This document shows positions 1-64,000 of a DNA stretch of 64,000 nt, in pieces. The stretch comes from Azospirillum brasilense. Its GTDB lineage: Bacteria > Pseudomonadota > Alphaproteobacteria > Azospirillales > Azospirillaceae. The notes beneath the pieces are model-generated. The model was not told the origin of the DNA. It made no database searches and worked only from the letters and a program-made list of their open reading frames with translations. Every line of letters begins with the position of its first letter. Position 1 is the stretch's first letter. The stretch covers positions 1-64,000 of the forward strand of contig NZ_QLKQ01000030.1 in the NCBI RefSeq assembly GCF_003349955.1. Direction: 5' to 3'. The translations under genes and the position numbers were made by a program.

Positions 1-971
1 CGCCAGCGGACAGGCCACCCGATGCCCCTCCCCCTCCCCGCGCAACGCCGGAACCTCCCGCATGCAATCGGGCCGCGCCATGGGACAACGCGGGTGGAAG
101 GGGCAGCCGGCGGGCCGCTCCGCCAGGGACGGCGCCTCGCCGCGCACCGGCACGGTTCCCTCCGGCAGGGCGCTTCGGGAGTCGGCCAGCAGGGCCTGGG
201 TGTAGGGGTGGCGCGGGCGCTCGAACAGGGCGTCCACCGGCCCCTCCTCGACCACGCGGCCGAGATACATGACCACCACCCGGTCGCAAATGTGGCCGAC
301 CACCGACAGGTCGTGGCTGATGAACAGGATTGCCAGACCGTCCCGGTCGCGCAGGTCGAGGAACAGGTTGAGGATGCCGGCGCGCACCGAGACGTCGAGC
401 GCGGTCACCGGCTCGTCGCAGACCAGCAGGTCGGGCCGCACGGCGAGCGCGCGGGCGATGCCGATGCGCTGGCGCTGCCCGCCGCTGAAGCGGTGGGGAT
501 GGTGGCGGCGCAGCGCCGGGTCGAGGCCGACGCGCAGAAGCTGCGCCGCCACATGCCCGGCCAGCGCGGCGCGCGGCACCAGCCGATGGTAACGCACCGC
601 CTCCCCGACGATCTCCTCGACGGTGAAGCGCGGGTTCAGGCTGGCGTGGGGGTTCTGGAAGACCATCTGCACGCGCAGCCGTGCGGCCCGCGCCTCGGCG
701 GCGGACCGTTCGCCAACATCCTGCCCGTCGATCAGCACGCGGCCGGCGCTGGGCGGCAGGAGCCCGGCGGCGATCCGCGCCACGGTCGATTTCCCGCAGC
801 CCGACTCCCCGACCAGCCCGACGAGTTCCCCCCGCCGCACCGCCAGATCCACCCCGTCCTGCGCGCCGTGGACGGGGTGGATCTGGCCACGGCGCGCAGG
901 ACGGCGCCCCGCCGCCCCGGAATGGGGAACAGCCGCGAGACGCCGCGCAGCTCGGCCAGGGGGGCGGTCAT
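1..971 (-). pseudogene. Oligopeptide/dipeptide ABC transporter ATPase, DppF-like, frameshifted, 3' end beyond window
   Basis: This is the second ATPase of a peptide-type importer and would energise uptake at the inner membrane. The start at 971 overlaps the stop of the preceding ATPase gene (ATGA). The first 27 or so codons read normally (MTAPLAELRGV...). A 29-bp inverted duplication at 842-902 then shifts the frame. Downstream the other frame is an intact ATPase: Walker A GESGCGKST, Q-loop QMVFQNP, signature FSGGQRQR, Walker B followed by CDEPVTALD, H-loop FISHDLSV, and the oligopeptide-type C-terminal stretch with CPFHPRCP. Removing the 29 bp would restore one continuous frame. It is either a recent loss of function or an assembly error. 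The C-terminus continues past base 1. Confidence 0.85.
842..902. repeat. 29-bp inverted duplication inside the DppF-like gene
   Basis: Bases 842-859 are the exact reverse complement of 870-887, and 856-871 of 887-902. Read on the minus strand, the normal coding stretch (about 32 bp) is followed by its own inverted copy and then resumes. The net gain is 29 bp, which is not a multiple of three. The pattern fits a template-switch or hairpin-primed duplication, or a sequencing or assembly artefact. Confidence 0.9.
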
Positions 972-1963
972 CGCGATCCCTCCGGACCGGGTGTCAGGCA
1001 GCGCACGCCGCCCCGCCCGTCCATCCGCCCCCGCCAGGGCGGGTCGGCGGCGCAGGCTGGCGCGGCGGCGGCGCAGCGCGGGCGGAAGGCGCAGCCCGCC
1101 GGGCGTCCGGACAGGGTCGGCGGCAGGCCGGGAATCGGCGTCAGCCGGCTGCCCCTCGGCCCGCGCGGCAGACTGGCGAGCAGCCCGGCGGTGTAGGGGT
1201 GGGCCGGGCGGGACAGCAGCTCTCCCGCCGGGGCCTGCTCGACGATGCGGCCCGCGTACATCACGGCGATCTCGTCAGAAAGCTGCTCGGCCACCGAGAG
1301 GTCGTGGGTGATCCACAGCACCGCCGTCCGTCCTCCTTCCACAAGCCCGCGGATCTCCCGGAGGATCTGCGCCTGGATGGTGGCGTCGAGCGCGGTGGTC
1401 GGCTCGTCGGCGATGATCAGGTCCGGCTCGTGCAGCAGCGCGATGGCGATCGCCACCCTCTGGCGCAGGCCGCCGGACAGCTCGTGGGGGTGGGCGTCCA
1501 GCCGTTCCTCCGGCCCCGGCACGCCGACCCGGCCCAGCGCGTCGCGCGCCCGCCGCCGCGCCTCGGCCCGGCCGACGCGGGCGTGGGCCAGAACGGTCTC
1601 GACGATCTGGGCGCCGATGGTCAGCACGGGATTCAGCGTCATCATCGGGTCCTGGAAGATCATGGCGATGCGGTTGCCGCGCAGGCGGCGCAGCTCCCGC
1701 TCCGGAAGCCCGGCCAGCTCCCGCCCGGCGAAGCGGATCGAGCCGCCCGCCACCCGCGCCGGCGGGTCGAGCAGCCCCATGATGGAGAAGGCGGTGGCCG
1801 ACTTGCCCGACCCGGACTCGCCGACCAGCCCCAGGATGCGCCCGCGCCCGAGGGAGAAGCTCACCCCGTCCAGTACGTTCAGGGGCACGTTCAACGCGCC
1901 GTGGCGCGCGGGAAGCTCGGTGCGCAGGCCGCGCACCTCCAGCAACGGAAGGGTGGCGGTCAT
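968..1963 (-). CDS. Peptide-type ABC transporter ATP-binding protein, DppD/OppD-like
   Basis: This cytoplasmic ATPase of 331 aa powers a peptide/opine/nickel-family importer. Walker A GESGSGKS lies at residues 48-55, the signature LSGGLRQR near 162-169 and Walker B DLIIADEP at 181-188. The oligopeptide-type C-terminal extension carries the cysteine-rich CAFRPRCAAAAPAC segment. The ATG at 1963 overlaps the stop of the upstream permease gene by 4 nt, and its own stop overlaps the start of the broken partner ATPase. Operon order is binding protein, amidase, permease B, permease C, ATPase D, ATPase F. The substrate is unknown; the amidase in the operon suggests an amide or peptide. Confidence 0.93.
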   Translation of the reverse strand: MTATLPLLEVRGLRTELPARHGALNVPLNVLDGVSFSLGRGRILGLVGESGSGKSATAFSIMGLLDPPARVAGGSIRFAGRELAGLPERELRRLRGNRIAMIFQDPMMTLNPVLTIGAQIVETVLAHARVGRAEARRRARDALGRVGVPGPEERLDAHPHELSGGLRQRVAIAIALLHEPDLIIADEPTTALDATIQAQILREIRGLVEGGRTAVLWITHDLSVAEQLSDEIAVMYAGRIVEQAPAGELLSRPAHPYTAGLLASLPRGPRGSRLTPIPGLPPTLSGRPAGCAFRPRCAAAAPACAADPPWRGRMDGRGGVRCLTPGPEGSR

Positions 1964-2916
1964 TGGCCGAGCCTTGGATTGAGGACGTCGCGGAAACGGT
2001 CGCCGGCCAGGTTGATCGCCGCCATCAGCAGAAGGAGCGCCACGCCGGGGTAGAGGCTGATCCAGGTCTCCCCGGACAGCACATACTGCCGCCCGTTGGC
2101 GATCAGCAGGCCGAGCGACGGCTCGGTCACCGGCACGCCGAGGCCGAGGAAGCTCAACGTCGCCTCCAGCGCGATGGCGCGGGCGACCTGGGTCGTGGCG
2201 ATCACCACCAGCGACAGCAGGCCGTTCGGCAGGACGTGGCGCAGCAGAATCCACCAGCTGGACAGGACGAGTCCGCGCGCCGCCTCCACATACTCCGCCT
2301 TCAGCTCCACCAGCGCCGCCGAGCGGGCGGCGCGGGCGTAATAGGCCCATTCGACCAGCACCAGCGCCAGCAGCACGTTGCCGGTGCCGCGCCCGAGGAA
2401 GGCGATCACCATCAGCGCGATCAGGATGGACGGGCAGGACAGTTGCAGGTCGGCCAGCCGCATCAGCGCCGCGTCGGCGCGCCCGCCCGCCTGGGCTCTG
2501 GACTGGGCGGCGGCCAGCCCGACCAGCGTGCCGAGCGCGCCGGCGACCACCGCCGAGCCGATGCCGACCAGCAGGCTCAGCCGCAGACCGAACAGGATGG
2601 CCGACAGCATGTCGCGCCCCTGGTCGTCGGTGCCCAGCCAGTAGGTGCCGACCAGCGCTCCCTCCGCTCCCGGCGGCAGCCGCCCGTCGAGCAGGTCGAG
2701 CTGGGTCAGGTCGAAGGGGTTCTGCGGCGCGATCCAGGGGGCCAGCACGGCGGCGGCCACCAGCAGCAGGACGACGGCGAGGCTGCCCAGCGCCACCCGC
2801 GAGGCGGCGAAATCCCGCCACAGGACGCGCATGGGTGATAAGGACGGCGACGGGGAGGGTTCGGACACGGCAAGCGCCGGGGCGGGCGGCGGCCCCTCTT
2901 CGGCGAGGCTGCTCAT
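1960..2916 (-). CDS. Peptide-type ABC transporter permease, DppC-like
   Basis: This is an inner-membrane subunit of 318 aa. A proline- and serine-rich N-terminal tail (about residues 1-30) precedes the first membrane segment. The OppC-type N-terminal region has the typical LGTDDQGRDMLS motif. The permease core holds an EAA-type loop around the segment ARGLVLSSWWILLRHVLPN. It overlaps the next gene by 4 nt. The upstream permease stop overlaps its ATG at 2916, so translation is probably coupled. Confidence 0.93.
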   Translation of the reverse strand: MSSLAEEGPPPAPALAVSEPSPSPSLSPMRVLWRDFAASRVALGSLAVVLLLVAAAVLAPWIAPQNPFDLTQLDLLDGRLPPGAEGALVGTYWLGTDDQGRDMLSAILFGLRLSLLVGIGSAVVAGALGTLVGLAAAQSRAQAGGRADAALMRLADLQLSCPSILIALMVIAFLGRGTGNVLLALVLVEWAYYARAARSAALVELKAEYVEAARGLVLSSWWILLRHVLPNGLLSLVVIATTQVARAIALEATLSFLGLGVPVTEPSLGLLIANGRQYVLSGETWISLYPGVALLLLMAAINLAGDRFRDVLNPRLGQ

Positions 2917-3908
2917 GCTCCCCTCCCCGCTCCGGCGGTGCCAACGCGCGGGTCGAGCAGACGGTAGAGGATGTCGGCCAGCAGGTTCACCGCGACGAAC
3001 AGCAGGACCACGGCGACCAGATAGGCGACGATCACCGGACGGTCGAGCACATGGATGCTCTCCACCATCAGCCGCCCCATGCCGGGCCAGGCGAAGATGC
3101 TCTCCGTCACCATGGAGAAGGCGACGGTGGAGCAGAACTCCAGCCCGATCACCGTGACGATGGGAATCAGGATGGCGCGCAGGATGTGCACCCCGACCAC
3201 CCGCGACGGGGCCAGCCCCCGCGCGCGGGCGAAGCGGACGTAATCGAGATGAACCACCTCCCGCACCCCGGCGCGGGTCAGCCGAAGGATGAGCGCCAGC
3301 TTGAACAAGGCGAGGTTGGCGGCGGGCAGGATCAGATGGGCCAGACCGTCGGCGGTCAGGAAGGACCAGCCCACCCCCAGCACCGCCACCGTCTCCCCCC
3401 GCCCCGAGCTGGGCAGCCAGCCGAGCCGCACCGAGAAGCCGATCACCAGCATCAGCCCGACCCAGAATCCGGGCAGGCTCAGCCCGACCACGCTGCCCGC
3501 CATGATGAGACGCGCCGCCGCCGCGCGCGGGCGCAGCCCGGCGTAGAGGCCGAGGCCGATCCCCAGCCCGGCGGCCAGGACCAGGGCGGCCAGCGACAGC
3601 TCCAGCGTCGCCGGCAGCCGCTCGACGACCAGCGCCAGGGCCGGCTGGTTGTAGATGAAGCTGCGCCCCAGATCGCCCTGGAGCGCGCGCGCCACGAACA
3701 GCAGGTATTGCCGCCACAGCGGCTGGTCCAAGCCGAAGGACGCGGCGATGCGCGCCCGCTCCGCCGCGTCGGCCTCGGGCGGGACCAGGATGTCCACCGG
3801 GTTGCCCGCGACATGAAGGCCGACGAAGACGATCACCGTCATCGCCAGAACCACCAGGGCGGCCTGCGCCGACCGCCGCACCAGCCAACCGGCCATCGAA
3901 CCCGTCAT
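2913..3908 (-). CDS. Peptide-type ABC transporter permease, DppB-like
   Basis: This is the other membrane subunit of the importer. It has an N-terminal membrane anchor (LVVLAMTVIVFVGLHVAGNP), an OppB/DppB-type periplasmic region and a permease core with the EAA loop ARGLAPSRVVGVHILRAIL. From ATG 3908 it has 331 codons; an ATG at 3896 is an equally plausible start, 4 codons further in. The open frame extends upstream into the amidase gene, but that extension is not membrane-like and was excluded. It lies 7 nt downstream of the amidase stop. Confidence 0.92.
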   Translation of the reverse strand: MTGSMAGWLVRRSAQAALVVLAMTVIVFVGLHVAGNPVDILVPPEADAAERARIAASFGLDQPLWRQYLLFVARALQGDLGRSFIYNQPALALVVERLPATLELSLAALVLAAGLGIGLGLYAGLRPRAAAARLIMAGSVVGLSLPGFWVGLMLVIGFSVRLGWLPSSGRGETVAVLGVGWSFLTADGLAHLILPAANLALFKLALILRLTRAGVREVVHLDYVRFARARGLAPSRVVGVHILRAILIPIVTVIGLEFCSTVAFSMVTESIFAWPGMGRLMVESIHVLDRPVIVAYLVAVVLLFVAVNLLADILYRLLDPRVGTAGAGRGA

Positions 3909-3915
3909 AAGGCGC

Positions 3916-5346
3916 CTACACCGGAAGCGGCGGGTACAGGCCGGCCCAGGGCCGGGCGCGCTCGATCTGCGCGGCGAGCTGGAGCACCCGCCCGTCCTCG
4001 CCCAGCGGGGCGGCGATCTGCACGCCAACCGGAAGCCCGTCCGCGAGCGCGAAGGGAACGCTGGCCGCCGGGATGCCGGCGCTGTTGTAGACGGAGGTGA
4101 AGGCGCTGTAGCGGCGCAGCGTCTCGTAATAGCCGTCGAGATCCGCGCTCTGCATGTCCACCGTCCCGATGGGCAGCGGCGGGGCGGCGAAGGTCGGGGT
4201 CAGCAGCGCGTCGTAACTCTGGAAGAAGCGCCCGAACAGGCGCGACAGGCCGTGGATCGTCCAGATGGACCGGGCGAGGTCGGCGCCGCTGTATTTCGCG
4301 GATTCCCCGGCCCACAGGCGGGTGATCGGTTCCAGCTCGTCCGGCTCGACGGGCCGCCCCAGCGCCTCTTCGCGGGCGCGCAGGACGTTGGCAATGTTGG
4401 AGGCGACGATGATGCGCGTCGCCCGTTTCAGAGCGGCGCCGTCCACGCCGGGGTTGGCCTCCTCCACCCGGTGGCCGAGCGATTCGAGCAGCGCCGCCGC
4501 GTCGGTGACCGCCTTGGCGGCGGAGGGATCGACGGCGCGCCCCTCATGGTCCACGGTCTGGAAGGCGATGCGCAGCGGTGCCGGATCGCGCTCCACGAGG
4601 TCGAGGTAGCGCCCGTCGAAGCGCGGCGCGGCGTAGGGGTCGCCCGGCTCCGGCCCGTGGGTGGCGTCGAGCAGGGCGGCGCTGTCGCGCACCGACCGGG
4701 TGATGGCGTGGTGCACCGACAGGCCGTTCCAGCCCTCCCCCAGGTCGGGGCCGAAGGGGTTGCGCCCGCGCGTCGGCTTCAGCCCGAAGGTGCCGGTGTT
4801 GGAGGAGGGGATGCGGATGGAGCCGCCCCCGTCGGTGGCGTGGGCCGCCGGAACGATGCCCGCCGCCACCGCCGCCGCCGCCCCGCCGGAGGAGCCGCCG
4901 ACGCTGCGCTCCCGGTTCCACGGGTTGCGGGTGGGGCCGAACAGGGCCGGCGCCGTCTCGCAGGCCAGCCCGAGTTCGGCGGTGTTGGTGAAGCCGAACA
5001 GCAGCAGACCGGCGGCGCGGTAGCGCGCCGTGACGGTGGAATCCTTGACCGCCCGGTGGTCGCGCCACAGGCGGCTGCCGTTGCTGGTGCGCCGCCCGAG
5101 CACCTGGATGTTCAGATCCTTCAGCAGGAAGGGCACGCCGGCCAGCGGCTCCTCCCCCGTCAGGCTCCGGGCCTGGGCGAAGGCCTCCTCGGCGAAGCGG
5201 TCGACGACGGCGTTGATCAGCGGGTTGACCGCCTCCAGCCGGGCCAGGGCGGACTCCAGCAACTCGACCGGGGACACGTCGCGGCGCCGGACGAGGGCGG
5301 CGAGGCCCACCGCGTCGTGGGCCTGATAGTCGGAAAACAGGGACAT
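3916..5346 (-). CDS. Amidase-signature family amidohydrolase
   Basis: This protein of 476 aa should hydrolyse a carboxamide to acid and ammonia (or amine) in the cytoplasm. The Ser-cisSer-Lys triad of the family is visible: Lys76 in LLKDLN, cis-Ser152 in GGSSGG and the nucleophile Ser176 in TDGGGSIR, with the usual 24-residue serine spacing. Its place between the binding protein and permease genes suggests that it processes the imported solute. No signal peptide is seen. The substrate (aryl or alkyl amide, or an N-acyl amino acid derivative) cannot be deduced. Confidence 0.92.
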   Translation of the reverse strand: MSLFSDYQAHDAVGLAALVRRRDVSPVELLESALARLEAVNPLINAVVDRFAEEAFAQARSLTGEEPLAGVPFLLKDLNIQVLGRRTSNGSRLWRDHRAVKDSTVTARYRAAGLLLFGFTNTAELGLACETAPALFGPTRNPWNRERSVGGSSGGAAAAVAAGIVPAAHATDGGGSIRIPSSNTGTFGLKPTRGRNPFGPDLGEGWNGLSVHHAITRSVRDSAALLDATHGPEPGDPYAAPRFDGRYLDLVERDPAPLRIAFQTVDHEGRAVDPSAAKAVTDAAALLESLGHRVEEANPGVDGAALKRATRIIVASNIANVLRAREEALGRPVEPDELEPITRLWAGESAKYSGADLARSIWTIHGLSRLFGRFFQSYDALLTPTFAAPPLPIGTVDMQSADLDGYYETLRRYSAFTSVYNSAGIPAASVPFALADGLPVGVQIAAPLGEDGRVLQLAAQIERARPWAGLYPPLPV

Positions 5347-5357
5347 GGCGGGATTCC

Positions 5358-6965
5358 TCAGACCGGCTCGGCGAAGACGGCGTTGGTGTGGCCGAAGGCG
5401 TTGCCGGGAACGAAGCGCACGTAGCCCTTGCGCCCCGCCCAGTTGAAGCGCGGGTAGAAGACCGGGATGACGCCCACGTCCTCCTCCAGCGCGGCCAGCG
5501 CGTCGCGGATGCGGGCAACCCGCCGCTCGGCGTCGAAGTCGCCGAGTGCTGCCAACAGCGGCGCGTCCAGCTTGGGGTTCGAATAACGCTGACGGTTGAA
5601 GGGGCCGGCCCCGGTGTCCTGGTTCTTGGTCAGCACCACCTGCCGCAGCAGCTCCGCGCTGTTGGTGGTGGCGTAGGTGGTCAGGAACAGGGCGAATTCC
5701 CGGTTGGTGGCGCGGGAGAAGAAGGTGGCGATGGGCAGCGTCTCCACCTTGGTCTCCACACCGATGCGCGAGAAGCCCTGGGCGATGGCCTGGAGCACCG
5801 CGACGTCGCCGGTGAAGAAGCCGCTCGGCCCGTGGATGGTCAGCCCGAAGCCCTCGGGATAGCCGGCCTCCGCCAGCAGCCGCTTGGCGCGGGCGACGTC
5901 CACGGCGATGGGCGCGCGGTTGGGCAGCCGGTCCGGGGCGGGCGGCGGGGCGAACTGGTCGGCGGGCGTGCCCTGGCCGAGCAGCAGCCGCTCCACGATG
6001 CCCTTGCGGTCGATGGCCAGCGACAGGGCTTGGCGCACCCGCACGTCCTTCAACGGGTTGCGGTCCAGCGGCCGGCCGGCGCGGTCGGTGACGAAGGGCG
6101 CCTGGTCGCGGCTGGTGTCGGGGAACAGATAGGCGCTGGTGGCGCTGGCGACGCTGAAGATGTCCACCGTCCTGTCGGCGGTCAGATGGGCCACGTCCTG
6201 CACCGGCACGCCGTCGATCAGGTCGAGGTCGCCCGACAGCAGCCCGGCGACGCGCGCCCCGGCGTCGGGGATGAAGCGGGTGCGGATGCGGCTCCAGCCC
6301 GGCGTCCGGCCCCAATAGGCGGGGTTGGGCTCCAGCTCGATCTGCTGGCCGACGGTGAAGCCGGCGTAGCGGAAGGCCCCGGTGCCGACGGCCAGCTTGC
6401 CGGAGGTGAAATCCGCCGTCTCGGCGCCCGCGTGGATCTTGCGCGACAGGATGTAGAGGTTCGTGAAGTCGCGGTCGAGGAAGGGGTTCGGCGTCTTGCT
6501 GCGGATGCGGAAGGTCCGGTCGTCGACCACCTCCACCGCCGCGACGTTGCGCACGTAAGGCACGAAGGAGCCGGGGCTGTTCGGGACGTTGGGCACCCGC
6601 TCGATGGTGAAGGCGATGTCGTCCGGCGTCAGCGGCGTGCCGTCGTGGAAGCGGATTCCCGGGCGCAGCTTGAACTCCCAGGTCGTTTCGTCCAGCGCCC
6701 GCCAGGATTCGGCCAGCAGGGGGCGCAGCGCTCCCGTCGCATCCTCCGTCACCAGCGGGTCGAAGATCTGCCGCAGGGTCTGGTTGTTGGTCGGCGACTG
6801 GTAGAAATGGGGGTCCAGCGAGTTCGGGGCCGAGATCGCCCCGATGGAGAGCGGGCGGGAGCCGGAGGAGGCCGCGGGGCTGCTCTGGGCGAAGGCGGCG
6901 GTGCGGGTGAAGGCGGCGGCGGGCACCAGCCCGGCCATCGCACCCAGGAAGGTACGGCGATCCAT
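5358..6965 (-). CDS. Peptide-type ABC transporter solute-binding protein (SBP family 5)
   Basis: This 535-aa periplasmic receptor is the first gene of operon 1. The N-terminus MDRRTFLGAMAG followed by a hydrophobic run and AFAQ looks like a twin-arginine signal, with cleavage after about residue 26. The mature part has the family 5 layout (LDPHFYQSP, RPGIRFHDGTPLTPDDIAFT, the RQALSLAIDRKGI segment). The ATG at 6965 was chosen because it starts the signal; the frame is open 15 codons further upstream. The amidase gene follows after 11 nt. Confidence 0.93.
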   Translation of the reverse strand: MDRRTFLGAMAGLVPAAAFTRTAAFAQSSPAASSGSRPLSIGAISAPNSLDPHFYQSPTNNQTLRQIFDPLVTEDATGALRPLLAESWRALDETTWEFKLRPGIRFHDGTPLTPDDIAFTIERVPNVPNSPGSFVPYVRNVAAVEVVDDRTFRIRSKTPNPFLDRDFTNLYILSRKIHAGAETADFTSGKLAVGTGAFRYAGFTVGQQIELEPNPAYWGRTPGWSRIRTRFIPDAGARVAGLLSGDLDLIDGVPVQDVAHLTADRTVDIFSVASATSAYLFPDTSRDQAPFVTDRAGRPLDRNPLKDVRVRQALSLAIDRKGIVERLLLGQGTPADQFAPPPAPDRLPNRAPIAVDVARAKRLLAEAGYPEGFGLTIHGPSGFFTGDVAVLQAIAQGFSRIGVETKVETLPIATFFSRATNREFALFLTTYATTNSAELLRQVVLTKNQDTGAGPFNRQRYSNPKLDAPLLAALGDFDAERRVARIRDALAALEEDVGVIPVFYPRFNWAGRKGYVRFVPGNAFGHTNAVFAEPV

Positions 6966-7043
6966 GAGTCTCTCCACGGCAGGGGTGACGGGACCACCGG
7001 CGGCGTCCAATCACCAATTTATTTCGCTAAATCATTTTTATTC

Positions 7044-7071
7044 ATCCTATTTGCTTGTTGAGTTCGCGCAA
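7044..7071 (-). promoter_or_regulatory. Candidate sigma-70-type promoter of operon 1
   Basis: On the minus strand TTGCGC (7071-7066) and TAGGAT (7049-7044) are separated by 16 bp, inside an AT-rich island (7012-7090) that stands out from the GC-rich surroundings, about 80 bp upstream of the binding-protein start. The match to consensus is partial. Confidence 0.4.
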
Positions 7072-7141
7072 TCGTCCAAAATTGAACAGCGTTTGTGCTC
7101 GGATGAACATGCGCATGCAGGCGTCAGGAGCAGGAATCGCG

Positions 7142-7180
7142 GCGCGCCGGACAGGGCGGACAGGCCCTGTTCCGGCGCGC
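7142..7180 (-). terminator. Strong GC hairpin after the RraA gene, probable terminator of operon 2
   Basis: A 16-bp stem (7142-7157 against 7164-7180, one bulged base) with a 6-nt loop lies about 35 nt past the stop of the RraA-like gene at 7213. No T-run follows on the minus strand, so intrinsic termination is not certain. It separates operon 2 from the promoter region of operon 1. Confidence 0.5.
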
Positions 7181-7212
7181 GGCGTCCTTTCCGGTCGCCG
7201 TCCCTGTCCTCC

Positions 7213-7962
7213 TCAGACCGGAACGATGTCGGCCCCGCGTTCGGTGAAGGCGAGCCGGTAGCCGCTCTTCGCTAGAATCCCGGCGCCGAACAGGTCCCAG
7301 GTGGTGGCGCCGCCGGCACGGAACCGGCTGCGGAACTCCTCCTCCTTCGCCTCCTTCTCGCGCGAGACGCGGGCCACCTCGTCGAGATCGGCCAGCGGGA
7401 TCACCACCACGCCGTCATCGTCGCCGATGATCAGGTCGCCGGGCTCGACCCGGATTCCTCCCACCTCGACGGCCTGGGCGAGCGGGCCGAGCCGCGCCTT
7501 GTCGCCGCGCGACCGCAGGCTGATCCCGCGCGCGAAGACCGGAAGGTCCAGCTTGCGCAGCTCCGCGGCGTCGCGGACGGCACCGTCGATCACCACGCCG
7601 CCCAGACCGCGGGCGAGCGCCGCCGTGGCCATGGTGTCGCCGAAGGAGGCGCCGTCGACGAAGCCGCCCGCGGAATAGACGATCACGTCGCCGGGACGGG
7701 CGAAGGAGATGGCCGCATGGGCGGTCAGGTTGTCGCCCGGCTGCCCCTGGGCGGGAAAGGCCGGACCCAGGATGCGGAAGCCGGACCGCAACGGCTTGAT
7801 GGCGGAATCGAGCGCGCCGCGGCGGCCTTGCGCCTCGTGCGCGGTGGCGGCGGTCACGCCTTTGAAGGCCGCGATCTGGGCGGGGGTCGGACGGGGAAAG
7901 TCGAAGTCGGGTCGATTGGTGTCGGGTCGGCTGGTCATGCTCGGTCGGTCCTTCTCAGTCAC
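7213..7962 (-). CDS. RraA-family protein, probable 4-hydroxy-4-methyl-2-oxoglutarate/4-carboxy-4-hydroxy-2-oxoadipate-type aldolase
   Basis: RraA-fold aldolases cleave branched hydroxy-oxo-diacids to pyruvate plus a second oxo acid. The protein (249 aa from GTG 7962; 241 aa from ATG 7938) shows family hallmarks: TAATAHEAQGRRG near the N-terminus, PGDNLTAHAA, GGVVIDGAVRDAAEL (Arg-Asp for substrate and metal binding), and the PGDLIIGDDDGVVVIP segment. The GTG start overlaps the stop of the reductase gene. It is the last gene of the second importer operon and one of three RraA relatives within 12 kb, which supports a catabolic role rather than RNase E regulation. Confidence 0.85.
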   Translation of the reverse strand: MTEKDRPSMTSRPDTNRPDFDFPRPTPAQIAAFKGVTAATAHEAQGRRGALDSAIKPLRSGFRILGPAFPAQGQPGDNLTAHAAISFARPGDVIVYSAGGFVDGASFGDTMATAALARGLGGVVIDGAVRDAAELRKLDLPVFARGISLRSRGDKARLGPLAQAVEVGGIRVEPGDLIIGDDDGVVVIPLADLDEVARVSREKEAKEEEFRSRFRAGGATTWDLFGAGILAKSGYRLAFTERGADIVPV

Positions 7963-9073
7963 GGCCTTCGGGCGCGGTATCGCCGAAGGGGTCCAGTTGG
8001 AAAAAGGCGGGGTCCGGACGCGCCCCCCCGCTCTCGATGCGGCGCACGGCGTCGCGCACCCGCCGGTTGGCCCAGGCGTCGACGCCGGTGTCCCCGGCGC
8101 GGGCGAGGACCGGTCCGTAGATCTCCTCGACCTCGGTCCGCCGGCCCTTGAGGATGTCCTGCCCCATGGAGGGACGCTGGCCGGCGGCCTTGCCGGAGAC
8201 GGCGGAGGTCAGGAGCGCTTCCTCCACCCGGGCCAGCGCCGCGCGGTCGCCCTCCGCCGCGCGGGCGAACAGGGCGGCGGGCGTGCCGCCGATCCCCTCC
8301 AGCCGCAGGCCCAGCCGCTCGCCGATCAGGACGGCCTCCCCGGCCAGCCGGATGCCGAAGCGGCGCAGCAGCGGGTCGCGGTCCATCGCGTCGATCGGCA
8401 GGCCGGTCGCCGCCGACAGGCCGTTGCGCATGGCGTTGGCCGCCAGCTTCGACCAGCGTTCGCCGTTCAGGTTGCCGGTCACCGTCACGGAATCCACCTT
8501 GGCGATGAGGTCGCGCAGCGCCCCGATGCGCGGCGTCGTCCGCCCGTCGGGCTCGCCGATCCGGAAGACGGGGATGCCCGAACTGCCGCGCGACACCCGC
8601 CGCAGGATGCGTCCGGCGCCGTCGAGTTCGACCCCGATGCGCGCGGCGATCAGCCCGACGACGCGGCCCCCGCCGACGACCTCGGCGATCACCGGCTCGT
8701 TCAGGCCGTTCTGGGCCGAGACGACGAAGCCGCCAGGGGCCAGCCGGGGGCGCAGCAGCTCCGCCACCCGCCGGGTGTCCCAGGATTTGACGGCGACGAT
8801 GGCGACGTCGATGGGGCCGAGGTCGGCCAGCCGGTCCTCCGGCAGGATCGGGACGCGCACGGTCTCGTCCTCCTCCGGCCGGGCGCCGGTGATGGCGAGG
8901 CCGGAGCGGGCGACCGCCGCCACATGCTCCGCCCAGCCGTCGACCAGGGTCACGTCCTCCCCCTCCGCGAACAGGCGAGCGCCGATGTAGCCGCCGACGG
9001 CGCCGGCCCCCAGCACGGCGATGCGCGGGCGGTGCGGAGCGGCGGCCCCCGATCTTGCCGGAAGGTCCGTCAC
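7955..9073 (-). CDS. Ketopantoate reductase (PanE/ApbA)-family oxidoreductase
   Basis: This 372-aa cytoplasmic NAD(P)H-dependent 2-oxo/2-hydroxy acid reductase has the nucleotide-binding motif GAGAVGGYIGARL near residues 22-34, the VAIVAVKSWDT strand-loop and the C-terminal ApbA domain with KLAANAMRNGLSA. The start is GTG 9073, overlapping the stop of the binding-protein gene (GTGA). It sits between a transporter and an RraA-type aldolase, so it more likely reduces or oxidises a catabolic hydroxy/oxo acid than makes pantoate. The substrate is unknown. Confidence 0.87.
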   Translation of the reverse strand: MTDLPARSGAAAPHRPRIAVLGAGAVGGYIGARLFAEGEDVTLVDGWAEHVAAVARSGLAITGARPEEDETVRVPILPEDRLADLGPIDVAIVAVKSWDTRRVAELLRPRLAPGGFVVSAQNGLNEPVIAEVVGGGRVVGLIAARIGVELDGAGRILRRVSRGSSGIPVFRIGEPDGRTTPRIGALRDLIAKVDSVTVTGNLNGERWSKLAANAMRNGLSAATGLPIDAMDRDPLLRRFGIRLAGEAVLIGERLGLRLEGIGGTPAALFARAAEGDRAALARVEEALLTSAVSGKAAGQRPSMGQDILKGRRTEVEEIYGPVLARAGDTGVDAWANRRVRDAVRRIESGGARPDPAFFQLDPFGDTAPEGRD

Positions 9074-10674
9074 GCCCCGCCCTCCAGCCACAGGTTCTTC
9101 AGCGAGGAGAAGGCGGCGTCGGGCCGGTCCTCCAGCCCCTTGACCCGGCGGCTGTGCAGGGTGACGCGCTCCAGCTCGAACAGCGGGATGTTCGGCAGGT
9201 CGGTCATGGCGATGCGCTGCCAGGCGTGGAACGCCTCCGTCCGCTTGGCCGGATCGGATTCGCGCAGCGCCGTCTCGATCACCGCGTCCAGCTCGGGGTT
9301 GGAATACTGGGCGCCGTTGGTGTTCGGCACGCCCGGCGCGATGGAGCTGGTGGCGTAGAGCCGGTAGAGCCCCAGCGACGGGTCGATCATCGCCGAGAAC
9401 TGGCCGGAGCGGGTGTCGTAGTCGTAGTTGGTGTAGACCCGCTTGTAATAGGTCGGCAGGTCGGCGGCGCGCAGCTTCAGGTCGATGCCCACCGCCTTCA
9501 GGTTCTGGCGCAGGAACTCCGCGGTGTTCTGCTGGGACTCGGTGTCGTTGGAATAGTCGTGCCAGAGCGCGAAGCGGACGCCGTCGGCGCCGCGCTTGTA
9601 GCCCGCCTCGTCGAGCAGCCGCTCCGCCGCCGCGGGGTCGAAGGGATAGCCGGCCACGTCCTTGGTGTAGGCTTTCTGGTAATGCGGGATCGGGCCGGTC
9701 GCCGGGGTGCCGAAGCCGTACCAGGCGGCCTCGATCAGCCCCTTGCGGTCGATGGCGTGGGCGATGGCCCGGCGGACCCGCACATCGCCGGCGATCTTGG
9801 ATTTGACGTTGAATTCGAAGGTGAAGAAGGGCGACAGCCATTGATAGCCGGCGGTGGTCAGCGCCAGCTCGGGGTTGGCGCGCAGGCGGGCCGCGTCGGC
9901 CAGCGGGATCGGGTCGAAGGGGCCGTAGACCACCTCCCCGGTCTCGAAGGCCGCGGCGCGTGACGCGGCGTCGGGGATGATGCGGAAGATCAGGCGGTCC
10001 ACATGGGGCTTGCCGGCGTCCCAGTAGGTGGGATTGCGCTCGAAGGCGATGTATTCGCCGCGCTTCCACTCCACGAAGCGGAAGGGGCCGGTGCCGACCG
10101 GGTTGATGTTGCGCGGGTTGGTGCGGGGGTCGGTGTTCTCGTAGAGGTGGGCCGGAAGCACCTGCGACTCCGCGGCGGCCAGCGCGTTCAGGATGATCGC
10201 CGAGGGGCGGGACAGGCGCAAAACCGCCGTCGAAGCGTCCGGCGTCTCCACCGCCGTCACGTCGCCGAAGGTGGTGCGCCCACGCGGGTGGTGCTTCTTC
10301 CACAGCTCCAGAACGCTGTAGGCCACGTCCCGGGAGGTGAAGGGCGTGCCGTCGTGCCAGGTGACGCCCTTGCGCAGGTGGAAGGTGATCGACAGCTTGT
10401 CGGGCGACAGCTCGAACCGCTCCGCCAGGGCGGGGATCGGGTTCATCTGCTGATCGTAGCTCAACAGCCCGTCGTAGATGTTGGGCGACACCACGTTGAC
10501 GCTGAAGTGGTTGTTGACGGTGTTGGTGAGGATCGGCGGTTCCGGGTTGATGACCGCGATCAGCGTCCCCCCCTTCACCGGCCCCGCCGCGGCCAAGGCG
10601 CGTCCCGCCCCGGCGGCGAGGACGGAAGCTCCGAGGGTCAGGGCGAGGAAGGAGCGGCGTTCGATAGGGATCAC
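9070..10674 (-). CDS. Peptide-type ABC transporter solute-binding protein (SBP family 5)
   Basis: This 534-aa periplasmic receptor of the second importer starts at GTG 10674, giving MIPIERRSFLALTLGASVL followed by a small-residue stretch ending in ALAAAG, which reads as a Tat- or Sec-type signal. The SBP family 5 signature is present (RKGVTWHDGTPFTSRDVAYS, RRAIAHAIDRKGLIEAA). GTGA overlaps link it to the ATPase gene upstream and the reductase gene downstream. Here the receptor gene follows the permease and ATPase genes, unlike in operon 1. Confidence 0.92.
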   Translation of the reverse strand: MIPIERRSFLALTLGASVLAAGAGRALAAAGPVKGGTLIAVINPEPPILTNTVNNHFSVNVVSPNIYDGLLSYDQQMNPIPALAERFELSPDKLSITFHLRKGVTWHDGTPFTSRDVAYSVLELWKKHHPRGRTTFGDVTAVETPDASTAVLRLSRPSAIILNALAAAESQVLPAHLYENTDPRTNPRNINPVGTGPFRFVEWKRGEYIAFERNPTYWDAGKPHVDRLIFRIIPDAASRAAAFETGEVVYGPFDPIPLADAARLRANPELALTTAGYQWLSPFFTFEFNVKSKIAGDVRVRRAIAHAIDRKGLIEAAWYGFGTPATGPIPHYQKAYTKDVAGYPFDPAAAERLLDEAGYKRGADGVRFALWHDYSNDTESQQNTAEFLRQNLKAVGIDLKLRAADLPTYYKRVYTNYDYDTRSGQFSAMIDPSLGLYRLYATSSIAPGVPNTNGAQYSNPELDAVIETALRESDPAKRTEAFHAWQRIAMTDLPNIPLFELERVTLHSRRVKGLEDRPDAAFSSLKNLWLEGGA

Positions 10675-11687
10675 GGAAGTCTCCTCAGGGGACGGAAATT
10701 GTTGGCTTCGGTCGGATTCGTCTGGGCCGGATTCGTTTCGGCCGATGGCGCCGGGGCCAGATGGCAGGCGACGCGGCGGCCGTCGGCGGCGTCGCGCAGG
10801 GCGGGCGCCTCGCGCCGGCAGCGCTCGACGGCGAGCGGACAGCGGGTGTGGAAGGCGCAGCCCGGCGGCGGGGCGAAGGGGCTGGGCAGTTCGCCGGCCA
10901 GGACGGTCCTGGTCGCGGCACGGCCCGCGTCCGGGTTGGCGGCGGGGGCCGCGGCCATCAGCGCGCGGGTGTAGGGATGGGCGGGCTCGTCCACCACGTC
11001 GGACCAGTCGCCGATCTCGACGATCCGGCCGAGATACATCACGGCCACCCGGTCGGCCATGTGGCGGACGACGCCGATGTCGTGGCCGATGAACAGGTAG
11101 GCCAGCCCGTGCCGCTCCTGGAGATCGACCAGCAGGTTCAGCACCTGGGCCTGCAACGACACGTCGAGCGCCGAGACCGGCTCGTCGAGGACGACGACGT
11201 CGGGCCTGGGTGCTATGGCGCGGGCGATGGCCACGCGCTGCCTCTGCCCCCCGGAGAGCTGGTGCGGGAGGCGGTCGGCCAGCGCGCGGGCCAGCCCGAC
11301 GTCGTCCATCAGCGCCGCCACCCGCCGCGCCCGCTCCGCCGCATCGCGGACGGTGGGCAGCAGCGGCTCGGCGATGGCCCGCGCCACCGTGTAGCGCGGG
11401 TCGAGCGAGGCGGCGGGGTCCTGGAAGACCATCTGGACCCTGGCGGTGAAGGGCGCCGCCGCCCTCCCCCTCAGCCGCGTCACGTCGGTCCCGTCGAGGA
11501 GGATGCGGCCCGACGCCGGAGGGGTCAGGCGCATCACCGCCCGCGCCAGCGTGGATTTCCCGCAGCCGGACTCCCCGACCAGCCCCAGCGTCTCGCCGCG
11601 CCGCAGGGTGAGGTCCACCCCGTCCACCGCGAGGACGGTGCCGTTTCGCGTCCGGTGGGTGACGCGGAGCTTTTCGATGGTCAGCAC
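10671..11687 (-). CDS. Peptide-type ABC transporter ATP-binding protein, DppF-like
   Basis: This cytoplasmic ATPase has Walker A GESGCGKST, QMVFQDP, signature LSGGQRQR, Walker B VVVLDEP, and the oligopeptide C-terminal domain with CAFHTRCPLAVERC. GTG 11687 (VLTIEKLRV) gives 338 aa and a 7-nt overlap with the upstream ATPase gene. An ATG at 11717 would add ten arginine-rich residues and a longer overlap, so the GTG was preferred. It pairs with the DppD-like protein as the NBD heterodimer. Confidence 0.92.
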   Translation of the reverse strand: MLTIEKLRVTHRTRNGTVLAVDGVDLTLRRGETLGLVGESGCGKSTLARAVMRLTPPASGRILLDGTDVTRLRGRAAAPFTARVQMVFQDPAASLDPRYTVARAIAEPLLPTVRDAAERARRVAALMDDVGLARALADRLPHQLSGGQRQRVAIARAIAPRPDVVVLDEPVSALDVSLQAQVLNLLVDLQERHGLAYLFIGHDIGVVRHMADRVAVMYLGRIVEIGDWSDVVDEPAHPYTRALMAAAPAANPDAGRAATRTVLAGELPSPFAPPPGCAFHTRCPLAVERCRREAPALRDAADGRRVACHLAPAPSAETNPAQTNPTEANNFRPLRRLP

Positions 11688-12541
11688 GCGCCGCTCCCTT
11701 CTCCGCCAATCAGGCAAGGTGCCGAGGTGTCGGCGAGGCGCGGCCGTGGTCCCCTGCGCGTCCGGCGTCCCGGCCGCGCGGCCAGCAGGGCTCGGCCGTA
11801 GGGATGGCGGGGACCATCGAAGAAATCGCGGACGCCGCGGTCCTCCAGCAGACGCCCGTCGCGCATCAGCAGGACGCGGTCCGCCGCCTCGGCCACCACG
11901 CCCAGGTCGTGGGTGATGAGCAGAAGCGCCATGCCAAGCTCGTCCTTCAGGCGGATGAGAAGCTGGAGGATCTGCGCCTGGATGGTGACGTCGAGCGCCG
12001 TCGTCGGCTCGTCGGCGACCAGCGCGACCGGCGACGCGGCGAGCGCCAGGGCGATCACCACCCGCTGGCGCATCCCGCCGGACAGGCGGTGCGGGTACTC
12101 GGAGAAGCGGCGCCCCGGTTCGGGGATGCGCACCAGATCGAGCAGCTCCAGCGCGCGGGCGGCGGCGGCGCGGGCGCCGGTCCGCCCGTCGGCGCGCACC
12201 GCCTCGACGATCTGCTCGCCGATGGTCAGGACGGGGTTGAGCGCCGCCTGCGGGTCCTGAAAGACCATCGACACCGCGGGATGCCCGGCCAGCCGCCGCT
12301 CGCGGGGCGTCCGGCCGAGGATGTCCGCGCCGGCCAGAGTCACGCGGCCGGTGATCCGCGCCTCCGGCGGGGCCAGCCCGGCGATGGACAAGCCGCTGAC
12401 CGTCTTGCCGCTGCCGCTTTCCCCGACCAGCGCCGTCACCTCGCCCGCCGCCACGGTGAAGGAGAGGCCGTCCACCGCCTTGGCGCCCGCGAAGGCGATC
12501 GACAGGTCGCGCACCACGATCAATGGATTGTTCGCCTTCAT
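11681..12541 (-). CDS. Peptide-type ABC transporter ATP-binding protein, DppD-like
   Basis: The protein has 286 aa, with Walker A GESGSGKT near residue 38, SMVFQDPQAALNP, signature LSGGMRQR and Walker B VALVADEP. Its C-terminus is shorter than in classic DppD and lacks the long cysteine-rich extension: it stops shortly after DGPRHPYGRALLAA. The ATG at 12541 overlaps the permease stop (ATGA). Confidence 0.92.
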   Translation of the reverse strand: MKANNPLIVVRDLSIAFAGAKAVDGLSFTVAAGEVTALVGESGSGKTVSGLSIAGLAPPEARITGRVTLAGADILGRTPRERRLAGHPAVSMVFQDPQAALNPVLTIGEQIVEAVRADGRTGARAAAARALELLDLVRIPEPGRRFSEYPHRLSGGMRQRVVIALALAASPVALVADEPTTALDVTIQAQILQLLIRLKDELGMALLLITHDLGVVAEAADRVLLMRDGRLLEDRGVRDFFDGPRHPYGRALLAARPGRRTRRGPRPRLADTSAPCLIGGEGSGAC

Positions 12542-13368
12542 CGCGCCGCCCCCCGCGGGTCGAGCCGCTCCGACAGGCCGTTGCCCAGCAGGGTGAAGGC
12601 CATCACCGTGGCGAAGATGGCAAGGCCGGGCAGCGCCATCAGGTACCACAGCGTGCGCAGCAGGGGCCGCGCGTTGCCGATCATCGCCCCCCAGGACACG
12701 AGGTTCGGATCGCCGAGGCCGAGGAAGGCCAGCGCCGCCTCGACCAGCACGGCGTGGGCGACCACTGCGGCGATCATCGCCACCACGGGGGCGATGCCGT
12801 TGGGCAGCACATGGTTCAGCAGGATGTGGCCGTGGCCCAGCCCCATCGTCCGCGCCGCCAGCACCCAGTCGGCGTTGCGTATCCGCAGCACCTCCGCCCG
12901 CGTCAGCCGGGCGATCTCCGGCCAGGAGGTCAAGCCGATGGCGAGCATCACGCTGCCGATGGACGGCGCCAGCACGGCGACCAGCACCATCGACAGCAGG
13001 AAGGACGGCAGCGTCTGGACATAGTCGCACAGCCGCGACAGCAGATGGTCCGCCACCCCGCCGAAATAGCCCGCCACGGCGCCCAGCCCGACACCGATCA
13101 GCGTCGCCACCGCGGCGGCCCCGACGCCGACCGCCAGCGACACCCGCGCCCCGAACAGGAGCTGCGCCGCCACGTCCCGCCCGAGCTGGTCGGTGCCGAG
13201 CGGGAAGGCGCCGTCGGTCAGCGGCCACAGGCCGCGCGGCCCGACCATCGCCATGGGATCGCCCGGCCGCAGCAGGCCGGCCGCCGCCGCCAGCAGGGCG
13301 AGCAGCGCCACGCACAGCACCCCCAGCCGCAGCGTGGAAGGCGTGGAAAAGGAGAACCGTGCGCTCAC
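12538..13368 (-). CDS. Peptide-type ABC transporter permease, DppC-like
   Basis: This inner-membrane subunit of 276 aa starts at GTG 13368 (VSARFSFS), in a GTGA overlap with the first permease gene. Membrane segment 1 (LGVLCVALLALLAAAAGLL) is followed by the OppC-type motif LGTDQLGRDVAAQL and a permease core with the EAA-like loop ARTMGLGHGHILLNHVLPN. Confidence 0.92.
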   Translation of the reverse strand: MSARFSFSTPSTLRLGVLCVALLALLAAAAGLLRPGDPMAMVGPRGLWPLTDGAFPLGTDQLGRDVAAQLLFGARVSLAVGVGAAAVATLIGVGLGAVAGYFGGVADHLLSRLCDYVQTLPSFLLSMVLVAVLAPSIGSVMLAIGLTSWPEIARLTRAEVLRIRNADWVLAARTMGLGHGHILLNHVLPNGIAPVVAMIAAVVAHAVLVEAALAFLGLGDPNLVSWGAMIGNARPLLRTLWYLMALPGLAIFATVMAFTLLGNGLSERLDPRGAAR

Positions 13369-14342
13369 GACGTCACCTCGATCCGCAGGTCGAGCGCGGC
13401 GTAGGAGACGTCGACGAGGATGCCCATGACGATCACCAGAAGCGAATTGCAGAGGAAGAGGCTGAGCAGCAGGTTCACGTCGCGGTCGGCCACCGCCTCG
13501 AAGGCGAGGCGGCCGAGGCCGGGCCAGGAGAACACCGTCTCCACCACCACCGCCCCGCCCAGCATCGAGCCGAGCTTCAGGCCGCTCAGCGTCACCACGG
13601 GGAGCAGCGCGTTGCGCAGGATGTGCCGCAGGGTCACCCGCGTTTCGGAAATGCCCTTGGCCCGCGCGGTGCGCACGAAGTCCAGCCGGCTCGTCTCGAT
13701 CACCGCGGCCCGCGTCACCCGCGCGTAGAGGGCGGCGTAGCCCAGCCCCAGCGTGGCGGCGGGAAGCACGAGATGGGCCGCGACGTCCACCGCGTGCGGC
13801 CAGCCGGCGCCCGGCGCGCCCACCGTGGCGTAGCCGCCGATGGGCAGCCAGCGCAGGTGCACGGCGAACAGCACGATGCCGACCAGCCCGATCCAGAAGG
13901 ACGGCATGGCGAAGATCAGGGAGGACAGGACGGACACCGTCCGGTCGAAGCGGCCCCCCGGACGGCGCCCGGCCAGGACCCCCGCCGCCACGCCGACAGC
14001 CACCGCCGCCAGAACCGCCACGGTGACGAGCAGCGCCGTCGCCGGCAGCCGCTCCAGCACGAGGTCGGCGATGGGCCGGCTGTAGCGGAAGGAGAAGCCC
14101 AGGTCGAACCGCAGGAGCTGGGACAGATAGGCCTGGAACTGGTCGAGCGCCGAGCGGTCCAGCCCGAACCGCGCGCGCAGATCGGCCATCTGTTCCACCG
14201 TGGCGATCCCGCTCTCGCCGGCCATCACATCGACCAGATCGCCGGGGACCGCCTTCAGCAGCAGGAAGTTCACGACGATCATGAGGACGACCATCGGCGC
14301 GGCCGCGAGCGTCCGCCGCAGCATGAAAGCGAATAACGTCAT
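13365..14342 (-). CDS. Peptide-type ABC transporter permease, DppB-like
   Basis: This is the first gene of operon 2: 325 aa from ATG 14342 (MTLFAFMLRRTLAAAPMV). An ATG 10 codons upstream has no membrane-like character and was not chosen. The protein has a membrane anchor, the OppB-type VPGDLVDVMAG region, RFGLDRSALDQFQAYL, and the EAA loop ARAKGISETRVTLRHILRN. It is transcribed divergently from the dehydratase gene at 14615. Confidence 0.92.
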   Translation of the reverse strand: MTLFAFMLRRTLAAAPMVVLMIVVNFLLLKAVPGDLVDVMAGESGIATVEQMADLRARFGLDRSALDQFQAYLSQLLRFDLGFSFRYSRPIADLVLERLPATALLVTVAVLAAVAVGVAAGVLAGRRPGGRFDRTVSVLSSLIFAMPSFWIGLVGIVLFAVHLRWLPIGGYATVGAPGAGWPHAVDVAAHLVLPAATLGLGYAALYARVTRAAVIETSRLDFVRTARAKGISETRVTLRHILRNALLPVVTLSGLKLGSMLGGAVVVETVFSWPGLGRLAFEAVADRDVNLLLSLFLCNSLLVIVMGILVDVSYAALDLRIEVTS

Positions 14343-14614
14343 GGTTGCAGCTCTGGGGGTGCTTTTGCACATTTCAGGATTTGGGAATTGGGCGGCTGGG
14401 CCGCCTCTTGATTTGTAATTTACCTCTTGATTCCTACTGTGTCTATAGGCAATAGTCTCTCGCAGATGCAGGGCGGGCTTGTTGTTTCATCGCCCGAAGA
14501 AAAACCACCGTCTTTTCTGAAAAGTCCGGCGGCACTCGCTGCCGGTCGAAGTCATCTCATTGACTGCGCGTGGCCGCTCCTTCAGCGGCGGCGCTTCATA
14601 TCCTGGGAGTTCTC
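14343..14614. promoter_or_regulatory. Divergent intergenic region between the importer and dehydratase operons
   Basis: This 272-bp AT-richer stretch must hold the promoters of both operons. A short inverted repeat, CTTTT-CTG-AAAAG, lies at 14512-14524 and could be an operator. A GGGAG ribosome-binding site at 14605-14609 precedes the ATG at 14615. No regulator gene lies in either operon, so any controlling factor is encoded elsewhere. Confidence 0.5.
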
Positions 14615-15808
14615 ATGAAGATCGCGAGGGTTGAGAGCTTTTTCTTCAATCCCGGCCGCGCCAAGAATCTTCTTTTCGTTCGTATCGAAACGGAAAGCGG
14701 AATTTACGGCTGGGGCGAGGGCTACGTCACCGCGGGGAAGGAGAAGGTGGTCGCCGCCTATGTGGACGCCATCGCGCCGCTTCTGATCGGGCGCGAGATC
14801 TGGAACATCCGCCAGCTCGCCCAGACGCTACTCGACGATTTCTCGATCCGCCGGACCTCCGTCGACTTCCTGTGCGCGCTGAGCGCGGTCGAGATCGCGT
14901 CCTGGGACATCGTCGGCAAGCGCGCCGGCCTGCCGGTGCACAAGCTGCTGGGCGGCGCCGTCCGCGAGAAGATCCGGGTCTACGCCAACGGCTGGTGGTT
15001 CGGCGCGTCCTCCATCGACGACACCGCGAACCGCGCCGCCGCGGTGGTGGCGCAGGGCTACGACGCGCTGAAATGGGACCCGATCCCCGGCCCGTGGCGC
15101 AACTACGTCGATCCGAAGGACCTCGACCACGCCGTGGAGAATGTCCGGGCGGTGCGCGAGGCGGTCGGCCCGAACGTGGAACTGCTCATCGACGGCCACC
15201 GCCGCCTGTCGCCGAACCACGCGATCCGCCTGATCGAGCGCCTGCGCGACTTCGGCATCGCCTGGTACGAGGAGCCCTGCCCGCCGGAAAACCTCGATCT
15301 GACGGCGGAGGTGCGGCGCACGACCAACGTCCCCATCGTGTCGGGCGAGGCGCTCTACACCAAGGAGCAGTATCTGCCGCTGTTCGAGAAGCGCGCCGCC
15401 GACATCATCAATCCGGACATCAGCGCGGTCGGCGGCATCCTCGCCATGCTCGACATCGCCGCACTGGCGCAGCCGCATTCCATCGCGGTCAGCCCGCACA
15501 ACTTCAACAGCCCCATCGTCGGCCTGGCCGCGACGGTCCACCTGTCGGCGCTGGTCACCAACTTCACCATCGCCGAGCTGTTCGTGAACCTCGTCGAGCC
15601 GACGCGGGAGCTGGCCTCGCAGGGGCTGACCATCGCCGACGGCTACGTCGACATCCCCGAGACTCCGGGCCTCGGCGTCGATCTCGACGTCGAGGTGCTG
15701 CGTCGGCACCCCTATCAACCGCTGTCGGGCAAGGGGCTGCGCGATCACCGCGACGAGTTCCCCCGCCGCGGTCCCCCCTCCACCTTCAAAACCGCCGCGA
15801 CCGCGTGA
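14615..15808 (+). CDS. Enolase-superfamily sugar-acid dehydratase, D-galactonate dehydratase-like
   Basis: This 397-aa mandelate racemase/muconate lactonizing family enzyme is predicted to dehydrate an acid sugar to a 2-keto-3-deoxy acid using Mg2+. Metal ligands read as Asp193, Glu219 and Glu245, with catalytic His195 (DGH) and His295 (SPHNFNSP). This set matches the known DgoD arrangement with a constant offset of 10 residues. KWDPIP near 153-158 resembles the KFDP segment of that subgroup. The ATG at 14615 follows a GGGAG site. It leads an operon with RraA aldolases and a TctABC transporter. The exact substrate is unassigned. Confidence 0.85.
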   Translation: MKIARVESFFFNPGRAKNLLFVRIETESGIYGWGEGYVTAGKEKVVAAYVDAIAPLLIGREIWNIRQLAQTLLDDFSIRRTSVDFLCALSAVEIASWDIVGKRAGLPVHKLLGGAVREKIRVYANGWWFGASSIDDTANRAAAVVAQGYDALKWDPIPGPWRNYVDPKDLDHAVENVRAVREAVGPNVELLIDGHRRLSPNHAIRLIERLRDFGIAWYEEPCPPENLDLTAEVRRTTNVPIVSGEALYTKEQYLPLFEKRAADIINPDISAVGGILAMLDIAALAQPHSIAVSPHNFNSPIVGLAATVHLSALVTNFTIAELFVNLVEPTRELASQGLTIADGYVDIPETPGLGVDLDVEVLRRHPYQPLSGKGLRDHRDEFPRRGPPSTFKTAATA

Positions 15809-15832
15809 CGCGGGCTTGGGAGCCAATCCGAC

Positions 15833-16507
15833 ATGACCAGCATCCGCACCGATTTCCCCCGCCCGACCCCCGAACAGGTCGCGGCCTTCGCGACGATCGG
15901 CGCCGCCACCGTCCATGAGGCGCTGGGCCGCCGCGGCGCCGTGGATTCGGCGATCAAGCCGATCTGGCCCGGCCTGCGCATCGTCGGGGCCGCCTTCCCG
16001 CTGAAGACACAGCCGGGCGACAACCTGACCCTCCACGCCGCGATGAAGCTGGCCCGTCCGGGCGACGTCCTCGTGGTGGACGCCGGCGACTACCCCGAGC
16101 AGGGCTCGTTCGGCGACGTGATGGCGACCTCCGCCCAGTCGCTGGGGCTCGCCGGTCTGGTGACCAACGGCGGCGTCCGCGACGCGGCGGCGATCCGCGA
16201 CATCGGCTTCCCGATCTTCTCCCGCGCCATCTCCATCAAGGGGACGGTGAAGGCGACGCTGGGGCCGATCGCCCAGCCCATCGTCGTGGGCGGCGTCACG
16301 GTCCATCCGGGCGACCTGATCGTCGGCGACGACGACGGCCTCGTCGTCGTTCCGCTGGACGAGGTCGAGGCCGTCCTGGCCGCGTCCCGCGCCCGGCTGG
16401 AGAAGGAGGAGCGGCTGCGCGCCGACCTCCAGTCCGGCAAGACCACCTGGGACATCGGCAACTACGACGCGCTCCTGGCCCAGACCGGCCAGAGCCTGCA
16501 AGCCTGA
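15833..16507 (+). CDS. RraA-family aldolase-like protein
   Basis: At 224 aa this has a typical size for HMG/CHA aldolases, which split 4-hydroxy-2-oxo diacids to pyruvate. Visible features are ATVHEALGRRGAVDSAI, QPGDNLTLHAA, GLVTNGGVRDAAAI (Arg-Asp pair) and PGDLIVGDDDGLVVVP. It strongly resembles the RraA protein at 7213-7962 and is probably a paralogue with a related substrate. It lies 24 nt after the dehydratase gene. Confidence 0.87.
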   Translation: MTSIRTDFPRPTPEQVAAFATIGAATVHEALGRRGAVDSAIKPIWPGLRIVGAAFPLKTQPGDNLTLHAAMKLARPGDVLVVDAGDYPEQGSFGDVMATSAQSLGLAGLVTNGGVRDAAAIRDIGFPIFSRAISIKGTVKATLGPIAQPIVVGGVTVHPGDLIVGDDDGLVVVPLDEVEAVLAASRARLEKEERLRADLQSGKTTWDIGNYDALLAQTGQSLQA

Positions 16508-16524
16508 ACGGGAGGATCCGAACG

Positions 16525-17136
16525 ATGCCTGTGAAGACGACGACGGCTTCCGCCCCCGCCGCCGCCCCTGCCGCCGAGAGCGTGTCCTGGCTGCGCCTGC
16601 CGGCACCGCCCCGGGACGACCGCACCGACGCCCTGTTCGAGCATTCGGTGTCCGTCCGCAGCTACATCCGCAACACCCAGTCGGTGCTGGCGCACATCCC
16701 GGCGCTGGTGCTGGCGCAGGAAGCGCTCAGCCGGTCGGTGACCGTCGATTTCACGGACGGGCTGACGGGCCGCGAACGCGAGCTGATCGCGCTCGCCGTC
16801 AGCGTCCAGAACCGTTGCGAGCCCTGCGTCTGGGGGCACGCCGGCAAGCTGCGCGAGATCACCGGCGATCCCCGCTTCGTCGGGCTGGTCGAGGTGAACT
16901 ACCGCCGCGCCGATCTGACGCCGCGCGAACGGGCCATCGTCGATTACGCGGTGCTGATCACCGAGCGTCCCTGGACCATCGAACCGGCGGACCTCGACGG
17001 GCTGCGCGCGGCGGGCCTGTCGGAGCGGGAGATTTTGGAGGCCGCGGCCATCGCCGCCTATTTCAACTTCTCCAACCGGGTGAACAGCGCGCTGGGCGTC
17101 CATCCCAATCCCGAACCCTTCGACGCCAACCGCTGA
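16525..17136 (+). CDS. AhpD/carboxymuconolactone decarboxylase-like protein (peroxidase-related)
   Basis: This 203-aa protein has the AhpD-type redox motif Cys98-x-x-Cys101 with His105 (CEPCVWGH), preceded by TGRERELIALAVSVQNR, the usual helix of the family. The N-terminal 25 residues are alanine-rich and disordered-looking. It may be a thiol peroxidase or reductase, or a decarboxylase/lactone-type enzyme. Within a catabolic operon a role in the pathway or in protecting it from peroxides is inference. It lies 17 nt after the RraA gene. Confidence 0.8.
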   Translation: MPVKTTTASAPAAAPAAESVSWLRLPAPPRDDRTDALFEHSVSVRSYIRNTQSVLAHIPALVLAQEALSRSVTVDFTDGLTGRERELIALAVSVQNRCEPCVWGHAGKLREITGDPRFVGLVEVNYRRADLTPRERAIVDYAVLITERPWTIEPADLDGLRAAGLSEREILEAAAIAAYFNFSNRVNSALGVHPNPEPFDANR

Positions 17137-17155
17137 CGAAAGACGAAGGACCGTC

Positions 17156-18172
17156 ATGGCCCGAATTCGGTTTCCCACGCTCGACCGGCGCTCCTTCCTG
17201 ACCGCCGCCCTGACCGCGACGGCCGCGGCCACCCTGTCCGGGGTCGCCGCCCCGGCGGCGCGGGCCGCGTCCCCGGCCTCCTGGCCGACGCAGCCGGTGC
17301 GGCTGGTCGTTCCCTTCCCGCCCGGCGGTGGCACCGACCTGCTGGCCCGCGCGCTGGCCGACCGGCTGTCGAAGCTGCATCCGCAGCCCTTCGTGGTCGA
17401 GAACCGGCCCGGCGCCGGTGCGGCGGTCGGCACCGACTACGTCGCCAAGTCCACCGACGGCCACACCTTCCTGTTCACGTCGTCGAACCACGTGACGGTG
17501 CCGGCGCTGTCCACGGCGGTGCGCTACGACATCTTCAAGGACTTCAAATCGGTGGTCCTGGTCGCCGATCAGGCCAGCGTGCTCGCCGTCGATCCGGAGC
17601 TGCCCGGCAAGGACGCCGCGGAGGTCCTCGCCCACATCAAGGCCAACCCCGGCAAATACAATTACGGCACGGCGGGCATCGGGTCGGGCCAGCATCTCAG
17701 CACCGCCTTCCTCCAGCAGCTCACCGGAATCGACATCGTCCATGTGCCGCTGAAGGGCCAGGGCGAGATCATCTCGGAACTGCTGGGCAAGCGCATCCAG
17801 GCGGGTTTCCTGGTGCTGTCCACCGCCCTGCCCTACTTCCGGTCCGGCCAGATCCGGCCCCTGGCCGTGGCGCTGCCGGAGCGCAGCCCGTTCGCGCCGG
17901 AGATCCCGACCTTCGGCGAGGCCGGGCTGAAGGACTTCGCCGCCCGCTCCTGGCTCGGCCTGCTGGCGCCGGCGGCGACTCCGGTGGCGGTCGTGGACCG
18001 GCTGCACGGCGACATCGTGGGCTTCGCCAAGGACAAGGACTACGTCGCCATCACCGAAAAGGCGGGGATGGCCCTGGTCAACGAAGGGCCCGCGGCCTTC
18101 GACGCGGAGATCGCCGCCGGCTACGCGCAGTGGAAGCGGGTGATCCAGACCGCCGGCATCAAGCCGAGCTGA
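17156..18172 (+). CDS. Tripartite tricarboxylate transporter receptor (Bug/TctC family)
   Basis: This is a periplasmic receptor for organic acids (338 aa). The N-terminus has LDRRSFLTAAL and an alanine-rich stretch ending in ARA, a Tat-type signal with cleavage near residue 37. The Bug signature follows: WPTQPVRLVVPFPPGGGTDLLARALADRLS in overlapping parts, ENRPGAGAAVG, and YGTAGIGSGQHLS. It works with the TctB and TctA proteins encoded 1.7 kb downstream in the same operon. Carboxylate uptake agrees with the sugar-acid-type enzymes beside it. Confidence 0.93.
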   Translation: MARIRFPTLDRRSFLTAALTATAAATLSGVAAPAARAASPASWPTQPVRLVVPFPPGGGTDLLARALADRLSKLHPQPFVVENRPGAGAAVGTDYVAKSTDGHTFLFTSSNHVTVPALSTAVRYDIFKDFKSVVLVADQASVLAVDPELPGKDAAEVLAHIKANPGKYNYGTAGIGSGQHLSTAFLQQLTGIDIVHVPLKGQGEIISELLGKRIQAGFLVLSTALPYFRSGQIRPLAVALPERSPFAPEIPTFGEAGLKDFAARSWLGLLAPAATPVAVVDRLHGDIVGFAKDKDYVAITEKAGMALVNEGPAAFDAEIAAGYAQWKRVIQTAGIKPS

Positions 18173-18181
18173 GGGGGAGCG

Positions 18182-18964
18182 ATGACCGATCCGACAATCG
18201 CCGGGGAGCTGGCCGCCTATTCCGACCGGCTGCTCGGCCTGCTCGACCCCGCCATCGTCCGCCGCGTCGCCATCGACCGGCCCGACGCCGCGGTCGTCGA
18301 GCGTTATCTCGCCTTGCCCGACCTGACCTCCCAGGTCGCCGACATCCTCGACGGGCTGGGCTACGACAGCGCGGTTCCCCGGCGGCGCCTGCCGCCGCTG
18401 GAGGGGGGACGGCGCGTGGCGGGTCCCGCCGTCACCGCGCGGCAGATTCCGGCGGCGCGCGCGCCGGGATTCTCCATCGCCTCCGGCCACCGGCCGAGGG
18501 GCGGCGGCATCGACCAGATCACCCTGACCCGGCGCGGCGACGTCTTCGTCATCGACGCCGGCGGGGTGGCCGAGGCGTCGAGCTTCGGCGGCATCCTGGC
18601 CACGGCGTCGATCGCCGCCGGTCTGGCCGGCGTCGTCGTCGACGGGGCGATGCGCGACAGCGCCAGCATCAAGGCGGGTGGCCTCGCCGTCTGGTCGGCG
18701 GGCGTCACGCCGCGCACCGGCAAGCACCGGCTGGAGCTGGCGGAGTTCAACGGGCCGGTCACCATCGCCGGCGTCCAGGTTCATCCCGGCGATCTGGTGC
18801 TGGGCGACGACGACGGGCTGATCTTCGTGCCCGCCGCGCTGATCCTGGAGGTCATCGAACGGGCGGAGGCGGCGGCCGGCCAGGAAAGCGCGCTGCTCGG
18901 CGCCCTGTCCTCCGGCGGATCGGCGCGCGAGGCCGCGGCGATCCTGCACCCCAGCAAATGGTGA
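18182..18964 (+). CDS. RraA-family protein, divergent long form
   Basis: This is the third RraA relative in the locus (260 aa). It has a longer N-terminal part (about residues 1-70) and is less like the other two. The fold markers remain: GDVFVIDAGGVAEASSFG, GLAGVVVDGAMRDSASI, PGDLVLGDDDGLIFVP. The canonical GDN loop before the HAA segment is replaced by a HRPRGGGIDQITL segment, so its substrate probably differs. It lies 9 nt after the TctC gene. Confidence 0.8.
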   Translation: MTDPTIAGELAAYSDRLLGLLDPAIVRRVAIDRPDAAVVERYLALPDLTSQVADILDGLGYDSAVPRRRLPPLEGGRRVAGPAVTARQIPAARAPGFSIASGHRPRGGGIDQITLTRRGDVFVIDAGGVAEASSFGGILATASIAAGLAGVVVDGAMRDSASIKAGGLAVWSAGVTPRTGKHRLELAEFNGPVTIAGVQVHPGDLVLGDDDGLIFVPAALILEVIERAEAAAGQESALLGALSSGGSAREAAAILHPSKW

Positions 18965-18969
18965 GCGGC

Positions 18970-19920
18970 ATGGTCAACACCTCCGGCACCCCTATCCCCC
19001 GCATCGGGATCATCGGCTTCGGCGAGGTGGGATCGAGCTTCGCGCGCGGGCTGATCGCCGCCGGGGCGGGCGACATCGTCGCCTACGACGCGCCGCCCGG
19101 CCCGACCGAGCGCCGCCTCGCCCTGCGCCGGGCGGACGAGTTGGGGCTCGCCCTCGCCTTCGATCCGGCGGCGCTCGGCGACCGGGAGATCCTGTTCTCC
19201 AGCGTGACGCAGGACGCGGCGGACAACGCCGCCGCCACGGTGGCTCCGCACGTGGCGGCGGACGCGATCTACGCCGACGTGAATTCACTGTCGCCGGAGG
19301 TGAAGGCCGCGGTCGGCAAGCGGCTGGACGGCGTTCCCGGACGCTTCGTGGACGTCGCGATCATGGGCGCGCCGGCATCCGACCTGCACCGCGTGCCGCT
19401 TCTGGCGGCGGGCCGGCGGGCGGAGGAGCTTGCGGCGCGGCTGGCCCCCTTCGGGACCGGCATCCGCGTCGTCGGGCCGGAGCCGGGCCGGGCGGCGGCG
19501 GTGAAGATCCTGAGGAGCATCCTCACCAAAGGGCTGGAAACCCTGCTGGTCGAGGCGCTGACCGCGGCGCGGCGCCACGATGTGGAGGCGGAGGTTCTGG
19601 GCGGCTTCCTGGAGCTGTTCGAGCGGCGCCCCGCGCTGGATTTCGTCGAATTCCTGGTGCGCTCCGACACGGTCCATTCCGGGCGCCGCGCGCTGGAGGC
19701 CGCGCAGTCGGCGGATACCGTCGCCGCGGTCGGGCTGGAGCCGGCGATGAGCCGCGCGGTGGCGGCCCGCCTGTCGCAGCTCGCCGGCCTCGGCCTCAAG
19801 GAACGGCTGGGCGGGGTGCCGCCCGCAACCCTGTCCGACGCGGTGACCCTGTTCGACGAGGCGCTCGGGCGCCGGCATCCCACGGAGCAGCGACATGGCA
19901 TCGAACATCCGCAGAACTGA
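18970..19920 (+). CDS. NAD(P)-dependent oxidoreductase with DUF1932 C-terminal domain (6PGDH-like)
   Basis: This 316-aa beta-hydroxyacid-dehydrogenase-like protein has the dinucleotide motif GIIGFGEVGSSFARGL at the N-terminus, VDVAIMGAPASD near residue 120, and an active-site-type Lys in KILRSILTKGLE. The C-terminal all-helical DUF1932 domain follows. It probably oxidises or reduces a hydroxy acid of the pathway. ATG 18970 was chosen; GTG 18961 and ATG 18958 are alternatives that overlap the previous stop. The 3' end overlaps the TctB gene by 26 nt. Confidence 0.85.
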   Translation: MVNTSGTPIPRIGIIGFGEVGSSFARGLIAAGAGDIVAYDAPPGPTERRLALRRADELGLALAFDPAALGDREILFSSVTQDAADNAAATVAPHVAADAIYADVNSLSPEVKAAVGKRLDGVPGRFVDVAIMGAPASDLHRVPLLAAGRRAEELAARLAPFGTGIRVVGPEPGRAAAVKILRSILTKGLETLLVEALTAARRHDVEAEVLGGFLELFERRPALDFVEFLVRSDTVHSGRRALEAAQSADTVAAVGLEPAMSRAVAARLSQLAGLGLKERLGGVPPATLSDAVTLFDEALGRRHPTEQRHGIEHPQN

Positions 19921-20374
19921 GGATCTGGCCTCCGGCCTCGCCCTGGCCGCCCTGGGTGCGGCGGCGGGCGCCTTCATCGTCGCCAGCTACCCTCTGGGCA
20001 CGGCGCGCCAGCTCGGTCCCGGGGCGATGCCCGCCCTGGTGGCGTTGATCCTGGTCGTATTGGGCGGCGTCATCGCCGTCCGGGGTCTGTGGGAACAGGG
20101 CCACGGCGCAGGGGATGGCGCAGGGCTCGACCTGCGCGCCGCGCTGCGGCCCGCCGGGCTGATCCTGGGGGCCATCCTGCTGTTCGGCGGGCTGGTGGAT
20201 TGGCTGGGCGTGGTTCCGGCCAGCGCCATCGCGGTGATCGGCTCGGCGCTGGCCAGCCGGCGGACGCGCAAGCGGGAGATCGCCGCGCTGGCGGCGGTTC
20301 TCGCCGTCGCGGTGCCGGCCCTGTTCGTCGGGATTCTCGGCATGCCGCTGAGGATCTGGCCGACGCTGCATTAA
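19895..20374 (+). CDS. Tripartite tricarboxylate transporter small membrane subunit TctB
   Basis: This 159-aa protein has four predicted membrane segments (about residues 13-32, 43-63, 83-105 and 130-152) and a short loop with QLGPGAMPALVALIL, typical of TctB. It overlaps the preceding reductase gene by 26 nt and precedes tctA by 20 nt, the usual TctBA order. Confidence 0.9.
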   Translation: MASNIRRTEDLASGLALAALGAAAGAFIVASYPLGTARQLGPGAMPALVALILVVLGGVIAVRGLWEQGHGAGDGAGLDLRAALRPAGLILGAILLFGGLVDWLGVVPASAIAVIGSALASRRTRKREIAALAAVLAVAVPALFVGILGMPLRIWPTLH

Positions 20375-20394
20375 AGAGAGGATCGACCGGCGTC

Positions 20395-21897
20395 ATGATG
20401 GATTCGCTCGGGGGGATCGCGCACGGGCTGTCGATCGCGGCCTCTCCCGCCAACCTGCTCTATTGCTTGGCCGGGGCGCTGCTCGGCACCTTCGTGGGCG
20501 TCCTGCCCGGCGTGGGGCCGCTGCTGACCATCGCGCTCCTGCTGCCCTTCACCTTCTCGCTGGAGCCGACCGGCGCGCTGATCATGCTGGCCGGCATCTA
20601 TTACGGCGCCCAGTATGGCGGATCGACCACGTCGATCCTGCTCAACATGCCGGGCGAGACCTCGTCGGTGGTGACCTGCATCGACGGGCACGCCATGGCG
20701 CGCCAGGGGCGCGGCGGCCCGGCCCTGGCGGTGGCCGCCATCGGCTCCTTCGTCGCGGGCACGCTGTCGACCGGGATCGTCGCCTTCTTCGCGCCGGTCC
20801 TGGCCGGCGTCGCCATCCGCTTCGGTCCGGCCGACTATTTCTCGCTGATGGTCCTCGGGCTGGTCGGGGCCATCGTTCTGGCGCAGGGGTCCTTCGTCAA
20901 GGCGCTGGCGATGATCGTCCTCGGGCTTCTCTTCGGCCTCGTCGGCACCGACGTCAACAGCGGGGAGCAGCGCCTGACCTTCGGCATCCAGGCTTTGGCG
21001 GACGGCATCGGCTTCGTCCCGGTGGCGCTGGGCGTCTTCGGCATCGGCGAGATCATCCGCATCCTGATCGGGCAGGAGCGCGACGGCGGGCGGGTCATCC
21101 CGCACGGCTCCCTGATGCCGAGCCGGCAGGAGTTGCGCGCTTCCTCCGGCGCCATCGCGCGGGGATCGGTCATCGGCTCGGCGCTGGGGCTGCTGCCCGG
21201 CGGCGGCGCGGCGCTGGCCGCCTTCGCCTCCTACACCGTGGAAAAGAAGCTGGCGCGCGACCCCTCGCGCTTCGGGCGCGGCGCCATCGAGGGGGTGGCG
21301 GGGCCGGAATCGGCCAACAACGCGGCGGCGCAGACCTCCTTCATTCCGCTGCTCACGCTCGGGCTGCCGTCCAACGCGGTCATGGCGCTGATGATCGGCG
21401 CGCTGATGCTGCATGGCATCACCCCCGGCCCGCGCATCATGCAGGCCGAGCCGGACCTGTTCTGGGGCGTGGTCGCCAGCATGTGGATCGGCAACGCCAT
21501 GCTGATCGTGCTGAACCTGCCGCTGGTCGGGCTGTGGGTGCGGCTGCTGCGCGTGCCCTACCGCTTCCTCTACCCGACCATCGTGCTGGTCAGCTGCATC
21601 GGCGTCTACGGCGTGTCGAACAGCGCCTTCGACCTCGTGACGACGGCCGTCTTCGGGCTTCTCGGCTGGGTCCTGCAGTCCCTGCGCTTCGAGCCGGCGC
21701 CGCTGCTCCTGGGATTCGTGCTGGGGCCGATGATGGAGGAGAATTTGCGGCGCGCCATGATCCTGTCGCGCGGCGATCCGACCGTCTTCCTGCGTGAGCC
21801 GATCAGCCTCGCGCTGCTGGTCCTGACCGGCCTGCTGCTGGCCGCCATCATTCTCCCCACCGTCCGCCGGAACCGCGAGCGCGTGTTCGCGGAATGA
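20395..21897 (+). CDS. Tripartite tricarboxylate transporter large permease TctA
   Basis: This 500-aa polytopic permease has the TctA signature GVLPGVGPLLTIALLLP near residues 40-55 and its inverted-repeat partner SALGLLPGGGAALAAF near 265. YYGAQYGGSTTSILLNMPGE and GPESANNAAAQTSFIPLLTLGLPSN are hallmark family motifs. The start at 20395 is followed by a second in-frame ATG at 20398; the AAAGAGAG site lies slightly far upstream. It closes the operon. Confidence 0.94.
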   Translation: MMDSLGGIAHGLSIAASPANLLYCLAGALLGTFVGVLPGVGPLLTIALLLPFTFSLEPTGALIMLAGIYYGAQYGGSTTSILLNMPGETSSVVTCIDGHAMARQGRGGPALAVAAIGSFVAGTLSTGIVAFFAPVLAGVAIRFGPADYFSLMVLGLVGAIVLAQGSFVKALAMIVLGLLFGLVGTDVNSGEQRLTFGIQALADGIGFVPVALGVFGIGEIIRILIGQERDGGRVIPHGSLMPSRQELRASSGAIARGSVIGSALGLLPGGGAALAAFASYTVEKKLARDPSRFGRGAIEGVAGPESANNAAAQTSFIPLLTLGLPSNAVMALMIGALMLHGITPGPRIMQAEPDLFWGVVASMWIGNAMLIVLNLPLVGLWVRLLRVPYRFLYPTIVLVSCIGVYGVSNSAFDLVTTAVFGLLGWVLQSLRFEPAPLLLGFVLGPMMEENLRRAMILSRGDPTVFLREPISLALLVLTGLLLAAIILPTVRRNRERVFAE

Positions 21898-21924
21898 CAG
21901 GCGGGCGGCGGGAGCGTCCGGCCT

Positions 21925-21950
21925 CCCCTCTCCCACTTCGGGAGGGGGAG
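21925..21950 (+). terminator. GC-rich hairpin after tctA, weak terminator candidate
   Basis: CCCCTCTCCC (21925-21934) pairs with GGGAGGGGG (21940-21948) with one mismatch and a 5-nt loop, 28 bp after the tctA stop. No clear T-tract follows, although the DNA turns AT-rich from about 21963. Confidence 0.4.
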
Positions 21951-22111
21951 ACCCTCGCTTCGGCCTTATTTAGCTAATAAATTTTGTATGAATTGGGAAA
22001 ATAGTACATTTATACGAGCTTATCTGTTGCCTATTTCCCTTCTTAAAATGTAGAGTTTTCTCACCGGCGGACAACCATGCCGCCGGGTGAAGACGGGGGA
22101 GATACGCGACC

Positions 22112-23113
22112 ATGAAACAGTTCCTGCCTTCCATCGCCCTGTTCGCGCTGGCCACACTGGCGCCCTTCTCCGCCGAGGCCGCCGGCAAGGTCGTCGTGGC
22201 CTACCAGACCGACGCGCTGCCCTCGTCGGTGGCCATCGCCAACGGAGACTTCGCCAAGGCGACCGGCACCGAGATCGATTTCCGCAAGTTCAATTCGGGC
22301 GCCGACATCTTCGCCGCCATCGCGTCGGGCGACGTCCAGGTCGGCTATGTCGGCTCCAGCCCCTTCGCCGCCGCGGTCAGCCGTGGGCTGGACGTGAAGG
22401 CCTTCTACCTCGCCAGCGCCTCCGGCACGGACGAGGCGCTGGTGGTCCGCAACGGCTCCGGAATCGAGACGCCCACCGACCTGAAGGGCAAGAAGCTGGC
22501 CGCCGCCCCGGTCTCGACCGACCATTACCAGCTCCTCGCCGTGCTGAAGCAGGAGACGCTGAGCGAGCGCGACGCCCAGGTGTTCGCCATCCCGCAGCCC
22601 GACATCGTCGCGGCCTGGAACCGCGGCGACCTGGACGGCGCCTTCGTCTGGGACCCGGCGCTGACCGAGCTGAAGAAGACCGGCAAGGTTCTGCTGACCT
22701 CCCGGCAGGTGGCCGACCGCGGCGCCCCGACCTTCACCGCCTGGGTCGCCACCGCCGCCTTTGCCAAGGAGAACCCGGCCTTCCTGAAGAGCTTCGCCGG
22801 GGTGGTGGAGCGCTACAGCGTCTCCTTCCGCGACGACAAGGCCGCCTGGGGGCCGGACTCGCCGAACGCCAAGACGCTGGCCGGGCTTCTCGGCGGCACG
22901 CCGTCCGATCAGGCGGCGGCGCTGAACAACCTGTCGCTGATCCCGGCCAGGCAGCAGGCCAGCAAGGACTGGCTGGACGGCGGCGAGAACAGCGGCACCG
23001 CACGAATCCTGAAGGAAACCGCCGAATTCCTGAAGGAGCAGAAGAAGGTCAGCACCGTGCTGCCCAGCTACGGTGGCTTCGTCACGGCGGATTACGTCAA
23101 GGCCCTGCCCTGA
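22112..23113 (+). CDS. tauA: Taurine ABC transporter substrate-binding protein
   Basis: This 333-aa periplasmic receptor has a Sec signal ([25 protein letters not shown], cut near residue 24) and the TauA-like N-terminal lobe: [35 protein letters not shown] and [16 protein letters not shown]. The segment order mirrors E. coli TauA. The start has GGGGGA at 22093-22098 upstream. The 210 bp in front of it are AT-rich (21963-22060) and probably hold the promoter. It is the first gene of tauABC-sulfatase-tauD. A related alkanesulfonate substrate is possible. Confidence 0.92.
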
Positions 23114-23138
23114 CGCGCGGCCGGACGGGAGGCGCGCC

Positions 23139-23942
23139 ATGCTCCGGGTGCAGAACGCCAGCGTGTTCTTCCCAGGCCGTGACGGCGGGGTGATCCACGC
23201 GCTGGACCGCGCGTCGCTGGACATCGACGCCAACAGCGTCGTCGTCGCGCTGGGCGCGTCGGGCTGCGGCAAGTCCACGCTGCTGAACGCCATCGCCGGC
23301 TTCCTTCCCCTGTCGGACGGCCGCATCACGCTGGACGGGCAGCCGGTGGAGCGCCCCGGCGCCGACCGCGGCGTGGTGTTCCAGAAGGACACGCTGCTGC
23401 CCTGGAAGAGCGTGCTGGACAATGTGGCGCTCGGCCTGGATTTCGCCGGCCTCCCCCTGCGGGAACGGCGGGACCGCGCCGCGGAGCTGCTGCGCCTCGT
23501 CGGGCTGGAGGGCTTCGCCAAATCCGCCCCGCACGAGCTGTCCGGCGGCATGCGCCAGCGCGTCGGCATCGCCCGCGCGCTGGCCACCGACCCGAAGATC
23601 CTGCTGATGGACGAGCCGTTCGGCGCGCTCGACAGCCTGACGCGGGAACAGATGCAGGAACTTCTGATCGACGTCTGGGCGCGCACCGGCAAGCGCATCT
23701 TCTTCATCACCCATTCCATCGAGGAGGCGCTGTTCCTCGGCACGACGGTGGTGGTGATGTCGCCGCGCCCCGGCCGGATCGTCGCCCGCTTCGACCTCGA
23801 CTTCGTCCGGCGCTTCGCCGCCGAGCGGGACGTGCGCGCCATTCTGTCCGACCCGGCGTTCGGGGACCTGCACAACCGCATCCGCGATCTCGTCCACCGT
23901 CCGCATCACGCGACGGTCCACCGCGGGGAGACGCTGCAATGA
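23139..23942 (+). CDS. tauB: Taurine ABC transporter ATP-binding protein
   Basis: This 267-aa nitrate/sulfonate-type ATPase has Walker [12 protein letters not shown] near residue 39, Q-loop [12 protein letters not shown], signature LSGGMRQR, Walker [13 protein letters not shown] and H-loop [12 protein letters not shown] 23139 has a GGGAGG site 8 nt upstream. Its stop overlaps tauC (ATGA). Confidence 0.93.
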
Positions 23943-24793
23943 CCGACGCCGCCCGCACCACCACGGCCCCTCTGGCCGAACCCACCGCCCGACCCCGGAC
24001 CGTCGCCCTGCGGCCTTTCGGGCTGGACGGCGCGCGGACCGGTCCGATCAGCGCGGTCACCGGGTTTCTGCTCATCGCCGTCTGGTTCCTGGTGTCGCAC
24101 TACCGGCTGGTGACGCCGCTGTTCCTGCCAGCACCAGGGGAGGTGGCCGCCCAGTTCATCGCCATCCTGGAGGACGGCTACGCCGGCGCCACGCTTGGCG
24201 AGCATGTGTCGGCCAGCCTGCTGCGCATCCTCGCCGCGGCGCTGATCGCGGCGTCGCTGGGCATCCCGCTGGGGTTGGCGATGGGGCTGAACCGCTGGGC
24301 AAAGGGCGTTCTCGACACGCCCATCGAATTCTACTGGCCGCTGCCGCCGCTGGCCTATCTGCCGCTGATGATCATCTGGCTGGGCATCGGGGAGGTGTCG
24401 AAGATCGCCCTGCTCACCCTGGCGATGTTCGCCCCGATCTGCCTGTCGGCGCAGGCTGGCTTGCGGTCGCTGCCCATCGAGCGGGTGAACGCCGCCCTGT
24501 CGCTGGGGGCCACGCGCTGGCAGCTCTTCCGCGCCATCGTGCTGCCCAGCGCCCTGCCGGAGATCCTGACCGGCCTGCGCATCGCCATCGGCGTCGGCTG
24601 GAGCACGCTGGTCGCCGCGGAGCTGATCGCGGCGACGCGCGGCATCGGCTTCATGATCATGTCCGCCTCGCATTTCCTGGCCACCGACGTGGTGTTCGTC
24701 GGCATCGGCATCATCGCCGCCTGGGCCTTCGCCTTCTCCTACGGGATGCGCCTGCTGGAATCCTGGCTGGTGCCCTGGAAGGGCAAGACCTGA
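23939..24793 (+). CDS. tauC: Taurine ABC transporter permease
   Basis: This 284-aa permease has six predicted membrane segments after a 30-residue cytoplasmic tail. The EAA-type loop is [23 protein letters not shown], seen as two adjoining parts around residues 182-204, and [18 protein letters not shown] follows. It overlaps tauB by 4 nt. The match to the TauC/SsuC family is clear; substrate naming rests on tauA and tauD. Confidence 0.93.
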
Positions 24794-24821
24794 CGCTTTC
24801 CCGAACCGGAGTGCCTCAACC

Positions 24822-26366
24822 GTGTCGCGGCCCCCCAACATCCTGTTCATCATGGCCGACCAGATGGCGGCCCCCGCCCTGCCCTTCCACGGTCATCCGG
24901 TCGTCAAGACGCCGAACCTGTCGCGGCTGGCCGCGGAAGGCGTCGTGTTCGACAACGCCTACTGCAACTACCCGCTCTGCGCGCCGTCGCGCTTCGCGCT
25001 GCTGTCGGGGCGGCTGCCCTCGGCCATCGGCGCCTTCGACAACGCGGCGGAGTTCGCCTCCTCCGTGCCGACCTTCGTGCATTACGCCCGCGCCGCCGGC
25101 TACCGCACCTGCCTGTCGGGCAAGATGCATTTCGTCGGCGCCGACCAGCTCCACGGCTTCGAGGAGCGGCTGACCACCGACGTCTATCCCGCCGATTTCG
25201 GCTGGACGCCCGATTGGGGGAACGGGGCGCTGGCCTACGACTGGTCGCATCACATGGCGAGCGTGGTCGAGGCCGGTCCCTGCCACCGCAGCCTGCAGAT
25301 CGACTTCGACGAGGAGACCGCCCATCAGGCGGTGCAGAAGATCTACGATTACGGCCGCACAGCAGACGAGGCCCCCTTCCTCCTGGCGGTGTCCTTCACC
25401 CACCCGCACGACCCCTTCAACTGCCTGCCGGAGCATTGGGACCTCTACGACCACGCAGCGATCGACCTGCCCTCGGTGCCGGCCATCCCGCCGGAGCGGC
25501 TCGATCCGCACAGCCGGCGGCTCCATTACATGGACGGGCTGCACCGCTACGACCTGACGGAGGAGCGGGTGCGCACCGCCCGCCACGCCTATTACGGCTC
25601 CATCAGCTATGTGGACGAGCTGGTCGGGCGCCTGCTGACCGCGCTGGAGCGGGCCGGGCTGGCCGAAGACACCATCATCGTCTTCACCGGCGACCATGGC
25701 GAGATGCTGGGCGAGCGGGGCATGTGGTACAAGATGACCTTCTTCGAATGGTCGTCCCGCGTGCCGCTGCTGGTGCACGCTCCGGGACGCTGGGCGGCGC
25801 GCCGGGTGTCGGCGCCGGTGTCGCACGTCGATCTGTTCCCCACCATCCTCGACCTGCTCGACGGCCGGGCGCCGCTGCCGGTCGACCCGTTCGACGGCGA
25901 AAGCCTGCTGCCCCTGCTCGCCGGTTCGGCGCGCGGCGCCGGCCGCACCATCTTCGCGGAGTATCTGGGGGAAGGAACGCTGAACCCCGCCTTCATGGTG
26001 CGGCGCGGCCGCTACAAATACATCGCCTGCGACGGCGACCCACCGCAGCTCTACGATCTGGAGGCCGACCCCAAGGAGCTGGTCAACCGCGCCGGCGCGC
26101 GCGATCTCGCCGCCATCGAGGCCGATCTGTCCGCGTCCGTCGCCCGGCGCTGGAACGCGCCGGCCCTGCGCCGGGCGGTGATCGAGAGCCAGAACCGACG
26201 GCTGTTCGTCCACAAGGTGCTGCTGACCGGGCGTCACACCCCCTGGGATTTCCAGCCCCATCGCAACGCCGCCACCTCCTACGTCCGCAATTTCGGGGTC
26301 GCCGAGGACACGCTGAAGGCGCTGGCCCGCCTGCCGGCGGTCGAGCCGGTGCCACCCGACGCCTGA
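24822..26366 (+). CDS. betC: Choline-sulfatase-like type I sulfatase
   Basis: This 514-aa alkaline-phosphatase-superfamily enzyme should release sulfate from a sulfate ester in the cytoplasm, as no signal peptide is seen. Cys53 in CAPSR57 is the residue converted to formylglycine. Asp13 in FIMADQ and FTGDHGEMLG near residue 290 supply the metal site. The AFDNAAEFASSVPTF segment and the C-terminal motif WDFQPHRNAATSYVRN are typical of choline sulfatases. The start is GTG 24822. Placed between tauC and tauD, it makes the operon serve both sulfonate and sulfate-ester sulfur. Choline-O-sulfate is the best substrate guess. Confidence 0.85.
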   Translation: MSRPPNILFIMADQMAAPALPFHGHPVVKTPNLSRLAAEGVVFDNAYCNYPLCAPSRFALLSGRLPSAIGAFDNAAEFASSVPTFVHYARAAGYRTCLSGKMHFVGADQLHGFEERLTTDVYPADFGWTPDWGNGALAYDWSHHMASVVEAGPCHRSLQIDFDEETAHQAVQKIYDYGRTADEAPFLLAVSFTHPHDPFNCLPEHWDLYDHAAIDLPSVPAIPPERLDPHSRRLHYMDGLHRYDLTEERVRTARHAYYGSISYVDELVGRLLTALERAGLAEDTIIVFTGDHGEMLGERGMWYKMTFFEWSSRVPLLVHAPGRWAARRVSAPVSHVDLFPTILDLLDGRAPLPVDPFDGESLLPLLAGSARGAGRTIFAEYLGEGTLNPAFMVRRGRYKYIACDGDPPQLYDLEADPKELVNRAGARDLAAIEADLSASVARRWNAPALRRAVIESQNRRLFVHKVLLTGRHTPWDFQPHRNAATSYVRNFGVAEDTLKALARLPAVEPVPPDA

Positions 26367-26402
26367 TCTTCCTCTCCCATTTCCGCCATCCGGGGAACCG
26401 CC

Positions 26403-27260
26403 ATGCCCGACATCTCTCTGCCCAGCCTGTCCATCACCCCCGTCAGCCCGGCCATCGGCGCGCGGGTGGAGGGGCTGGACCTCGCCCGTCCGCTGAGCGA
26501 CGCGGAGGCCGCCGCGCTGGAGCGCGCTCTGGTCACCCATCAGGTGCTGTTCTTCGAGAACCAGCCCCTGACGCCCGCGGCCCAGCGCGCCTTCGCCGCC
26601 CGCTTCGGCAGCCTGCACGTCCACCCCGTCTACCCCAACGTGCCCGAGCAGCCGGAGATCATGGTGCTCGACACCGGGCCGCACAACGTGACGGACAACG
26701 ACGTCTGGCACACCGATGTGACCTGCATCGAGACGCCGCCGGCCATCGTGGCGCTGTCGGGCAAGCGCATCCCGCCCAACGGCGGCGACACCGTGTGGGC
26801 CAGCAACATCGCCGCCTACAACGGCCTGTCGGAACCGCTGCGCCGCCTGCTCGACCCGCTGACCGCGCTGCACGACTTCACCAAATCCTTCCCCGAATGG
26901 CGGCACAGCGGCGATCCGGAGACTCACGCCCGCTGGCGCGCGGCCCGCGACCGCCACCCGCCGGTGACCCACCCGGTGGTCCGCGTCCATCCGGTGAGCG
27001 GCGCCAAGGCGCTGTTCGTGAACGAGAACTTCACCGCGCGCATCGTCGGGCTGAGCGACCGCGAGAGCGCGGCCATCCTCGACCTGCTGTTCGACCACGT
27101 CAGCCGCCCGGAATTCACCGTGCGCTGGCGGTGGAAGGCCGACGACCTCGTGCTGTGGGACAACCGCTCCACCCAGCATTACGCGGTGAACGACTATCTG
27201 CCGCACAGCCGCCTGATGCACCGCGCCACCGTGCTGGGCGACCGCCCGGTCGGTCCCTGA
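26403..27260 (+). CDS. tauD: Taurine dioxygenase (Fe(II)/2-oxoglutarate-dependent)
   Basis: This cytoplasmic enzyme hydroxylates taurine, which then falls apart to sulfite and aminoacetaldehyde. At 285 aa it has the same length as E. coli TauD. The iron triad is His103-x-Asp105 (WHTDVT) and His259 (STQHYAVNDY), with 2-oxoglutarate-binding Arg270 (PHSRLMHR). It is the last gene of the tau operon, 36 nt after the sulfatase gene. Some relatives act on other sulfonates or alkyl sulfates. Confidence 0.93.
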   Translation: MPDISLPSLSITPVSPAIGARVEGLDLARPLSDAEAAALERALVTHQVLFFENQPLTPAAQRAFAARFGSLHVHPVYPNVPEQPEIMVLDTGPHNVTDNDVWHTDVTCIETPPAIVALSGKRIPPNGGDTVWASNIAAYNGLSEPLRRLLDPLTALHDFTKSFPEWRHSGDPETHARWRAARDRHPPVTHPVVRVHPVSGAKALFVNENFTARIVGLSDRESAAILDLLFDHVSRPEFTVRWRWKADDLVLWDNRSTQHYAVNDYLPHSRLMHRATVLGDRPVGP

Positions 27261-27417
27261 GCGCACCGTCTCACACATCAGGGCAATCTTTTGAATATAA
27301 GAAAAATCTTAAGTTGGATCAACTCTCTGTGTTGGCAGGTTGCTATCGGGGAAGGGAGGATGGATTTCACCGAAGGCAAGGCTTTGCGCGGCGGCACGGA
27401 GACGACAGGGAGGAAGC

Positions 27418-28332
27418 ATGAGAGCGACACGACGCGCCGTTCTGCACGGCGTTCTGGCCGGGGCCGCGCTGATGATGCCGCTGCACGTCCAGGCGCAGAG
27501 CGGAGAAGCGCCGGTTCGACGCATTCCATCCTCGGGGGAGGCCATTCCTCCCGTGGGCCTGGGCACCTGGATCACCTTCAACGTCGGCGACGATGCCGAA
27601 CTGCGCGCGGAATGCGCGGCGGTCATGCGGGCCTTCTTCGAGATGGGGGGCCGGATGATCGACTCCTCGCCCATGTATGGCTCCTCCCAGGCGGTGATCG
27701 GGGATGGACTCCGGACGCTGGGGCAGCCCTCCACCCTGTTCGCCGCGGACAAGGTCTGGATTTCCTCGGGCACGCGCGGGCCGTCGCAGATCGCGGAGTC
27801 GCGCCGCCTGTGGGACGTGCCGCGCTTCGACCTGCTTCAGGTGCACAACCTGCTGTCCTGGGAAGAGCATCTTGAGACGCTGTTCGCCATGAAGGCGGCG
27901 GGTCAGCTCCGCTACGTCGGCATCACGACGTCGGAAGGGCGGCGCCACGACCTGTTCGAGGAGATCATGCGCCGGCAGCCTCTCGACTTCGTGCAGCTCA
28001 CCTACAACATCGTCGACCGCGAGGCGGAGGAGCGCATCCTGCCCCTGGCGGCGGACCGCGGAATCGGTGTGATCGTCAACCGCCCGTTTCAGCAGGGCGT
28101 GCTGCTCCGCCGGCTGTCGGGCCGCCCCCTGCCCTCCTGGGCGGCCGGCATCGGCGCGTCCAGCTGGGCGCAGTTCGTCCTGAAATTCATCATCTCCCAT
28201 CCCGCCGTCACCGTGGCCATCCCGGCGACCAGCCAGGTCGCGCATGTGCGCGAGAACATGGCCGCGATGGCCGGGCCGATGCCCGACGCCGCGATGCGGC
28301 GGCGCATGGCCGACCATGTCAGGGGCCTCTGA
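27418..28332 (+). CDS. Exported aldo/keto reductase
   Basis: This 304-aa AKR-fold protein has a Tat-type leader (RATRRAVLHGVLAGAALMM...VQAQ, cut near residue 26), unusual because most AKRs are cytoplasmic. The fold shows VGLGTWITFNVG, IDSSPMYGSSQAVIGDGL (catalytic Asp and Tyr), the AADKVWIS strand where the catalytic Lys is expected, FDLLQVHNL (His) and LRYVGITTSEGR. ATG 27418 has an AGGGAGGAAG site 5-8 nt upstream. The following membrane-protein gene overlaps by one base (TGATG). Confidence 0.87.
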   Translation: MRATRRAVLHGVLAGAALMMPLHVQAQSGEAPVRRIPSSGEAIPPVGLGTWITFNVGDDAELRAECAAVMRAFFEMGGRMIDSSPMYGSSQAVIGDGLRTLGQPSTLFAADKVWISSGTRGPSQIAESRRLWDVPRFDLLQVHNLLSWEEHLETLFAMKAAGQLRYVGITTSEGRRHDLFEEIMRRQPLDFVQLTYNIVDREAEERILPLAADRGIGVIVNRPFQQGVLLRRLSGRPLPSWAAGIGASSWAQFVLKFIISHPAVTVAIPATSQVAHVRENMAAMAGPMPDAAMRRRMADHVRGL

Positions 28333-29003
28333 TGCCGGAATGGTGGACCTATTCGACCGAGGACTTTCTGCTCTTCAGCCCCCGCACCTACTGGCGGCTG
28401 ATCGAACGGCACAACGAGGCGCTCTGGCCGGCGCATGCCCTGACGCTGCTGCTCGGCGCAGCCATTCTGCTGTGGCTCGTCCGGCCCCGCCCATGGTCGC
28501 ATCGGGTGATCGCGGGGACCCTGGCCGTTCTGTGGGCGTGGTCGGCCTGGAGCTTCCTCTGGGAGCGCTACGCCACCATCAACTGGGCCGCGCCCTATGT
28601 GGCACCGTTCTTCGCGCTTCAGGCCATCCTGCTGGTCCTGGTCGGCGGCCGGCTTCGCTGGTCGCTCTCCTGGACCGGGCAGGCGCTCGCGGGGCTCGCG
28701 CTGTTCCTCTACGCGCTTGCCCTGCACCCCCTCGCGGCGCTCCTCGCCGGACGTCCCCTGCGCGGCGCCGAGGTCTTCGGCATCACCCCGGACCCGACCG
28801 CGATCGCCACCATCGGCCTGGTCATGATGGCGAACGGGCGATGGGCATGGTCGCTGCTCGCCGTGCCGATGGCGTGGTGCCTCGCCAGCTGGGCGACCTT
28901 GCACAGCATGGAGGCGCCGGAACAATGGGCGCTTCTCGGCGCGGCGTTGGTGGCCCTTCTTCCCGTCCTGCGTTGGCGGAGCGTCCGCGATGCCGGGCCG
29001 TGA
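28332..29003 (+). CDS. DUF6064-like multi-pass membrane protein
   Basis: This 223-aa hydrophobic protein has about seven predicted membrane segments and the N-terminus MPEWWTYSTEDFLLFSPRTYWRL, a pattern seen in DUF6064 proteins. Function unknown. It is translationally coupled to the exported aldo/keto reductase gene (1-nt overlap) and convergent with norD, whose 3' end is 48 bp away. Confidence 0.75.
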   Translation: MPEWWTYSTEDFLLFSPRTYWRLIERHNEALWPAHALTLLLGAAILLWLVRPRPWSHRVIAGTLAVLWAWSAWSFLWERYATINWAAPYVAPFFALQAILLVLVGGRLRWSLSWTGQALAGLALFLYALALHPLAALLAGRPLRGAEVFGITPDPTAIATIGLVMMANGRWAWSLLAVPMAWCLASWATLHSMEAPEQWALLGAALVALLPVLRWRSVRDAGP

Positions 29004-29051
29004 TGCCGGGTCTTGACGCCCAACGCGGATCGTCCAGGCCCGCGGTTCCGC

Positions 29052-30962
29052 CTATCCGACCACCTGCCGGTACAGCGCCGGCAGCGCCTTCGTCAGATGC
29101 GTGACCTGCGGGAAGATCGCGTAGCCGCCACGGCCGAACAGATAGGGGAAATAGTCGCGGGCCTCGGCGTCCACGGTGATGCCGAACAGGGCGATTCCCT
29201 GGCGGCGGGCCTCCTGGATCGCCACGCGGGTGTCCTCGATGCCGTAACGTCCCTCGTAATGGTCCACGTCGTTGGGCTTGCCGTCCGACAGCAGAATCAG
29301 CAGGCGGTGGCGGTTGGGCCGCTCCGCCAGACGCGCGGCGGTGTGGCGCAGAGCCGCGCCCATGCGGGTGTAATGGCCGGGCTTCAGCGCCTGGACACGC
29401 CGCTGCACCCGGGCGTTCAAAGGTTCGTCGAACGCCTTGACCGTCTGCACCCGCACCCAGTCGCGCTTCTTCGAGGTGAAGGCGAAGATGGCGTGCGGGT
29501 CGCCGCAGGCGTTCAGCCCGTTGGACAGGGCCAGCAGGGCCTCCTTCTCGACGTCCAGAACGCGGTGCCCGTCCACCCAGCCGTCGGTGGACAGCGAGGT
29601 GTCGACCAGCACCGCCACCGCCAGATCGCGCGCCGCGTTGCGCGCCGCCTGATAGACGCGGTCGCTGCCCGCCCCGCCCGCGCGCTGGTCGGCGCAGCGG
29701 CGCACCAGGGCGGTGAGGTCGAGGTCGTCGCCGTCCGGCTGGCCGGTGAAGACCATGCGCTTGGGACGCAGCGCCTCGAACTGGCGGCGGACCTGCCGGA
29801 TGCGGCGCAGGGCAGCCTCGTCGGGCGCCCAGTCCTCGCCGTCCTCCGGCGCCGGTTCGGCGACGACGCGGCAATGGGCGGGGTGGTAGGCGCGGCGGCG
29901 ATGGTCCCATTCCGGGTAGGTCAGCACCGCCGTCAGCGGCGCCGCCTCCACGGCGGCGGGCGCCAGATCGAGATCGAGCTTCAGCCGGGTCGAGGGCTTG
30001 CGCTGATGCTGGGCGAGCGCGATCTCCTCCATGTCGTCGGCGGCCTGACGGGCGGCGTCCTCGTCGTCGTCATCGACCGGGCGGGGGATGTTCATCATCT
30101 CCGCCAGACCGAAGATCTTCTCGAAGCGGTTCAGGATCAGCGGGTCCTCGCGCTGCACCTGATCGCTGTCGCGCCGCGTCGCCTTGCGGCGCTGGCCGTC
30201 GCTCTCGGAGGAGGGGGCCGCGGCTTCGTCCTCCGCTGCGGCATCGGGAACGGGTGGCGCGCCGGTTGACACGGGACCCGAAACCTCGCCCCACAGCGGC
30301 ACCGGCAGGAACGGCTTGTAGCCAGCCGGGGCGGCGAAACGCTCCAGCGGAACCGTCCCGTCGAGAACCGCGCCGCCGTCGCCGGCGCCCAGCAGGGCCA
30401 GCACCGCCTCCTCCACCATCGCCTCGTCCTTCGGCAGGGAGCGCTTGGGCCGGACGGCGAGCAGCGCCGCGCACAGTTCACCGTGCAGGCGGGCCAAACC
30501 CGGCCAGCGCATGAGAACCCGCGCGGTGGTCGTCCGGGCTTGCCGCAGCGCCCGCACATCATCCCGCAGCGGATCGGCGATAGCCTCGCCGTCGGCCTCG
30601 GCGTGGGCGAAGTAGGCGGCCAGCCATTCGTAAAGCCGCTCGTTCAGCGCCGCGTCGGGGAACACGTCCAGTTGGGCGGGCAGTTGAAGAACATCGCCGT
30701 CCAGCGCCGGCCGCTCCAGCCGTTCGGTGCCGAGGCCGATGCGCTCCAGCACCGACAGCCGATGGCCGGAGGACGCCCGCGCCACGGCGGCCATCCGCAC
30801 GCCCCGGTCGCCGCCCAGCCCGCGGAAGAACACCGACAGCCGGGGCCGGATCGCCTCCAGCGTCACCGCGGCGTCCGGATGGTGGGGCAGGCTCGACCGG
30901 CCACCGACCAGACGGTGCCAGTGGCGGCCGATGAACTCCTCGGGCTCGAGCAGCGACAGCAT
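29052..30962 (-). CDS. norD: Nitric oxide reductase activation protein NorD (vWA domain)
   Basis: This 636-aa cytoplasmic protein works with the NorQ ATPase to activate or insert metal into NorBC. The C-terminal von Willebrand A domain has the MIDAS motif DTSLS (VAVLVDTSLSTDGW) and ILLSDGKPND. The middle part is acidic and charged (DDDDEDAARQAADD). It is the last gene of norCBQD, 21 nt after norQ. Confidence 0.95.
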   Translation of the reverse strand: MLSLLEPEEFIGRHWHRLVGGRSSLPHHPDAAVTLEAIRPRLSVFFRGLGGDRGVRMAAVARASSGHRLSVLERIGLGTERLERPALDGDVLQLPAQLDVFPDAALNERLYEWLAAYFAHAEADGEAIADPLRDDVRALRQARTTTARVLMRWPGLARLHGELCAALLAVRPKRSLPKDEAMVEEAVLALLGAGDGGAVLDGTVPLERFAAPAGYKPFLPVPLWGEVSGPVSTGAPPVPDAAAEDEAAAPSSESDGQRRKATRRDSDQVQREDPLILNRFEKIFGLAEMMNIPRPVDDDDEDAARQAADDMEEIALAQHQRKPSTRLKLDLDLAPAAVEAAPLTAVLTYPEWDHRRRAYHPAHCRVVAEPAPEDGEDWAPDEAALRRIRQVRRQFEALRPKRMVFTGQPDGDDLDLTALVRRCADQRAGGAGSDRVYQAARNAARDLAVAVLVDTSLSTDGWVDGHRVLDVEKEALLALSNGLNACGDPHAIFAFTSKKRDWVRVQTVKAFDEPLNARVQRRVQALKPGHYTRMGAALRHTAARLAERPNRHRLLILLSDGKPNDVDHYEGRYGIEDTRVAIQEARRQGIALFGITVDAEARDYFPYLFGRGGYAIFPQVTHLTKALPALYRQVVG

Positions 30963-30983
30963 GGTCCGATTTCCTTGTTTCGC

Positions 30984-31796
30984 TTACCCGAGGGCGATGT
31001 CGGCGACGCGCAGGAGCGCCTGCCGGACGTCGGCGTCGTCGGTCAGCGGTTCGATCAGCGCGGTGCGGATCGCCCGCTCGGGCTTGACGCCGGAGCGGAT
31101 CAGCGTGGCGCAGTAGACGAGCAGGCGGGTGGAGACGCCCTCTTCAAGATCCTGGCCTTTCAGGGCGCGCAGCGCGCCGGCCAGACGGACCAGCGGGGCG
31201 ACGCGCCCCTCCGGCAGGCCGCTCTCGCGGGCGACGATGACGGCCTCGTCCTCCGGCGCCGGGAAGTCGAATTCGATGGCGAGAAGCCGCTGGCGGGTGC
31301 TGGGCTTCAGGGTCTTCAGGACGTTCTGGTAACCGGGGTTGTAGGAGACGACCAGCATGAAGTCGTCCGGCGCCTCCAGCAGTTCGCCGGTGCGGTCGAG
31401 CGGCAGCAGGCGGCGGTCGTCGGTCAGCGGGTGGAGCACGACGGTCACGTCCTTGCGCGCCTCCACCACCTCGTCGAGGTAGCAGACGGCGCCCTCGCGC
31501 ACGGCACGGGTCAGCGGGCCGTCCGCCCACACCGTGTCGCCGCCCTTCAGCAGGTAACGCCCGGTCAGGTCGGCGGCGGTCAGGTCGTCGTGGCAGGACA
31601 CGGTGTGGAGGGGACGACCCAGCCGGGCCGCCATGTGCGAGACGAAGCGGGTCTTACCGCAGCCCGTCGGCCCCTTCAGCAGCAGCGGCAGGCGGTGGCG
31701 GAAGGCGTGCTCGAACAGCTCGCACTCGTCGCCGACGGCCTTGTAATAGGGGACGTCGAGGTCGTCCGCGACGGCCTTCAGGGCGCTGCGGGTCAT
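30984..31796 (-). CDS. norQ: NorQ, MoxR-type AAA+ ATPase
   Basis: This 270-aa ATPase needed for an active nitric oxide reductase has Walker A GPTGCGKT near residue 42, Walker B VCYLDEVVEARKD, and sensor-type VVSYNPGYQN. The ATG at 31796 was chosen (MTRSALKAVADDLDVPYYK); the frame is open upstream through the norB-norQ gap, but no good site precedes it. A 67-bp spacer with a short GC stem separates it from norB. Confidence 0.95.
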   Translation of the reverse strand: MTRSALKAVADDLDVPYYKAVGDECELFEHAFRHRLPLLLKGPTGCGKTRFVSHMAARLGRPLHTVSCHDDLTAADLTGRYLLKGGDTVWADGPLTRAVREGAVCYLDEVVEARKDVTVVLHPLTDDRRLLPLDRTGELLEAPDDFMLVVSYNPGYQNVLKTLKPSTRQRLLAIEFDFPAPEDEAVIVARESGLPEGRVAPLVRLAGALRALKGQDLEEGVSTRLLVYCATLIRSGVKPERAIRTALIEPLTDDADVRQALLRVADIALG

Positions 31797-31863
31797 GGCT
31801 GTCTCCTCGGAAACGAAAAGGGAAGGCCCCTCCCCCGACGCGCGGAGGAGGGGAAGGCCCAGG

Positions 31864-33216
31864 TCACTCGGCGGGCTGGACGGCGGCGCCGATCCCGGTG
31901 GTCCTGCGGGACGCGGGCACCGGCCCGAGCAGGGCGTAGAGATAGAGGACGGCGCCGATGAACACCGCGGCACCGGCGGCCAGACGCACCCAGTAGAAGG
32001 GGGCGATCTCCGCCTGGACGGTCATGTAATCCATGCCCATCACACGCTGCAGGTGGACCTGCACGACCCCGGCGAAGGTCAGGGCAAAGGTCATTACGGA
32101 CATACCGCCGGTCATCAGCCAGAAGCTGGCCTTGTTGAGGGTCTGGTGGTAGGGCGCGACGCCGCGCAGATGCGGCATGGCGTAGCTGAAGATGGCGAGG
32201 TTGATCATCACATAGGCGCCGAAGAAGGCGAGATGCCCGTGCGCCGCCGTCACCTGCGTGCCGTGGGTGTAGTAGTTGACCCAGGACAGCGTGTGTAGGA
32301 AGCCCCAGACGCCGGCGCCGAAGAAGGCCGTCACCGCGCAGCCCACCGACCACAGCAGGGCGGCCTTGTTCGGGTGATCGCGCCCGCCCTTCAGCACCAT
32401 CTTCACCGCGAAGACCACCATGAAGAAGAAGGGGGCGACCTCCAGCGTCGAGAACAGCGAGCCGATCCACTGCCAGTAGCCCGGCGTGCCGATCCAGTAG
32501 TAATGGTGCCCGGTGCCCAGCAGGCCGGAGAAGAGGGCGAGGCCGACGATGGCGTACAGCCACTTCTCGACGATCTCGCGGTCGACGCCGGTCATCTTGA
32601 TCATCAGGAAGGCGAGGATCGAGGCCATCACCAGCTCCCACACGCCCTCGACCCAGAGATGGACGACGTACCACCAGTACATCTTGTCCAGCGCGAGGTT
32701 GGTCGGGTTGTAGAAGGAGAACAGGAAGAACAGCGCGATGCCCCACAGCCCCATCACCAGGATGTTGGTGATGACCGTGCGCCGGCCCTTCAGCACCGTC
32801 ATGGAGATGTTGTAGAGGAACATCAGCGCGACGACGACGATGGCGACCTTGATCCAGGTCGGCTGTTCCAGGAACTCGCGCCCCTCGTGGATGCGGAAGA
32901 CGTAGCCGACGACGGCGGCCAGCGCGGCGAACATGAACAGGCCGAACTGGATGTAGGCCAGCTTCGGGCAATGCAGCTCGCGCTCCGCCTCCTCGGGGAT
33001 CAGATAGTAGGCGGCGCCGAAGAAGCCCATCAGCAGCCAGACGATCAGCGCGTTGGTGTGGATCATCCGCAGGATGTTGAAGGGCAGCAGTTCCGACAGG
33101 ACGTTGGGCAGCACATAGACGATGCCGGCCAGCAGGCCGACCAGGAGTTGCACGCCGAACAGGGCCAGCGCGCCGTAGAAATAGGGCAGCGCGACCTTTT
33201 GGGATTCGTATTTCAT
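31864..33216 (-). CDS. norB: Nitric oxide reductase cytochrome b subunit NorB
   Basis: This is the catalytic subunit of cNOR, reducing 2 NO to N2O in the inner membrane (450 aa, 12 membrane helices). Heme and FeB histidine regions are visible: RMIHTNALIVWLLMGFFGA, WWYVVHLWVEGVWE, GTGHHYYWIG, and TAAHGHLAFFGAYVM. It lies 16 nt after norC. NorB without a quinol-oxidase extension, together with norC, makes this the cytochrome c-dependent type. Confidence 0.97.
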   Translation of the reverse strand: MKYESQKVALPYFYGALALFGVQLLVGLLAGIVYVLPNVLSELLPFNILRMIHTNALIVWLLMGFFGAAYYLIPEEAERELHCPKLAYIQFGLFMFAALAAVVGYVFRIHEGREFLEQPTWIKVAIVVVALMFLYNISMTVLKGRRTVITNILVMGLWGIALFFLFSFYNPTNLALDKMYWWYVVHLWVEGVWELVMASILAFLMIKMTGVDREIVEKWLYAIVGLALFSGLLGTGHHYYWIGTPGYWQWIGSLFSTLEVAPFFFMVVFAVKMVLKGGRDHPNKAALLWSVGCAVTAFFGAGVWGFLHTLSWVNYYTHGTQVTAAHGHLAFFGAYVMINLAIFSYAMPHLRGVAPYHQTLNKASFWLMTGGMSVMTFALTFAGVVQVHLQRVMGMDYMTVQAEIAPFYWVRLAAGAAVFIGAVLYLYALLGPVPASRRTTGIGAAVQPAE

Positions 33217-33232
33217 GGCCTTTCGTCCTTCG

Positions 33233-33685
33233 TCAGCCGGAAATCTTGGGCGGCCAGTTCTGGGTGTTGATGCGGCTGGTCCATTCCAGGAAGGCGGCGA
33301 GGTCGTTGACCTCCTGCTCCGTCAGATTGAACTGCGGCATCTGGCGGCGGCCCTCGATGCCGCTGGGCTGGGCGGCCATCCAGCCGGCCAGGGCGGCGCG
33401 CGCGCCCTCCGCGTCCTTGTCGCCGCCGTAGCGGATCCAGACATTGCCCAGCTCCGGCGCGAAATAGGCGCCCTCGCCCAGCAGCGTGTGGCAGTTGATG
33501 CAGGAGTTTTTCTCCCACACATGCTTGCCGCGGGCGACGCTGTCGGTCAGCCCCTTGCTGTCGGTGCCGGTGTTGACGACGTAAATGTGGCTTGCCGCCG
33601 TCAGCGAGACGAAGGCGGCGAAGAAGAAGAGCGATCCGCCGTAGAAGATGTTCCGGGCGGCCGCTTTGGTGAAGCGTTCCGTCAT
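33233..33685 (-). CDS. norC: Nitric oxide reductase cytochrome c subunit NorC
   Basis: This 150-aa membrane-anchored cytochrome c feeds electrons to NorB. One N-terminal membrane helix (about residues 14-35) is followed by the heme motif Cys62-Ile-Asn-Cys65-His66 and a probable Met ligand in RRQMPQFNLT. It is the first gene of norCBQD, preceded by an FNR-type box at 33803-33816. Confidence 0.97.
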   Translation of the reverse strand: MTERFTKAAARNIFYGGSLFFFAAFVSLTAASHIYVVNTGTDSKGLTDSVARGKHVWEKNSCINCHTLLGEGAYFAPELGNVWIRYGGDKDAEGARAALAGWMAAQPSGIEGRRQMPQFNLTEQEVNDLAAFLEWTSRINTQNWPPKISG

Positions 33686-33802
33686 GCGTTCGTTTCTCCT
33701 GGGTCAGGCCCCCAGGTCAGACCGTCGTTGAACGGAGGGGCCCTGCGCAGCGTTGGCCGTGCGCCATGCCGGAGAAAGTTGACTGATTTGGTGTGGCTAT
33801 CC

Positions 33803-33816
33803 TTGACGGCGGTCAA
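33803..33816 (-). promoter_or_regulatory. FNR/NnrR-type box upstream of norC
   Basis: TTGAC-GGCG-GTCAA is a perfect 5-4-5 inverted repeat of the FNR/CRP superfamily, the layout used by NO- and oxygen-sensing regulators (NnrR, Dnr, FnrN). It ends 118 bp from the norC ATG, a reasonable place for an activator site. The DNA from 33686 to 34002 has no gene. Confidence 0.75.
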
Positions 33817-33888
33817 GCGGACGGCCGCCTTCCGAACGCGAGGGAAACCACGGTCTTTTGTGGCGATCGGTGCCGGGGAAGGGCCGGG

Positions 33889-33906
33889 ATGTGGGACGTC
33901 CCACAT
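33889..33906. repeat. Perfect 18-bp palindrome, copy 1 (candidate parS)
   Basis: ATGTGGGACGTCCCACAT is its own reverse complement. GC-rich flanks extend the dyad imperfectly, with one inserted base. It lies just past the 3' end of parB, 81 bp centre to centre from copy 2. Confidence 0.7.
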
Positions 33907-33966
33907 GCCCGGCCCCTGATGCCCGGCCCCTGATGCCCGGTCTTTGAAAACACGAGAGGCGCCTCG

Positions 33967-33990
33967 CCGATGTGGGACGTCCCACATCGG
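33967..33990. repeat. Perfect 24-bp palindrome, copy 2 (candidate parS)
   Basis: The same ATGTGGGACGTCCCACAT core (33970-33987) is extended by CCG/CGG to a perfect 24-bp dyad, ending 12 bp from the parB stop codon. Two identical perfect palindromes beside parAB are the best centromere (parS) candidates in the window. Binding of the helix-turn-helix of ParB is inference. Confidence 0.7.
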
Positions 33991-34002
33991 GGAACAGCCC
34001 CC

Positions 34003-34875
34003 TCAGTCGGCGCCCTGGAGAATGGCGTCGATTTCCGCGCGCAGCTGAAGCAGGCGTTCGCGGTGAGCGGTGTCGAGCAGGTGGCGCTGTTCGCGCACGA
34101 CGGCCACGTCGCGGATGATGCGCTTGACGCTCGCTTGGAGTGTGCGTTCCGGATCGTGCGGCCCGGCTTCGCGGACGGAAGGGGATTGCCCTTGCGCGTG
34201 GTCGCGCTTGGCCTGCCGGACGGCCTTGACGGAGGCTCCCTCCTTCGCCTGTTCCCACAGCGCAGGACGCAGGTCGGCCGGAGCGGCGGCGATCTCGATC
34301 AGCACCGACCGGGACACCCGCGTGCAGGACGCCGCGTATTCCTCCAGCATGTCGGCCGGCAGGGTCAGGATGGCCAGCAGCTTGGTGATGTCGGTGCGGT
34401 CCTTGCCGACCACCGCGGCCAGTTCGTCGTGGGTGTAGCCGTGCTTCTCCACCAGACGGGCGAGGGCGGCCGCATACTCCACCGCGTTGAGATCGACGCG
34501 CTGGACGTTGTCGATCAGCCCGATCTCGTCCGGGTCGCCGGAGGTGAGAATGGCGAAGACCGTCTTGCGGCCGAGGATCTCATGGGCACGCACCCGGCGC
34601 TCGCCGCCGATGAGCAGATAGTCGCCCTGCGGCAGCGGCCGGACGAGGATCGGGTTCTGCAAGCCGTAACGGTCGATGGACGCGGCCAAGCTGCGCAGCT
34701 CCGCCTCGTCGAAGTGGCGGCGCGGCTGGTCGGGGTTGCGGTGCACCCGGTCGATGTCCAGCTCCACCACATGCGGGAAGCCGGACGACGTGCCGAACAG
34801 CTTGTCGGTGCCGATCGACAGGGTGGAGGTGCCGCCCAGCAGCTCCTTCGTCTTGCGCTCGAACTTACGCGACAT
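34003..34875 (-). CDS. parB: Plasmid/chromid partition protein ParB
   Basis: This 290-aa CTP-switch clamp binds centromere sites and spreads. Box I NPDQPRRHFD lies at residues 47-56 and the nucleotide-binding GERRVRAHE motif at 91-99. A KorB/ParB-type helix-turn-helix region follows (YTHDELAAVVGKDRTDITKLLAILTLP, as two adjoining parts), then a C-terminal dimer helix region rich in Arg and Leu. It overlaps parA by 11 nt and is transcribed with it. The candidate parS palindromes lie immediately downstream. Confidence 0.96.
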   Translation of the reverse strand: MSRKFERKTKELLGGTSTLSIGTDKLFGTSSGFPHVVELDIDRVHRNPDQPRRHFDEAELRSLAASIDRYGLQNPILVRPLPQGDYLLIGGERRVRAHEILGRKTVFAILTSGDPDEIGLIDNVQRVDLNAVEYAAALARLVEKHGYTHDELAAVVGKDRTDITKLLAILTLPADMLEEYAASCTRVSRSVLIEIAAAPADLRPALWEQAKEGASVKAVRQAKRDHAQGQSPSVREAGPHDPERTLQASVKRIIRDVAVVREQRHLLDTAHRERLLQLRAEIDAILQGAD

Positions 34876-35884
34876 GGCTCGTCTCCCGCTGCGTGGCGTA
34901 GGCGCGGATCTGACGGGCCACCTCGCGGAAGGTCTCCGCTCCCGGGGCGCCCGGATCGCCGGCCAGCGTGATCATGCCGGCGGCGGCGGCCTTGCTGTAG
35001 ACCGTGGCGCGCGGGATCGGGGGGAACACCGGAACCTGCTCGGCGTAGGATTCACGCAGCTCCTGCAGCGTCGCGCGGTCCTGGGTCAGGCGCTCGTTGT
35101 ACATGGTGGGGATGATGCCGGCGATCTTCAGCCGGGGATTCACGCGGCGGCGGATGCGGGTGATGGTGTCGACCAGCCGCTTCACGCCCAGCAGGGACAG
35201 CGCCTCGGTCTGGACCGGCACCAGGACCAGCTCGGCCGCCGACAAGGCGTTGGCCGTGACCAGCCCCAGATTGGGTGCGCAGTCCATCACCACGAAGTCG
35301 TAGGAGGCGCGGACCTCGTCGAGCTTCTCGCGCAGCACCAGCCCACCGGTGGAGTCGGCGGCCAGCTCGACGTCGGCATCGGCCAGCGAAAGCCCCGCCG
35401 GAACGAGATCGAGTCCGCGTTCCCCGGTCGGAACGATCACCGACGAGATCGGCTCGTCGGAGCGGAGCACGAAATAGAGCGTCTTGCGCCGCTGCTCCAG
35501 ATCGACGATGGCGGCGTTGCCGACGCCGACATGGACCGTCGCGTTGCTCTGGGAGTCGCAGTCGATCAGCAGGACCCGCGCGCCTCCCTCCGTCAGGGCG
35601 TAGGCGAGATTCACCGCCGTGGCGGTCTTTCCCACGCCCCCCTTCTGGTTGGCGATTGCCAGGAAGGTCGCCGAGCGCGGGCGGTCGTCCGTGGTCTGGT
35701 CCGCCAGGAAATCCTGCACCTGTTGGGGGATGCGCTCCGCCCCGCCTTCCCAGCGGCTGATCTTCGCCTTCGTGTAGCTGCGGCCGAGCTGATCGTTGAG
35801 CCAATCGGCAAATTGCGTCTGGTTTTCCCCACGGCGCTCGCGCAGTTGGCGCATGTCGTCCCCACCAAGCGGCGGCATCGTCAT
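34865..35884 (-). CDS. parA: Partition ATPase ParA with N-terminal helix-turn-helix
   Basis: This 339-aa Walker-type ATPase segregates the replicon. An N-terminal XRE-like helix-turn-helix (about residues 11-52, ENQTQFADWLNDQLG and KAKISRWEGG) precedes the deviant Walker A KGGVGKT at 81-87; DCDSQSNAT and VVMDCAPNLGLVT follow. ParA proteins with such an N-terminal domain repress their own par operon (type Ia systems). ATG 35884 was chosen; an ATG two codons later is also possible. Two copies of AGTTGCCGGAAC lie 30-75 bp upstream. Confidence 0.95.
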   Translation of the reverse strand: MTMPPLGGDDMRQLRERRGENQTQFADWLNDQLGRSYTKAKISRWEGGAERIPQQVQDFLADQTTDDRPRSATFLAIANQKGGVGKTATAVNLAYALTEGGARVLLIDCDSQSNATVHVGVGNAAIVDLEQRRKTLYFVLRSDEPISSVIVPTGERGLDLVPAGLSLADADVELAADSTGGLVLREKLDEVRASYDFVVMDCAPNLGLVTANALSAAELVLVPVQTEALSLLGVKRLVDTITRIRRRVNPRLKIAGIIPTMYNERLTQDRATLQELRESYAEQVPVFPPIPRATVYSKAAAAGMITLAGDPGAPGAETFREVARQIRAYATQRETSHVA

Positions 35885-35915
35885 CCCTTTCGTTCGGTTT
35901 CGGGGATTCTGCGCA

Positions 35916-35960
35916 AGTTGCCGGAACTTTGTCAATGGACGCCCATCCAGTTGCCGGAAC
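35916..35960 (-). promoter_or_regulatory. Paired repeats in the parA promoter, probable ParA operator
   Basis: The 12-mer AGTTGCCGGAAC occurs at 35916-35927 and 35949-35960, 33 bp apart (about three helical turns). Copy 1 has the arms AAGTT/AACTT. A TTGTCAA element lies between the copies. The position directly upstream of a ParA with its own helix-turn-helix suggests autoregulation. Confidence 0.6.
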
Positions 35961-35982
35961 CGAACGTGCCCGCCACGCCCGG

Positions 35983-36567
35983 TCATTCCATCCGGCGGAC
36001 GGGGATCACCTCGCCCTGGCAGGCCCCGGCGACCGCTCGCAGCCGCTGCGCCAGGACACGCTCCCGCGCGCAGGCCTCCTCGCACAGGGCCCGCATCTCG
36101 GCGATGCTCGGCCGCCACTTCTTCGTCCGGCGCCACGCCCGCGCCGCCGCGTCGATGGCCCAGACCGGAAATTCGCCGAGATCCTCGACCCAGTCCATGG
36201 CCACCAGCTGCTCGACGTCAGGCGTCAAGCCCTTGGCCGGGAAATGCGACAGCAAAGCCAGCACACGGCCGAGCAGACGGTCGGGCTCGGCCGGAGCCAG
36301 GATGGAATCCTCCAGCTCGTTCAGCATCCGCCGCGCCATGGCGGCTTGCCGGGCCGAAAGGGTCGCCGGTGGAAACCAGGTTTCCTGAAGCCCTTCGAAA
36401 CCGTTGTCGCCGAAGCGCGGGCGGTGTTCCAGGTGACCGGTGGTCAGGACCTCCCGCAACGCCTCCGGGAAGGCGGCGACGAGGAGCCGCGAACGCTCGG
36501 CCGGCGCCATCGTCGGATCGAAGGGCAACGGGGACCGTTCGGGCAGGGGCATCACAGCGACGGACAT
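35983..36567 (-). CDS. Conserved hypothetical protein of the replication module
   Basis: This 194-aa soluble protein is of no family I recognise with certainty. The C-terminal part (EFPVWAIDAAARAW, RTKKWRPSIAEMRALCEEA) resembles the tail of phage-type replisome organisers or helicase-loader proteins, and the next gene ends in a similar manner. It lies between the parA promoter and the wHTH gene, is encoded on the same strand as both, and starts 10 nt after the latter stops. A helper role in replication is inference. Confidence 0.65.
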   Translation of the reverse strand: MSVAVMPLPERSPLPFDPTMAPAERSRLLVAAFPEALREVLTTGHLEHRPRFGDNGFEGLQETWFPPATLSARQAAMARRMLNELEDSILAPAEPDRLLGRVLALLSHFPAKGLTPDVEQLVAMDWVEDLGEFPVWAIDAAARAWRRTKKWRPSIAEMRALCEEACARERVLAQRLRAVAGACQGEVIPVRRME

Positions 36568-36577
36568 CGGGACCTCC

Positions 36578-37417
36578 TCAGAAACGGGGGCGGGTATCGG
36601 GCGGGGTGTTGCGGACGTCCTTCAGGCGGGTGTCCTTCAGACGATCAGCCACGGCCATCCAGGCGTTGACGCGCTGTTCGGCCGCGCTTTGGCGGGCCTG
36701 GCCGACACCGGGGATGGGGCCGGAGATGGCGCCTGAAGCGGGTGGGGCGGTTTTGTCCGCAGGGGCCTTGCCGGCCGCCACGTCCTGGGACAGCCAAGCC
36801 CTCCAGGCGGCCGATATGTCGCGGTAGCGATAGCCGTGCGCCTGACAGCGCAGGACGAACCCCTCGACGTGCCGACCGAGGTCGACGGTGCCGAAGCGGC
36901 TTCGGGCCCAGGTGAAATCCCCGGCGGTGGGCATCCAGTCCTCAGGGACATCGCGCACCGGCCCGCGCCCGCCCGAAGCGAGCGAGTCCGGAATCTGTTC
37001 GGGATGGAGCTGTTCCTGACTCGGTGTTGGACAGGGGGCGTTCGCCGGCGAGTCATCCCTGTCATGGTCCCGGACAGGGCGGAGTTGGGGCTGCGACTGT
37101 GATCGGGGCGTGGCCCCGTCCTGGGCGATGCGCAGCCGGTACAGGCAGGACAGCCGGGAGCCGTCGCGGCCGCGGCGGTGCTCGATGCCGACCAGTCCCA
37201 TGTCGTCGAGACGCTGGAGGATGCGGTTGATGGTCGGGCGCGAGCGTTTCAGCTTTGCGGCAAGCGTCGACTGCGACGGCCAGCAGACGCCATTCTCGTC
37301 GGCGAAGGTGGCGAGCGCCGCCAGGACCGCGAATCCGTCGGCGTCGAGATCGGGATGGTCGAGCCACCAGGCGGGGATCTTTCCCCAACGGCTGGCGGTG
37401 TCGGTCGTGCTGGTCAT
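36578..37417 (-). CDS. Winged-helix replication-type protein
   Basis: This protein has 279 aa from ATG 37417; a TTG 5 codons upstream is possible. Residues about 15-100 form a winged helix-turn-helix as in phage replication organisers: IPAWWLDHPDLDADGFAVLAAL, NGVCWPSQSTLAAKLKRSRPT and ILQRLDDMGLVG. A low-complexity linker follows, then a C-terminal WMPTAGDFTWARSRFG segment with a helical tail. It is transcribed away from the iteron region and starts about 100 bp from the first iteron. It may load the replisome at the origin or regulate it. Confidence 0.65.
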   Translation of the reverse strand: MTSTTDTASRWGKIPAWWLDHPDLDADGFAVLAALATFADENGVCWPSQSTLAAKLKRSRPTINRILQRLDDMGLVGIEHRRGRDGSRLSCLYRLRIAQDGATPRSQSQPQLRPVRDHDRDDSPANAPCPTPSQEQLHPEQIPDSLASGGRGPVRDVPEDWMPTAGDFTWARSRFGTVDLGRHVEGFVLRCQAHGYRYRDISAAWRAWLSQDVAAGKAPADKTAPPASGAISGPIPGVGQARQSAAEQRVNAWMAVADRLKDTRLKDVRNTPPDTRPRF

Positions 37418-37519
37418 CCGGGGCTCCGGCAAAAGCGTGAAACCGGCATGGGCCGGCGGTCTTGCGGGCAGGATTCCCCGACGGCACCGGAGTCTCCAAA
37501 GCGCGCCCGTCTCCTATCG

Positions 37520-38089
37520 GCAGGTGGCGGGCGCGTTTGTGGTAGGTGTCAGGCGCGCTTGCGGAGGTCGCAGGCGCGTCTCGTGCAGGCGGCAGGCGCG
37601 GACATGAAGGTCGCAGGCGCGTTTGACGGCGCGAATCGGGACGGACTGAAACGCGCCTGCCACCTACCGAGTCACCGCACCGGCGCCGAGCGCGCCCGTT
37701 CCTGTAGGTCACAGGCGCCTTTGACGGCGTGTTGCAGTAGGACGCAGGCGCGTTCGAATCGCCGGGGGCTATGAAGGCGTCAGGCGCGTTTCGAATCGCC
37801 GGATTCTCTAGGTGGCAGGCGCGTTTCGCGATTGCGGCCTGCCAGTAGGTGTCAGGCGCGCTCGTACCCGATGCCCCGGTTGCAGCCGGAGCGGGACTCC
37901 GGTCGGCCACGGTTGTGCTTCGCAGCCGATGACCGGTCGGCCACCACCCGGCCTTGCCGAGGGACGGATGCCCGATTCGCAGCCAAGCCGGGCCGCCATC
38001 CGACAAACGCGCCTGGCACCTACTGCTTGCGCGCCTGTCGCCTCATGGAAGCGCGCCTGACACCTACCGGATGCGCGCCTGACACCTAT
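37520..38089. other. Iteron-type replication origin (15 iterons)
   Basis: Fifteen degenerate copies of TAGGTGTCAGGCGCGTTTG were located. Forward copies start at 37520, 37543, 37564, 37586, 37607, 37705, 37738, 37774, 37809 and 37846. Inverted copies start at 37649, 38004, 38026, 38049 and 38071. The first five and the last four are phased at 21-23 bp (two turns), and 37705-37846 at 33-37 bp (about three turns). A 140-bp spacer (37865-38003) carries CCGGTCGGCCAC twice (37899, 37933). The initiator gene follows at 38168. No clear DnaA box or AT-rich melting tract was found within it. Confidence 0.9.
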
Positions 38090-38167
38090 GGAACCGTGCG
38101 CGACGTCGTTGCGTTGGACGGCGGAAGCGGCATAGGCTTGGTGTTCAGGATTGCGGAGAGGCACCAG

Positions 38168-39466
38168 ATGTCGGGGCAGATCGTCGTCAAGCAGCGCCGT
38201 ACGGAGACGCAGGGGCAGACTCTCCAGGGCACGCTGTTCGAGCACATCGACGCCACCACGGGCCGGCGGCACAGCGTCAACATGGTCTCCCTGTACGATC
38301 TGGCCCCGAAATACGTGTTCGACAGCCCCGAATCGAAGGCCAACGGACAGGCGGCGCACAATCTGGAGCCCAGGGACCCCGCGGCCCAGGACGACCGCCT
38401 GCCGATGATCCACCGCCAGTTCTCCTTCGCCGACCAGATCTACCACCTCACGGTCGTGCCGGCGCGCATCCAGCGCCGGGTGAAGGGCAGGGATGGCCGT
38501 TTCGTCCGCGATTCCAGCGGAGCCCACGTGGTGGAGGAGATCGACGCCTATCCGGGCGAGCGCGAACAGATCATCGAGGACGTGATCCGCAAGCTGGCCT
38601 CGGACCCGGCGCGCCTGTCGGTGGACAACGGAGAGGCGATCCTGCGCTTCTCCCTCTACGAGATCTGGCAGGAACTGCGCTCCGTCCGGCACACCCTCAG
38701 CATTCCCGAGATCAAGGAAGCGCTGATGGTCATGCGGCGCTGCACGATCCAGATCGAGCGCCGCGGTCGCCGCAAGGTGATGATGGACTCCGGCATTTTC
38801 GCCGGCCTCGGGCTGCGGCAGCGTCCCAACGAGACGGACGACGCCGATGACGCGTCGATTCTCGATGACGAGAGCGGCGATGCGGAAACCTTCGTGCAGT
38901 TCAACATGATGCTGCGCGAGGCGATCCGCCGCGTCGACTGGCATTCGATCTCCTACGAAGCCCTGATGAAGATCCGCAACCCGTTCTCGCGCTGGCTGTT
39001 CAAGCGCATCGCCGAGACGTTGCGGCAGGACCCCTCGCAGTCGGTCGTGCCGATCACCGCCCGCGACATCATCCGTGATTCCGGTATGGCGGAATGGTCG
39101 CGGTTCCGCGACATGCGGCTGCGGATTCATGATGTCGTCAAGGCGCTCGCCGATACCCAGATCGGGGCGCTCGACCGCATCGAGATCGAAGAGATCAAGG
39201 AAGGGCGGAAGTACGTCGACGTCGAGTACAACCTCTACCCCTCGCAGTCCTTCCTCGACCAGATCCGTCGCGCGGTCGCCGAGCGCTCGGTCAACGAGCG
39301 CGAACTCACCCTGGTGGTCAACAACGACGACCTCGATGAAGCCGGTCGTCCCAAGCGCTTCGTTCCCGTCTCCCCGGAAACCGCCAGCCAGAGCCGCCGC
39401 CGCCGCCGGGCCGCGCTGCCGAAGGGAAGCGACGGGCAGATGCCTCTGCTCGACATCGTCAAGTAA
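38168..39466 (+). CDS. Replication initiator protein (iteron-binding Rep)
   Basis: This 432-aa basic protein is directly downstream of the iterons, with GGAGAGG at 38155-38161 before ATG 38168. Features fit a plasmid Rep with tandem winged helices: RQFSFADQIYHLTVVPARIQ, ILRFSLYEIWQEL, LSIPEIKEALMVMRRC, MKIRNPFSRWLFKRIAETL, and the basic tail SRRRRRAALPKG. An acidic loop (NETDDADDASILDDESGD) lies mid-protein. The open frame continues upstream through the iterons to 37832, but that stretch is repeat DNA and was excluded. The four inverted iterons in front probably also serve as its autorepression operator. Confidence 0.88.
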   Translation: MSGQIVVKQRRTETQGQTLQGTLFEHIDATTGRRHSVNMVSLYDLAPKYVFDSPESKANGQAAHNLEPRDPAAQDDRLPMIHRQFSFADQIYHLTVVPARIQRRVKGRDGRFVRDSSGAHVVEEIDAYPGEREQIIEDVIRKLASDPARLSVDNGEAILRFSLYEIWQELRSVRHTLSIPEIKEALMVMRRCTIQIERRGRRKVMMDSGIFAGLGLRQRPNETDDADDASILDDESGDAETFVQFNMMLREAIRRVDWHSISYEALMKIRNPFSRWLFKRIAETLRQDPSQSVVPITARDIIRDSGMAEWSRFRDMRLRIHDVVKALADTQIGALDRIEIEEIKEGRKYVDVEYNLYPSQSFLDQIRRAVAERSVNERELTLVVNNDDLDEAGRPKRFVPVSPETASQSRRRRRAALPKGSDGQMPLLDIVK

Positions 39467-39527
39467 GACCGGGGTCAAGTAAGACCGGGTCGGTGTGGCG
39501 TCGTCCCGGCTCCGATCCGGCACGGGG

Positions 39528-39884
39528 TCAGGGGAGGCGGGGATCGATGGCGCCCTGGTCCTTCCTGTCCGCATAACGCCGCATGTTTTCCGGATCGAAG
39601 ATGACCTTGGCGGCCTCGCGGAAGGTCTCCTTCTCATTCATGCCGTCCTCGTCGAAGAAGGACATCACGCGCTCGATGAACCACATCTGGTCGATCCGCA
39701 GCACCTGCGCGAGTTTCGGCGCGGTGTAGAGCGGCACGCGCGAGCGCTTCTTTTCGATCATCGTGATGAAGTTGGAATTCTTGTAACCAATGAGGCCGGC
39801 GAGTTGAACTTGCGAAAGCCCCAGTTCCTCACGGCGTTCGCGAACGATATCGCCCGGATGGGTGAGATGCCTCAAGTCGGCCAT
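39528..39884 (-). CDS. XRE-family transcriptional regulator
   Basis: This 118-aa small DNA-binding protein has a helix-turn-helix at residues about 12-45: IVRERREELGLSQVQLAG, LIGYKNSNFITMIEKKRSR. The C-terminal part is acidic and helical. ATG 39884 begins at the conserved MADLRHLTHPGD; longer starts (39946, 40016) run through the upstream inverted repeat and were rejected. It is convergent with rep and may regulate itself and perhaps replicon functions. Confidence 0.82.
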   Translation of the reverse strand: MADLRHLTHPGDIVRERREELGLSQVQLAGLIGYKNSNFITMIEKKRSRVPLYTAPKLAQVLRIDQMWFIERVMSFFDEDGMNEKETFREAAKVIFDPENMRRYADRKDQGAIDPRLP

Positions 39885-39917
39885 GATTTCTGCTCTCAGG
39901 GTTGGAGTGCGCCTCAG

Positions 39918-39946
39918 TGAGCGCTTCGTAACTAAGTATGCGCTCA
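39918..39946 (-). promoter_or_regulatory. Inverted repeat upstream of the XRE regulator
   Basis: TGAGCGC (39918-39924) and GCGCTCA (39940-39946) are perfect inverted half-sites with centres 22 bp apart, 34 bp upstream of the regulator ATG. Two half-sites on one DNA face fit a dimeric XRE repressor acting on its own gene. Confidence 0.6.
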
Positions 39947-40199
39947 TGAGAGGCGCTTTCAACATCAAAAAGCGGTCGTCAGGGGACGTTGGCGCACAAA
40001 TCGGCGGGAGCCGCACCGTCCCCGCCGCGTATCGTTGGCGCCGCCGGGACGACGTGTGGATATCGGGAAACGCCGTCTGCGAGCAGACCCGGCGGGAGGA
40101 GGCAAAATTTTCGCACCATTAAAGGGTGCAACGTCGGCCGCTCTATGATAGGTTTGTATTCCTTGTATGAGACGCTTGTTCATAGAGAGGCTGAAAATT

Positions 40200-40406
40200 A
40201 TGACTGTGAACCTCGAATCCGCTTCAGCCACCCTCCCGACCGTCATTGTCGAGGCCGTTCGCCTGCACCTGATCGCCGCCGGAGTGATCGCTCCGGACCA
40301 CCCGTTCGACATCGGATCGGCCCTGGATGGCGCCGACGAGACCGGCGTCAGCCTGGGGCACATGGCGCAGCAGATCGCCATCTTCGGTGCCGGCCTGTAT
40401 GAGTGA
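40200..40406 (+). CDS. Small conserved-type hypothetical protein
   Basis: This 68-aa protein starts at ATG 40200, preceded by AGAGAGG at 40184-40190. It has no membrane segment or signal and reads as mostly helical (LPTVIVEAVRLHLIAAGVI), with a C-terminal GVSLGHMAQQIAIFGAGLYE. I do not recognise the family. It stands alone, 315 bp from the XRE gene and convergent with the PepSY gene (40 bp gap). The 230 bp upstream hold a GCACC...GGTGC mini-hairpin (40113-40129). Confidence 0.65.
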   Translation: MTVNLESASATLPTVIVEAVRLHLIAAGVIAPDHPFDIGSALDGADETGVSLGHMAQQIAIFGAGLYE

Positions 40407-40446
40407 GCCGGCAGGGCGCGACGGTCGGGCCGCGCCCCTTTTCCGG

Positions 40447-41991
40447 TCACGACGCGGGCGCCGATGCCGAGGGCAGCGGCCGGTCGCTGCGCCGGCGCGC
40501 CCCGCGGAAGCGGCGCCGGGCCAGCAGCGCGAACAGGCCGCCCGTCGCCAGGGCGGTCAGGTCGATGCCGGCCACACCCCACAGCCCGCGCGCCAGCGTC
40601 ACCCCGAGATGGGCGTTGCTGGTCAGGGCGTTCATCAGCGGCAGGGCGGCCCACAGCAGAGCCGCCACCGCCAGCTGCTCGCCCCAGGCGCGCTGGACGC
40701 CGCGCAGCGCCGGGTGCAAGGCCGTGAGAAACCACGCGGCGAAGAAGGCGAGGGCCTCGAAGGTCTCCCGGCCGGCCAGCCCGGCGGGCAGCAGCCGGTT
40801 GGCCCAGAAATAGGCGGCGATGGCGATGGGCAGCCCGACCATCACCGCCAGATTGGCGCCATCGGCCAGACGCAGCCCGAAGGACGGGGTCGCCTCCCGC
40901 TTGCGCCGCTTGATGATCCAATAGACCTGCCCGGTGCCGATCATCGCGGTGCCGGCCAGCCCGCACAGGATCATCGCCAGCCGCAGCGGCGTGTCGGCGA
41001 AGCGCATCATGTGCAGGCCGTAGGCGCCGGCCCGCGTCGCCGCCGCTCCGCCCGTCCCCTCCCAGACCGTGCGCACTGCGCCGGTCGTGCCGTCGAACAG
41101 GATGGCTTCCGGCGTGATCACCACCCGGTCGGAATCGGTGCGCTTGAGAAGGATGGTGGCGGCGGCGTCGCCCGGGTTGTCGATGACGATCCATCCCGGC
41201 CGTCCGCCGTCCCACCGCCGCGCCGCCTCCGCCAGCAGCGGTTCGATGGCGGTGAGCGGGGCGGCCCGTCCCGCGGCGGCCGTCGGCGGTGGCTCGGCGT
41301 AAACGGCGGTGTTGAAGGCCGCCGGCCGGTCGCCGAAGGCCGCCTGCAGGCCCCAGGGCATGTAGAGCAGCATCAGCGGCACCATCCCGGTCACGGTGAT
41401 CAGCGCGTGGTAGGGCAGCACGATGATGCCCAGGGCGTTGTGGACGTCCATCCACAGCCGCGTGCGCGACCGTCCGGGGCGGAAGGCGAAGAAGTCCCAG
41501 AAGACCCGCCGGTGGATGACGAAGCCGGTGATCAGCGCCACCAGCAGGGCCACCCCGGCGGCGCCGATCAGATAGCGTCCCACCAGGCCGGGAACGCGCA
41601 GGTCGAAGTGGAAGTAATAGAGGAAATCGCCGCCGAAGGTCGCCCGCGCCTGCAAGGGGCGCCCGTCCGGCTCCAGCGCCAATTTGCGGAAGGCGGGCTG
41701 TATCCCCGGCGGGTTGTAGACGTAGACCTGGGTGGCGGTCCGCCGCTCGTCGGGCATGGTGATCAGCCAGCGCCGCGCCTGCGGCGCCTCGCGCCACAGG
41801 CTGGCGATCGCCGCCGCCGCCGCGTCGGGGCTGTTGGTCGCCTCGACCCGCTCTGGCTGCATCCAGCGGGTGATCTCGAAGCGGGCGTAGGCGGTGGTGC
41901 CGGTCAGGAAGACGCAGAACAGCAGCCAGCCGACCACCAGCCCGCCCCAATTGTGCAGCCACGTCATCGACAGGCGGAAACTGCCGTTCAT
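40447..41991 (-). CDS. PepSY-associated TM-helix protein (iron-regulated membrane reductase-like)
   Basis: This 514-aa inner-membrane protein has an N-terminal helix with WLHNWGGLVVGWLLFCVFLTGTTAY in overlapping parts, a periplasmic PepSY-type region (DEFYYFHFDLR-like GGDFLYYFHFDLRVPG), an RLWMDVHNALGIIVLPYHALI helix with paired histidines, and three or four C-terminal helices. Relatives sit beside TonB siderophore receptors and are thought to reduce or release iron from ferric siderophores. ATG 41991 overlaps the DUF3649 stop (ATGA). Confidence 0.88.
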   Translation of the reverse strand: MNGSFRLSMTWLHNWGGLVVGWLLFCVFLTGTTAYARFEITRWMQPERVEATNSPDAAAAAIASLWREAPQARRWLITMPDERRTATQVYVYNPPGIQPAFRKLALEPDGRPLQARATFGGDFLYYFHFDLRVPGLVGRYLIGAAGVALLVALITGFVIHRRVFWDFFAFRPGRSRTRLWMDVHNALGIIVLPYHALITVTGMVPLMLLYMPWGLQAAFGDRPAAFNTAVYAEPPPTAAAGRAAPLTAIEPLLAEAARRWDGGRPGWIVIDNPGDAAATILLKRTDSDRVVITPEAILFDGTTGAVRTVWEGTGGAAATRAGAYGLHMMRFADTPLRLAMILCGLAGTAMIGTGQVYWIIKRRKREATPSFGLRLADGANLAVMVGLPIAIAAYFWANRLLPAGLAGRETFEALAFFAAWFLTALHPALRGVQRAWGEQLAVAALLWAALPLMNALTSNAHLGVTLARGLWGVAGIDLTALATGGLFALLARRRFRGARRRSDRPLPSASAPAS

Positions 41992-42278
41992 ACCCCGGTT
42001 CCCGTCATGCTTTTCAACAGTGAGACCGCCGCCCAAATTGCCGCCGTCAGGCCGGCGGTCCAGGCCAGGGCGCGCCGGGCGCTGGCCGCGGCGAAGACCA
42101 TCACCACGGTCAGGACGCAGGGCAGCAGCGCCGTCATGGTGGCGGTCAGCACCGCCTCCGCCCGGTCCTGCACGGCCGGCAGCGCCAGCGACAGCGCCGC
42201 CGCCGTTCCCGCCGCCAGGGCGTAGCCGCCGCCGACGGCGGTCACGACCCGCAGCGCGATCTCGGTCTTTCGCCTCAC
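41988..42278 (-). CDS. DUF3649-type small membrane protein
   Basis: This 96-aa protein has three predicted membrane segments (about 9-30, 44-65, 71-88). GTG 42278 overlaps the receptor gene stop (GTGA), and its own stop overlaps the PepSY gene start. The receptor-DUF3649-PepSY order recurs in iron-siderophore loci of proteobacteria. Function unknown, probably part of inner-membrane iron handling. Confidence 0.8.
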   Translation of the reverse strand: MRRKTEIALRVVTAVGGGYALAAGTAAALSLALPAVQDRAEAVLTATMTALLPCVLTVVMVFAAASARRALAWTAGLTAAIWAAVSLLKSMTGTGV

Positions 42279-44764
42279 CAGGAATACTTCAGCGAGCCGA
42301 TCACGGTGCGGCGCAGGCCGTAATAGCAGTTGGTCGCCCGCGAGCAGGCCGCGACATACTCCTTGTCGAAGAGGTTGCTGGCGTTGATCGCCGCCTGAAT
42401 GCCCTGAAGCTGCGGGTTCAGATAGGACAGGTCGTAGCGCAGGGCGGCGTCGACCAGCGTGTGGGCCGGCACCTTGAAGCTGTTGGCCGGATCGCCGTAG
42501 GTGAAGCCGACGTAGCGCAGACCGACGCCGCCGCCCAGGCCGGCCAGCGGGCCGTCCTGCACCGTGTAGTCGCCCCAGGCCGAGGCCGAATGGGTCGGCA
42601 CGGCGACCGGCCGCTTGCCGCGGTCGGCGCCGTTGCTCTTGGTCACCTCGGCGTCGAGGAAGGTGTAGCTGGCCACCGCGTTCAGCCCGTCGGCGAGGCT
42701 GACGCGCGCCTCCGCCTCGAAGCCGCGCGAACGGACCTCGCCGGTCTGGATGTTGTAGTTGGTGTGCAGCGGGTCGGCGGTGGTGACGTTCTGCTGGGTG
42801 ATGGTGAAGGCCGACAGGGTGAACAGGCTGCGGGAGCCCGGCGGCTCGTATTTCAGCCCGGCCTCGTACTGCTGGCCGGTGGTCGGCTCGAACGGGTTGC
42901 CGTGGAAATCGCTGCCGGAGGTCGGTTCGAAGGATTCCGAATAGCTGGCGTAGGGCGCCAAGCCGTTGTCGAACAGGTAGAGCGCGCCGACACGGCCGGT
43001 GAAGGCGTCGTCCTGCTGCGACGTCCGCGCCTGGTTCAGCCGGTTGCGCTGCTGCGTCTGTGCCCAGTCCTTGCGCCCGCCCAGCAGGACGGCCAGCCCG
43101 CCCCACTTGATCTGGTCCTGGGCGTAGACGCCGGTCTGGGTGATGCGGGTGGCGGTGCTCTGGTAGATCGGCGGGGTGGCGATCGGCAGCCCGTAGACCG
43201 GGTTGAACAGGTCGAGGTTCGGCGCCGCCGCCTGCCCGCGCAGCGTGTCGCTGCGCAGCCGCTGGTGATCAATGCCGGCCAGCACGGTGTGGCGCAGCGG
43301 CCCGGTGTCGACCTTCACCTGGACCTGGTTGTCGACGGTCAGGTCGTAGGCGCGCTCGCGGGCCGAGAAGGTGGTGCGCCGCGTGGTGCGCTGGTCGGGC
43401 AGCAGGCCGGACGCGTAGACCTGCTTGAGGTCGAGGTCGTTGTGCAGGTAGCGGGCGTTCTGGCGCACCGTCCAGCGCTCGTCGAACCGGTGTTCGAAGC
43501 GGTAGCCGATGCTCATGGTCTTGCGGTCCCAGTCGTTGAAGTTGGGATCGCCCGTGAAGAGCTTGGTCGGCAGTTTGCCGTTGGGGTTGGGCAGCACCGT
43601 GCCCTGGGCCGGCAGGTAGTTCAGCGGCGAATCGTCGTAATTGTCGCGCTGGTAGAGGCCGATCAGGGTCAGGCTGGTGTCGTCGGTCGGCCGGAAGGTC
43701 ACGGTCGGGGCGGCGGCCAGCCGGCGGCGCTCCGCGATGTCGGTCTGGGTGTCGCTGTCCAGCGCGACGCCGGCGAAGCGGTAGGAGAGCCGGCCGTCGC
43801 CGGTCGCGTCGCCGCCGATGTCCAGCGCGGCCTGCTTGCGGCCCTGGTTGCCGGTTTGCAGCAGGATTTCATGCCGGGCGTCGGGGGAGGGCTGCTTGGT
43901 CACCATGTTGACCAGACCGCCGGGGCTGGTCTGCCCGAACAGCACCGAGGCCGGGCCCTTCAGCACCTCGACCCGCTCGAACAGGTAGGGGTCGATGCCG
44001 GAGGTCAGGAAGCCGCTGCCCTTCATCCGCAGCCCGTCGAGATACTCGTTGAAGGACACGCCGGTGGTGCCGTTGCCGCCGAAGCCGCGCACCGAGATGC
44101 CGTCGCCGCCGAAGGAGGAGGAACCGCCGTTGCGGGCGGTGGTGACGCCGGAGGTGTAGTTCAGGACGTCGGCCAGACTGCGCGCCGCCTGGGCGTCCAT
44201 CTGGTCGCGGGTGACGACGGAGATCGACTGCGGCGTTTCAAGGATCGGCGTGTCGGTCTTGGTGGCGGTGGCGCTCTGGCGGGCGGCGTAGCCCATGACC
44301 GGGCCGGTCGCCCGCTCGCGCGTGCCCTCGACGGTCACCGGGTCCAGCACCGTCTCGCCGGCTTGCTGCCGCGACAGCACGGCGCGGCCGGGGCCGGTCA
44401 TCTGGTACGACACGCCGGTGCCGGACAGCAGGCGGCGCAGCGCCTCGTCGGCGCTCATGGTTCCCGACACGCCGGGCGAGGTCAGGCCGCGCGCCACCTC
44501 GGCCGGGAAGCCGACCTCCCAGCCGCTGGCCGTGCTGAAGGCGTTTAGGGCCGTCACCAGCCCCTGCGGGGCGATGTCGAAGCGCTGCCCCGCCGCTTGT
44601 CCAGACGCTTGGGCCACCTGCCCGCCGGTCGTCGCCGGCGCCGCCAGGGCGGTGCTTCCCGCCGCCACACCCAAACCGGCCACCGCCGACGACAGCAGCG
44701 CCGCCCGCAGCAGGGCCGTCCCCCGACGCCCCCGCGCACCCCGATCCATCATCCCCGCACCCAT
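42275..44764 (-). CDS. TonB-dependent siderophore receptor with N-terminal signalling (STN) domain
   Basis: This outer-membrane receptor of 829 aa has a signal peptide ending near STALAA (about residue 40), an STN domain (FDIAPQGLVTALNAFSTASGWEV, DEALRRLLSGTGVSYQM; about 60-135), a plug (LETPQSISVVTRDQMDAQ, ISVRGFGGNG, VEVLKGPASVLFGQTSPGGLVN) and a 22-strand barrel ending in YYGLRRTVIGSLKYSW. The CSRATNCYYG segment before the last strand is FhuE/FpvA-like. The STN domain and adjacent fecI and fecR indicate cell-surface signalling. ATG 44764 was chosen; 44752 is possible. The siderophore is unknown. Confidence 0.94.
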   Translation of the reverse strand: MGAGMMDRGARGRRGTALLRAALLSSAVAGLGVAAGSTALAAPATTGGQVAQASGQAAGQRFDIAPQGLVTALNAFSTASGWEVGFPAEVARGLTSPGVSGTMSADEALRRLLSGTGVSYQMTGPGRAVLSRQQAGETVLDPVTVEGTRERATGPVMGYAARQSATATKTDTPILETPQSISVVTRDQMDAQAARSLADVLNYTSGVTTARNGGSSSFGGDGISVRGFGGNGTTGVSFNEYLDGLRMKGSGFLTSGIDPYLFERVEVLKGPASVLFGQTSPGGLVNMVTKQPSPDARHEILLQTGNQGRKQAALDIGGDATGDGRLSYRFAGVALDSDTQTDIAERRRLAAAPTVTFRPTDDTSLTLIGLYQRDNYDDSPLNYLPAQGTVLPNPNGKLPTKLFTGDPNFNDWDRKTMSIGYRFEHRFDERWTVRQNARYLHNDLDLKQVYASGLLPDQRTTRRTTFSARERAYDLTVDNQVQVKVDTGPLRHTVLAGIDHQRLRSDTLRGQAAAPNLDLFNPVYGLPIATPPIYQSTATRITQTGVYAQDQIKWGGLAVLLGGRKDWAQTQQRNRLNQARTSQQDDAFTGRVGALYLFDNGLAPYASYSESFEPTSGSDFHGNPFEPTTGQQYEAGLKYEPPGSRSLFTLSAFTITQQNVTTADPLHTNYNIQTGEVRSRGFEAEARVSLADGLNAVASYTFLDAEVTKSNGADRGKRPVAVPTHSASAWGDYTVQDGPLAGLGGGVGLRYVGFTYGDPANSFKVPAHTLVDAALRYDLSYLNPQLQGIQAAINASNLFDKEYVAACSRATNCYYGLRRTVIGSLKYSW

Positions 44765-44954
44765 CGTAACGCTTTCCCCATGATCGCGACGTATCGACCG
44801 GCCGGAGCGCGCCGCTTGTTGCAATTGCGACGCATTCCTAATAGCCGTGCCGACCTGACGTTCGGGCATCGTGAAAAGCGGAAATTTTTTTTGGAGAGGT
44901 TTCGCGGGCCGGAAAAGCCGGTGGCCTCAGGGGTGTGGCCTCAGGGGTGTGGCC
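44765..44954 (-). promoter_or_regulatory. Receptor promoter region
   Basis: This 190-bp gap between fecR and the receptor gene carries an AT-rich stretch. CAATTGCGACGCATTCCTAATA at 44821-44842 (seen in two adjoining parts) shares ATTGCGA and CGCATTC blocks with the Fur-like site in front of fecI. An ECF-type promoter recognised by FecI is expected here but was not pinned down. Confidence 0.4.
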
Positions 44955-44960
44955 TCAGGG
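44921..44960. repeat. 14-bp tandem repeat, about 2.9 copies, at the end of fecR
   Basis: GTGGCCTCAGGGGT starts at 44921, 44935 and 44949. The array runs over the fecR stop codon (44955-44957), so the terminator side of the gene may vary in length between strains. Confidence 0.85.
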
Positions 44961-45992
44961 GCGCGGGCGCAGGATCAGCAGGGCGTCGGACACCCGCAGC
45001 GTCTCGGCCCGCACCAGCCCGGCCAGGGCGGTCGCCGTCCGCACCGGATCGTCCAGCCGGTAATTGCCGGTGATCCGGCGGTCGGCGAGGGCGTCGGGAA
45101 CCAGGATCAGCCCCGGATAATAGCGGTCCAGCTCGCCCAGAACCTCGCCCAGGGGGCGATCCTCGAAGACCAGCCGGCCATCGACCCAGCCGAGCGCCGC
45201 GGAAAGGTCGGCGGGGTGCTCCGCGCCGACTCCCGACGCCGTGACCACCACCTCGTCGCCCGCGCGCAGCCGCACGGCGGGGCCGCCGGACCGCGCCACA
45301 TCCACGGTGCCGTGGCGCACCGTCACCGTCACCCGGTCGTCGAGGTAACGGACGGCGAAGGCGGTGCCGACCACGGTCACCACGGCGGGACCGGCCGCGA
45401 CCCGGAAAGGACGGGCGGGGTCGGGCGTCACCTCGAAGAAGGCGGCCCCGCGCAGCAGCCGGGTCCGCCGCTCGCCCCCCTCGACGTCGGTGGCGAGCGC
45501 CGTCCCGGTGTCCATCAGCACCCGCGATCCGTCGGCCAGTTGCAGACGCTCCTGCACGCCGGTCGCGGTGCGGTGGTCGGCCTGCAGGCGCAGCGGCAGG
45601 TCGGCGGCCAGACCGAGGCCGACCGCCACCAGGAGGCCCGCCGCCCACGCCATCGCCCGGCGCGCCAGCGGCCGGGAACGGGGTGGTTGCCGGAGCGGAA
45701 CGGCGGGCGCGTGGCGGCGGGGCGGGCTGTCCGGAACGGCGGTGGCCGAAGCCGCCGTGACCGCCAGCGCTTCGCTGAGGAGGGGCGAGGCCCACATGTC
45801 CTGCGCCAGGGCCCAGGCGCGGGCGTTGCGGGGGTCGGCGGCGCACCAGTCGGCGCAGGCCCGCCGGCATTCCTCTCCCGCGTCCTCCGCCTGCAGACGG
45901 AGGAACCAGTCGAGCGCCTGTTCCAGCGGTAAGGAGGGGTCGGTGCCGTCAGGCGTGGAGGGAGGCATGGGCGTCGCGGGTGGTGCCGTCAC
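44955..45992 (-). CDS. fecR: FecR-type anti-sigma/signal transducer
   Basis: This inner-membrane regulator has 345 aa. The cytoplasmic N-terminal DUF4880-like domain (LEQALDWFLRLQAEDAGEE, ACADWCAADPRNARAWA; residues about 20-65) is followed by a membrane helix (AMAWAAGLLVAVGLGLAA, about 113-130), the periplasmic FecR domain (LADGSRVLMDTGTALAT, RGAAFFEVTPDPARPF, VGTAFAVR) and a C-terminal STN-like part that meets the receptor. GTG 45992 overlaps the fecI stop (GTGA). Confidence 0.93.
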   Translation of the reverse strand: MTAPPATPMPPSTPDGTDPSLPLEQALDWFLRLQAEDAGEECRRACADWCAADPRNARAWALAQDMWASPLLSEALAVTAASATAVPDSPPRRHAPAVPLRQPPRSRPLARRAMAWAAGLLVAVGLGLAADLPLRLQADHRTATGVQERLQLADGSRVLMDTGTALATDVEGGERRTRLLRGAAFFEVTPDPARPFRVAAGPAVVTVVGTAFAVRYLDDRVTVTVRHGTVDVARSGGPAVRLRAGDEVVVTASGVGAEHPADLSAALGWVDGRLVFEDRPLGEVLGELDRYYPGLILVPDALADRRITGNYRLDDPVRTATALAGLVRAETLRVSDALLILRPRP

Positions 45993-46564
45993 GGTTTGTC
46001 TCTTTGTAAGACGTTCGGGCCGGCGGAAACCCTCAATCCTTCCCGGTCGAGCCGGGCGAACACCTCCAGGCAGGCCAGCAGGGCGGCCTTCAGGTCCTTC
46101 TGCACGGTGCTGACCGAGACGTCGAGCCGCTCGGCGATCTGCGCGTGGGACAGCCCCTCCATCCGGTTCAGCAGAAGAATGCGGCGCTGCCGCTCCGACA
46201 GGGACGCCAGCGCGGCGTTCATCCGGGCCAGCCGCTGGCGGTCGCCGGCCTGGGTTTCCGGAGAGGGCAGGGGGGCGGCGATCTCCTCCATCCCCTCGGC
46301 GGTCACGTCCTGCACCACCACCCCGGCGAGCCGGCGCTCCCGCCGCAGATGGTCGAAGGCCAGATTGCGCGCCGTCTGGAACAGGAAGGGCAGGGGATGG
46401 TCCACCGGCCGGTCGCGTTCCGCCGCCCTCACCTTGAGATAGGCCTCGTGGGCCAGATCCTCGGCGGTGGCGGCGCTGCCGACCATGCGGGAGAGCAGAC
46501 GGACCAGCGTGCCCCGGTGCCCCATGAAAACCGTGTCGAGCGACGGCTTGACGGTGTCAGCCAT
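45989..46564 (-). CDS. fecI: ECF sigma factor, FecI-type
   Basis: This 191-aa sigma-70 group IV factor directs RNA polymerase to the receptor gene when the siderophore signal arrives. Region 2 (AEDLAHEAYLKV, PLPFLFQTARNLAFDHLRRERR) and region 4 (LSERQRRILLLNRMEGLSHAQIAERL, SVSTVQKDLKAAL) are clear. It is first in the fecI-fecR-receptor-DUF3649-PepSY operon, with a Fur-like box about 140 bp upstream. Confidence 0.95.
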   Translation of the reverse strand: MADTVKPSLDTVFMGHRGTLVRLLSRMVGSAATAEDLAHEAYLKVRAAERDRPVDHPLPFLFQTARNLAFDHLRRERRLAGVVVQDVTAEGMEEIAAPLPSPETQAGDRQRLARMNAALASLSERQRRILLLNRMEGLSHAQIAERLDVSVSTVQKDLKAALLACLEVFARLDREGLRVSAGPNVLQRDKP

Positions 46565-46705
46565 GCACCACCGGACGGGGAACCGGCGCCTTCACGCGGT
46601 GCGGATCGGGCCTGCGATGCGGATCGGGCATGGCGTCGCCCCGTTGCTCCACGGAAAAGCGGCGTGGCCGCGCCATGACCGGCTCATGGCGGCGGCAATA
46701 TACTT

Positions 46706-46731
46706 AGAATGCGTATCATTCGCAATGATAT
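46706..46731 (-). promoter_or_regulatory. Fur-box-like site upstream of fecI
   Basis: GAATGCGTATCATTCGCAAT (46707-46726) with its following TGATA is an AT-rich dyad with the GAAT/ATTC and ATGCG/CGCAAT elements of alphaproteobacterial Fur sites. It lies in the otherwise GC-rich 217-bp gap 46565-46781. Iron repression of the operon is the expected outcome. Confidence 0.6.
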
Positions 46732-46781
46732 GTTCCGCCTGTGGAACCGCCGCGCACCGGGGCACGGCGGTTCCCTGTAGG

Positions 46782-47198
46782 TCAGCGGGCCAGCTCGAAG
46801 CGGATGGGCTGCGCGCCCTGCCACAGGGTGCGCTTGCCGAGTTCGGCCAGATTCTCCAGCCCGTCGGTGATGGTGATGAAGTGGTTGCCGGCGAGCTGGC
46901 CCATCTTGCTGGAGAACTGCACGCCGCCGTAGGCCAGCAGGATCTCGGTCTCGCTGATGCCGCCCGGATAGAGGATGATCTGGCCCGGCGCCGGGTGGCT
47001 GGTGTGGTTCTCGTAGCCGAGGCCGAAATCGGTGTCGCCCAGCGGAATCCACACGCCTTCGCCGCTCCAGCGGACATGAACGATCTGGCCCTCGTAGGGG
47101 AGCAGGCTGCGGAACTTGGCGCAGGTCTTCGGCGCCGCCGCCGACTCGAAGCGGGCGCCGAAGGTGAAGGGGCCGGCGGTGATGGTCAGGGCGTCCAT
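46782..47198 (-). CDS. DUF3830 family protein (cyclophilin-like fold)
   Basis: This 138-aa soluble protein has the family start FTFGARFESAAAPKTCAKFRSLLP (seen as two parts) and the segment YPGGISETEILLAYGGVQF. DUF3830 proteins have a cyclophilin-like fold and often sit beside amidohydrolases and amino-acid transporters, but no reaction is established. It follows the hydantoinase gene on the same strand after a 116-bp gap holding a large hairpin. Confidence 0.82.
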   Translation of the reverse strand: MDALTITAGPFTFGARFESAAAPKTCAKFRSLLPYEGQIVHVRWSGEGVWIPLGDTDFGLGYENHTSHPAPGQIILYPGGISETEILLAYGGVQFSSKMGQLAGNHFITITDGLENLAELGKRTLWQGAQPIRFELAR

Positions 47199-47235
47199 GG
47201 TGTGGCGGTCCTCGTTGTCCTGGGTTCTTATAAGG

Positions 47236-47283
47236 CCCCACCCTAACCCTCTCCGGCCCGGCGGGGGAGGGTTCAGGGTGGGG
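47236..47283. repeat. Long imperfect palindrome between the hydantoinase and DUF3830 genes
   Basis: CCCCACCCTAACCCTCTCC (47236-47254) pairs with 47263-47283 across an 8-nt loop, with two small mismatches. The CCCACCCTAACCCTC type of dyad looks like a dispersed intergenic palindromic repeat. As RNA it could stabilise or attenuate the downstream DUF3830 message. Confidence 0.7.
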
Positions 47284-47314
47284 GAAAAGTGCTTCGTGGG
47301 GAGAATGTGCTTTC

Positions 47315-48739
47315 TCAGACCGCCGCCACCTTCGGGCGCGCCAGATCCGGCGTGTCGCAGCGCAGGAAGGCGCCGCGGCCGGGCTGCGCCACGCAGGCGC
47401 CGCCCTCCACCACGACCTCGCCGCGCGACAGCACAGTCTCCGGCCAGCCGGTCACCTCCAGCCCCTCGTAGGGGGTGTAGTCGACGTTGTGGTGCAGCAT
47501 GGCGTTGGTGATGGTGACCTTGCGGTCCGGGTCGTAGATCACGATGTCGGCGTCGGCGCCGATGGCGAGGCTGCCCTTGCGCGGGTGCAGGCCGTACATC
47601 TTGGCCGGGTTGGTCGAGGACAGCTCGACGAAGCGCTGGAGGCTGATGCGGCCCTTCTTGACGCCTTCCGAGAACAGGATGGGCAGCCGCGTCTCGATTC
47701 CCGGCACGCCGTTGGGGATCCAGTTGAAGGGCGTGTTGGCGCCGTGCAGCATCTTGCCCTTGGGGTCCTGGTAGCGGAACGGCGCGTGGTCGGACGACAC
47801 GATGTGGAAGGTGCCGCCGGCCAGCGCGTCCCAGACCGCCGCCTGGTTGGCCTTGTCGCGCGGCGGCGGGCTGCAGATGCACTTGGCCCCTTCCATGCCG
47901 TGGCCGTGCAGGTCGTGCTCGGTCAGCACCATGTATTGTGGGCAGGTCTCGGCGTAGATGCGCATGCCGCGGCCCTGCGCCCAGTGGATCTGCTCGATCG
48001 CCTCGCGGCCCGAGACATGGACGATCAGAATCGGCACGTCGGCCAGCTCGGCCATGGCGATGGCGCGGTGGGTCGCCTCGCGCTCCACCAGCATCGGCCG
48101 GGAATCGGCGTGGTAGCGCGGCGCGGTGTGGCCGGCGGCGAGCAGCTTGTCGGTCAGCCAGCCGATGAAGTCGGCGTTCTCGGCGTGAATCATCGCCATG
48201 GCGCCGTCGCGCCGGGCGACGCTCAGCAGCTCCAGCACCTGCCGGTCGTTCAGCTTCATGTCGTCGTAGGTCATGTAGATCTTGAACGACGTGTAGCCGT
48301 CATGGATCAGCGCCGGCAGGTCCTGGCCGAGGAGCTGGTCGGTCGGGTCGCTGACGATGAGGTGGAAGGCGTAGTCGATCACCGCCTTGCCGTCGGCCCG
48401 CCGGTGGTAGTCGGTCACCGCGTCGCGCAGCGACTGGCCCTTGAACTGGCAGGCGAAGGGGATGACCGTCGTGGTGCCGCCGCAGGCCGCCGAGCGCGTG
48501 CCCGTCTCGAAATCGTCGGCCGACTGCGAGCCGTCGCTGGTCGGCTGGTCGAGGTGGCAATGGCCGTCGACGCCGCCGGGCATCACCAGCTTGCCGGTCG
48601 CGTCGATTTCGCGGGCGCCCGGCCCGAGCCCGGTGCCGATGGCGGCGATGCGGCCGCCGATCACGCCGAGGTCGGCGGCGAACACGTCGGACGCGGTGGC
48701 CAGCGTGCCATGGCGGATCACGGTGTCGAACTGCGGCAT
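47315..48739 (-). CDS. Dihydropyrimidinase/D-hydantoinase family cyclic amidohydrolase
   Basis: This 474-aa amidohydrolase with a binuclear metal site opens cyclic diamides to N-carbamoyl acids. Metal ligands include His60 and His62 (DGHCHLDQP), the carboxylated Lys153 (YTSFKIYMTY), the later histidines in MIHAENAD and VHVSGREA, and Asp in SSDHAPF. The full length matches D-hydantoinases. It is convergent with nothing and reads toward the DUF3830 gene. Hydantoin versus dihydropyrimidine preference cannot be told. Confidence 0.92.
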   Translation of the reverse strand: MPQFDTVIRHGTLATASDVFAADLGVIGGRIAAIGTGLGPGAREIDATGKLVMPGGVDGHCHLDQPTSDGSQSADDFETGTRSAACGGTTTVIPFACQFKGQSLRDAVTDYHRRADGKAVIDYAFHLIVSDPTDQLLGQDLPALIHDGYTSFKIYMTYDDMKLNDRQVLELLSVARRDGAMAMIHAENADFIGWLTDKLLAAGHTAPRYHADSRPMLVEREATHRAIAMAELADVPILIVHVSGREAIEQIHWAQGRGMRIYAETCPQYMVLTEHDLHGHGMEGAKCICSPPPRDKANQAAVWDALAGGTFHIVSSDHAPFRYQDPKGKMLHGANTPFNWIPNGVPGIETRLPILFSEGVKKGRISLQRFVELSSTNPAKMYGLHPRKGSLAIGADADIVIYDPDRKVTITNAMLHHNVDYTPYEGLEVTGWPETVLSRGEVVVEGGACVAQPGRGAFLRCDTPDLARPKVAAV

Positions 48740-48884
48740 GGAACTCTCCCTCGGTCCCGAAGGACGGGTTTTGCGGTTGCTGGTTTATACCGTCGCGACT
48801 GCGGCGGCGCGCCCACATGGGCGCGGAAAAGCCTGCGTGGCGTTTGAACGCACTACGACACGCCAATTCATTGGCGTGTCGGTG
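48740..48884. promoter_or_regulatory. Gap with strong hairpin between the GntR regulator and hydantoinase genes
   Basis: CGACACGCCAA (48856-48866) and TTGGCGTGTCG (48871-48881) form a perfect 11-bp stem with a 4-base loop, 4 bp past the regulator stop. It could end the GntR transcript, although no T-run follows, or act as an operator in the hydantoinase promoter region. Confidence 0.6.
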
Positions 48885-49568
48885 CTACAAAAAATAGCCG
48901 CCCGGATTGGCCTCGGCGGCGATGGCGTGGCGGGCGTCGTCCTGGAGGTTGCGCAGATGCGCCAGCATGGCGGCCTTGGCGGCATCGGCGTCGCGCCGCT
49001 CGACCGCCTCCAGCACCGCGCGGTGCTCCGTGTCGATCTCGCCCTTGCGGTGGAAGGCGCTGGAGATGCGGAACAGGCGGGCGACGACGCGCATCCGCGT
49101 GATGGTCTCGGCCAGCGTCGCGTTGCCGCTGACGCGGGCGAAGAAGCTATGGAAGTGGTTGTCGTAGAGCCAGTGCTGCATGTCGTCCTCGCTGCCGTCC
49201 AGCGATTCGAGCCCGCGCCGCAGCTCGGCGAGGTCGGCGTCGCCGACCAGCGGCACCGCCGTCGCGATGGCGTGGCACTCCAGCAGCTCGCGCATCTGCA
49301 TGCACTCGAAGAACTCGCGGGCCGAGACGACGCGGACGCGGTAGCTGCGCTCGCTGGTGCGCTCCAGCAGCCCCTCGCCGACCAGCCGGACCAGCGCCTC
49401 GCGCATCGGCGTGCGCGACACGCTCAGCCGCTCGGCCAGCCGCCCCTCCGGGACCTCGGCGCCGCCGGGGATCTGGCGGCTGAGGATCAGCTCGCGCAGA
49501 TGCCCGTAGGTCTGGTCGCCGAGGTTGGCGGGCCTGGGGAACAGCGGGTCGGCCGGGGGAGGGGTCAT
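48885..49568 (-). CDS. GntR-family regulator with FCD domain
   Basis: This 227-aa protein has a winged helix (residues about 18-80: YGHLRELILSRQIPGGAEV, RLAERLSVSRTPMREALVRL, EGLLERTSERSYRVR) followed by the FCD ligand domain with metal-type residues (MRELLECHAIA, DNHFHSFFARVSGN, EHRAVLEAVERRD). It is the last gene of the DapA-like, binding protein, permease, regulator operon. The probable operator is the GTATAC dyad at 52168-52186. Confidence 0.92.
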   Translation of the reverse strand: MTPPPADPLFPRPANLGDQTYGHLRELILSRQIPGGAEVPEGRLAERLSVSRTPMREALVRLVGEGLLERTSERSYRVRVVSAREFFECMQMRELLECHAIATAVPLVGDADLAELRRGLESLDGSEDDMQHWLYDNHFHSFFARVSGNATLAETITRMRVVARLFRISSAFHRKGEIDTEHRAVLEAVERRDADAAKAAMLAHLRNLQDDARHAIAAEANPGGYFL

Positions 49569-49578
49569 GAGCGGGGCC

Positions 49579-50274
49579 TCACTGGCCGTCGACGATGGCG
49601 ACGTTGCGGTAGGCGCGGCCGAAATGGCGCTCGATGCGGCGCTGGACGATGTCCCACAGCGAGGTCATCAGCAGGTAGTAGAGGGCGGCCACCGTGAACA
49701 GCTCCAGCACCATGAAGCGTTCCTGGATGAGAAGCTGGGTGCTGCGCAGCAGCTCCTCCATCGAGATGACGGAGGTGACCGAGGTCGTCTTCAACAGCCC
49801 GTTCACGCTGTTGCCGAGCGCCGGGATGATGATGCGAACGGCCTGCGGCAGCACGATGTAGACCATCACCTGGGCCGAGTTCAGGCCGAGCGCACGGCCG
49901 GCGTTGCTCTGCCCGGCGGCGACGCCGAGGATGCCGCCGCGGATGATCTCGGCCAGATAGGCGGCCTCGTTGAGGATCAGGCCGATCAGCGCGGATTCCG
50001 TCACCGACAGCTTGATGCCGATCTGCGGCAGGCCGGTGTAGATGATGATGAGCTGGACCAGCAGCGGCGTGCCGCGGAACACCCAGATGTAGGCCTGCGC
50101 CGCCGCCGACACCCAGCGGTAGGGCGACAGCCGCAGCAGCGCCAGCAGGCAGCCGACCACCAGACCGCCGGCGATGCCCGCCAGCGTCAGCCACAGGGTC
50201 GTGATCGCTCCGCTGAGCAGATACCCGTTGAACAGGTAGTCGAAGAAGCCGTCCCAGTTCCAGCCGCTGGTCAT
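49579..50274 (-). CDS. Polar amino acid ABC transporter permease (HisM/GlnP-type)
   Basis: This 231-aa inner-membrane protein has about five helices, the family start YLLSGAITTLWLTLAGI, and the EAA loop GRALGLNSAQVMVYIVLPQA with the VRIIIPALGNSVNGLLK continuation. Only one permease gene is present, so the transporter probably uses a homodimer. It is 10 nt ahead of the GntR gene. The matching ATPase gene is on the other strand at 55275. Confidence 0.93.
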   Translation of the reverse strand: MTSGWNWDGFFDYLFNGYLLSGAITTLWLTLAGIAGGLVVGCLLALLRLSPYRWVSAAAQAYIWVFRGTPLLVQLIIIYTGLPQIGIKLSVTESALIGLILNEAAYLAEIIRGGILGVAAGQSNAGRALGLNSAQVMVYIVLPQAVRIIIPALGNSVNGLLKTTSVTSVISMEELLRSTQLLIQERFMVLELFTVAALYYLLMTSLWDIVQRRIERHFGRAYRNVAIVDGQ

Positions 50275-50346
50275 TCCATCAACCTCTCGTTCTTATCCGC
50301 CGCGCGGACGGCGGCCGGGACGCGCCCCGCCGCCGCCCGCACCCAC

Positions 50347-51189
50347 TCACATGCCGGGGCCGTTGACCTTGAAGGCGCCGTCGTTGGGCAGCAGGCCGTA
50401 CTCCTCCATCAGGGCCTTGTAGGAGCCGTCCTTCTGCATGTCGTTGAGGACGGCGACCACCGCCTCGCTCAGCGCCTTGCTCTTCATCGCCAGGGCGACC
50501 GGGGTGGGGAACAGGCCGTGCAGGGCGCGGTCGAAGTCGCCGCGCTTGCTGTATTCGGCCGCCGTCGGGTCGATGGCCACCGACGCCTCGGTCTGGCCGG
50601 CGCGCAGCGCCTGATAGGCCGTGGCGAAGTTGTCGAAGGTCTTGATCTCGATCGGCTTCAGACCCTTGGCGACAATCGTCTTGTCGAGCTCGCGCAGCTT
50701 GCGCTCCTCGAAGCCGCCCAGCTCGACGCCGACCGGGCGGCCCGACAGATCCTCCGGCTTGGTGATCTTCAGCGGGTTGCCCTTGGACACCGAGACGCTG
50801 ATCGCCTGGGATTCATAGTTGATCATCGGCATCATCTTGGCCCGCTCCTCGGTCCAGAAGATGCCGGTGTTGATGAGGTCCCAGCGGCCGGCCTGGAGAC
50901 CGGGGATCATCGCCGAGAACTCGATGCGGACATATTCCGGGGTCAGGCAGAGCCGCTTGGCGATCTCGTTGCCGAGCGTGATGCGCATGCCCTTCAGCTG
51001 GCCGTTGGAATCGACGAACTGCATCGGCGGCAGGGTCGGGTTGGTCGACATCACCAGCGTGCCGGGCTTGACCAGCTCGGAATCGGCGACCGCCGGCTTG
51101 CAGCCGGCTGTTTGGGCGGCGGTTTGGGCGGCGGCCGGCAGCGCGAGCAGGGTCAGGCCGGCGGCGATCAGCAGCGTACGAATGGTCAT
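50347..51189 (-). CDS. Amino acid ABC transporter substrate-binding protein (SBP family 3)
   Basis: This 280-aa periplasmic receptor has a signal peptide (MTIRTLLIAAGLTLLALPAAAQ, cut near residue 22) from ATG 51189; GTG 51198 would add three residues. Family 3 features are LVMSTNPTLPPMQFVDSNGQLKGMRI in adjoining parts, DLSGRPVGVELGGFEE, and TFDNFATAYQALRAGQTEA. A CCGCCG/CGGCGG hairpin (50297-50314) in the 72-bp gap to the permease gene probably protects the receptor message. Confidence 0.93.
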   Translation of the reverse strand: MTIRTLLIAAGLTLLALPAAAQTAAQTAGCKPAVADSELVKPGTLVMSTNPTLPPMQFVDSNGQLKGMRITLGNEIAKRLCLTPEYVRIEFSAMIPGLQAGRWDLINTGIFWTEERAKMMPMINYESQAISVSVSKGNPLKITKPEDLSGRPVGVELGGFEERKLRELDKTIVAKGLKPIEIKTFDNFATAYQALRAGQTEASVAIDPTAAEYSKRGDFDRALHGLFPTPVALAMKSKALSEAVVAVLNDMQKDGSYKALMEEYGLLPNDGAFKVNGPGM

Positions 51190-51223
51190 CGTGGTCACCT
51201 TCTCTCGTGTTCAGGCGAAGTGA

Positions 51224-52117
51224 TCAGGCGAGGGAGTTGATCAGCCCGTAAGCCGCCAGATCGGCGCGCAGGGCCTCGGCGTCGCCCGCCGGCAGCGGCA
51301 GGCGCGGCGCGCGCGGGTCGCCGACGGGAAGGCCCATCATGCCCAGCCCGGTCTTCGACGCGGCGACGTAGCGGTGGCCGCCGACCCAGCGGACGATCGG
51401 CAGCATCTTCTTGTAGAGCGCCAGCGCCTGATCCTTGTCGTTGTGGTCGGCGACCAGCTCGAACAGCCGGGCCGAATCCCGCGGGATCAGGTTGGAGCAG
51501 ACGGCGACCCAGCCCTGGGCGCCGAGCCAGAAGGATTCGTAGCCGAGGATGCCGGCGAACACCGTCATGCGGTCGCCGCACAGCTCGATGATGTCGCGGA
51601 CCCGCGTCACCTCCAGCGTCGATTCCTTGATGTAGAGCACGTTGTCGATCTCGCTCAGCCGCGCCACGATCGGCGGGGTGAGGTCGACGTTGGCGGTCGC
51701 CGGGTTGTTGTAGATCATCACCGGCAGCGAGATCGCCTCGCCGATGCGGCGGTAATGCTCGAACAGCTCGTCGGGGGTCGGGGAGCTGTAATAGGGCGGG
51801 ATCACCATGATCCCGTCGGCGCCCATCCGCTCGGCTTCCTTGGCGTGGGCGACGGCGTCGCGGGTCCATTCGGCGCCGGTGCCGATCAGAACGGGCACGC
51901 GGCCCGCCGATTCCTGCACGCAGATCTCGATGACCTGGGCCCGCTCCTCGGGGGTCATCGACAGGAACTCGCCGGTGCTGCCGAGCGGGATCAGCCCGTG
52001 GATGCCCTGCTCGATCTGCCAGTTCACCAGCTTCTTGAGGGCCGGAACGTCCACAGCACCACCGTCGGCGGTGAAGGGGGTGATGAGAACCGTGTAGGTG
52101 CCGCGCAATGCCGTCAT
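51224..52117 (-). CDS. Dihydrodipicolinate synthase/N-acetylneuraminate lyase family protein
   Basis: This class I aldolase-fold lyase or deaminase has 297 aa. Schiff-base Lys164 (YIKEST) and Tyr136 (IYNNP) are present; the GSTGE motif at 46-50 takes the place of GTTGE. The gene starts the minus-strand operon that continues into amino-acid uptake genes and is divergent from the fused oxidase. In hydroxyproline catabolism a DapA relative (pyrroline-4-hydroxy-2-carboxylate deaminase) works right after a D-hydroxyproline dehydrogenase, which fits this context. That assignment is inference. Confidence 0.87.
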   Translation of the reverse strand: MTALRGTYTVLITPFTADGGAVDVPALKKLVNWQIEQGIHGLIPLGSTGEFLSMTPEERAQVIEICVQESAGRVPVLIGTGAEWTRDAVAHAKEAERMGADGIMVIPPYYSSPTPDELFEHYRRIGEAISLPVMIYNNPATANVDLTPPIVARLSEIDNVLYIKESTLEVTRVRDIIELCGDRMTVFAGILGYESFWLGAQGWVAVCSNLIPRDSARLFELVADHNDKDQALALYKKMLPIVRWVGGHRYVAASKTGLGMMGLPVGDPRAPRLPLPAGDAEALRADLAAYGLINSLA

Positions 52118-52167
52118 GGGTTCCCCCAAGCTCCTGCCTAATTTTTGAACTTGCCTAAATACTACTC

Positions 52168-52186
52168 GTATACTATCTGTATACAG
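52168..52186. promoter_or_regulatory. GntR/FCD-type operator between the divergent operons
   Basis: GTATAC-TATCT-GTATAC spans 52168-52184, and CTGTATACAG (52177-52186) is a perfect 10-bp palindrome. TGTATACA cores are typical of FCD-type GntR regulators. It sits in the 139-bp AT-rich gap between the DapA-like gene (52117) and the fused oxidase gene (52257), so one site could control both. Confidence 0.7.
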
Positions 52187-52256
52187 GAATCCAGCGCATT
52201 TTGACGCACCCTCGAAATGCCGCTTTCCACCGCAATCCGGACACAGCCGCCCGCCC

Positions 52257-55211
52257 ATGCGCCTCGACCATCCCAGCGTCCGCCGCGACGGCGCCCCCAT
52301 CGAGATCACCTATGACGGCGAGCGGATTCCCGCGCTGGCCGGGGAGACCGTGGCGGCCGCCCTGGCGGCGCACGGCATCGCCGCCTACCGCCACACCCGC
52401 GACGGCGGGCGGCGCGGCCTCTATTGCGGGATGGGCGCCTGCTTCGAATGTCTGGTGACGGTGGACGGCAAGGCGAGCCAGCGCGCCTGCCTGACCAAGG
52501 TGGCCGAGGGGCAGGTCGTCCGTTCGCAGCCGCCGGCCGGCACCGCCGCCGATCCACTGGCCCCGCTGGTGCCGCCGCCGCAGGGTGCTGCCCCGGAGGA
52601 ACGGACGCCCGACCTGCTGGTGCTCGGCGCCGGCCCGGCCGGTCTGGCGGCGGCGGAAGCGGCGGCGCGGCGCGGCGCCGAGGTGGTCGTGCTCGACGAG
52701 CGGCCGCAGAGCGGCGGCCAGTATTTCAAGCCGCTCGCCCCGTCGCACCGCGCCGACCGGCCGACCGACCGCCAGTTCCGCGCCGGCCGCGCCCTGGTCG
52801 ACGCGGCGCGGCTGGCCGGCGCGACGATCGTCCAGGAGGCGACGGTGTGGGGCGCCCACGCCCCCGACGAGGTGGTCGCCGTCGTCGCCGGGCGCGAGAC
52901 CGTCTACCGGCCGCGCCGGCTGGTGATCGCCAGCGGCGCCTATGAGCGGCCGGCGCCCTTCGCGGATTGGACGCTGCCCGGCGTGATGACCACCGGGGCC
53001 GGGCAGACCCTGGCGCGTGCCTACCGGGTGGCGCCCGGAAAGCGGGTGGTGATCGCCGGCAACGGTCCGCTGAACCTGCAACTGGCCTGCGAGCTGGTGG
53101 AGGGTGGCGTCACGGTGGCCGCCGTCCTGGAAAGCGCGCCGCGCCCGTCGCCCGCCCAGTGGCGCGCCCTGTGGACGGCGGTGCGCTCGGCCCCCGGCCT
53201 GATCGGCGACGGCGCCCGCTATCTGCTGCGGCTGCGCCGCGCCGGGGTGCCGGTGCTGTGGTCGCACGGGGTCGTCGCGGCGGAGGGTGGGGAGCGTCTG
53301 GAGCAGGTGCGCTACGCCCCGCTCGGTGCCGACGGCGCCCCCCGGCTGGGCGAGGCGGTCGCCGTCCCCGCCGACGCGCTGTGCCTGGGCTACGGCTTCA
53401 TCCCCTCGACCGAAATCGCCCGCGCGCTCGGCTGCGCCCATCGGCTGGTCGACCGCCATCTCGGCTACCTCGCCACCGAGACGGCGGAGGACGGCGCCAC
53501 CAGCCTGCCCGGCGTCTTCGCGGTCGGCGACGGCGTCGATCTCGGCGGGTCGAAGGTGGCGCAGGCGCGCGGAACCCTCGCCGGGATCGCCGTCGCCGCC
53601 CAGCTCGGCTTCCCCGACAGCGACCCGGAGCAGGGCCGGCGGGCGCGGAGCGAGCTGCGGCGGGCCGAGGCCTTCCAGGCCGCGCTGTGGTCGATCTACC
53701 GGGCGCCGCCGCCGCGCCTCGACGCCGTGCCCGACGAGGCGATGCTGTGCCGCTGCGAGGAGGTCACCTTCGGTCAGGTCCGCGCCGAGATCGCCGCCGG
53801 CCATGACAGCCTCGCCGCGCTGAAGCGCAACACCCGGCTCGGCATGGGCCGCTGCCAGGGCCGCTACTGCGCCGCGACCGCCGCCCTGCTGCTGGAGCAG
53901 GCCACCGGCCGGCCGCGCGCCGCCGAGCAGTATCTGGCGCCGCGCCTGCCGGCCAAGCCGACCCCGGCCGGCGCCTTCGCCTTCGAGAAGCCGGAATGGG
54001 GCGGTCACCAGCGCGCCATCACCCCCAACCTCGCCCGCCCGCTGGAAGACGGCCCGCTGCCCGACCAGGAGGCCGAGATCCTGATCGTCGGCGGCGGCGT
54101 GGTCGGCGCCTGCCTCGCCTACTACCTGACCCAGGCCGGCCGCGACGTGCTGGTGGTCGAGCGCGGCGACACCAACCTGCAGGCGTCGGGGGCCAACGCC
54201 GGCAGCCTGCACGTCCAGCTGCTGTCCTTCGACTTCGGCGCCAAGGCCGAGGCGGGCGGCGGTCCGGCGGCGGCGACTCTGGCGCTCGGCCCGCGCTCCA
54301 TCGCGCTGTGGCGCGACCTGGAGCGCGCCTGCGGCGTCGATTTCGAGCTGGCCGTCACCGGCGGCCTGATGGTCGCCGACAGCCCGGCCGGGATGGACTT
54401 CCTGCGCGCCAAGGCGGCGCTGGAGCGGCGCTACGGCGTCGAGAACGCCATCATCGACGCCGCCGAACTGCGCCGTCTCGCCCCCGCCCTGTCGCACGAT
54501 CTGGTCGGCGCCGAATACGCCCCGCAGGAGGGCAAGATCAACCCGCTGCGCGCCACCTACGCCGTGCTGGAGCAGGCGCGCCGCCAGGGCGCCCGCTTCC
54601 TGCGCGGGGTCAACGTCACCGGCATCGCCGCGGCTCCGGCGGTCGAGGGCGGCGGCTGGCGGGTGGAGACTCCGCGCTGCCGCATCCGCGCCAAGCGGAT
54701 CATCAACGCCAGCGGCCCCTGGGCGCGCGAGACCGGGCGGCTGGTCGGCATCGACGTGCCGGTGCACAGCGCGCCCTTGCAGATGATCGTCACCGAGCCG
54801 GCGCCCAAGCTGGTCAGCCAGCTCGTCGCCCACGCCGACCGCCATCTCAGCCTGAAGCAGGCGGCCACCGGCGGGCTGATCATCGGCGGCGCCTGGACCG
54901 CCGTCTTCGACCCGGCGCGCCGCTTCAACACGGTGTCGCGCTCCAGCATCGAGGGCAACCTGTGGGTCGCCCGCCATGTCCTGCCGCAGATCGCCGGGCT
55001 GCATGTGGTGCGCGCCTGGGCGGCGATGAACATCAACATCGACGGCGCGCCGATCATCGGCCCGGTGCCGGGATTGCCCGGATTCTTCAACACGGTGACG
55101 TCGAACGGCTACACGCTGGCCCCGGTCGTCGCCCGCATGACCGCCGACCTGCTGCTGGACGGCCGCACCGACATCGACCCGACGCCCTTCCTGCTCGACC
55201 GGTTCCGCTGA
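52257..55211 (+). CDS. Fused HcnA-HcnB-HcnC-like FAD/iron-sulfur amino acid (opine/D-hydroxyproline-type) dehydrogenase
   Basis: This 984-aa protein unites three subunits that are normally separate. Residues about 1-105 form an HcnA-like [2Fe-2S] domain with Cys57, Cys62, Cys65 and Cys78. Residues about 115-580 form an HcnB-like FAD/NAD oxidoreductase (GAGPAG at 124-129) ending in a BFD-like [2Fe-2S] site (Cys498, Cys500, Cys533, Cys538). Residues about 605-984 form an HcnC-like DAO-type FAD oxidase (GGGVVGA near 612). Known three-subunit relatives are opine oxidases, HCN synthase and D-hydroxyproline dehydrogenase. With the DapA relative, amino-acid importer and GntR regulators beside it, amine oxidation of an imported imino or amino acid is the likely role. 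Confidence 0.88.
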   Translation: MRLDHPSVRRDGAPIEITYDGERIPALAGETVAAALAAHGIAAYRHTRDGGRRGLYCGMGACFECLVTVDGKASQRACLTKVAEGQVVRSQPPAGTAADPLAPLVPPPQGAAPEERTPDLLVLGAGPAGLAAAEAAARRGAEVVVLDERPQSGGQYFKPLAPSHRADRPTDRQFRAGRALVDAARLAGATIVQEATVWGAHAPDEVVAVVAGRETVYRPRRLVIASGAYERPAPFADWTLPGVMTTGAGQTLARAYRVAPGKRVVIAGNGPLNLQLACELVEGGVTVAAVLESAPRPSPAQWRALWTAVRSAPGLIGDGARYLLRLRRAGVPVLWSHGVVAAEGGERLEQVRYAPLGADGAPRLGEAVAVPADALCLGYGFIPSTEIARALGCAHRLVDRHLGYLATETAEDGATSLPGVFAVGDGVDLGGSKVAQARGTLAGIAVAAQLGFPDSDPEQGRRARSELRRAEAFQAALWSIYRAPPPRLDAVPDEAMLCRCEEVTFGQVRAEIAAGHDSLAALKRNTRLGMGRCQGRYCAATAALLLEQATGRPRAAEQYLAPRLPAKPTPAGAFAFEKPEWGGHQRAITPNLARPLEDGPLPDQEAEILIVGGGVVGACLAYYLTQAGRDVLVVERGDTNLQASGANAGSLHVQLLSFDFGAKAEAGGGPAAATLALGPRSIALWRDLERACGVDFELAVTGGLMVADSPAGMDFLRAKAALERRYGVENAIIDAAELRRLAPALSHDLVGAEYAPQEGKINPLRATYAVLEQARRQGARFLRGVNVTGIAAAPAVEGGGWRVETPRCRIRAKRIINASGPWARETGRLVGIDVPVHSAPLQMIVTEPAPKLVSQLVAHADRHLSLKQAATGGLIIGGAWTAVFDPARRFNTVSRSSIEGNLWVARHVLPQIAGLHVVRAWAAMNINIDGAPIIGPVPGLPGFFNTVTSNGYTLAPVVARMTADLLLDGRTDIDPTPFLLDRFR

Positions 55212-55274
55212 CCGCCCCTTCCCAATTCAACGCCCGGCGCCGCAGCGGCGCCGCCCATCCGCAAGAGAAGCCGC

Positions 55275-56003
55275 ATGATCGCCATCGAGAACGTCAGCAA
55301 GCACTATGGCACCTTCCAGGTCCTGAAGAACTGCACGACCACCGTGCGGAAGGGGGAGGTCGTGGTGGTCTGCGGCCCCTCCGGCTCGGGCAAGTCGACG
55401 CTGATCAAGTGCGTCAACGGGCTGGAGCCCTTCCAGTCCGGCCGCATCCAGGTGGACGGCATCGACGTCGGCGGGCGGGGCACCAACATGACGGCGCTGC
55501 GCGCCCGCGTCGGCATGGTGTTCCAGAATTTCGAGCTGTTCCCCCATTTGACCATCATGCAGAACCTGACCCTGTCGCAGCGCAAGGTGCTGGGCCGCGC
55601 GACGGCGGAGGCCGAGGCCAAGGGCGAGGCGCTGCTGGCGCGGGTCGGGCTGGGCAATCAGGCGCACAAATTCCCCGGCCAGCTCTCCGGCGGACAGCAG
55701 CAGCGCGTTGCCATCGCCCGCGCGCTGGCGATGGACCCGATCGCCATCCTGTTCGACGAGCCGACCTCCGCGCTCGACCCGGAGATGATCAACGAGGTGC
55801 TCGACGTCATGGTCGAGCTGGCCAACGAGGGCATGACGATGATCTGCGTCACCCACGAGATGGGCTTCGCCCGCAAGGTCGCCCACCGGGTGATCTTCAT
55901 GGACCATGGCAGCATTATCGAGGACTGCACCAAGGCCGAGTTCTTCGAAACCCAGCGCTCGGAGCGCGCCACCCAGTTCCTCGCCAAGATCCTCCAGCAC
56001 TGA
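55275..56003 (+). CDS. Polar amino acid ABC transporter ATP-binding protein (GlnQ-type)
   Basis: This 242-aa ATPase has Walker A GPSGSGKST near residue 34, Q-loop GMVFQNFELFPHLT, signature LSGGQQQR, Walker B AILFDEPTSALDPE and H-loop VTHEMGFARKVA, the standard GlnQ/HisP-type set. It is 63 nt after the fused oxidase gene. Its membrane and binding-protein partners are on the divergent transcript (49579-51189). Confidence 0.94.
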   Translation: MIAIENVSKHYGTFQVLKNCTTTVRKGEVVVVCGPSGSGKSTLIKCVNGLEPFQSGRIQVDGIDVGGRGTNMTALRARVGMVFQNFELFPHLTIMQNLTLSQRKVLGRATAEAEAKGEALLARVGLGNQAHKFPGQLSGGQQQRVAIARALAMDPIAILFDEPTSALDPEMINEVLDVMVELANEGMTMICVTHEMGFARKVAHRVIFMDHGSIIEDCTKAEFFETQRSERATQFLAKILQH

Positions 56004-56127
56004 GACCATCACTGAGAAGGGCACAGCGCCGCATCCCGCCATCCGGACGGATCGTCGAGAAGCTTTGCAGGACAACGATTCGTCTGCTTTGTTAGAGAGA
56101 AATCAGCGTCAGGTGGCAGGACTTGGT

Positions 56128-56805
56128 ATGAGCACGGACATGGACGGCCCGAAAACCGCGAGCCCGGCAACCGCCGGCGTGAATCTGGCGAGCATGGCCT
56201 ACCGGACGATCCTGGAAATGATCCTCGACCGCCGCATCCCCAGCGGCGAGGTGATCGTCGAGGACCGGCTGGCCACCGCGCTCAGCATCTCGCGCACGCC
56301 GATCCGCGAGGCGCTGGTCCGGCTGGCCAGCGAGGGGCTGATCCGCAAGGAGTTCAACCGCCCCTACCGGGTGCGCGAGGTCTCCAACCGCGAGTATTTC
56401 CAGAGCATGCGCCTGCGCGAGATCCTGGAGGGGGAGGCGATCGCCGCCGCCGCGTCGCGGATCGACCCGGCCCGCCTGCAGGCGATCAAGGCCGAGATGC
56501 TGCGGCTGCGCGACGAGCCCAAGATCCGCTTCGAGGACCATTGGGCGGCCGACGAGGAGCTGCACACCCTGATCGCCGAGGCGTCCGGCAACGCGGTGCT
56601 GGCGCAGATCATCCGCGACCTGCGGGTCACCACCCGCCTGTTCGAACTGTCCGGCCTGCCGTCGCGCATCCGTCCGGACTGCGACGAGCATCTCGACGTC
56701 ATCGCCGCCCTGGAAACCGGCGACCCGGCGCAGGCCCGCGCCGCCATGGAGGGGCACATCCGCAGCCTCGCCAAGGACGTGCTGGGCGAGATCGCCAAGA
56801 GCTGA
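56128..56805 (+). CDS. GntR-family regulator with FCD domain
   Basis: This 225-aa protein has a winged helix (AYRTILEMILDRRIPSGEV, RLATALSISRTPIREALVRL, EGLIRKEFNRPYRVREV) and an FCD domain (MRLREILEGEAIAAAA, DEELHTLIAEASGNAVL, CDEHLDVIAALETGD). It is related to the GntR protein at 48885, which has the same layout (xRTPxREALVRL, RPYRVR/RSYRVR). ATG 56128 was chosen; ATG 56140 is possible. It ends the plus-strand operon, convergent with xylB (6 bp gap). Confidence 0.9.
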   Translation: MSTDMDGPKTASPATAGVNLASMAYRTILEMILDRRIPSGEVIVEDRLATALSISRTPIREALVRLASEGLIRKEFNRPYRVREVSNREYFQSMRLREILEGEAIAAAASRIDPARLQAIKAEMLRLRDEPKIRFEDHWAADEELHTLIAEASGNAVLAQIIRDLRVTTRLFELSGLPSRIRPDCDEHLDVIAALETGDPAQARAAMEGHIRSLAKDVLGEIAKS

Positions 56806-56811
56806 GACGCC

Positions 56812-58287
56812 TCAGGCCCCGTCGGCCTCGCGGAAGGCTGCGCTGAGGTCGCCGTAGAGGCGGCGGAACAGGCGGCGGCGCGGCGCCAGGGCGGCGGCCA
56901 GCGCCGGGTCCGGCTCCACCGTGTGGCGGATCTCCAGCGGTTGGCACACGGCGTCGGGCTCCTCACCCGTCACCGCGAGGCGGGCCAGTCGGGCCGCCCC
57001 GAAGGCCGGGCCGACCTCGCCCCCCGCCGGGTAGTCGAGCGGCCGGCCGAGCGCGCTCGCCAGGATGCGGCCCCACAGGGTGCTGCGCGCGCCGCCGCCG
57101 ATCACCAGGAACCGCTCGACGCGCCCGCCGGCCTCTTCCAGGGCGTCCAGCCCGTCGGCGAAGGCGAAGGCCACCCCCTCCAGCACCGCGCGGGCGAGCG
57201 CCCCGCGGCCGGTGTCGTGGGTCAGGCCGAAGACGACGCCCTTGGCGTGGGGGTCGTTGTGCGGCGTGCGTTCCCCCGACAGGTAGGGCAGGAAGACCAG
57301 GGCGCCGGGGTCGCCGTCATAGGCTTCGGCCTCGCGCAGCAGCGCCGCCTCGTCCGCGGCGCCGGTCAGGCGGGCGGCGAAGGACAGGCAACTCGCCGCG
57401 CTCAGCATCACCGACATCTGGTGCCAGCGGCCGGGCAGGGCGTGGCAGAAGGCATGCACCCCGCGTTCCGGGTTGGGGGCGAAGCGGTCGCCGCTGACGA
57501 ACAGCACGCCCGAGGTGCCCAGCGACAGGAAGGCACTGCCCGGCGCCACCACCCCGACTCCTACCGCACCGGCCGCGTTGTCGCCGGCCCCGGCCGCCAC
57601 CACCGTCCCCGGCGGAACGCCCCAGTCGGCGGCGACCTCCGCCCGCAGCGTTCCGGTGGGCTGGCATCCTTCGTACAGCGTCGGCATGTGCGCCTCGCCG
57701 AGCCCCGTGGCGGCCAGCAGCTCGTCCGACCACGCGCGCCGGCCGACGTCCAGCCACAGCGTGCCGGCGGAATCCGACAGGTCCGAGGCGTGGTCGCCGG
57801 TCATGCGCAGGCGCAGCCAGTCCTTGGGCAGCAGCACCTTGGCAACCGCCTTGAACAGCTCCGGCTCGTGCGCCGCGACCCACAGCAGCTTGGGCGCGGT
57901 GAAGCCGGGCATGGCGCGGTTGCCGGCGATGGCGCGCAGGCTGGGGGAGCGGCGCTCCAGCTCCGCGCACTCCGCGCCGCTGCGCCCGTCGTTCCACAGG
58001 ATGGCCGGGCGCAGCACGCGGTCCTGCCGGTCGAGCAACGTCGCTCCGTGCATCTGCCCCGACAACCCGATCCCCCGCACCGCCGCCATCGCGTCGGAAT
58101 GGGCGGCGCGCAGGCCGGCGACGGCGCGCCCGGTGGCGGCCCACCAGTCCTCCGGGTCCTGCTCCGACCACAGCGGGTGCGGGCGGCTGACCTCCAACGG
58201 CGCGGTGGACTGGCCGACGAGGCGCTGTGCGTCGTCGACCAGCACCGCCTTGACGCCGGACGTCCCCAGGTCGATGCCGAGATACAT
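56812..58287 (-). CDS. xylB: Xylulokinase
   Basis: This FGGY kinase of 491 aa phosphorylates D-xylulose to xylulose 5-phosphate. The N-terminus has YLGIDLGTSGVKAVL, the sugar-binding IGLSGQMHGATLLD segment with catalytic-type Asp further on (VAAGAGDNAAGAVG), and the C-terminal FGGY motif GGGARSTLWGRILASALG. It follows xylA in the same operon after 28 nt. Confidence 0.95.
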   Translation of the reverse strand: MYLGIDLGTSGVKAVLVDDAQRLVGQSTAPLEVSRPHPLWSEQDPEDWWAATGRAVAGLRAAHSDAMAAVRGIGLSGQMHGATLLDRQDRVLRPAILWNDGRSGAECAELERRSPSLRAIAGNRAMPGFTAPKLLWVAAHEPELFKAVAKVLLPKDWLRLRMTGDHASDLSDSAGTLWLDVGRRAWSDELLAATGLGEAHMPTLYEGCQPTGTLRAEVAADWGVPPGTVVAAGAGDNAAGAVGVGVVAPGSAFLSLGTSGVLFVSGDRFAPNPERGVHAFCHALPGRWHQMSVMLSAASCLSFAARLTGAADEAALLREAEAYDGDPGALVFLPYLSGERTPHNDPHAKGVVFGLTHDTGRGALARAVLEGVAFAFADGLDALEEAGGRVERFLVIGGGARSTLWGRILASALGRPLDYPAGGEVGPAFGAARLARLAVTGEEPDAVCQPLEIRHTVEPDPALAAALAPRRRLFRRLYGDLSAAFREADGA

Positions 58288-58315
58288 GGACCCTCCCCCC
58301 GATCAGCCCGCAGCC

Positions 58316-59623
58316 TCAGACGAGGCGGTTCACCAGATTCTCCAGCATCTCCTGCCGGCCCGAGCGCGGCCGGGGATCGAGGCCGAGGCCGGCGTCCGCC
58401 GCGCCGGCCAGATCCAGCCCGCCGAGGAGCCTTTGCCCGAGATCGCCCTTCCAGCCGGCGTAGCGCTCCGCGCGCAAGGCTCGCAGCCGGCCGTCCTCGA
58501 CGAGGCGCGCGCCGGCCAGCAGCGCGCGGGCCAGCGTGTCGATGCCGCCGACATGGGCGTGCAGCAGGTCGTCCGGCTCTATGCTCTGGCGCCGGATCTT
58601 CGCGTCGAAGTTGAAGCCGCCGTTGGCGAAGCCGCCGGCCTCCAGGATGCGCGCCATGGGCAGCGCCAGCTCCACATGGTCGTTGGGGAACTGGTCGGTG
58701 TCCCAACCGTTCTGCGGGTCGCCCCGGTTCATGTCGATGGAGCCGAAGACGCCCAGCGCCAGCGCCGTCGCCACCTCGTGCTCGAAGCTGTGGCCGGCCA
58801 GCGTGGCGTGGTTGACCTCGATGTTGACGGCGACCTCCTTCTCCAGCCCGTAGCGCTTCAGGAAGCCGTAGACCGTCGCCACGTCGTGGTCGTACTGGTG
58901 CTTGGTCGGCTCCATGGGCTTGGGCTCGATCAGGATGGTGCCGGTGAAGCCGATCCTGTGCTTGTGCTCGACCACCATCGTCAGGAAGCGGCCGAGCTGG
59001 TCCAGCTCGCGCGCCATGTCGGTGTTGAGCAGCGTGTCGTAGCCCTCGCGTCCGCCCCACAGCACGTAATTGACGCCGCCCAGCCGGTGCGTCGCTTCCA
59101 GCGCGTCGCGCACCTGCGCCGCCGCGCAGGCGAAGACTTCCGGGTCGGGGTTGGTGGCCGCGCCGGCCATGTAGCGGGGGTGCGAGAACAGGTTGGCGGT
59201 GCCCCACAGCAGCGTGACGCCGCTGCGCTCGATGCAGCCCTGCAACCGCTCGGTGAGGCGGGCGAAGGTGGCCTGGGTTTCCCGCAGGGAGCCCATCTCG
59301 GGCGCCACGTCGCGGTCGTGGAAGGTGAAGAACGGCGCGCCGAGCTTCTCGAACAGCTCGAACGCCACGTCCATCTTCGCCTCGGCCAGCGCCACCGGAT
59401 CGCCGGCGCCCATCCAGGGCCGCTCCAGCGTGCCGCCGCCGAACGGGTCGGAGCCGGGCCAGCAGAAGCTGTGCCAGTAGCAGACGGCGACGCGCAGGTG
59501 ATCGGCCATGCGCCGGCCCAGGACCATGCGGTCGGGGTCGTACCAGCGGTAGGCGAGCGGGGTGTCGCTGTCCGGCCCCTCGTAGCGGATGCGCTCGACG
59601 CCGGTGAAATAGGCTTCGGTCAT
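58316..59623 (-). CDS. xylA: Xylose isomerase
   Basis: This class II xylose isomerase of 435 aa converts D-xylose to D-xylulose. Catalytic [11 protein letters not shown] (His/Asp pair), [32 protein letters not shown] (metal Glu and Lys), [12 protein letters not shown] and [17 protein letters not shown] are all intact. ATG 59623 starts [16 protein letters not shown]; the longer open frame upstream belongs to another reading frame's gene. Confidence 0.96.
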
Positions 59624-59634
59624 GGCAAATCCTT

Positions 59635-60810
59635 TCAAAGCTCGACCCAGGCAGCGTCCCGGCGGCTCGATTCCACGGCGGCGTGGATGAAGCGCACGCC
59701 GCGCACGCCGTCCCGGACGGTGGGGACGAGGGTGGCCGGTGCACCGGCGGCGGCACCGCCCATGCGGGCGACGATCAGGTCGGCGGTGTCGCGGTAGATC
59801 TGGGCGAAGCCTTCCAGATAGCCTTCGGGATGGCCGGAGGGGATGCGCGTGGCGTGCGCCGCCGCTCCATCCGATCCGGGGCCGCCGCGGGTGATGGTGC
59901 GCGGCGGCTCGCCGAGCGGGCTGAAGCGCAGGTGGTTCGGCTGCTCCTGGAACCACTCCAGCCCGCCCTTGTCGCCGTAGACGCGCAGGCGCAGCCCGTT
60001 CTCGTGGCCGGGCGCCACCTGACTCGCCCACAGCATGCCCCGCGCGCCGTCGCCGAAGCGCAGCATCATGTGCGCGTTGTCGTCGAGCCGGCGGCCCTCC
60101 ACGAAAGCCGTCAGATCGGCGGCGACCCGCGTGCAGCGCAGGCCGGTGACGAACTCCGCCAGCTGGAAGGCGTGGGTGCCGATGTCGCCGACGCAGCCGG
60201 CGATGCCGCTGCGCGCCGGGTCGGTCCGCCATTCCGCCTGCTTCTGCCCGCTCTCCTCCAGCCGGGTGCTCAGCCAGTCCTGCGGGTATTCCACCTGCAC
60301 GACGCGGAGGGCGCCCAGGTCACCGGCCGCCACCATGGCGCGGGCCTGCCGCACCATCGGGTAGCCGGTGTAGTTGTGGGTCAGCGCGAAGACGAGGCCG
60401 CTGCGCTCCACCGACGCCGCCAGATCCTCCGCGTCCTCCACCGTGGTGGTCAGCGGCTTGTCGCAGATGACGTGGATGCCCGCCTCCAGGAACGCCTTGG
60501 CGGCGTCGTGGTGCAGGTGGTTGGGCGTCACGATGCTGACCACGTCGATGCCGTCGTCGCGCGCCGCCTCGGCCCGCGCCATCTCCGCGAAGCTGGCGTA
60601 GCAGCGCTCCGGCGGCAGGAACAGGTCGGCGCCGCTGGCCCGTGCCCGCTCCGGATCGGAGGACAGCGCCCCGGCCCGCAGCTCGTAACGGTCGTCGAGG
60701 CGCGCGGCGATGCGGTGCACCGCCCCGATGAAGGCGCCCCGTCCGCCGCCGACCATGCCCAGGCGCAGCCGGCGGTTCGGCCCGGAGGCCGTCTTCCCTT
60801 CGATGGTCAT
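59635..60810 (-). CDS. Gfo/Idh/MocA-family oxidoreductase
   Basis: This NAD(P)-dependent sugar or polyol dehydrogenase has 391 aa, with dinucleotide motif [15 protein letters not shown] near residue 18, family signature [16 protein letters not shown] (EKP-type, here DKP), and [17 protein letters not shown] with the active-site-type Asp/His. It sits between the TIM-barrel isomerase gene and xylA. This arrangement of an isomerase and a Gfo enzyme is usual for cyclitol or rarer sugar catabolism, so the operon may handle more than xylose. Confidence 0.9.
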
Positions 60811-60823
60811 GATCTCCTCCCGC

Positions 60824-61879
60824 TCAGCCGATGCCGAGCATGCGCCGGTTGGCGGCCTCATCCGTTCCGGCCCCGGCGAAGTCGTCGAAGGCCTTCTCGG
60901 TGACCCGGATGATGTGCGCGTCGATGAATTGCGCGCCTTCGGCGGCCCCCTGCTCGGGGTGCTTCATGGCGCATTCCCATTCGAGCACCGCCCAGCCGTC
61001 GAAGCCGTACTGGGTCAGCTTGGAGAAGATGCCGCCGAAATCGACCTGCCCGTCGCCCAGCGAGCGGAAGCGCCCGGCCCGGCCGATCCAGGGCTGGTAG
61101 CCGGAATAGACGCCCTGGCGCGGGGACGGGTTGAACTCCGCGTCCTTGACGTGGAACATCCTGATCCGCTCGTGATAGACGTCGATGTAGCCGAGATAGT
61201 CGAGCTGCTGCAGCACGAAGTGGCTGGGGTCGTAAAGGATGTTGCAGCGCGGGTGGTTGCCGACGCGCTCCAGAAACATTTCGAAGGTGGCTCCGTCGAA
61301 CAGGTCCTCGCCGGGATGGATCTCGTAGCAGAGGTCCACCCCCGCCGCGTCGAAGGCGTCGAGGATGGGCCGCCAGCGCCGGGCCAGCTCGTCGAAGGCG
61401 GTTTCGATCAGCCCCGCCGGGCGCTGCGGCCAGGGGTAGACGTAGGGCCAGGCCAGCGCGCCGGAGAAGGTGACGTGCGCCGTCAGCCCCAGGTTGGCCG
61501 AGGCCTTGGCCGCCATCAGCAGCTGGTTGACCGCCCATTCCTGGCGGGCCTTCGGGTTGCCGCGCACCTCGGGCGCGGCGAAGCCGTCGAAGGCCTCGTC
61601 ATAGGCCGGGTGCACGGCGACGAGCTGCCCCTGGAGATGGGTGGACAGCTCGGTGATCTGCACGCCGGCCTCGGCCAGCACGCCCTTCACCTCGTCGCAA
61701 TAGCCCTTGCTCTCGGCGGCCCGGGCGAGGTCGAACAGACGGCCGTCCCAGGACGGGATCTGAACGCCCTTGAAGCCCAGACCGGCGGCCCAGGCGCCGA
61801 TGGTCGGAAGGCTGTTGAACGGCGCCGCGTCCCCAGCGAACTGCGCGAGGAAGATCGCCGGCCCCTTGATCGTCTTCAT
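60824..61879 (-). CDS. Sugar phosphate isomerase/epimerase family TIM-barrel protein
   Basis: This 351-aa AP-endonuclease-2-like TIM barrel has metal-site segments DLCYEIHPGEDLFDG (Glu/His), NILYDPSHFVLQQLD (Asp/His), MFHVKDAEF (His/Asp) and WAVLEWECAMKHP (Glu). These mark an isomerase or epimerase of the IolE/hydroxypyruvate isomerase superfamily, with unknown sugar. The next gene starts 14 nt after it. Confidence 0.88.
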   Translation of the reverse strand: MKTIKGPAIFLAQFAGDAAPFNSLPTIGAWAAGLGFKGVQIPSWDGRLFDLARAAESKGYCDEVKGVLAEAGVQITELSTHLQGQLVAVHPAYDEAFDGFAAPEVRGNPKARQEWAVNQLLMAAKASANLGLTAHVTFSGALAWPYVYPWPQRPAGLIETAFDELARRWRPILDAFDAAGVDLCYEIHPGEDLFDGATFEMFLERVGNHPRCNILYDPSHFVLQQLDYLGYIDVYHERIRMFHVKDAEFNPSPRQGVYSGYQPWIGRAGRFRSLGDGQVDFGGIFSKLTQYGFDGWAVLEWECAMKHPEQGAAEGAQFIDAHIIRVTEKAFDDFAGAGTDEAANRRMLGIG

Positions 61880-61916
61880 GATGCTCCCCCCTTCGGGTCG
61901 TCTTCGGGCCGGAAAA

Positions 61917-62870
61917 TCAGAACGGCGAGTCCGGGTAGTAGTATTTCGCGGCGTTCTCCGGCGTCACCAGCGTTGCCTCGATGATGTATTCCTTCTGGAT
62001 CGGCGCCTTTTCCACCAGATGCCTGGCGGTGATCTCCATGGCCTCGGCGATCATCGCGGGCGGGTAGAGGACGTCGGCGGGGACCAGCACGTCCTTGTCC
62101 ATGACGCGCTTGATCATGTCCTTCATGCCGGCGCCGCCGAGGATGAACATCTCCTTCTCGCGGCCGGCCTGCTTGACCGCCTCGATGACGCCGAGCGCGA
62201 TGTCGTCGTCCTGCGCCCACACCGCGTCGATCTTCGGGAAGCGGGACAGGAAGTCCTGCATCACCTTGAAGCCGTCATCGCGGTTCCAGTTGGCGTACTG
62301 CATGCCCAGCACCTTGATCTGGGTGCCCTCGATCTCCTTCATGAAGGCGTCGACGCGCTGGTTGTCGATCACGGTCGGGATGCCGCGCAGCACCACGATG
62401 TCGCCCTTGCCGCCCATCTTCTCCTTCATGAACCGGGCGGAGACCTCGCCCATCTGCGGGTTGTTGCCGGCGACGTAGAGGTCCTGGATCGACGGGTCGG
62501 TCAGGCCGCGGTCCACCACCGTGACGAACTTGCCGGCCTGCTTGACGGCGCGCACGGGGTCGGTCATCGGCGCGGATTCGAAGGGCAGGATGACCAGCGC
62601 GTCGATCCGCTGCACCGAGACCAGATCCTCCAGGTCGTTGGCCTGGCGGCCGACGTCGCGGGCGGTGACGATCACCACGTCGAGGTTCGGGTACTGCTTC
62701 TCCAGCCGCTTCTCGGCCTGCTGGGCGTGCCAGTTGAGGCCGCCGGCCCAGCCGTGCGTCGCGGCGGGGATGGACACGCCCATCTTGATCTTCTGCTGCG
62801 CCCAGCCGGCGACCGGCGCCACCATCAGGCCCGCGGCCAGCGCCGCGGCCAGACCGAAACGGAACGTCAT
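61917..62870 (-). CDS. Sugar ABC transporter substrate-binding protein (RbsB-type)
   Basis: This 317-aa periplasmic receptor has a Sec signal (MTFRFGLAAALAAGLMVAPVAGWAQ in two parts, cut near residue 25) and the type I periplasmic binding fold: KMGVSIPAATHGWAGGLNWH, DALVILPFESAPMTDPVRA, VDRGLTDPS and NWNRDDGFKVMQDFL. It pairs with the RbsC-type permease upstream. The sugar could be xylose or another pentose or polyol, judged only from xylAB in the operon. Confidence 0.92.
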   Translation of the reverse strand: MTFRFGLAAALAAGLMVAPVAGWAQQKIKMGVSIPAATHGWAGGLNWHAQQAEKRLEKQYPNLDVVIVTARDVGRQANDLEDLVSVQRIDALVILPFESAPMTDPVRAVKQAGKFVTVVDRGLTDPSIQDLYVAGNNPQMGEVSARFMKEKMGGKGDIVVLRGIPTVIDNQRVDAFMKEIEGTQIKVLGMQYANWNRDDGFKVMQDFLSRFPKIDAVWAQDDDIALGVIEAVKQAGREKEMFILGGAGMKDMIKRVMDKDVLVPADVLYPPAMIAEAMEITARHLVEKAPIQKEYIIEATLVTPENAAKYYYPDSPF

Positions 62871-62897
62871 GGTCGATTCCTCCCTCTTCGTGTTTTT

Positions 62898-63902
62898 TCA
62901 GCGACGCGCCACGGTCCCCCGTTGCAGGAGCACCGCGACGATGATGATGACCCCCTGGATGGTGCCGTTCAGGTAGACGCTGATGGCGCCGGTCAGGTTG
63001 AGGATGTTGTCGATCAGCGTGAGCATGACGGCGCCCACCACCGTGCCCCAGATGCGGCCGTAGCCGCCCTTCAGCATGGTGCCGCCGATGATGACGGCGG
63101 CGATGGCCTCCAGCTCCCACAGCAGCCCCGTGGTGGCCGAGGCCGAGCCCAGCCGCGGCACGTAGATCACCACCGCGATGGCGACGCAGATGCCTTGCAG
63201 CACGAAGGCCAGCAGCTTGACCCGGTCCACGTTGATCGCCGAGTAGCGGGCCACATCCTCGCTGGAGCCGATGGCGGCGCAGTGGCGGCCGAAGCGCGTG
63301 CGGTACATGATCAGCGCGCCGACCAGCGCCACCGCCGCGAAGGCCAGGATCGGGTAGGAGATGCCGAAGACGCCGCCGTAATAGACGGGCCGGTAGATCG
63401 TGCGAATCTCCGAATTCAGCGACAGAGTGCCGCCGTCGGCGATGTAGGTGACCAGGGATCGGAAGATGCCCATGGTCCCCAGCGTGACGATGAACGCCTC
63501 CATCCTCCCTTTGGTCACCAGCAGCCCGTTGACCAGCCCCGCCGCCAGCCCGAGCCCCAGCGCCACCAGGACGCCGACCAGGATGACCGGCAGCCCGGCG
63601 CCCATGGAGCCGACCAGCGCGTTCATCACCACGATCATGACGCCCGACGCGAAGGCGGCCAAGGAGCCGACCGACAGGTCGATGCCGCCGGCGGTGATGA
63701 CGAAGGTGGCCCCGACCGCGATGATGCCGATGAAGGCGGTGCGGGTCAGCACGTTGCCGATGTTGCCCGGGCTGAGGAACACCGGGTTGACGATGGTGCC
63801 CAGCACGATCAGCGCGGCCAGCGCCAGGAACGGCCCGTAGAGTTTCAGATCGAAGCCGGAGGAGGGCTTCCGCGCGGCCTCAGGCATGACCGACGGCGTC
63901 AT
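62898..63902 (-). CDS. Sugar ABC transporter permease (RbsC-type)
   Basis: This 334-aa inner-membrane permease has about ten helices and shows the family motif [18 protein letters not shown] and the C-terminal [25 protein letters not shown] (seen in two parts). ATG 63902 overlaps the end of the upstream gene by 20 nt. Confidence 0.94.
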
Positions 63903-64000
63903 GCGCGTCTCCTTCTGGTGTGAAACCTTTCAGGCCATCGACCGTGCGGCCTTTCAGGCCTGTGGCGTAGCGGACGATCTCGCCCTCCTCGACCTCGTCG
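63883..64000 (-). CDS. 3' end of an upstream gene, identity uncertain (5' part outside window)
   Basis: An open frame enters from beyond base 64000 and stops at 63883, ending ...[18 protein letters not shown]...[11 protein letters not shown]. It overlaps the permease start by 20 nt and so belongs to the same operon. The position before an RbsC-type permease suggests the transporter ATPase, but no diagnostic motif is inside the window. Confidence 0.5.

Follow-up and report, generated by a model that had tools for sequence, protein, structure and literature searches.

What does a bacterium do with a gene cluster that encodes three RraA-family proteins and two importers? In a 64,000-nucleotide stretch of an Azospirillum brasilense contig (the window), 15 genes arranged as two divergent operons span positions 7213..21897 (Table 1). 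An initial annotation, made from the letters alone, had recognised here two importers, three proteins of RraA type, two different 2-hydroxyacid reductases, a DgoD-like dehydratase and an AhpD-like protein. We found the same gene content, and gene order and nearly all boundaries coincide with those of the annotated sister plasmid NZ_CP032323. The absence of a regulator within the cluster also held as far as we could see: the called genes fill the stretch, and none is annotated as a regulator in the (incomplete) sister gene table. The start codon of RraA1 is uncertain, the sister-plasmid copy being annotated shorter. No description of the cluster was found in a full-text search of the open-licence literature. 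We regard it as an uncharacterised locus for catabolism, its two operons probably sharing a function. More specifically, we give a probability of about one half to the two operons forming a single catabolic unit that moves horizontally and acts on a polyhydroxy organic acid, probably a dicarboxylic or branched one. This acid would be imported, dehydrated, cleaved by RraA2 and then taken through a redox step.

Table 1. Features of the cluster, in window positions.
Feature	Position	Strand	Domains and basis
RraA1, RraA/HMG-aldolase family	7213..7962	-	PF03737
PanE/ApbA (ketopantoate reductase-family) oxidoreductase	7955..9073	-	PF02558/PF08546
Family-5 solute-binding protein	9070..10674	-	PF00496
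ABC ATPase, DppF-type	10671..11687	-	PF00005, PF08352
ABC ATPase, DppD-type	11681..12541	-	PF00005
DppC-type permease	12538..13368	-	PF00528
DppB-type permease, peptide-class ABC importer	13365..14342	-	PF00528/PF19300; sister annotation
Intergenic region between the divergent operons	14343..14614		
MR/MLE (MRMLE), enolase superfamily, acid-sugar-dehydratase-like, DgoD-like	14615..15808	+	PF13378/PF02746
RraA2, LigK-like class II pyruvate aldolase candidate	15833..16507	+	PF03737
AhpD/CMD-family peroxidase-related protein, CxxC	16525..17136	+	PF02627
TctC solute receptor	17156..18172	+	PF03401
RraA3, distinct 260-aa RraA subfamily	18182..18964	+	PF03737
DUF1932 / 6PGDH-superfamily NAD(P)-dependent oxidoreductase	18958..19920	+	PF09130/PF03807
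TctB small permease subunit	19895..20374	+	PF07331
TctA large permease subunit	20395..21897	+	PF01970

Could the RraA genes have come together by chance? The whole assembly carries seven RraA-like genes, and under uniform placement three of them would fall within 11.6 kb with p ~0.0004; chance clustering is untenable because the cluster is conserved in unrelated genomes. In the conserved-neighbourhood search that the initial annotation had suggested, the MRMLE, RraA2 and RraA3 genes occurred together in 12/12 loci counted at species level beyond the close Azospirillum strains (Alpha-, Beta- and Gammaproteobacteria), accompanied by DUF1932 in 11, TctC in 11 and AhpD in 8. Eight of the 12 relatives hold three or four pathway-type RraA genes, counting in-cluster genes only; RraA totals were taken in nine genomes. 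At least 80 RraA loci were gathered, nine of which (51–64% identity) were read in detail while 71 (29–42%) served as controls only. Around these other RraA proteins (71 among the matches listed; stretches of 3–21 kb), MRMLE, RraA2 and DUF1932 partners appeared in 0/71 at thresholds of >=40%, >=50% and >=45% identity (>=35% for the Alcaligenes DUF1932 query), with TctC in 11/71 and TctA in 2/71 among the matches listed. Across the genus, MRMLE is found in 5 of 45 genomes, and RraA3 in those five alone. Scoring in the large genome samples covered the best few candidates of each genome, and the class sample was left out of the MRMLE search. The sole other phylum-sample match to the RraA3 profile (genome G518) was a 35% RraA protein without the partners and was discarded. 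Loci L094 and L095 (apparently the same genomes as L011 and L010) and L106 (close to L104) were left out of the counts.

Do the two operons belong together? They might be unrelated neighbours, a peptide/opine-type import operon beside a hydroxy-acid operon, since in the stretches read of the 12 relatives the peptide importer was not found in 9 and PanE not in 10 (AhpD was likewise not found in 4). However, in Ancylobacter both operons are adjacent and partly fused, with the importer, PanE and RraA1 genes running into TctC-RraA3-DUF1932-TctBA on one strand (62–78% identity, TctB 39%), and in Symbiopectobacterium, which has the set without DUF1932, these importer-operon genes are interspersed among the others. 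Identities in these two genomes are 55–78%, except for TctB (39, 46%) and second PanE-like genes (40, 43%); the DppC-type permease is 68% identical to the Symbiopectobacterium copy. Such joint occurrence contradicts the idea of unrelated operons, which had been put forward as a way to refute the first reading, and we consider that idea distinctly unlikely. Thus, joint conservation in 12/12 loci against 0/71 controls, together with the Ancylobacter and Symbiopectobacterium arrangements, argues for one mobile catabolic unit. Its halves may have partly separate histories because MRMLE and RraA3 pairwise distances correlate weakly (Spearman 0.23; MRMLE-RraA2 0.78, RraA3-DUF1932 0.76).

What chemistry would such a unit perform? 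We take an Asp-x-His motif, two Glu metal positions and an Asp/His pair to be the acid-sugar dehydratase pattern of the enolase superfamily. In MRMLE, D193, H195, E219/E220, E245, D268 and H295 are invariant in 11/11 aligned orthologues, which all carry the metal-ligand and Asp-x-His / His-Asp acid-base pattern; by these residues MRMLE is a candidate acid-sugar-dehydratase-like enzyme. Its best matches fall in the D-galactonate/D-gluconate dehydratase (DgoD-like) branch, yet it scores below the equivalog cut-offs of the D-galactonate, D-gluconate and D-mannonate dehydratases (best models NF040790 and NF010624, 278 and 250 bits versus 750 and 311). A sister MR/MLE subfamily (45–50% identity; 11 genomes matched, eight fetched, one cut close to a contig end) had relatives of these RraA proteins nearby in 0/8 loci read. 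A canonical glucarate dehydratase was also sought in this genome and rejected, the sole match being MRMLE itself (35 versus 828.7 bits).

For the cleavage step, RraA2 equals HMG/CHA aldolase at 12/13 tabulated positions (three of the 12 relatives lie outside the table) and passes NF006731 (223 bits, cut-off 179). Asp-102 presumably has a role in HMG/CHA aldolase; its match, with those of R123, D124 and E199, is kept in RraA2 of the window and of the nine other loci aligned. The window RraA1 keeps the same four, the Symbiopectobacterium RraA1 has K aligned at the 199 position, and the Ancylobacter RraA1 lies outside the table. Roles of R123, D124 and E199 in HMG/CHA aldolase are set out in passages of PMC5065237. 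Public annotation names RraA2 as a CHA/HMG aldolase.

The active-site residues that RraA2 has in common with the LigK class, the HMG/CHA aldolases of protocatechuate/gallate 4,5-cleavage, together with the NF006731 score, could mean that the cluster is an aromatic ring-cleavage side route in which RraA2 acts on protocatechuate or gallate type diacids. We find this very unlikely. Unlike the LigK class, RraA2 has no lig/gal pathway genes around it, and the cluster is without ring-cleavage dioxygenase, hydratase or tautomerase; RraA2 also falls below the stricter model TIGR02798 ligK_PcmE (205 bits, cut-off 304.5). A separate lig-type row elsewhere in the genome (LigB, amidohydrolase, PrpF, an RraA-family LigK and a PIG-L gene) holds the host's own LigK, which is 65.7% identical to 3NOJ (RraA2, 46.0%; RraA1, 38%) and which, rather than RraA2, groups with 3NOJ in the tree (100/100). 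RraA2 as the host's protocatechuate-type aldolase is thereby rejected. The branched-diacid substrate of the initial annotation is only a guess from annotation: the lig-type operon is separate and has its own LigK. In the tree the RraA2 sequences form two groups not joined in one clade, one with the window, Ancylobacter and Symbiopectobacterium, the other with the rest and a Shinella paralogue.

Are all three RraA proteins aldolases, as first proposed? Their residues would fit this for RraA1 and RraA2, which keep the four matches. RraA3 has Gly at the Asp-102 position of the known aldolase in 25/25 aligned sequences, and three aldolases are thus not established. RraA3 does keep R158-D159 and E235 (matches to Arg-123, Asp-124 and Glu-199), and its C-terminal Trp is invariant. 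We take the RraA-type aldolase motifs to be D-X20-R-D or G-X20-R-D-X2-E/D; RraA3 reads G137-X20-R158-D159 followed by N, S, T or A at the last position and fits neither (25/25 aligned). Tentatively, and at well under even odds, the RraA family may cover consecutive reactions of a single pathway that differ in chemistry: RraA2 would be the pyruvate aldolase, and the RraA3 subfamily, together with RraA1 or RraA4, would have a variant metal site and carry out a decarboxylation or dehydration, or build active sites of mixed subunits with RraA2. In that case RraA3 would have a new enzyme activity, in a new pathway for a natural hydroxy acid. A precedent for RraA chemistry other than aldol cleavage is FlDet, presented in passages of PMC8563752 as an RraA-family 2-keto-3-deoxy-glucarate dehydratase/decarboxylase of an alginate pathway with alpha-KGSA dehydrogenase; the likeness to our cluster, an RraA-family enzyme in sugar-acid catabolism, is one of description.

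Annotations often label RraA-like genes as those of RNase regulators, methyltransferases or CHA aldolases. The family name, and the missing Asp-102 match of RraA3, would suit proteins that regulate RNase E instead of acting as enzymes. This is scarcely credible here: the three proteins score 58, 61 and 57 bits against a cut-off of 136 for NF006875 and are also below the cut-offs of TIGR01935 and TIGR02998, RraA2 and RraA3 lie amid catabolic genes in 12/12 loci, and RraA2 keeps the compared aldolase residues.

How would these enzymes act in sequence? What we observed is which genes are present, which active-site residues they keep and how strictly the genes are conserved together; the order of steps is read from these observations conditionally. 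The acid would enter through TctABC and/or the peptide-class ABC importer. MRMLE, judging by its family and invariant residues, would remove water from a 2,3-diol to give a 2-oxo-3-deoxy acid, and RraA2, as a putative Mg-dependent class II pyruvate aldolase, would split a 4-hydroxy-2-oxo acid into pyruvate and an aldehyde or oxo acid. The DUF1932 dehydrogenase, with PanE where present, may either reduce the carbonyl compound formed or oxidise an intermediate that bears a hydroxy group. RraA3 may modulate RraA2 or catalyse another, non-redundant lyase step, for instance a decarboxylation or a dehydration. The dehydration, retro-aldol and redox logic first proposed is consistent with the residues of the dehydratase and RraA2. 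Its "2-hydroxyacid reductases" were loosely named: one is a PanE/ApbA ketopantoate-reductase homologue (162.5 bits against TIGR00745, cut-off 141.35), the other a 6PGDH-superfamily DUF1932 protein, for which a search for a characterised relative found none. The AhpD/CMD protein exceeds TIGR01926 (133, cut-off 81.8). PanE and AhpD are without a clear place in this scheme, which counts against it.

Bacteria degrade glucarate and galactarate by way of GudD or GarD, GarL and GarR. The inferred order here is the same (dehydratase, class II pyruvate aldolase, 6PGDH-superfamily reductase, carboxylate importer), but another protein family fills each slot. Also against the proposed pathway, the window's cluster has neither the glycerate kinase nor the aldehyde dehydrogenase that one would expect to follow an aldarate route. 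Ancylobacter has in addition a GarL-like HpcH/HpaI aldolase, assigned at family level only (140 bits versus a cut-off of 393). Passages of PMC4996985 describe AMDase neighbourhoods in which, within the same classes of proteobacteria, accessory clusters combine TTT transporters with MR/MLE enzymes; RraA is not a search term in those passages, and we saw no AMDase in this cluster.

Do the importers point to the substrate? The tripartite tricarboxylate transporter is complete in the cluster. The best solved relatives of the family-5 binding protein include YliB (1uqw) and AgaA (6hlx), and the comparison fixed no ligand, matches spanning glutathione-type, dipeptide, heme, nickel and opine binders. 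Across relatives the enzymes are conserved and the importers are not; transport tells little about substrate because importer types vary.

The flanks raise a further possibility, that the cluster is part of a sulfur-limitation island and scavenges an organosulfur (or S/N-oxide) acid, degrading a sulfur-bearing hydroxy acid for sulfur release. After TctA the window carries a taurine-type binding protein, ABC genes, a choline-sulfatase and TauD, the binding protein, sulfatase and TauD exceeding their NCBIfam cut-offs. In Ancylobacter the importer operon includes an SfnB-like oxidoreductase, and genes for Sulf_transp, rhodanese and NMT1 lie downstream; the Shinella cluster contains a BisC-family S/N-oxide reductase and adjoins an SsuA-like ABC system. 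However, SfnB, BisC and SsuA score under cut-off, the window's taurine genes look self-contained, the core has no desulfonating enzyme, and none of these genes is common to all clusters, the flanks read in A. doebereinerae, A. agricola, Alcaligenes, Polaromonas and a Burkholderiales MAG showing nothing of the kind (part of the ORFs scanned). We therefore hold sulfur scavenging to be unlikely and retain the polyhydroxy acid unit. This unit hints at an organic acid that soil and plant-associated bacteria use, and a conserved, apparently mobile set of one dehydratase and at least two distinct RraA paralogues offers a tractable system for the function of the wider RraA family, small enough for operon-by-operon deletion in Azospirillum.

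Some neighbours of the cluster differ between genomes. Homodimeric 2-oxoacid dehydrogenase E1 genes of TIGR03186 type adjoin it in 3/12 relatives and are not shared with this genome, where the best match is below the cut-off (172.6 bits versus 1408). The LysR gene that relatives carry next to the cluster finds a single match at E <=1e-40 in this genome (36% identity), on another contig. Between the divergent operons, the block TGATTTGTAATTTACCTCTTGATTCCTACT, not conserved in Ancylobacter, is kept in 4/4 close Azospirillum copies.

The 15 genes that the initial annotation had assigned to the cluster were all found in place, and their order matches that annotated for A. argentinense MTCC4035, whose copy lies on plasmid p2. 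The host genome lies near A. argentinense/A. brasilense: its closest named DUF1932 matches are 94–97% identical and the RraA3 proteins of the sister plasmids 96–97%. The genome contains seven RraA-like genes, three of which are in the cluster, within 11.6 kb (p ~0.0004 if placed uniformly).

Is this gene set conserved? The RraA3 subfamily (~260 residues) comprises 25 aligned rows, 46–66% identical to the window protein. Scanning one genome per species over 84,980 species yielded at least 80 loci, and 9 of the matches listed fall in this subfamily; two loci from the Alcaligenes family (via MRMLE) and a Shinella plasmid bring the set to 12 species-level loci beyond close Azospirillum strains. 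The conserved-neighbourhood search proposed initially found MRMLE, RraA2 and RraA3 together in 12/12, RraA2 of relatives being identified through similarity and position adjoining MRMLE. In the stretches read, mostly 10 kb either side of RraA3 or MRMLE, partners were DUF1932 (11/12; Symbiopectobacterium lacks it and has a second PanE-like gene), TctC (11/12; absent from Shinella, where an SsuA-type ABC adjoins), AhpD (8/12), a LysR homologous to that of locus L015 (8/12; Shinella additionally has an annotated LysR), TctA (6/12), a Zn-dependent dehydrogenase (5/12), the peptide-class ABC (3/12), a TIGR03186-type E1 (3/12) and PanE (2/12). Eight loci carry three or four pathway-type RraA genes and Azospirillum doebereinerae, A. 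agricola and Pseudothauera two; the third RraA of Polaromonas, short and above the cut-off of the RNase-E-regulator model NF006875, was left out of this count. The fourth RraA of the Shinella run is annotated just "hypothetical protein".

The remaining 71 listed loci of the species scan (other RraA proteins, stretches of 3–21 kb) served as controls. Among these listed loci, no MRMLE was found at ≥40% identity and no RraA2 at ≥50%, and the thresholds applied to DUF1932, AhpD, DppB, PanE, LysR, ADH, E1 and RraA4 gave no match either; TctC occurred in 11/71 and TctA in 2/71. Similarly, a sister MR/MLE subfamily (45–50% identity) adjoins TctC genes without a relative of the cluster RraA proteins in 8/8 loci read. 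Within the genus, RraA3 and MRMLE are both in the same 5 of 45 genomes. With the best few candidates of each genome scored, RraA3 was found in two of 398 genomes sampled from the phylum (this one and G518, whose match lacks partner genes) and MRMLE in this genome only; RraA3 was likewise confined to this genome among 385 of the class. Because it is so sparse in these samples, the unit looks rare and accessory. A close MRMLE form occurs in 4/200 of the Alcaligenes family.

All three RraA proteins had been proposed as aldolases. Numbered after the solved HMG/CHA aldolase 3NOJ, RraA2 keeps E36, R40, N71, H75, G101, D102, R123, D124, T145, K147, R195 and E199, and RraA1 keeps all of these except T145 and R195. 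Asp-102 is a functional residue of the known aldolase. RraA3 keeps G101, R123, D124 and E199, differs at 36, 40, 71, 75, 145, 147 and 195, and has Gly at 102, invariant in 25 sequences. Arg-123 is described as essential and Asp-124 and Glu-199 as metal-binding in HMG/CHA aldolase (PMC5065237). RraA2 and RraA1 thus fit the proposal at D102, R123, D124 and E199. RraA3 fits neither motif of RraA-type aldolases (D-X20-R-D or G-X20-R-D-X2-E/D): three residues past its Asp, where the second motif has an acid, all 25 sequences carry N, S, T or A. Since RraA3 retains two of three acidic residues and strong invariants of its own (D54, D111, D120, S133, D154, K181, W260), its sequence makes it more likely altered than dead. 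In the tree, RraA3 forms one clade (96/95). RraA1 of the window groups with those of Ancylobacter and Symbiopectobacterium (97/100), and the RraA4 proteins of three Burkholderiales and Shinella, a fourth type, make up a third clade (97/100). RraA2 rows fall into two groups, left unjoined; one own-genome paralogue and the short RraA of Polaromonas have long branches.

Only RraA2 exceeds the NF006731 CHA-aldolase cut-off, and it stays below the stricter TIGR02798 LigK cut-off; RraA1 and RraA3 are below both. RraA2 was ruled out as the host's LigK, because a separate lig-type row on contig C116, adjoined by a GFO/IDH/MocA-family dehydrogenase and matching a protocatechuate/gallate 4,5-cleavage operon in its gene content, has its own RraA, closer to the 3NOJ fragment (65.7% versus 46.0% identity). 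For MRMLE, the initial DgoD-like label stands insofar as D-gluconate/D-galactonate dehydratases are nearest, although it scores under those models' cut-offs. Its invariants in 11/11 aligned orthologues (K153, D155, D193-x-H195, E219/E220, E245, D268, H295) form the pattern that we would expect of acid-sugar dehydratases. The AhpD-like protein has its CxxC and exceeds the peroxidase-related model TIGR01926; PanE exceeds the general model TIGR00745. No NCBIfam model reaches its cut-off for the DUF1932 protein, whose nearest solved relatives (4ezb, 3qsg, 1i36) are uncharacterised or similarity-named.

What could the pathway be? Judged from these families, the simplest reading is a dehydration, retro-aldol and redox route, in which MRMLE would dehydrate a 2,3-dihydroxy acid, giving a 2-oxo-3-deoxy acid that RraA2 would cleave to pyruvate plus a carbonyl product; DUF1932 would reduce or oxidise. 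The glucarate/galactarate pathway follows a like dehydratase, aldolase and reductase logic, but with different protein families. A GarL-like aldolase gene in the Ancylobacter cluster and the TIGR03186-type E1 of three loci fit a 2-oxo-acid product. That E1, a homodimeric 2-oxoacid dehydrogenase, adjoins the cluster in varying gene orders (above cut-off in L012 and L016, placed by similarity alone in L013). Retention of both RraA2 and RraA3 in 12/12 loci argues that they have different jobs. By analogy with the RraA-family FlDet, which is reported to convert 2-keto-3-deoxy-glucarate to alpha-ketoglutaric semialdehyde (PMC8563752), RraA3 could conceivably dehydrate or decarboxylate, and there is a real chance that its activity is new. 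Full-text search of open-licence literature returned no description of such a cluster.

Do the two operons belong together? In Ancylobacter tetraedralis, importer, SBP, PanE and RraA1 run on, on one strand, into TctC-RraA3-DUF1932-TctBA; an SfnB-like gene is inserted there, and MRMLE-RraA2-AhpD runs divergently. Candidatus Symbiopectobacterium has the cluster genes together but reordered, without DUF1932. That both hold both gene sets at 55–78% identity to the window across different classes (TctB 39 and 46%; extra PanE-like genes 40 and 43%) favours transfer as a unit and a shared function. The peptide importer and PanE are missing from most relatives, which shows them to be optional parts. 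Over 55 locus pairs, distances correlate well for MRMLE-RraA2 (0.78) and RraA3-DUF1932 (0.76, 36 pairs), moderately for RraA2-RraA3 (0.45) and weakly for MRMLE-RraA3 (0.23), as if two sub-modules had been joined, which counts against a single history.

Sulfur-type neighbours in three lineages suggested instead a tie to sulfur metabolism, but none were seen in other lineages. By gene content, the region after TctA is a predicted sulfur-source region.

Coordinates of the cluster and of neighbouring or related features
Sequence	Position	Strand	Feature
Window	971-6965	minus	Second importer of the peptide-class ABC type, directly past RraA1; comprises an ATPase, two permeases and a binding protein
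Window	3919-5346	minus	Amidase amid second importer genes
Window	5358-6965	minus	Family-5 binding protein of second importer
Window	7213..21897	both	Cluster
Window	14343-14614		TTGATT pair (13 bases apart) within block kept in four Azospirillum copies
Window	22112-27260	plus	After TctA: taurine-type binding protein (above cut-off), ABC genes, choline-sulfatase, TauD taurine dioxygenase
Own contig C116 (L108)	2945-8958		LigB-, amidohydrolase-, PrpF-, RraA-, PIG-L-family genes
Own contig C109 (L001/L109)	7297-9936		RraA adjoining TctA 61% identical to window TctA
Ancylobacter (L008)	4220-5500		SfnB-like sulfur acquisition oxidoreductase at 361 bits, under the cut-off of 431; lies between importer ATPase and binding-protein genes
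Shinella sumterensis plasmid (L104)	18001-27861		Run with four RraA genes, GlcD-like FAD oxidase, BisC-family S/N-oxide reductase

The amidase and second importer, arranged alike beyond RraA1 on A. argentinense p2, may widen the substrate range of the locus to amide-linked compounds. The RraA and TctA of contig C109 are a possible second RraA-Tct catabolic pair. The TTGATT pair is a possible promoter or operator; in the Azospirillum copy L096, one base of the first TTGATT is changed.
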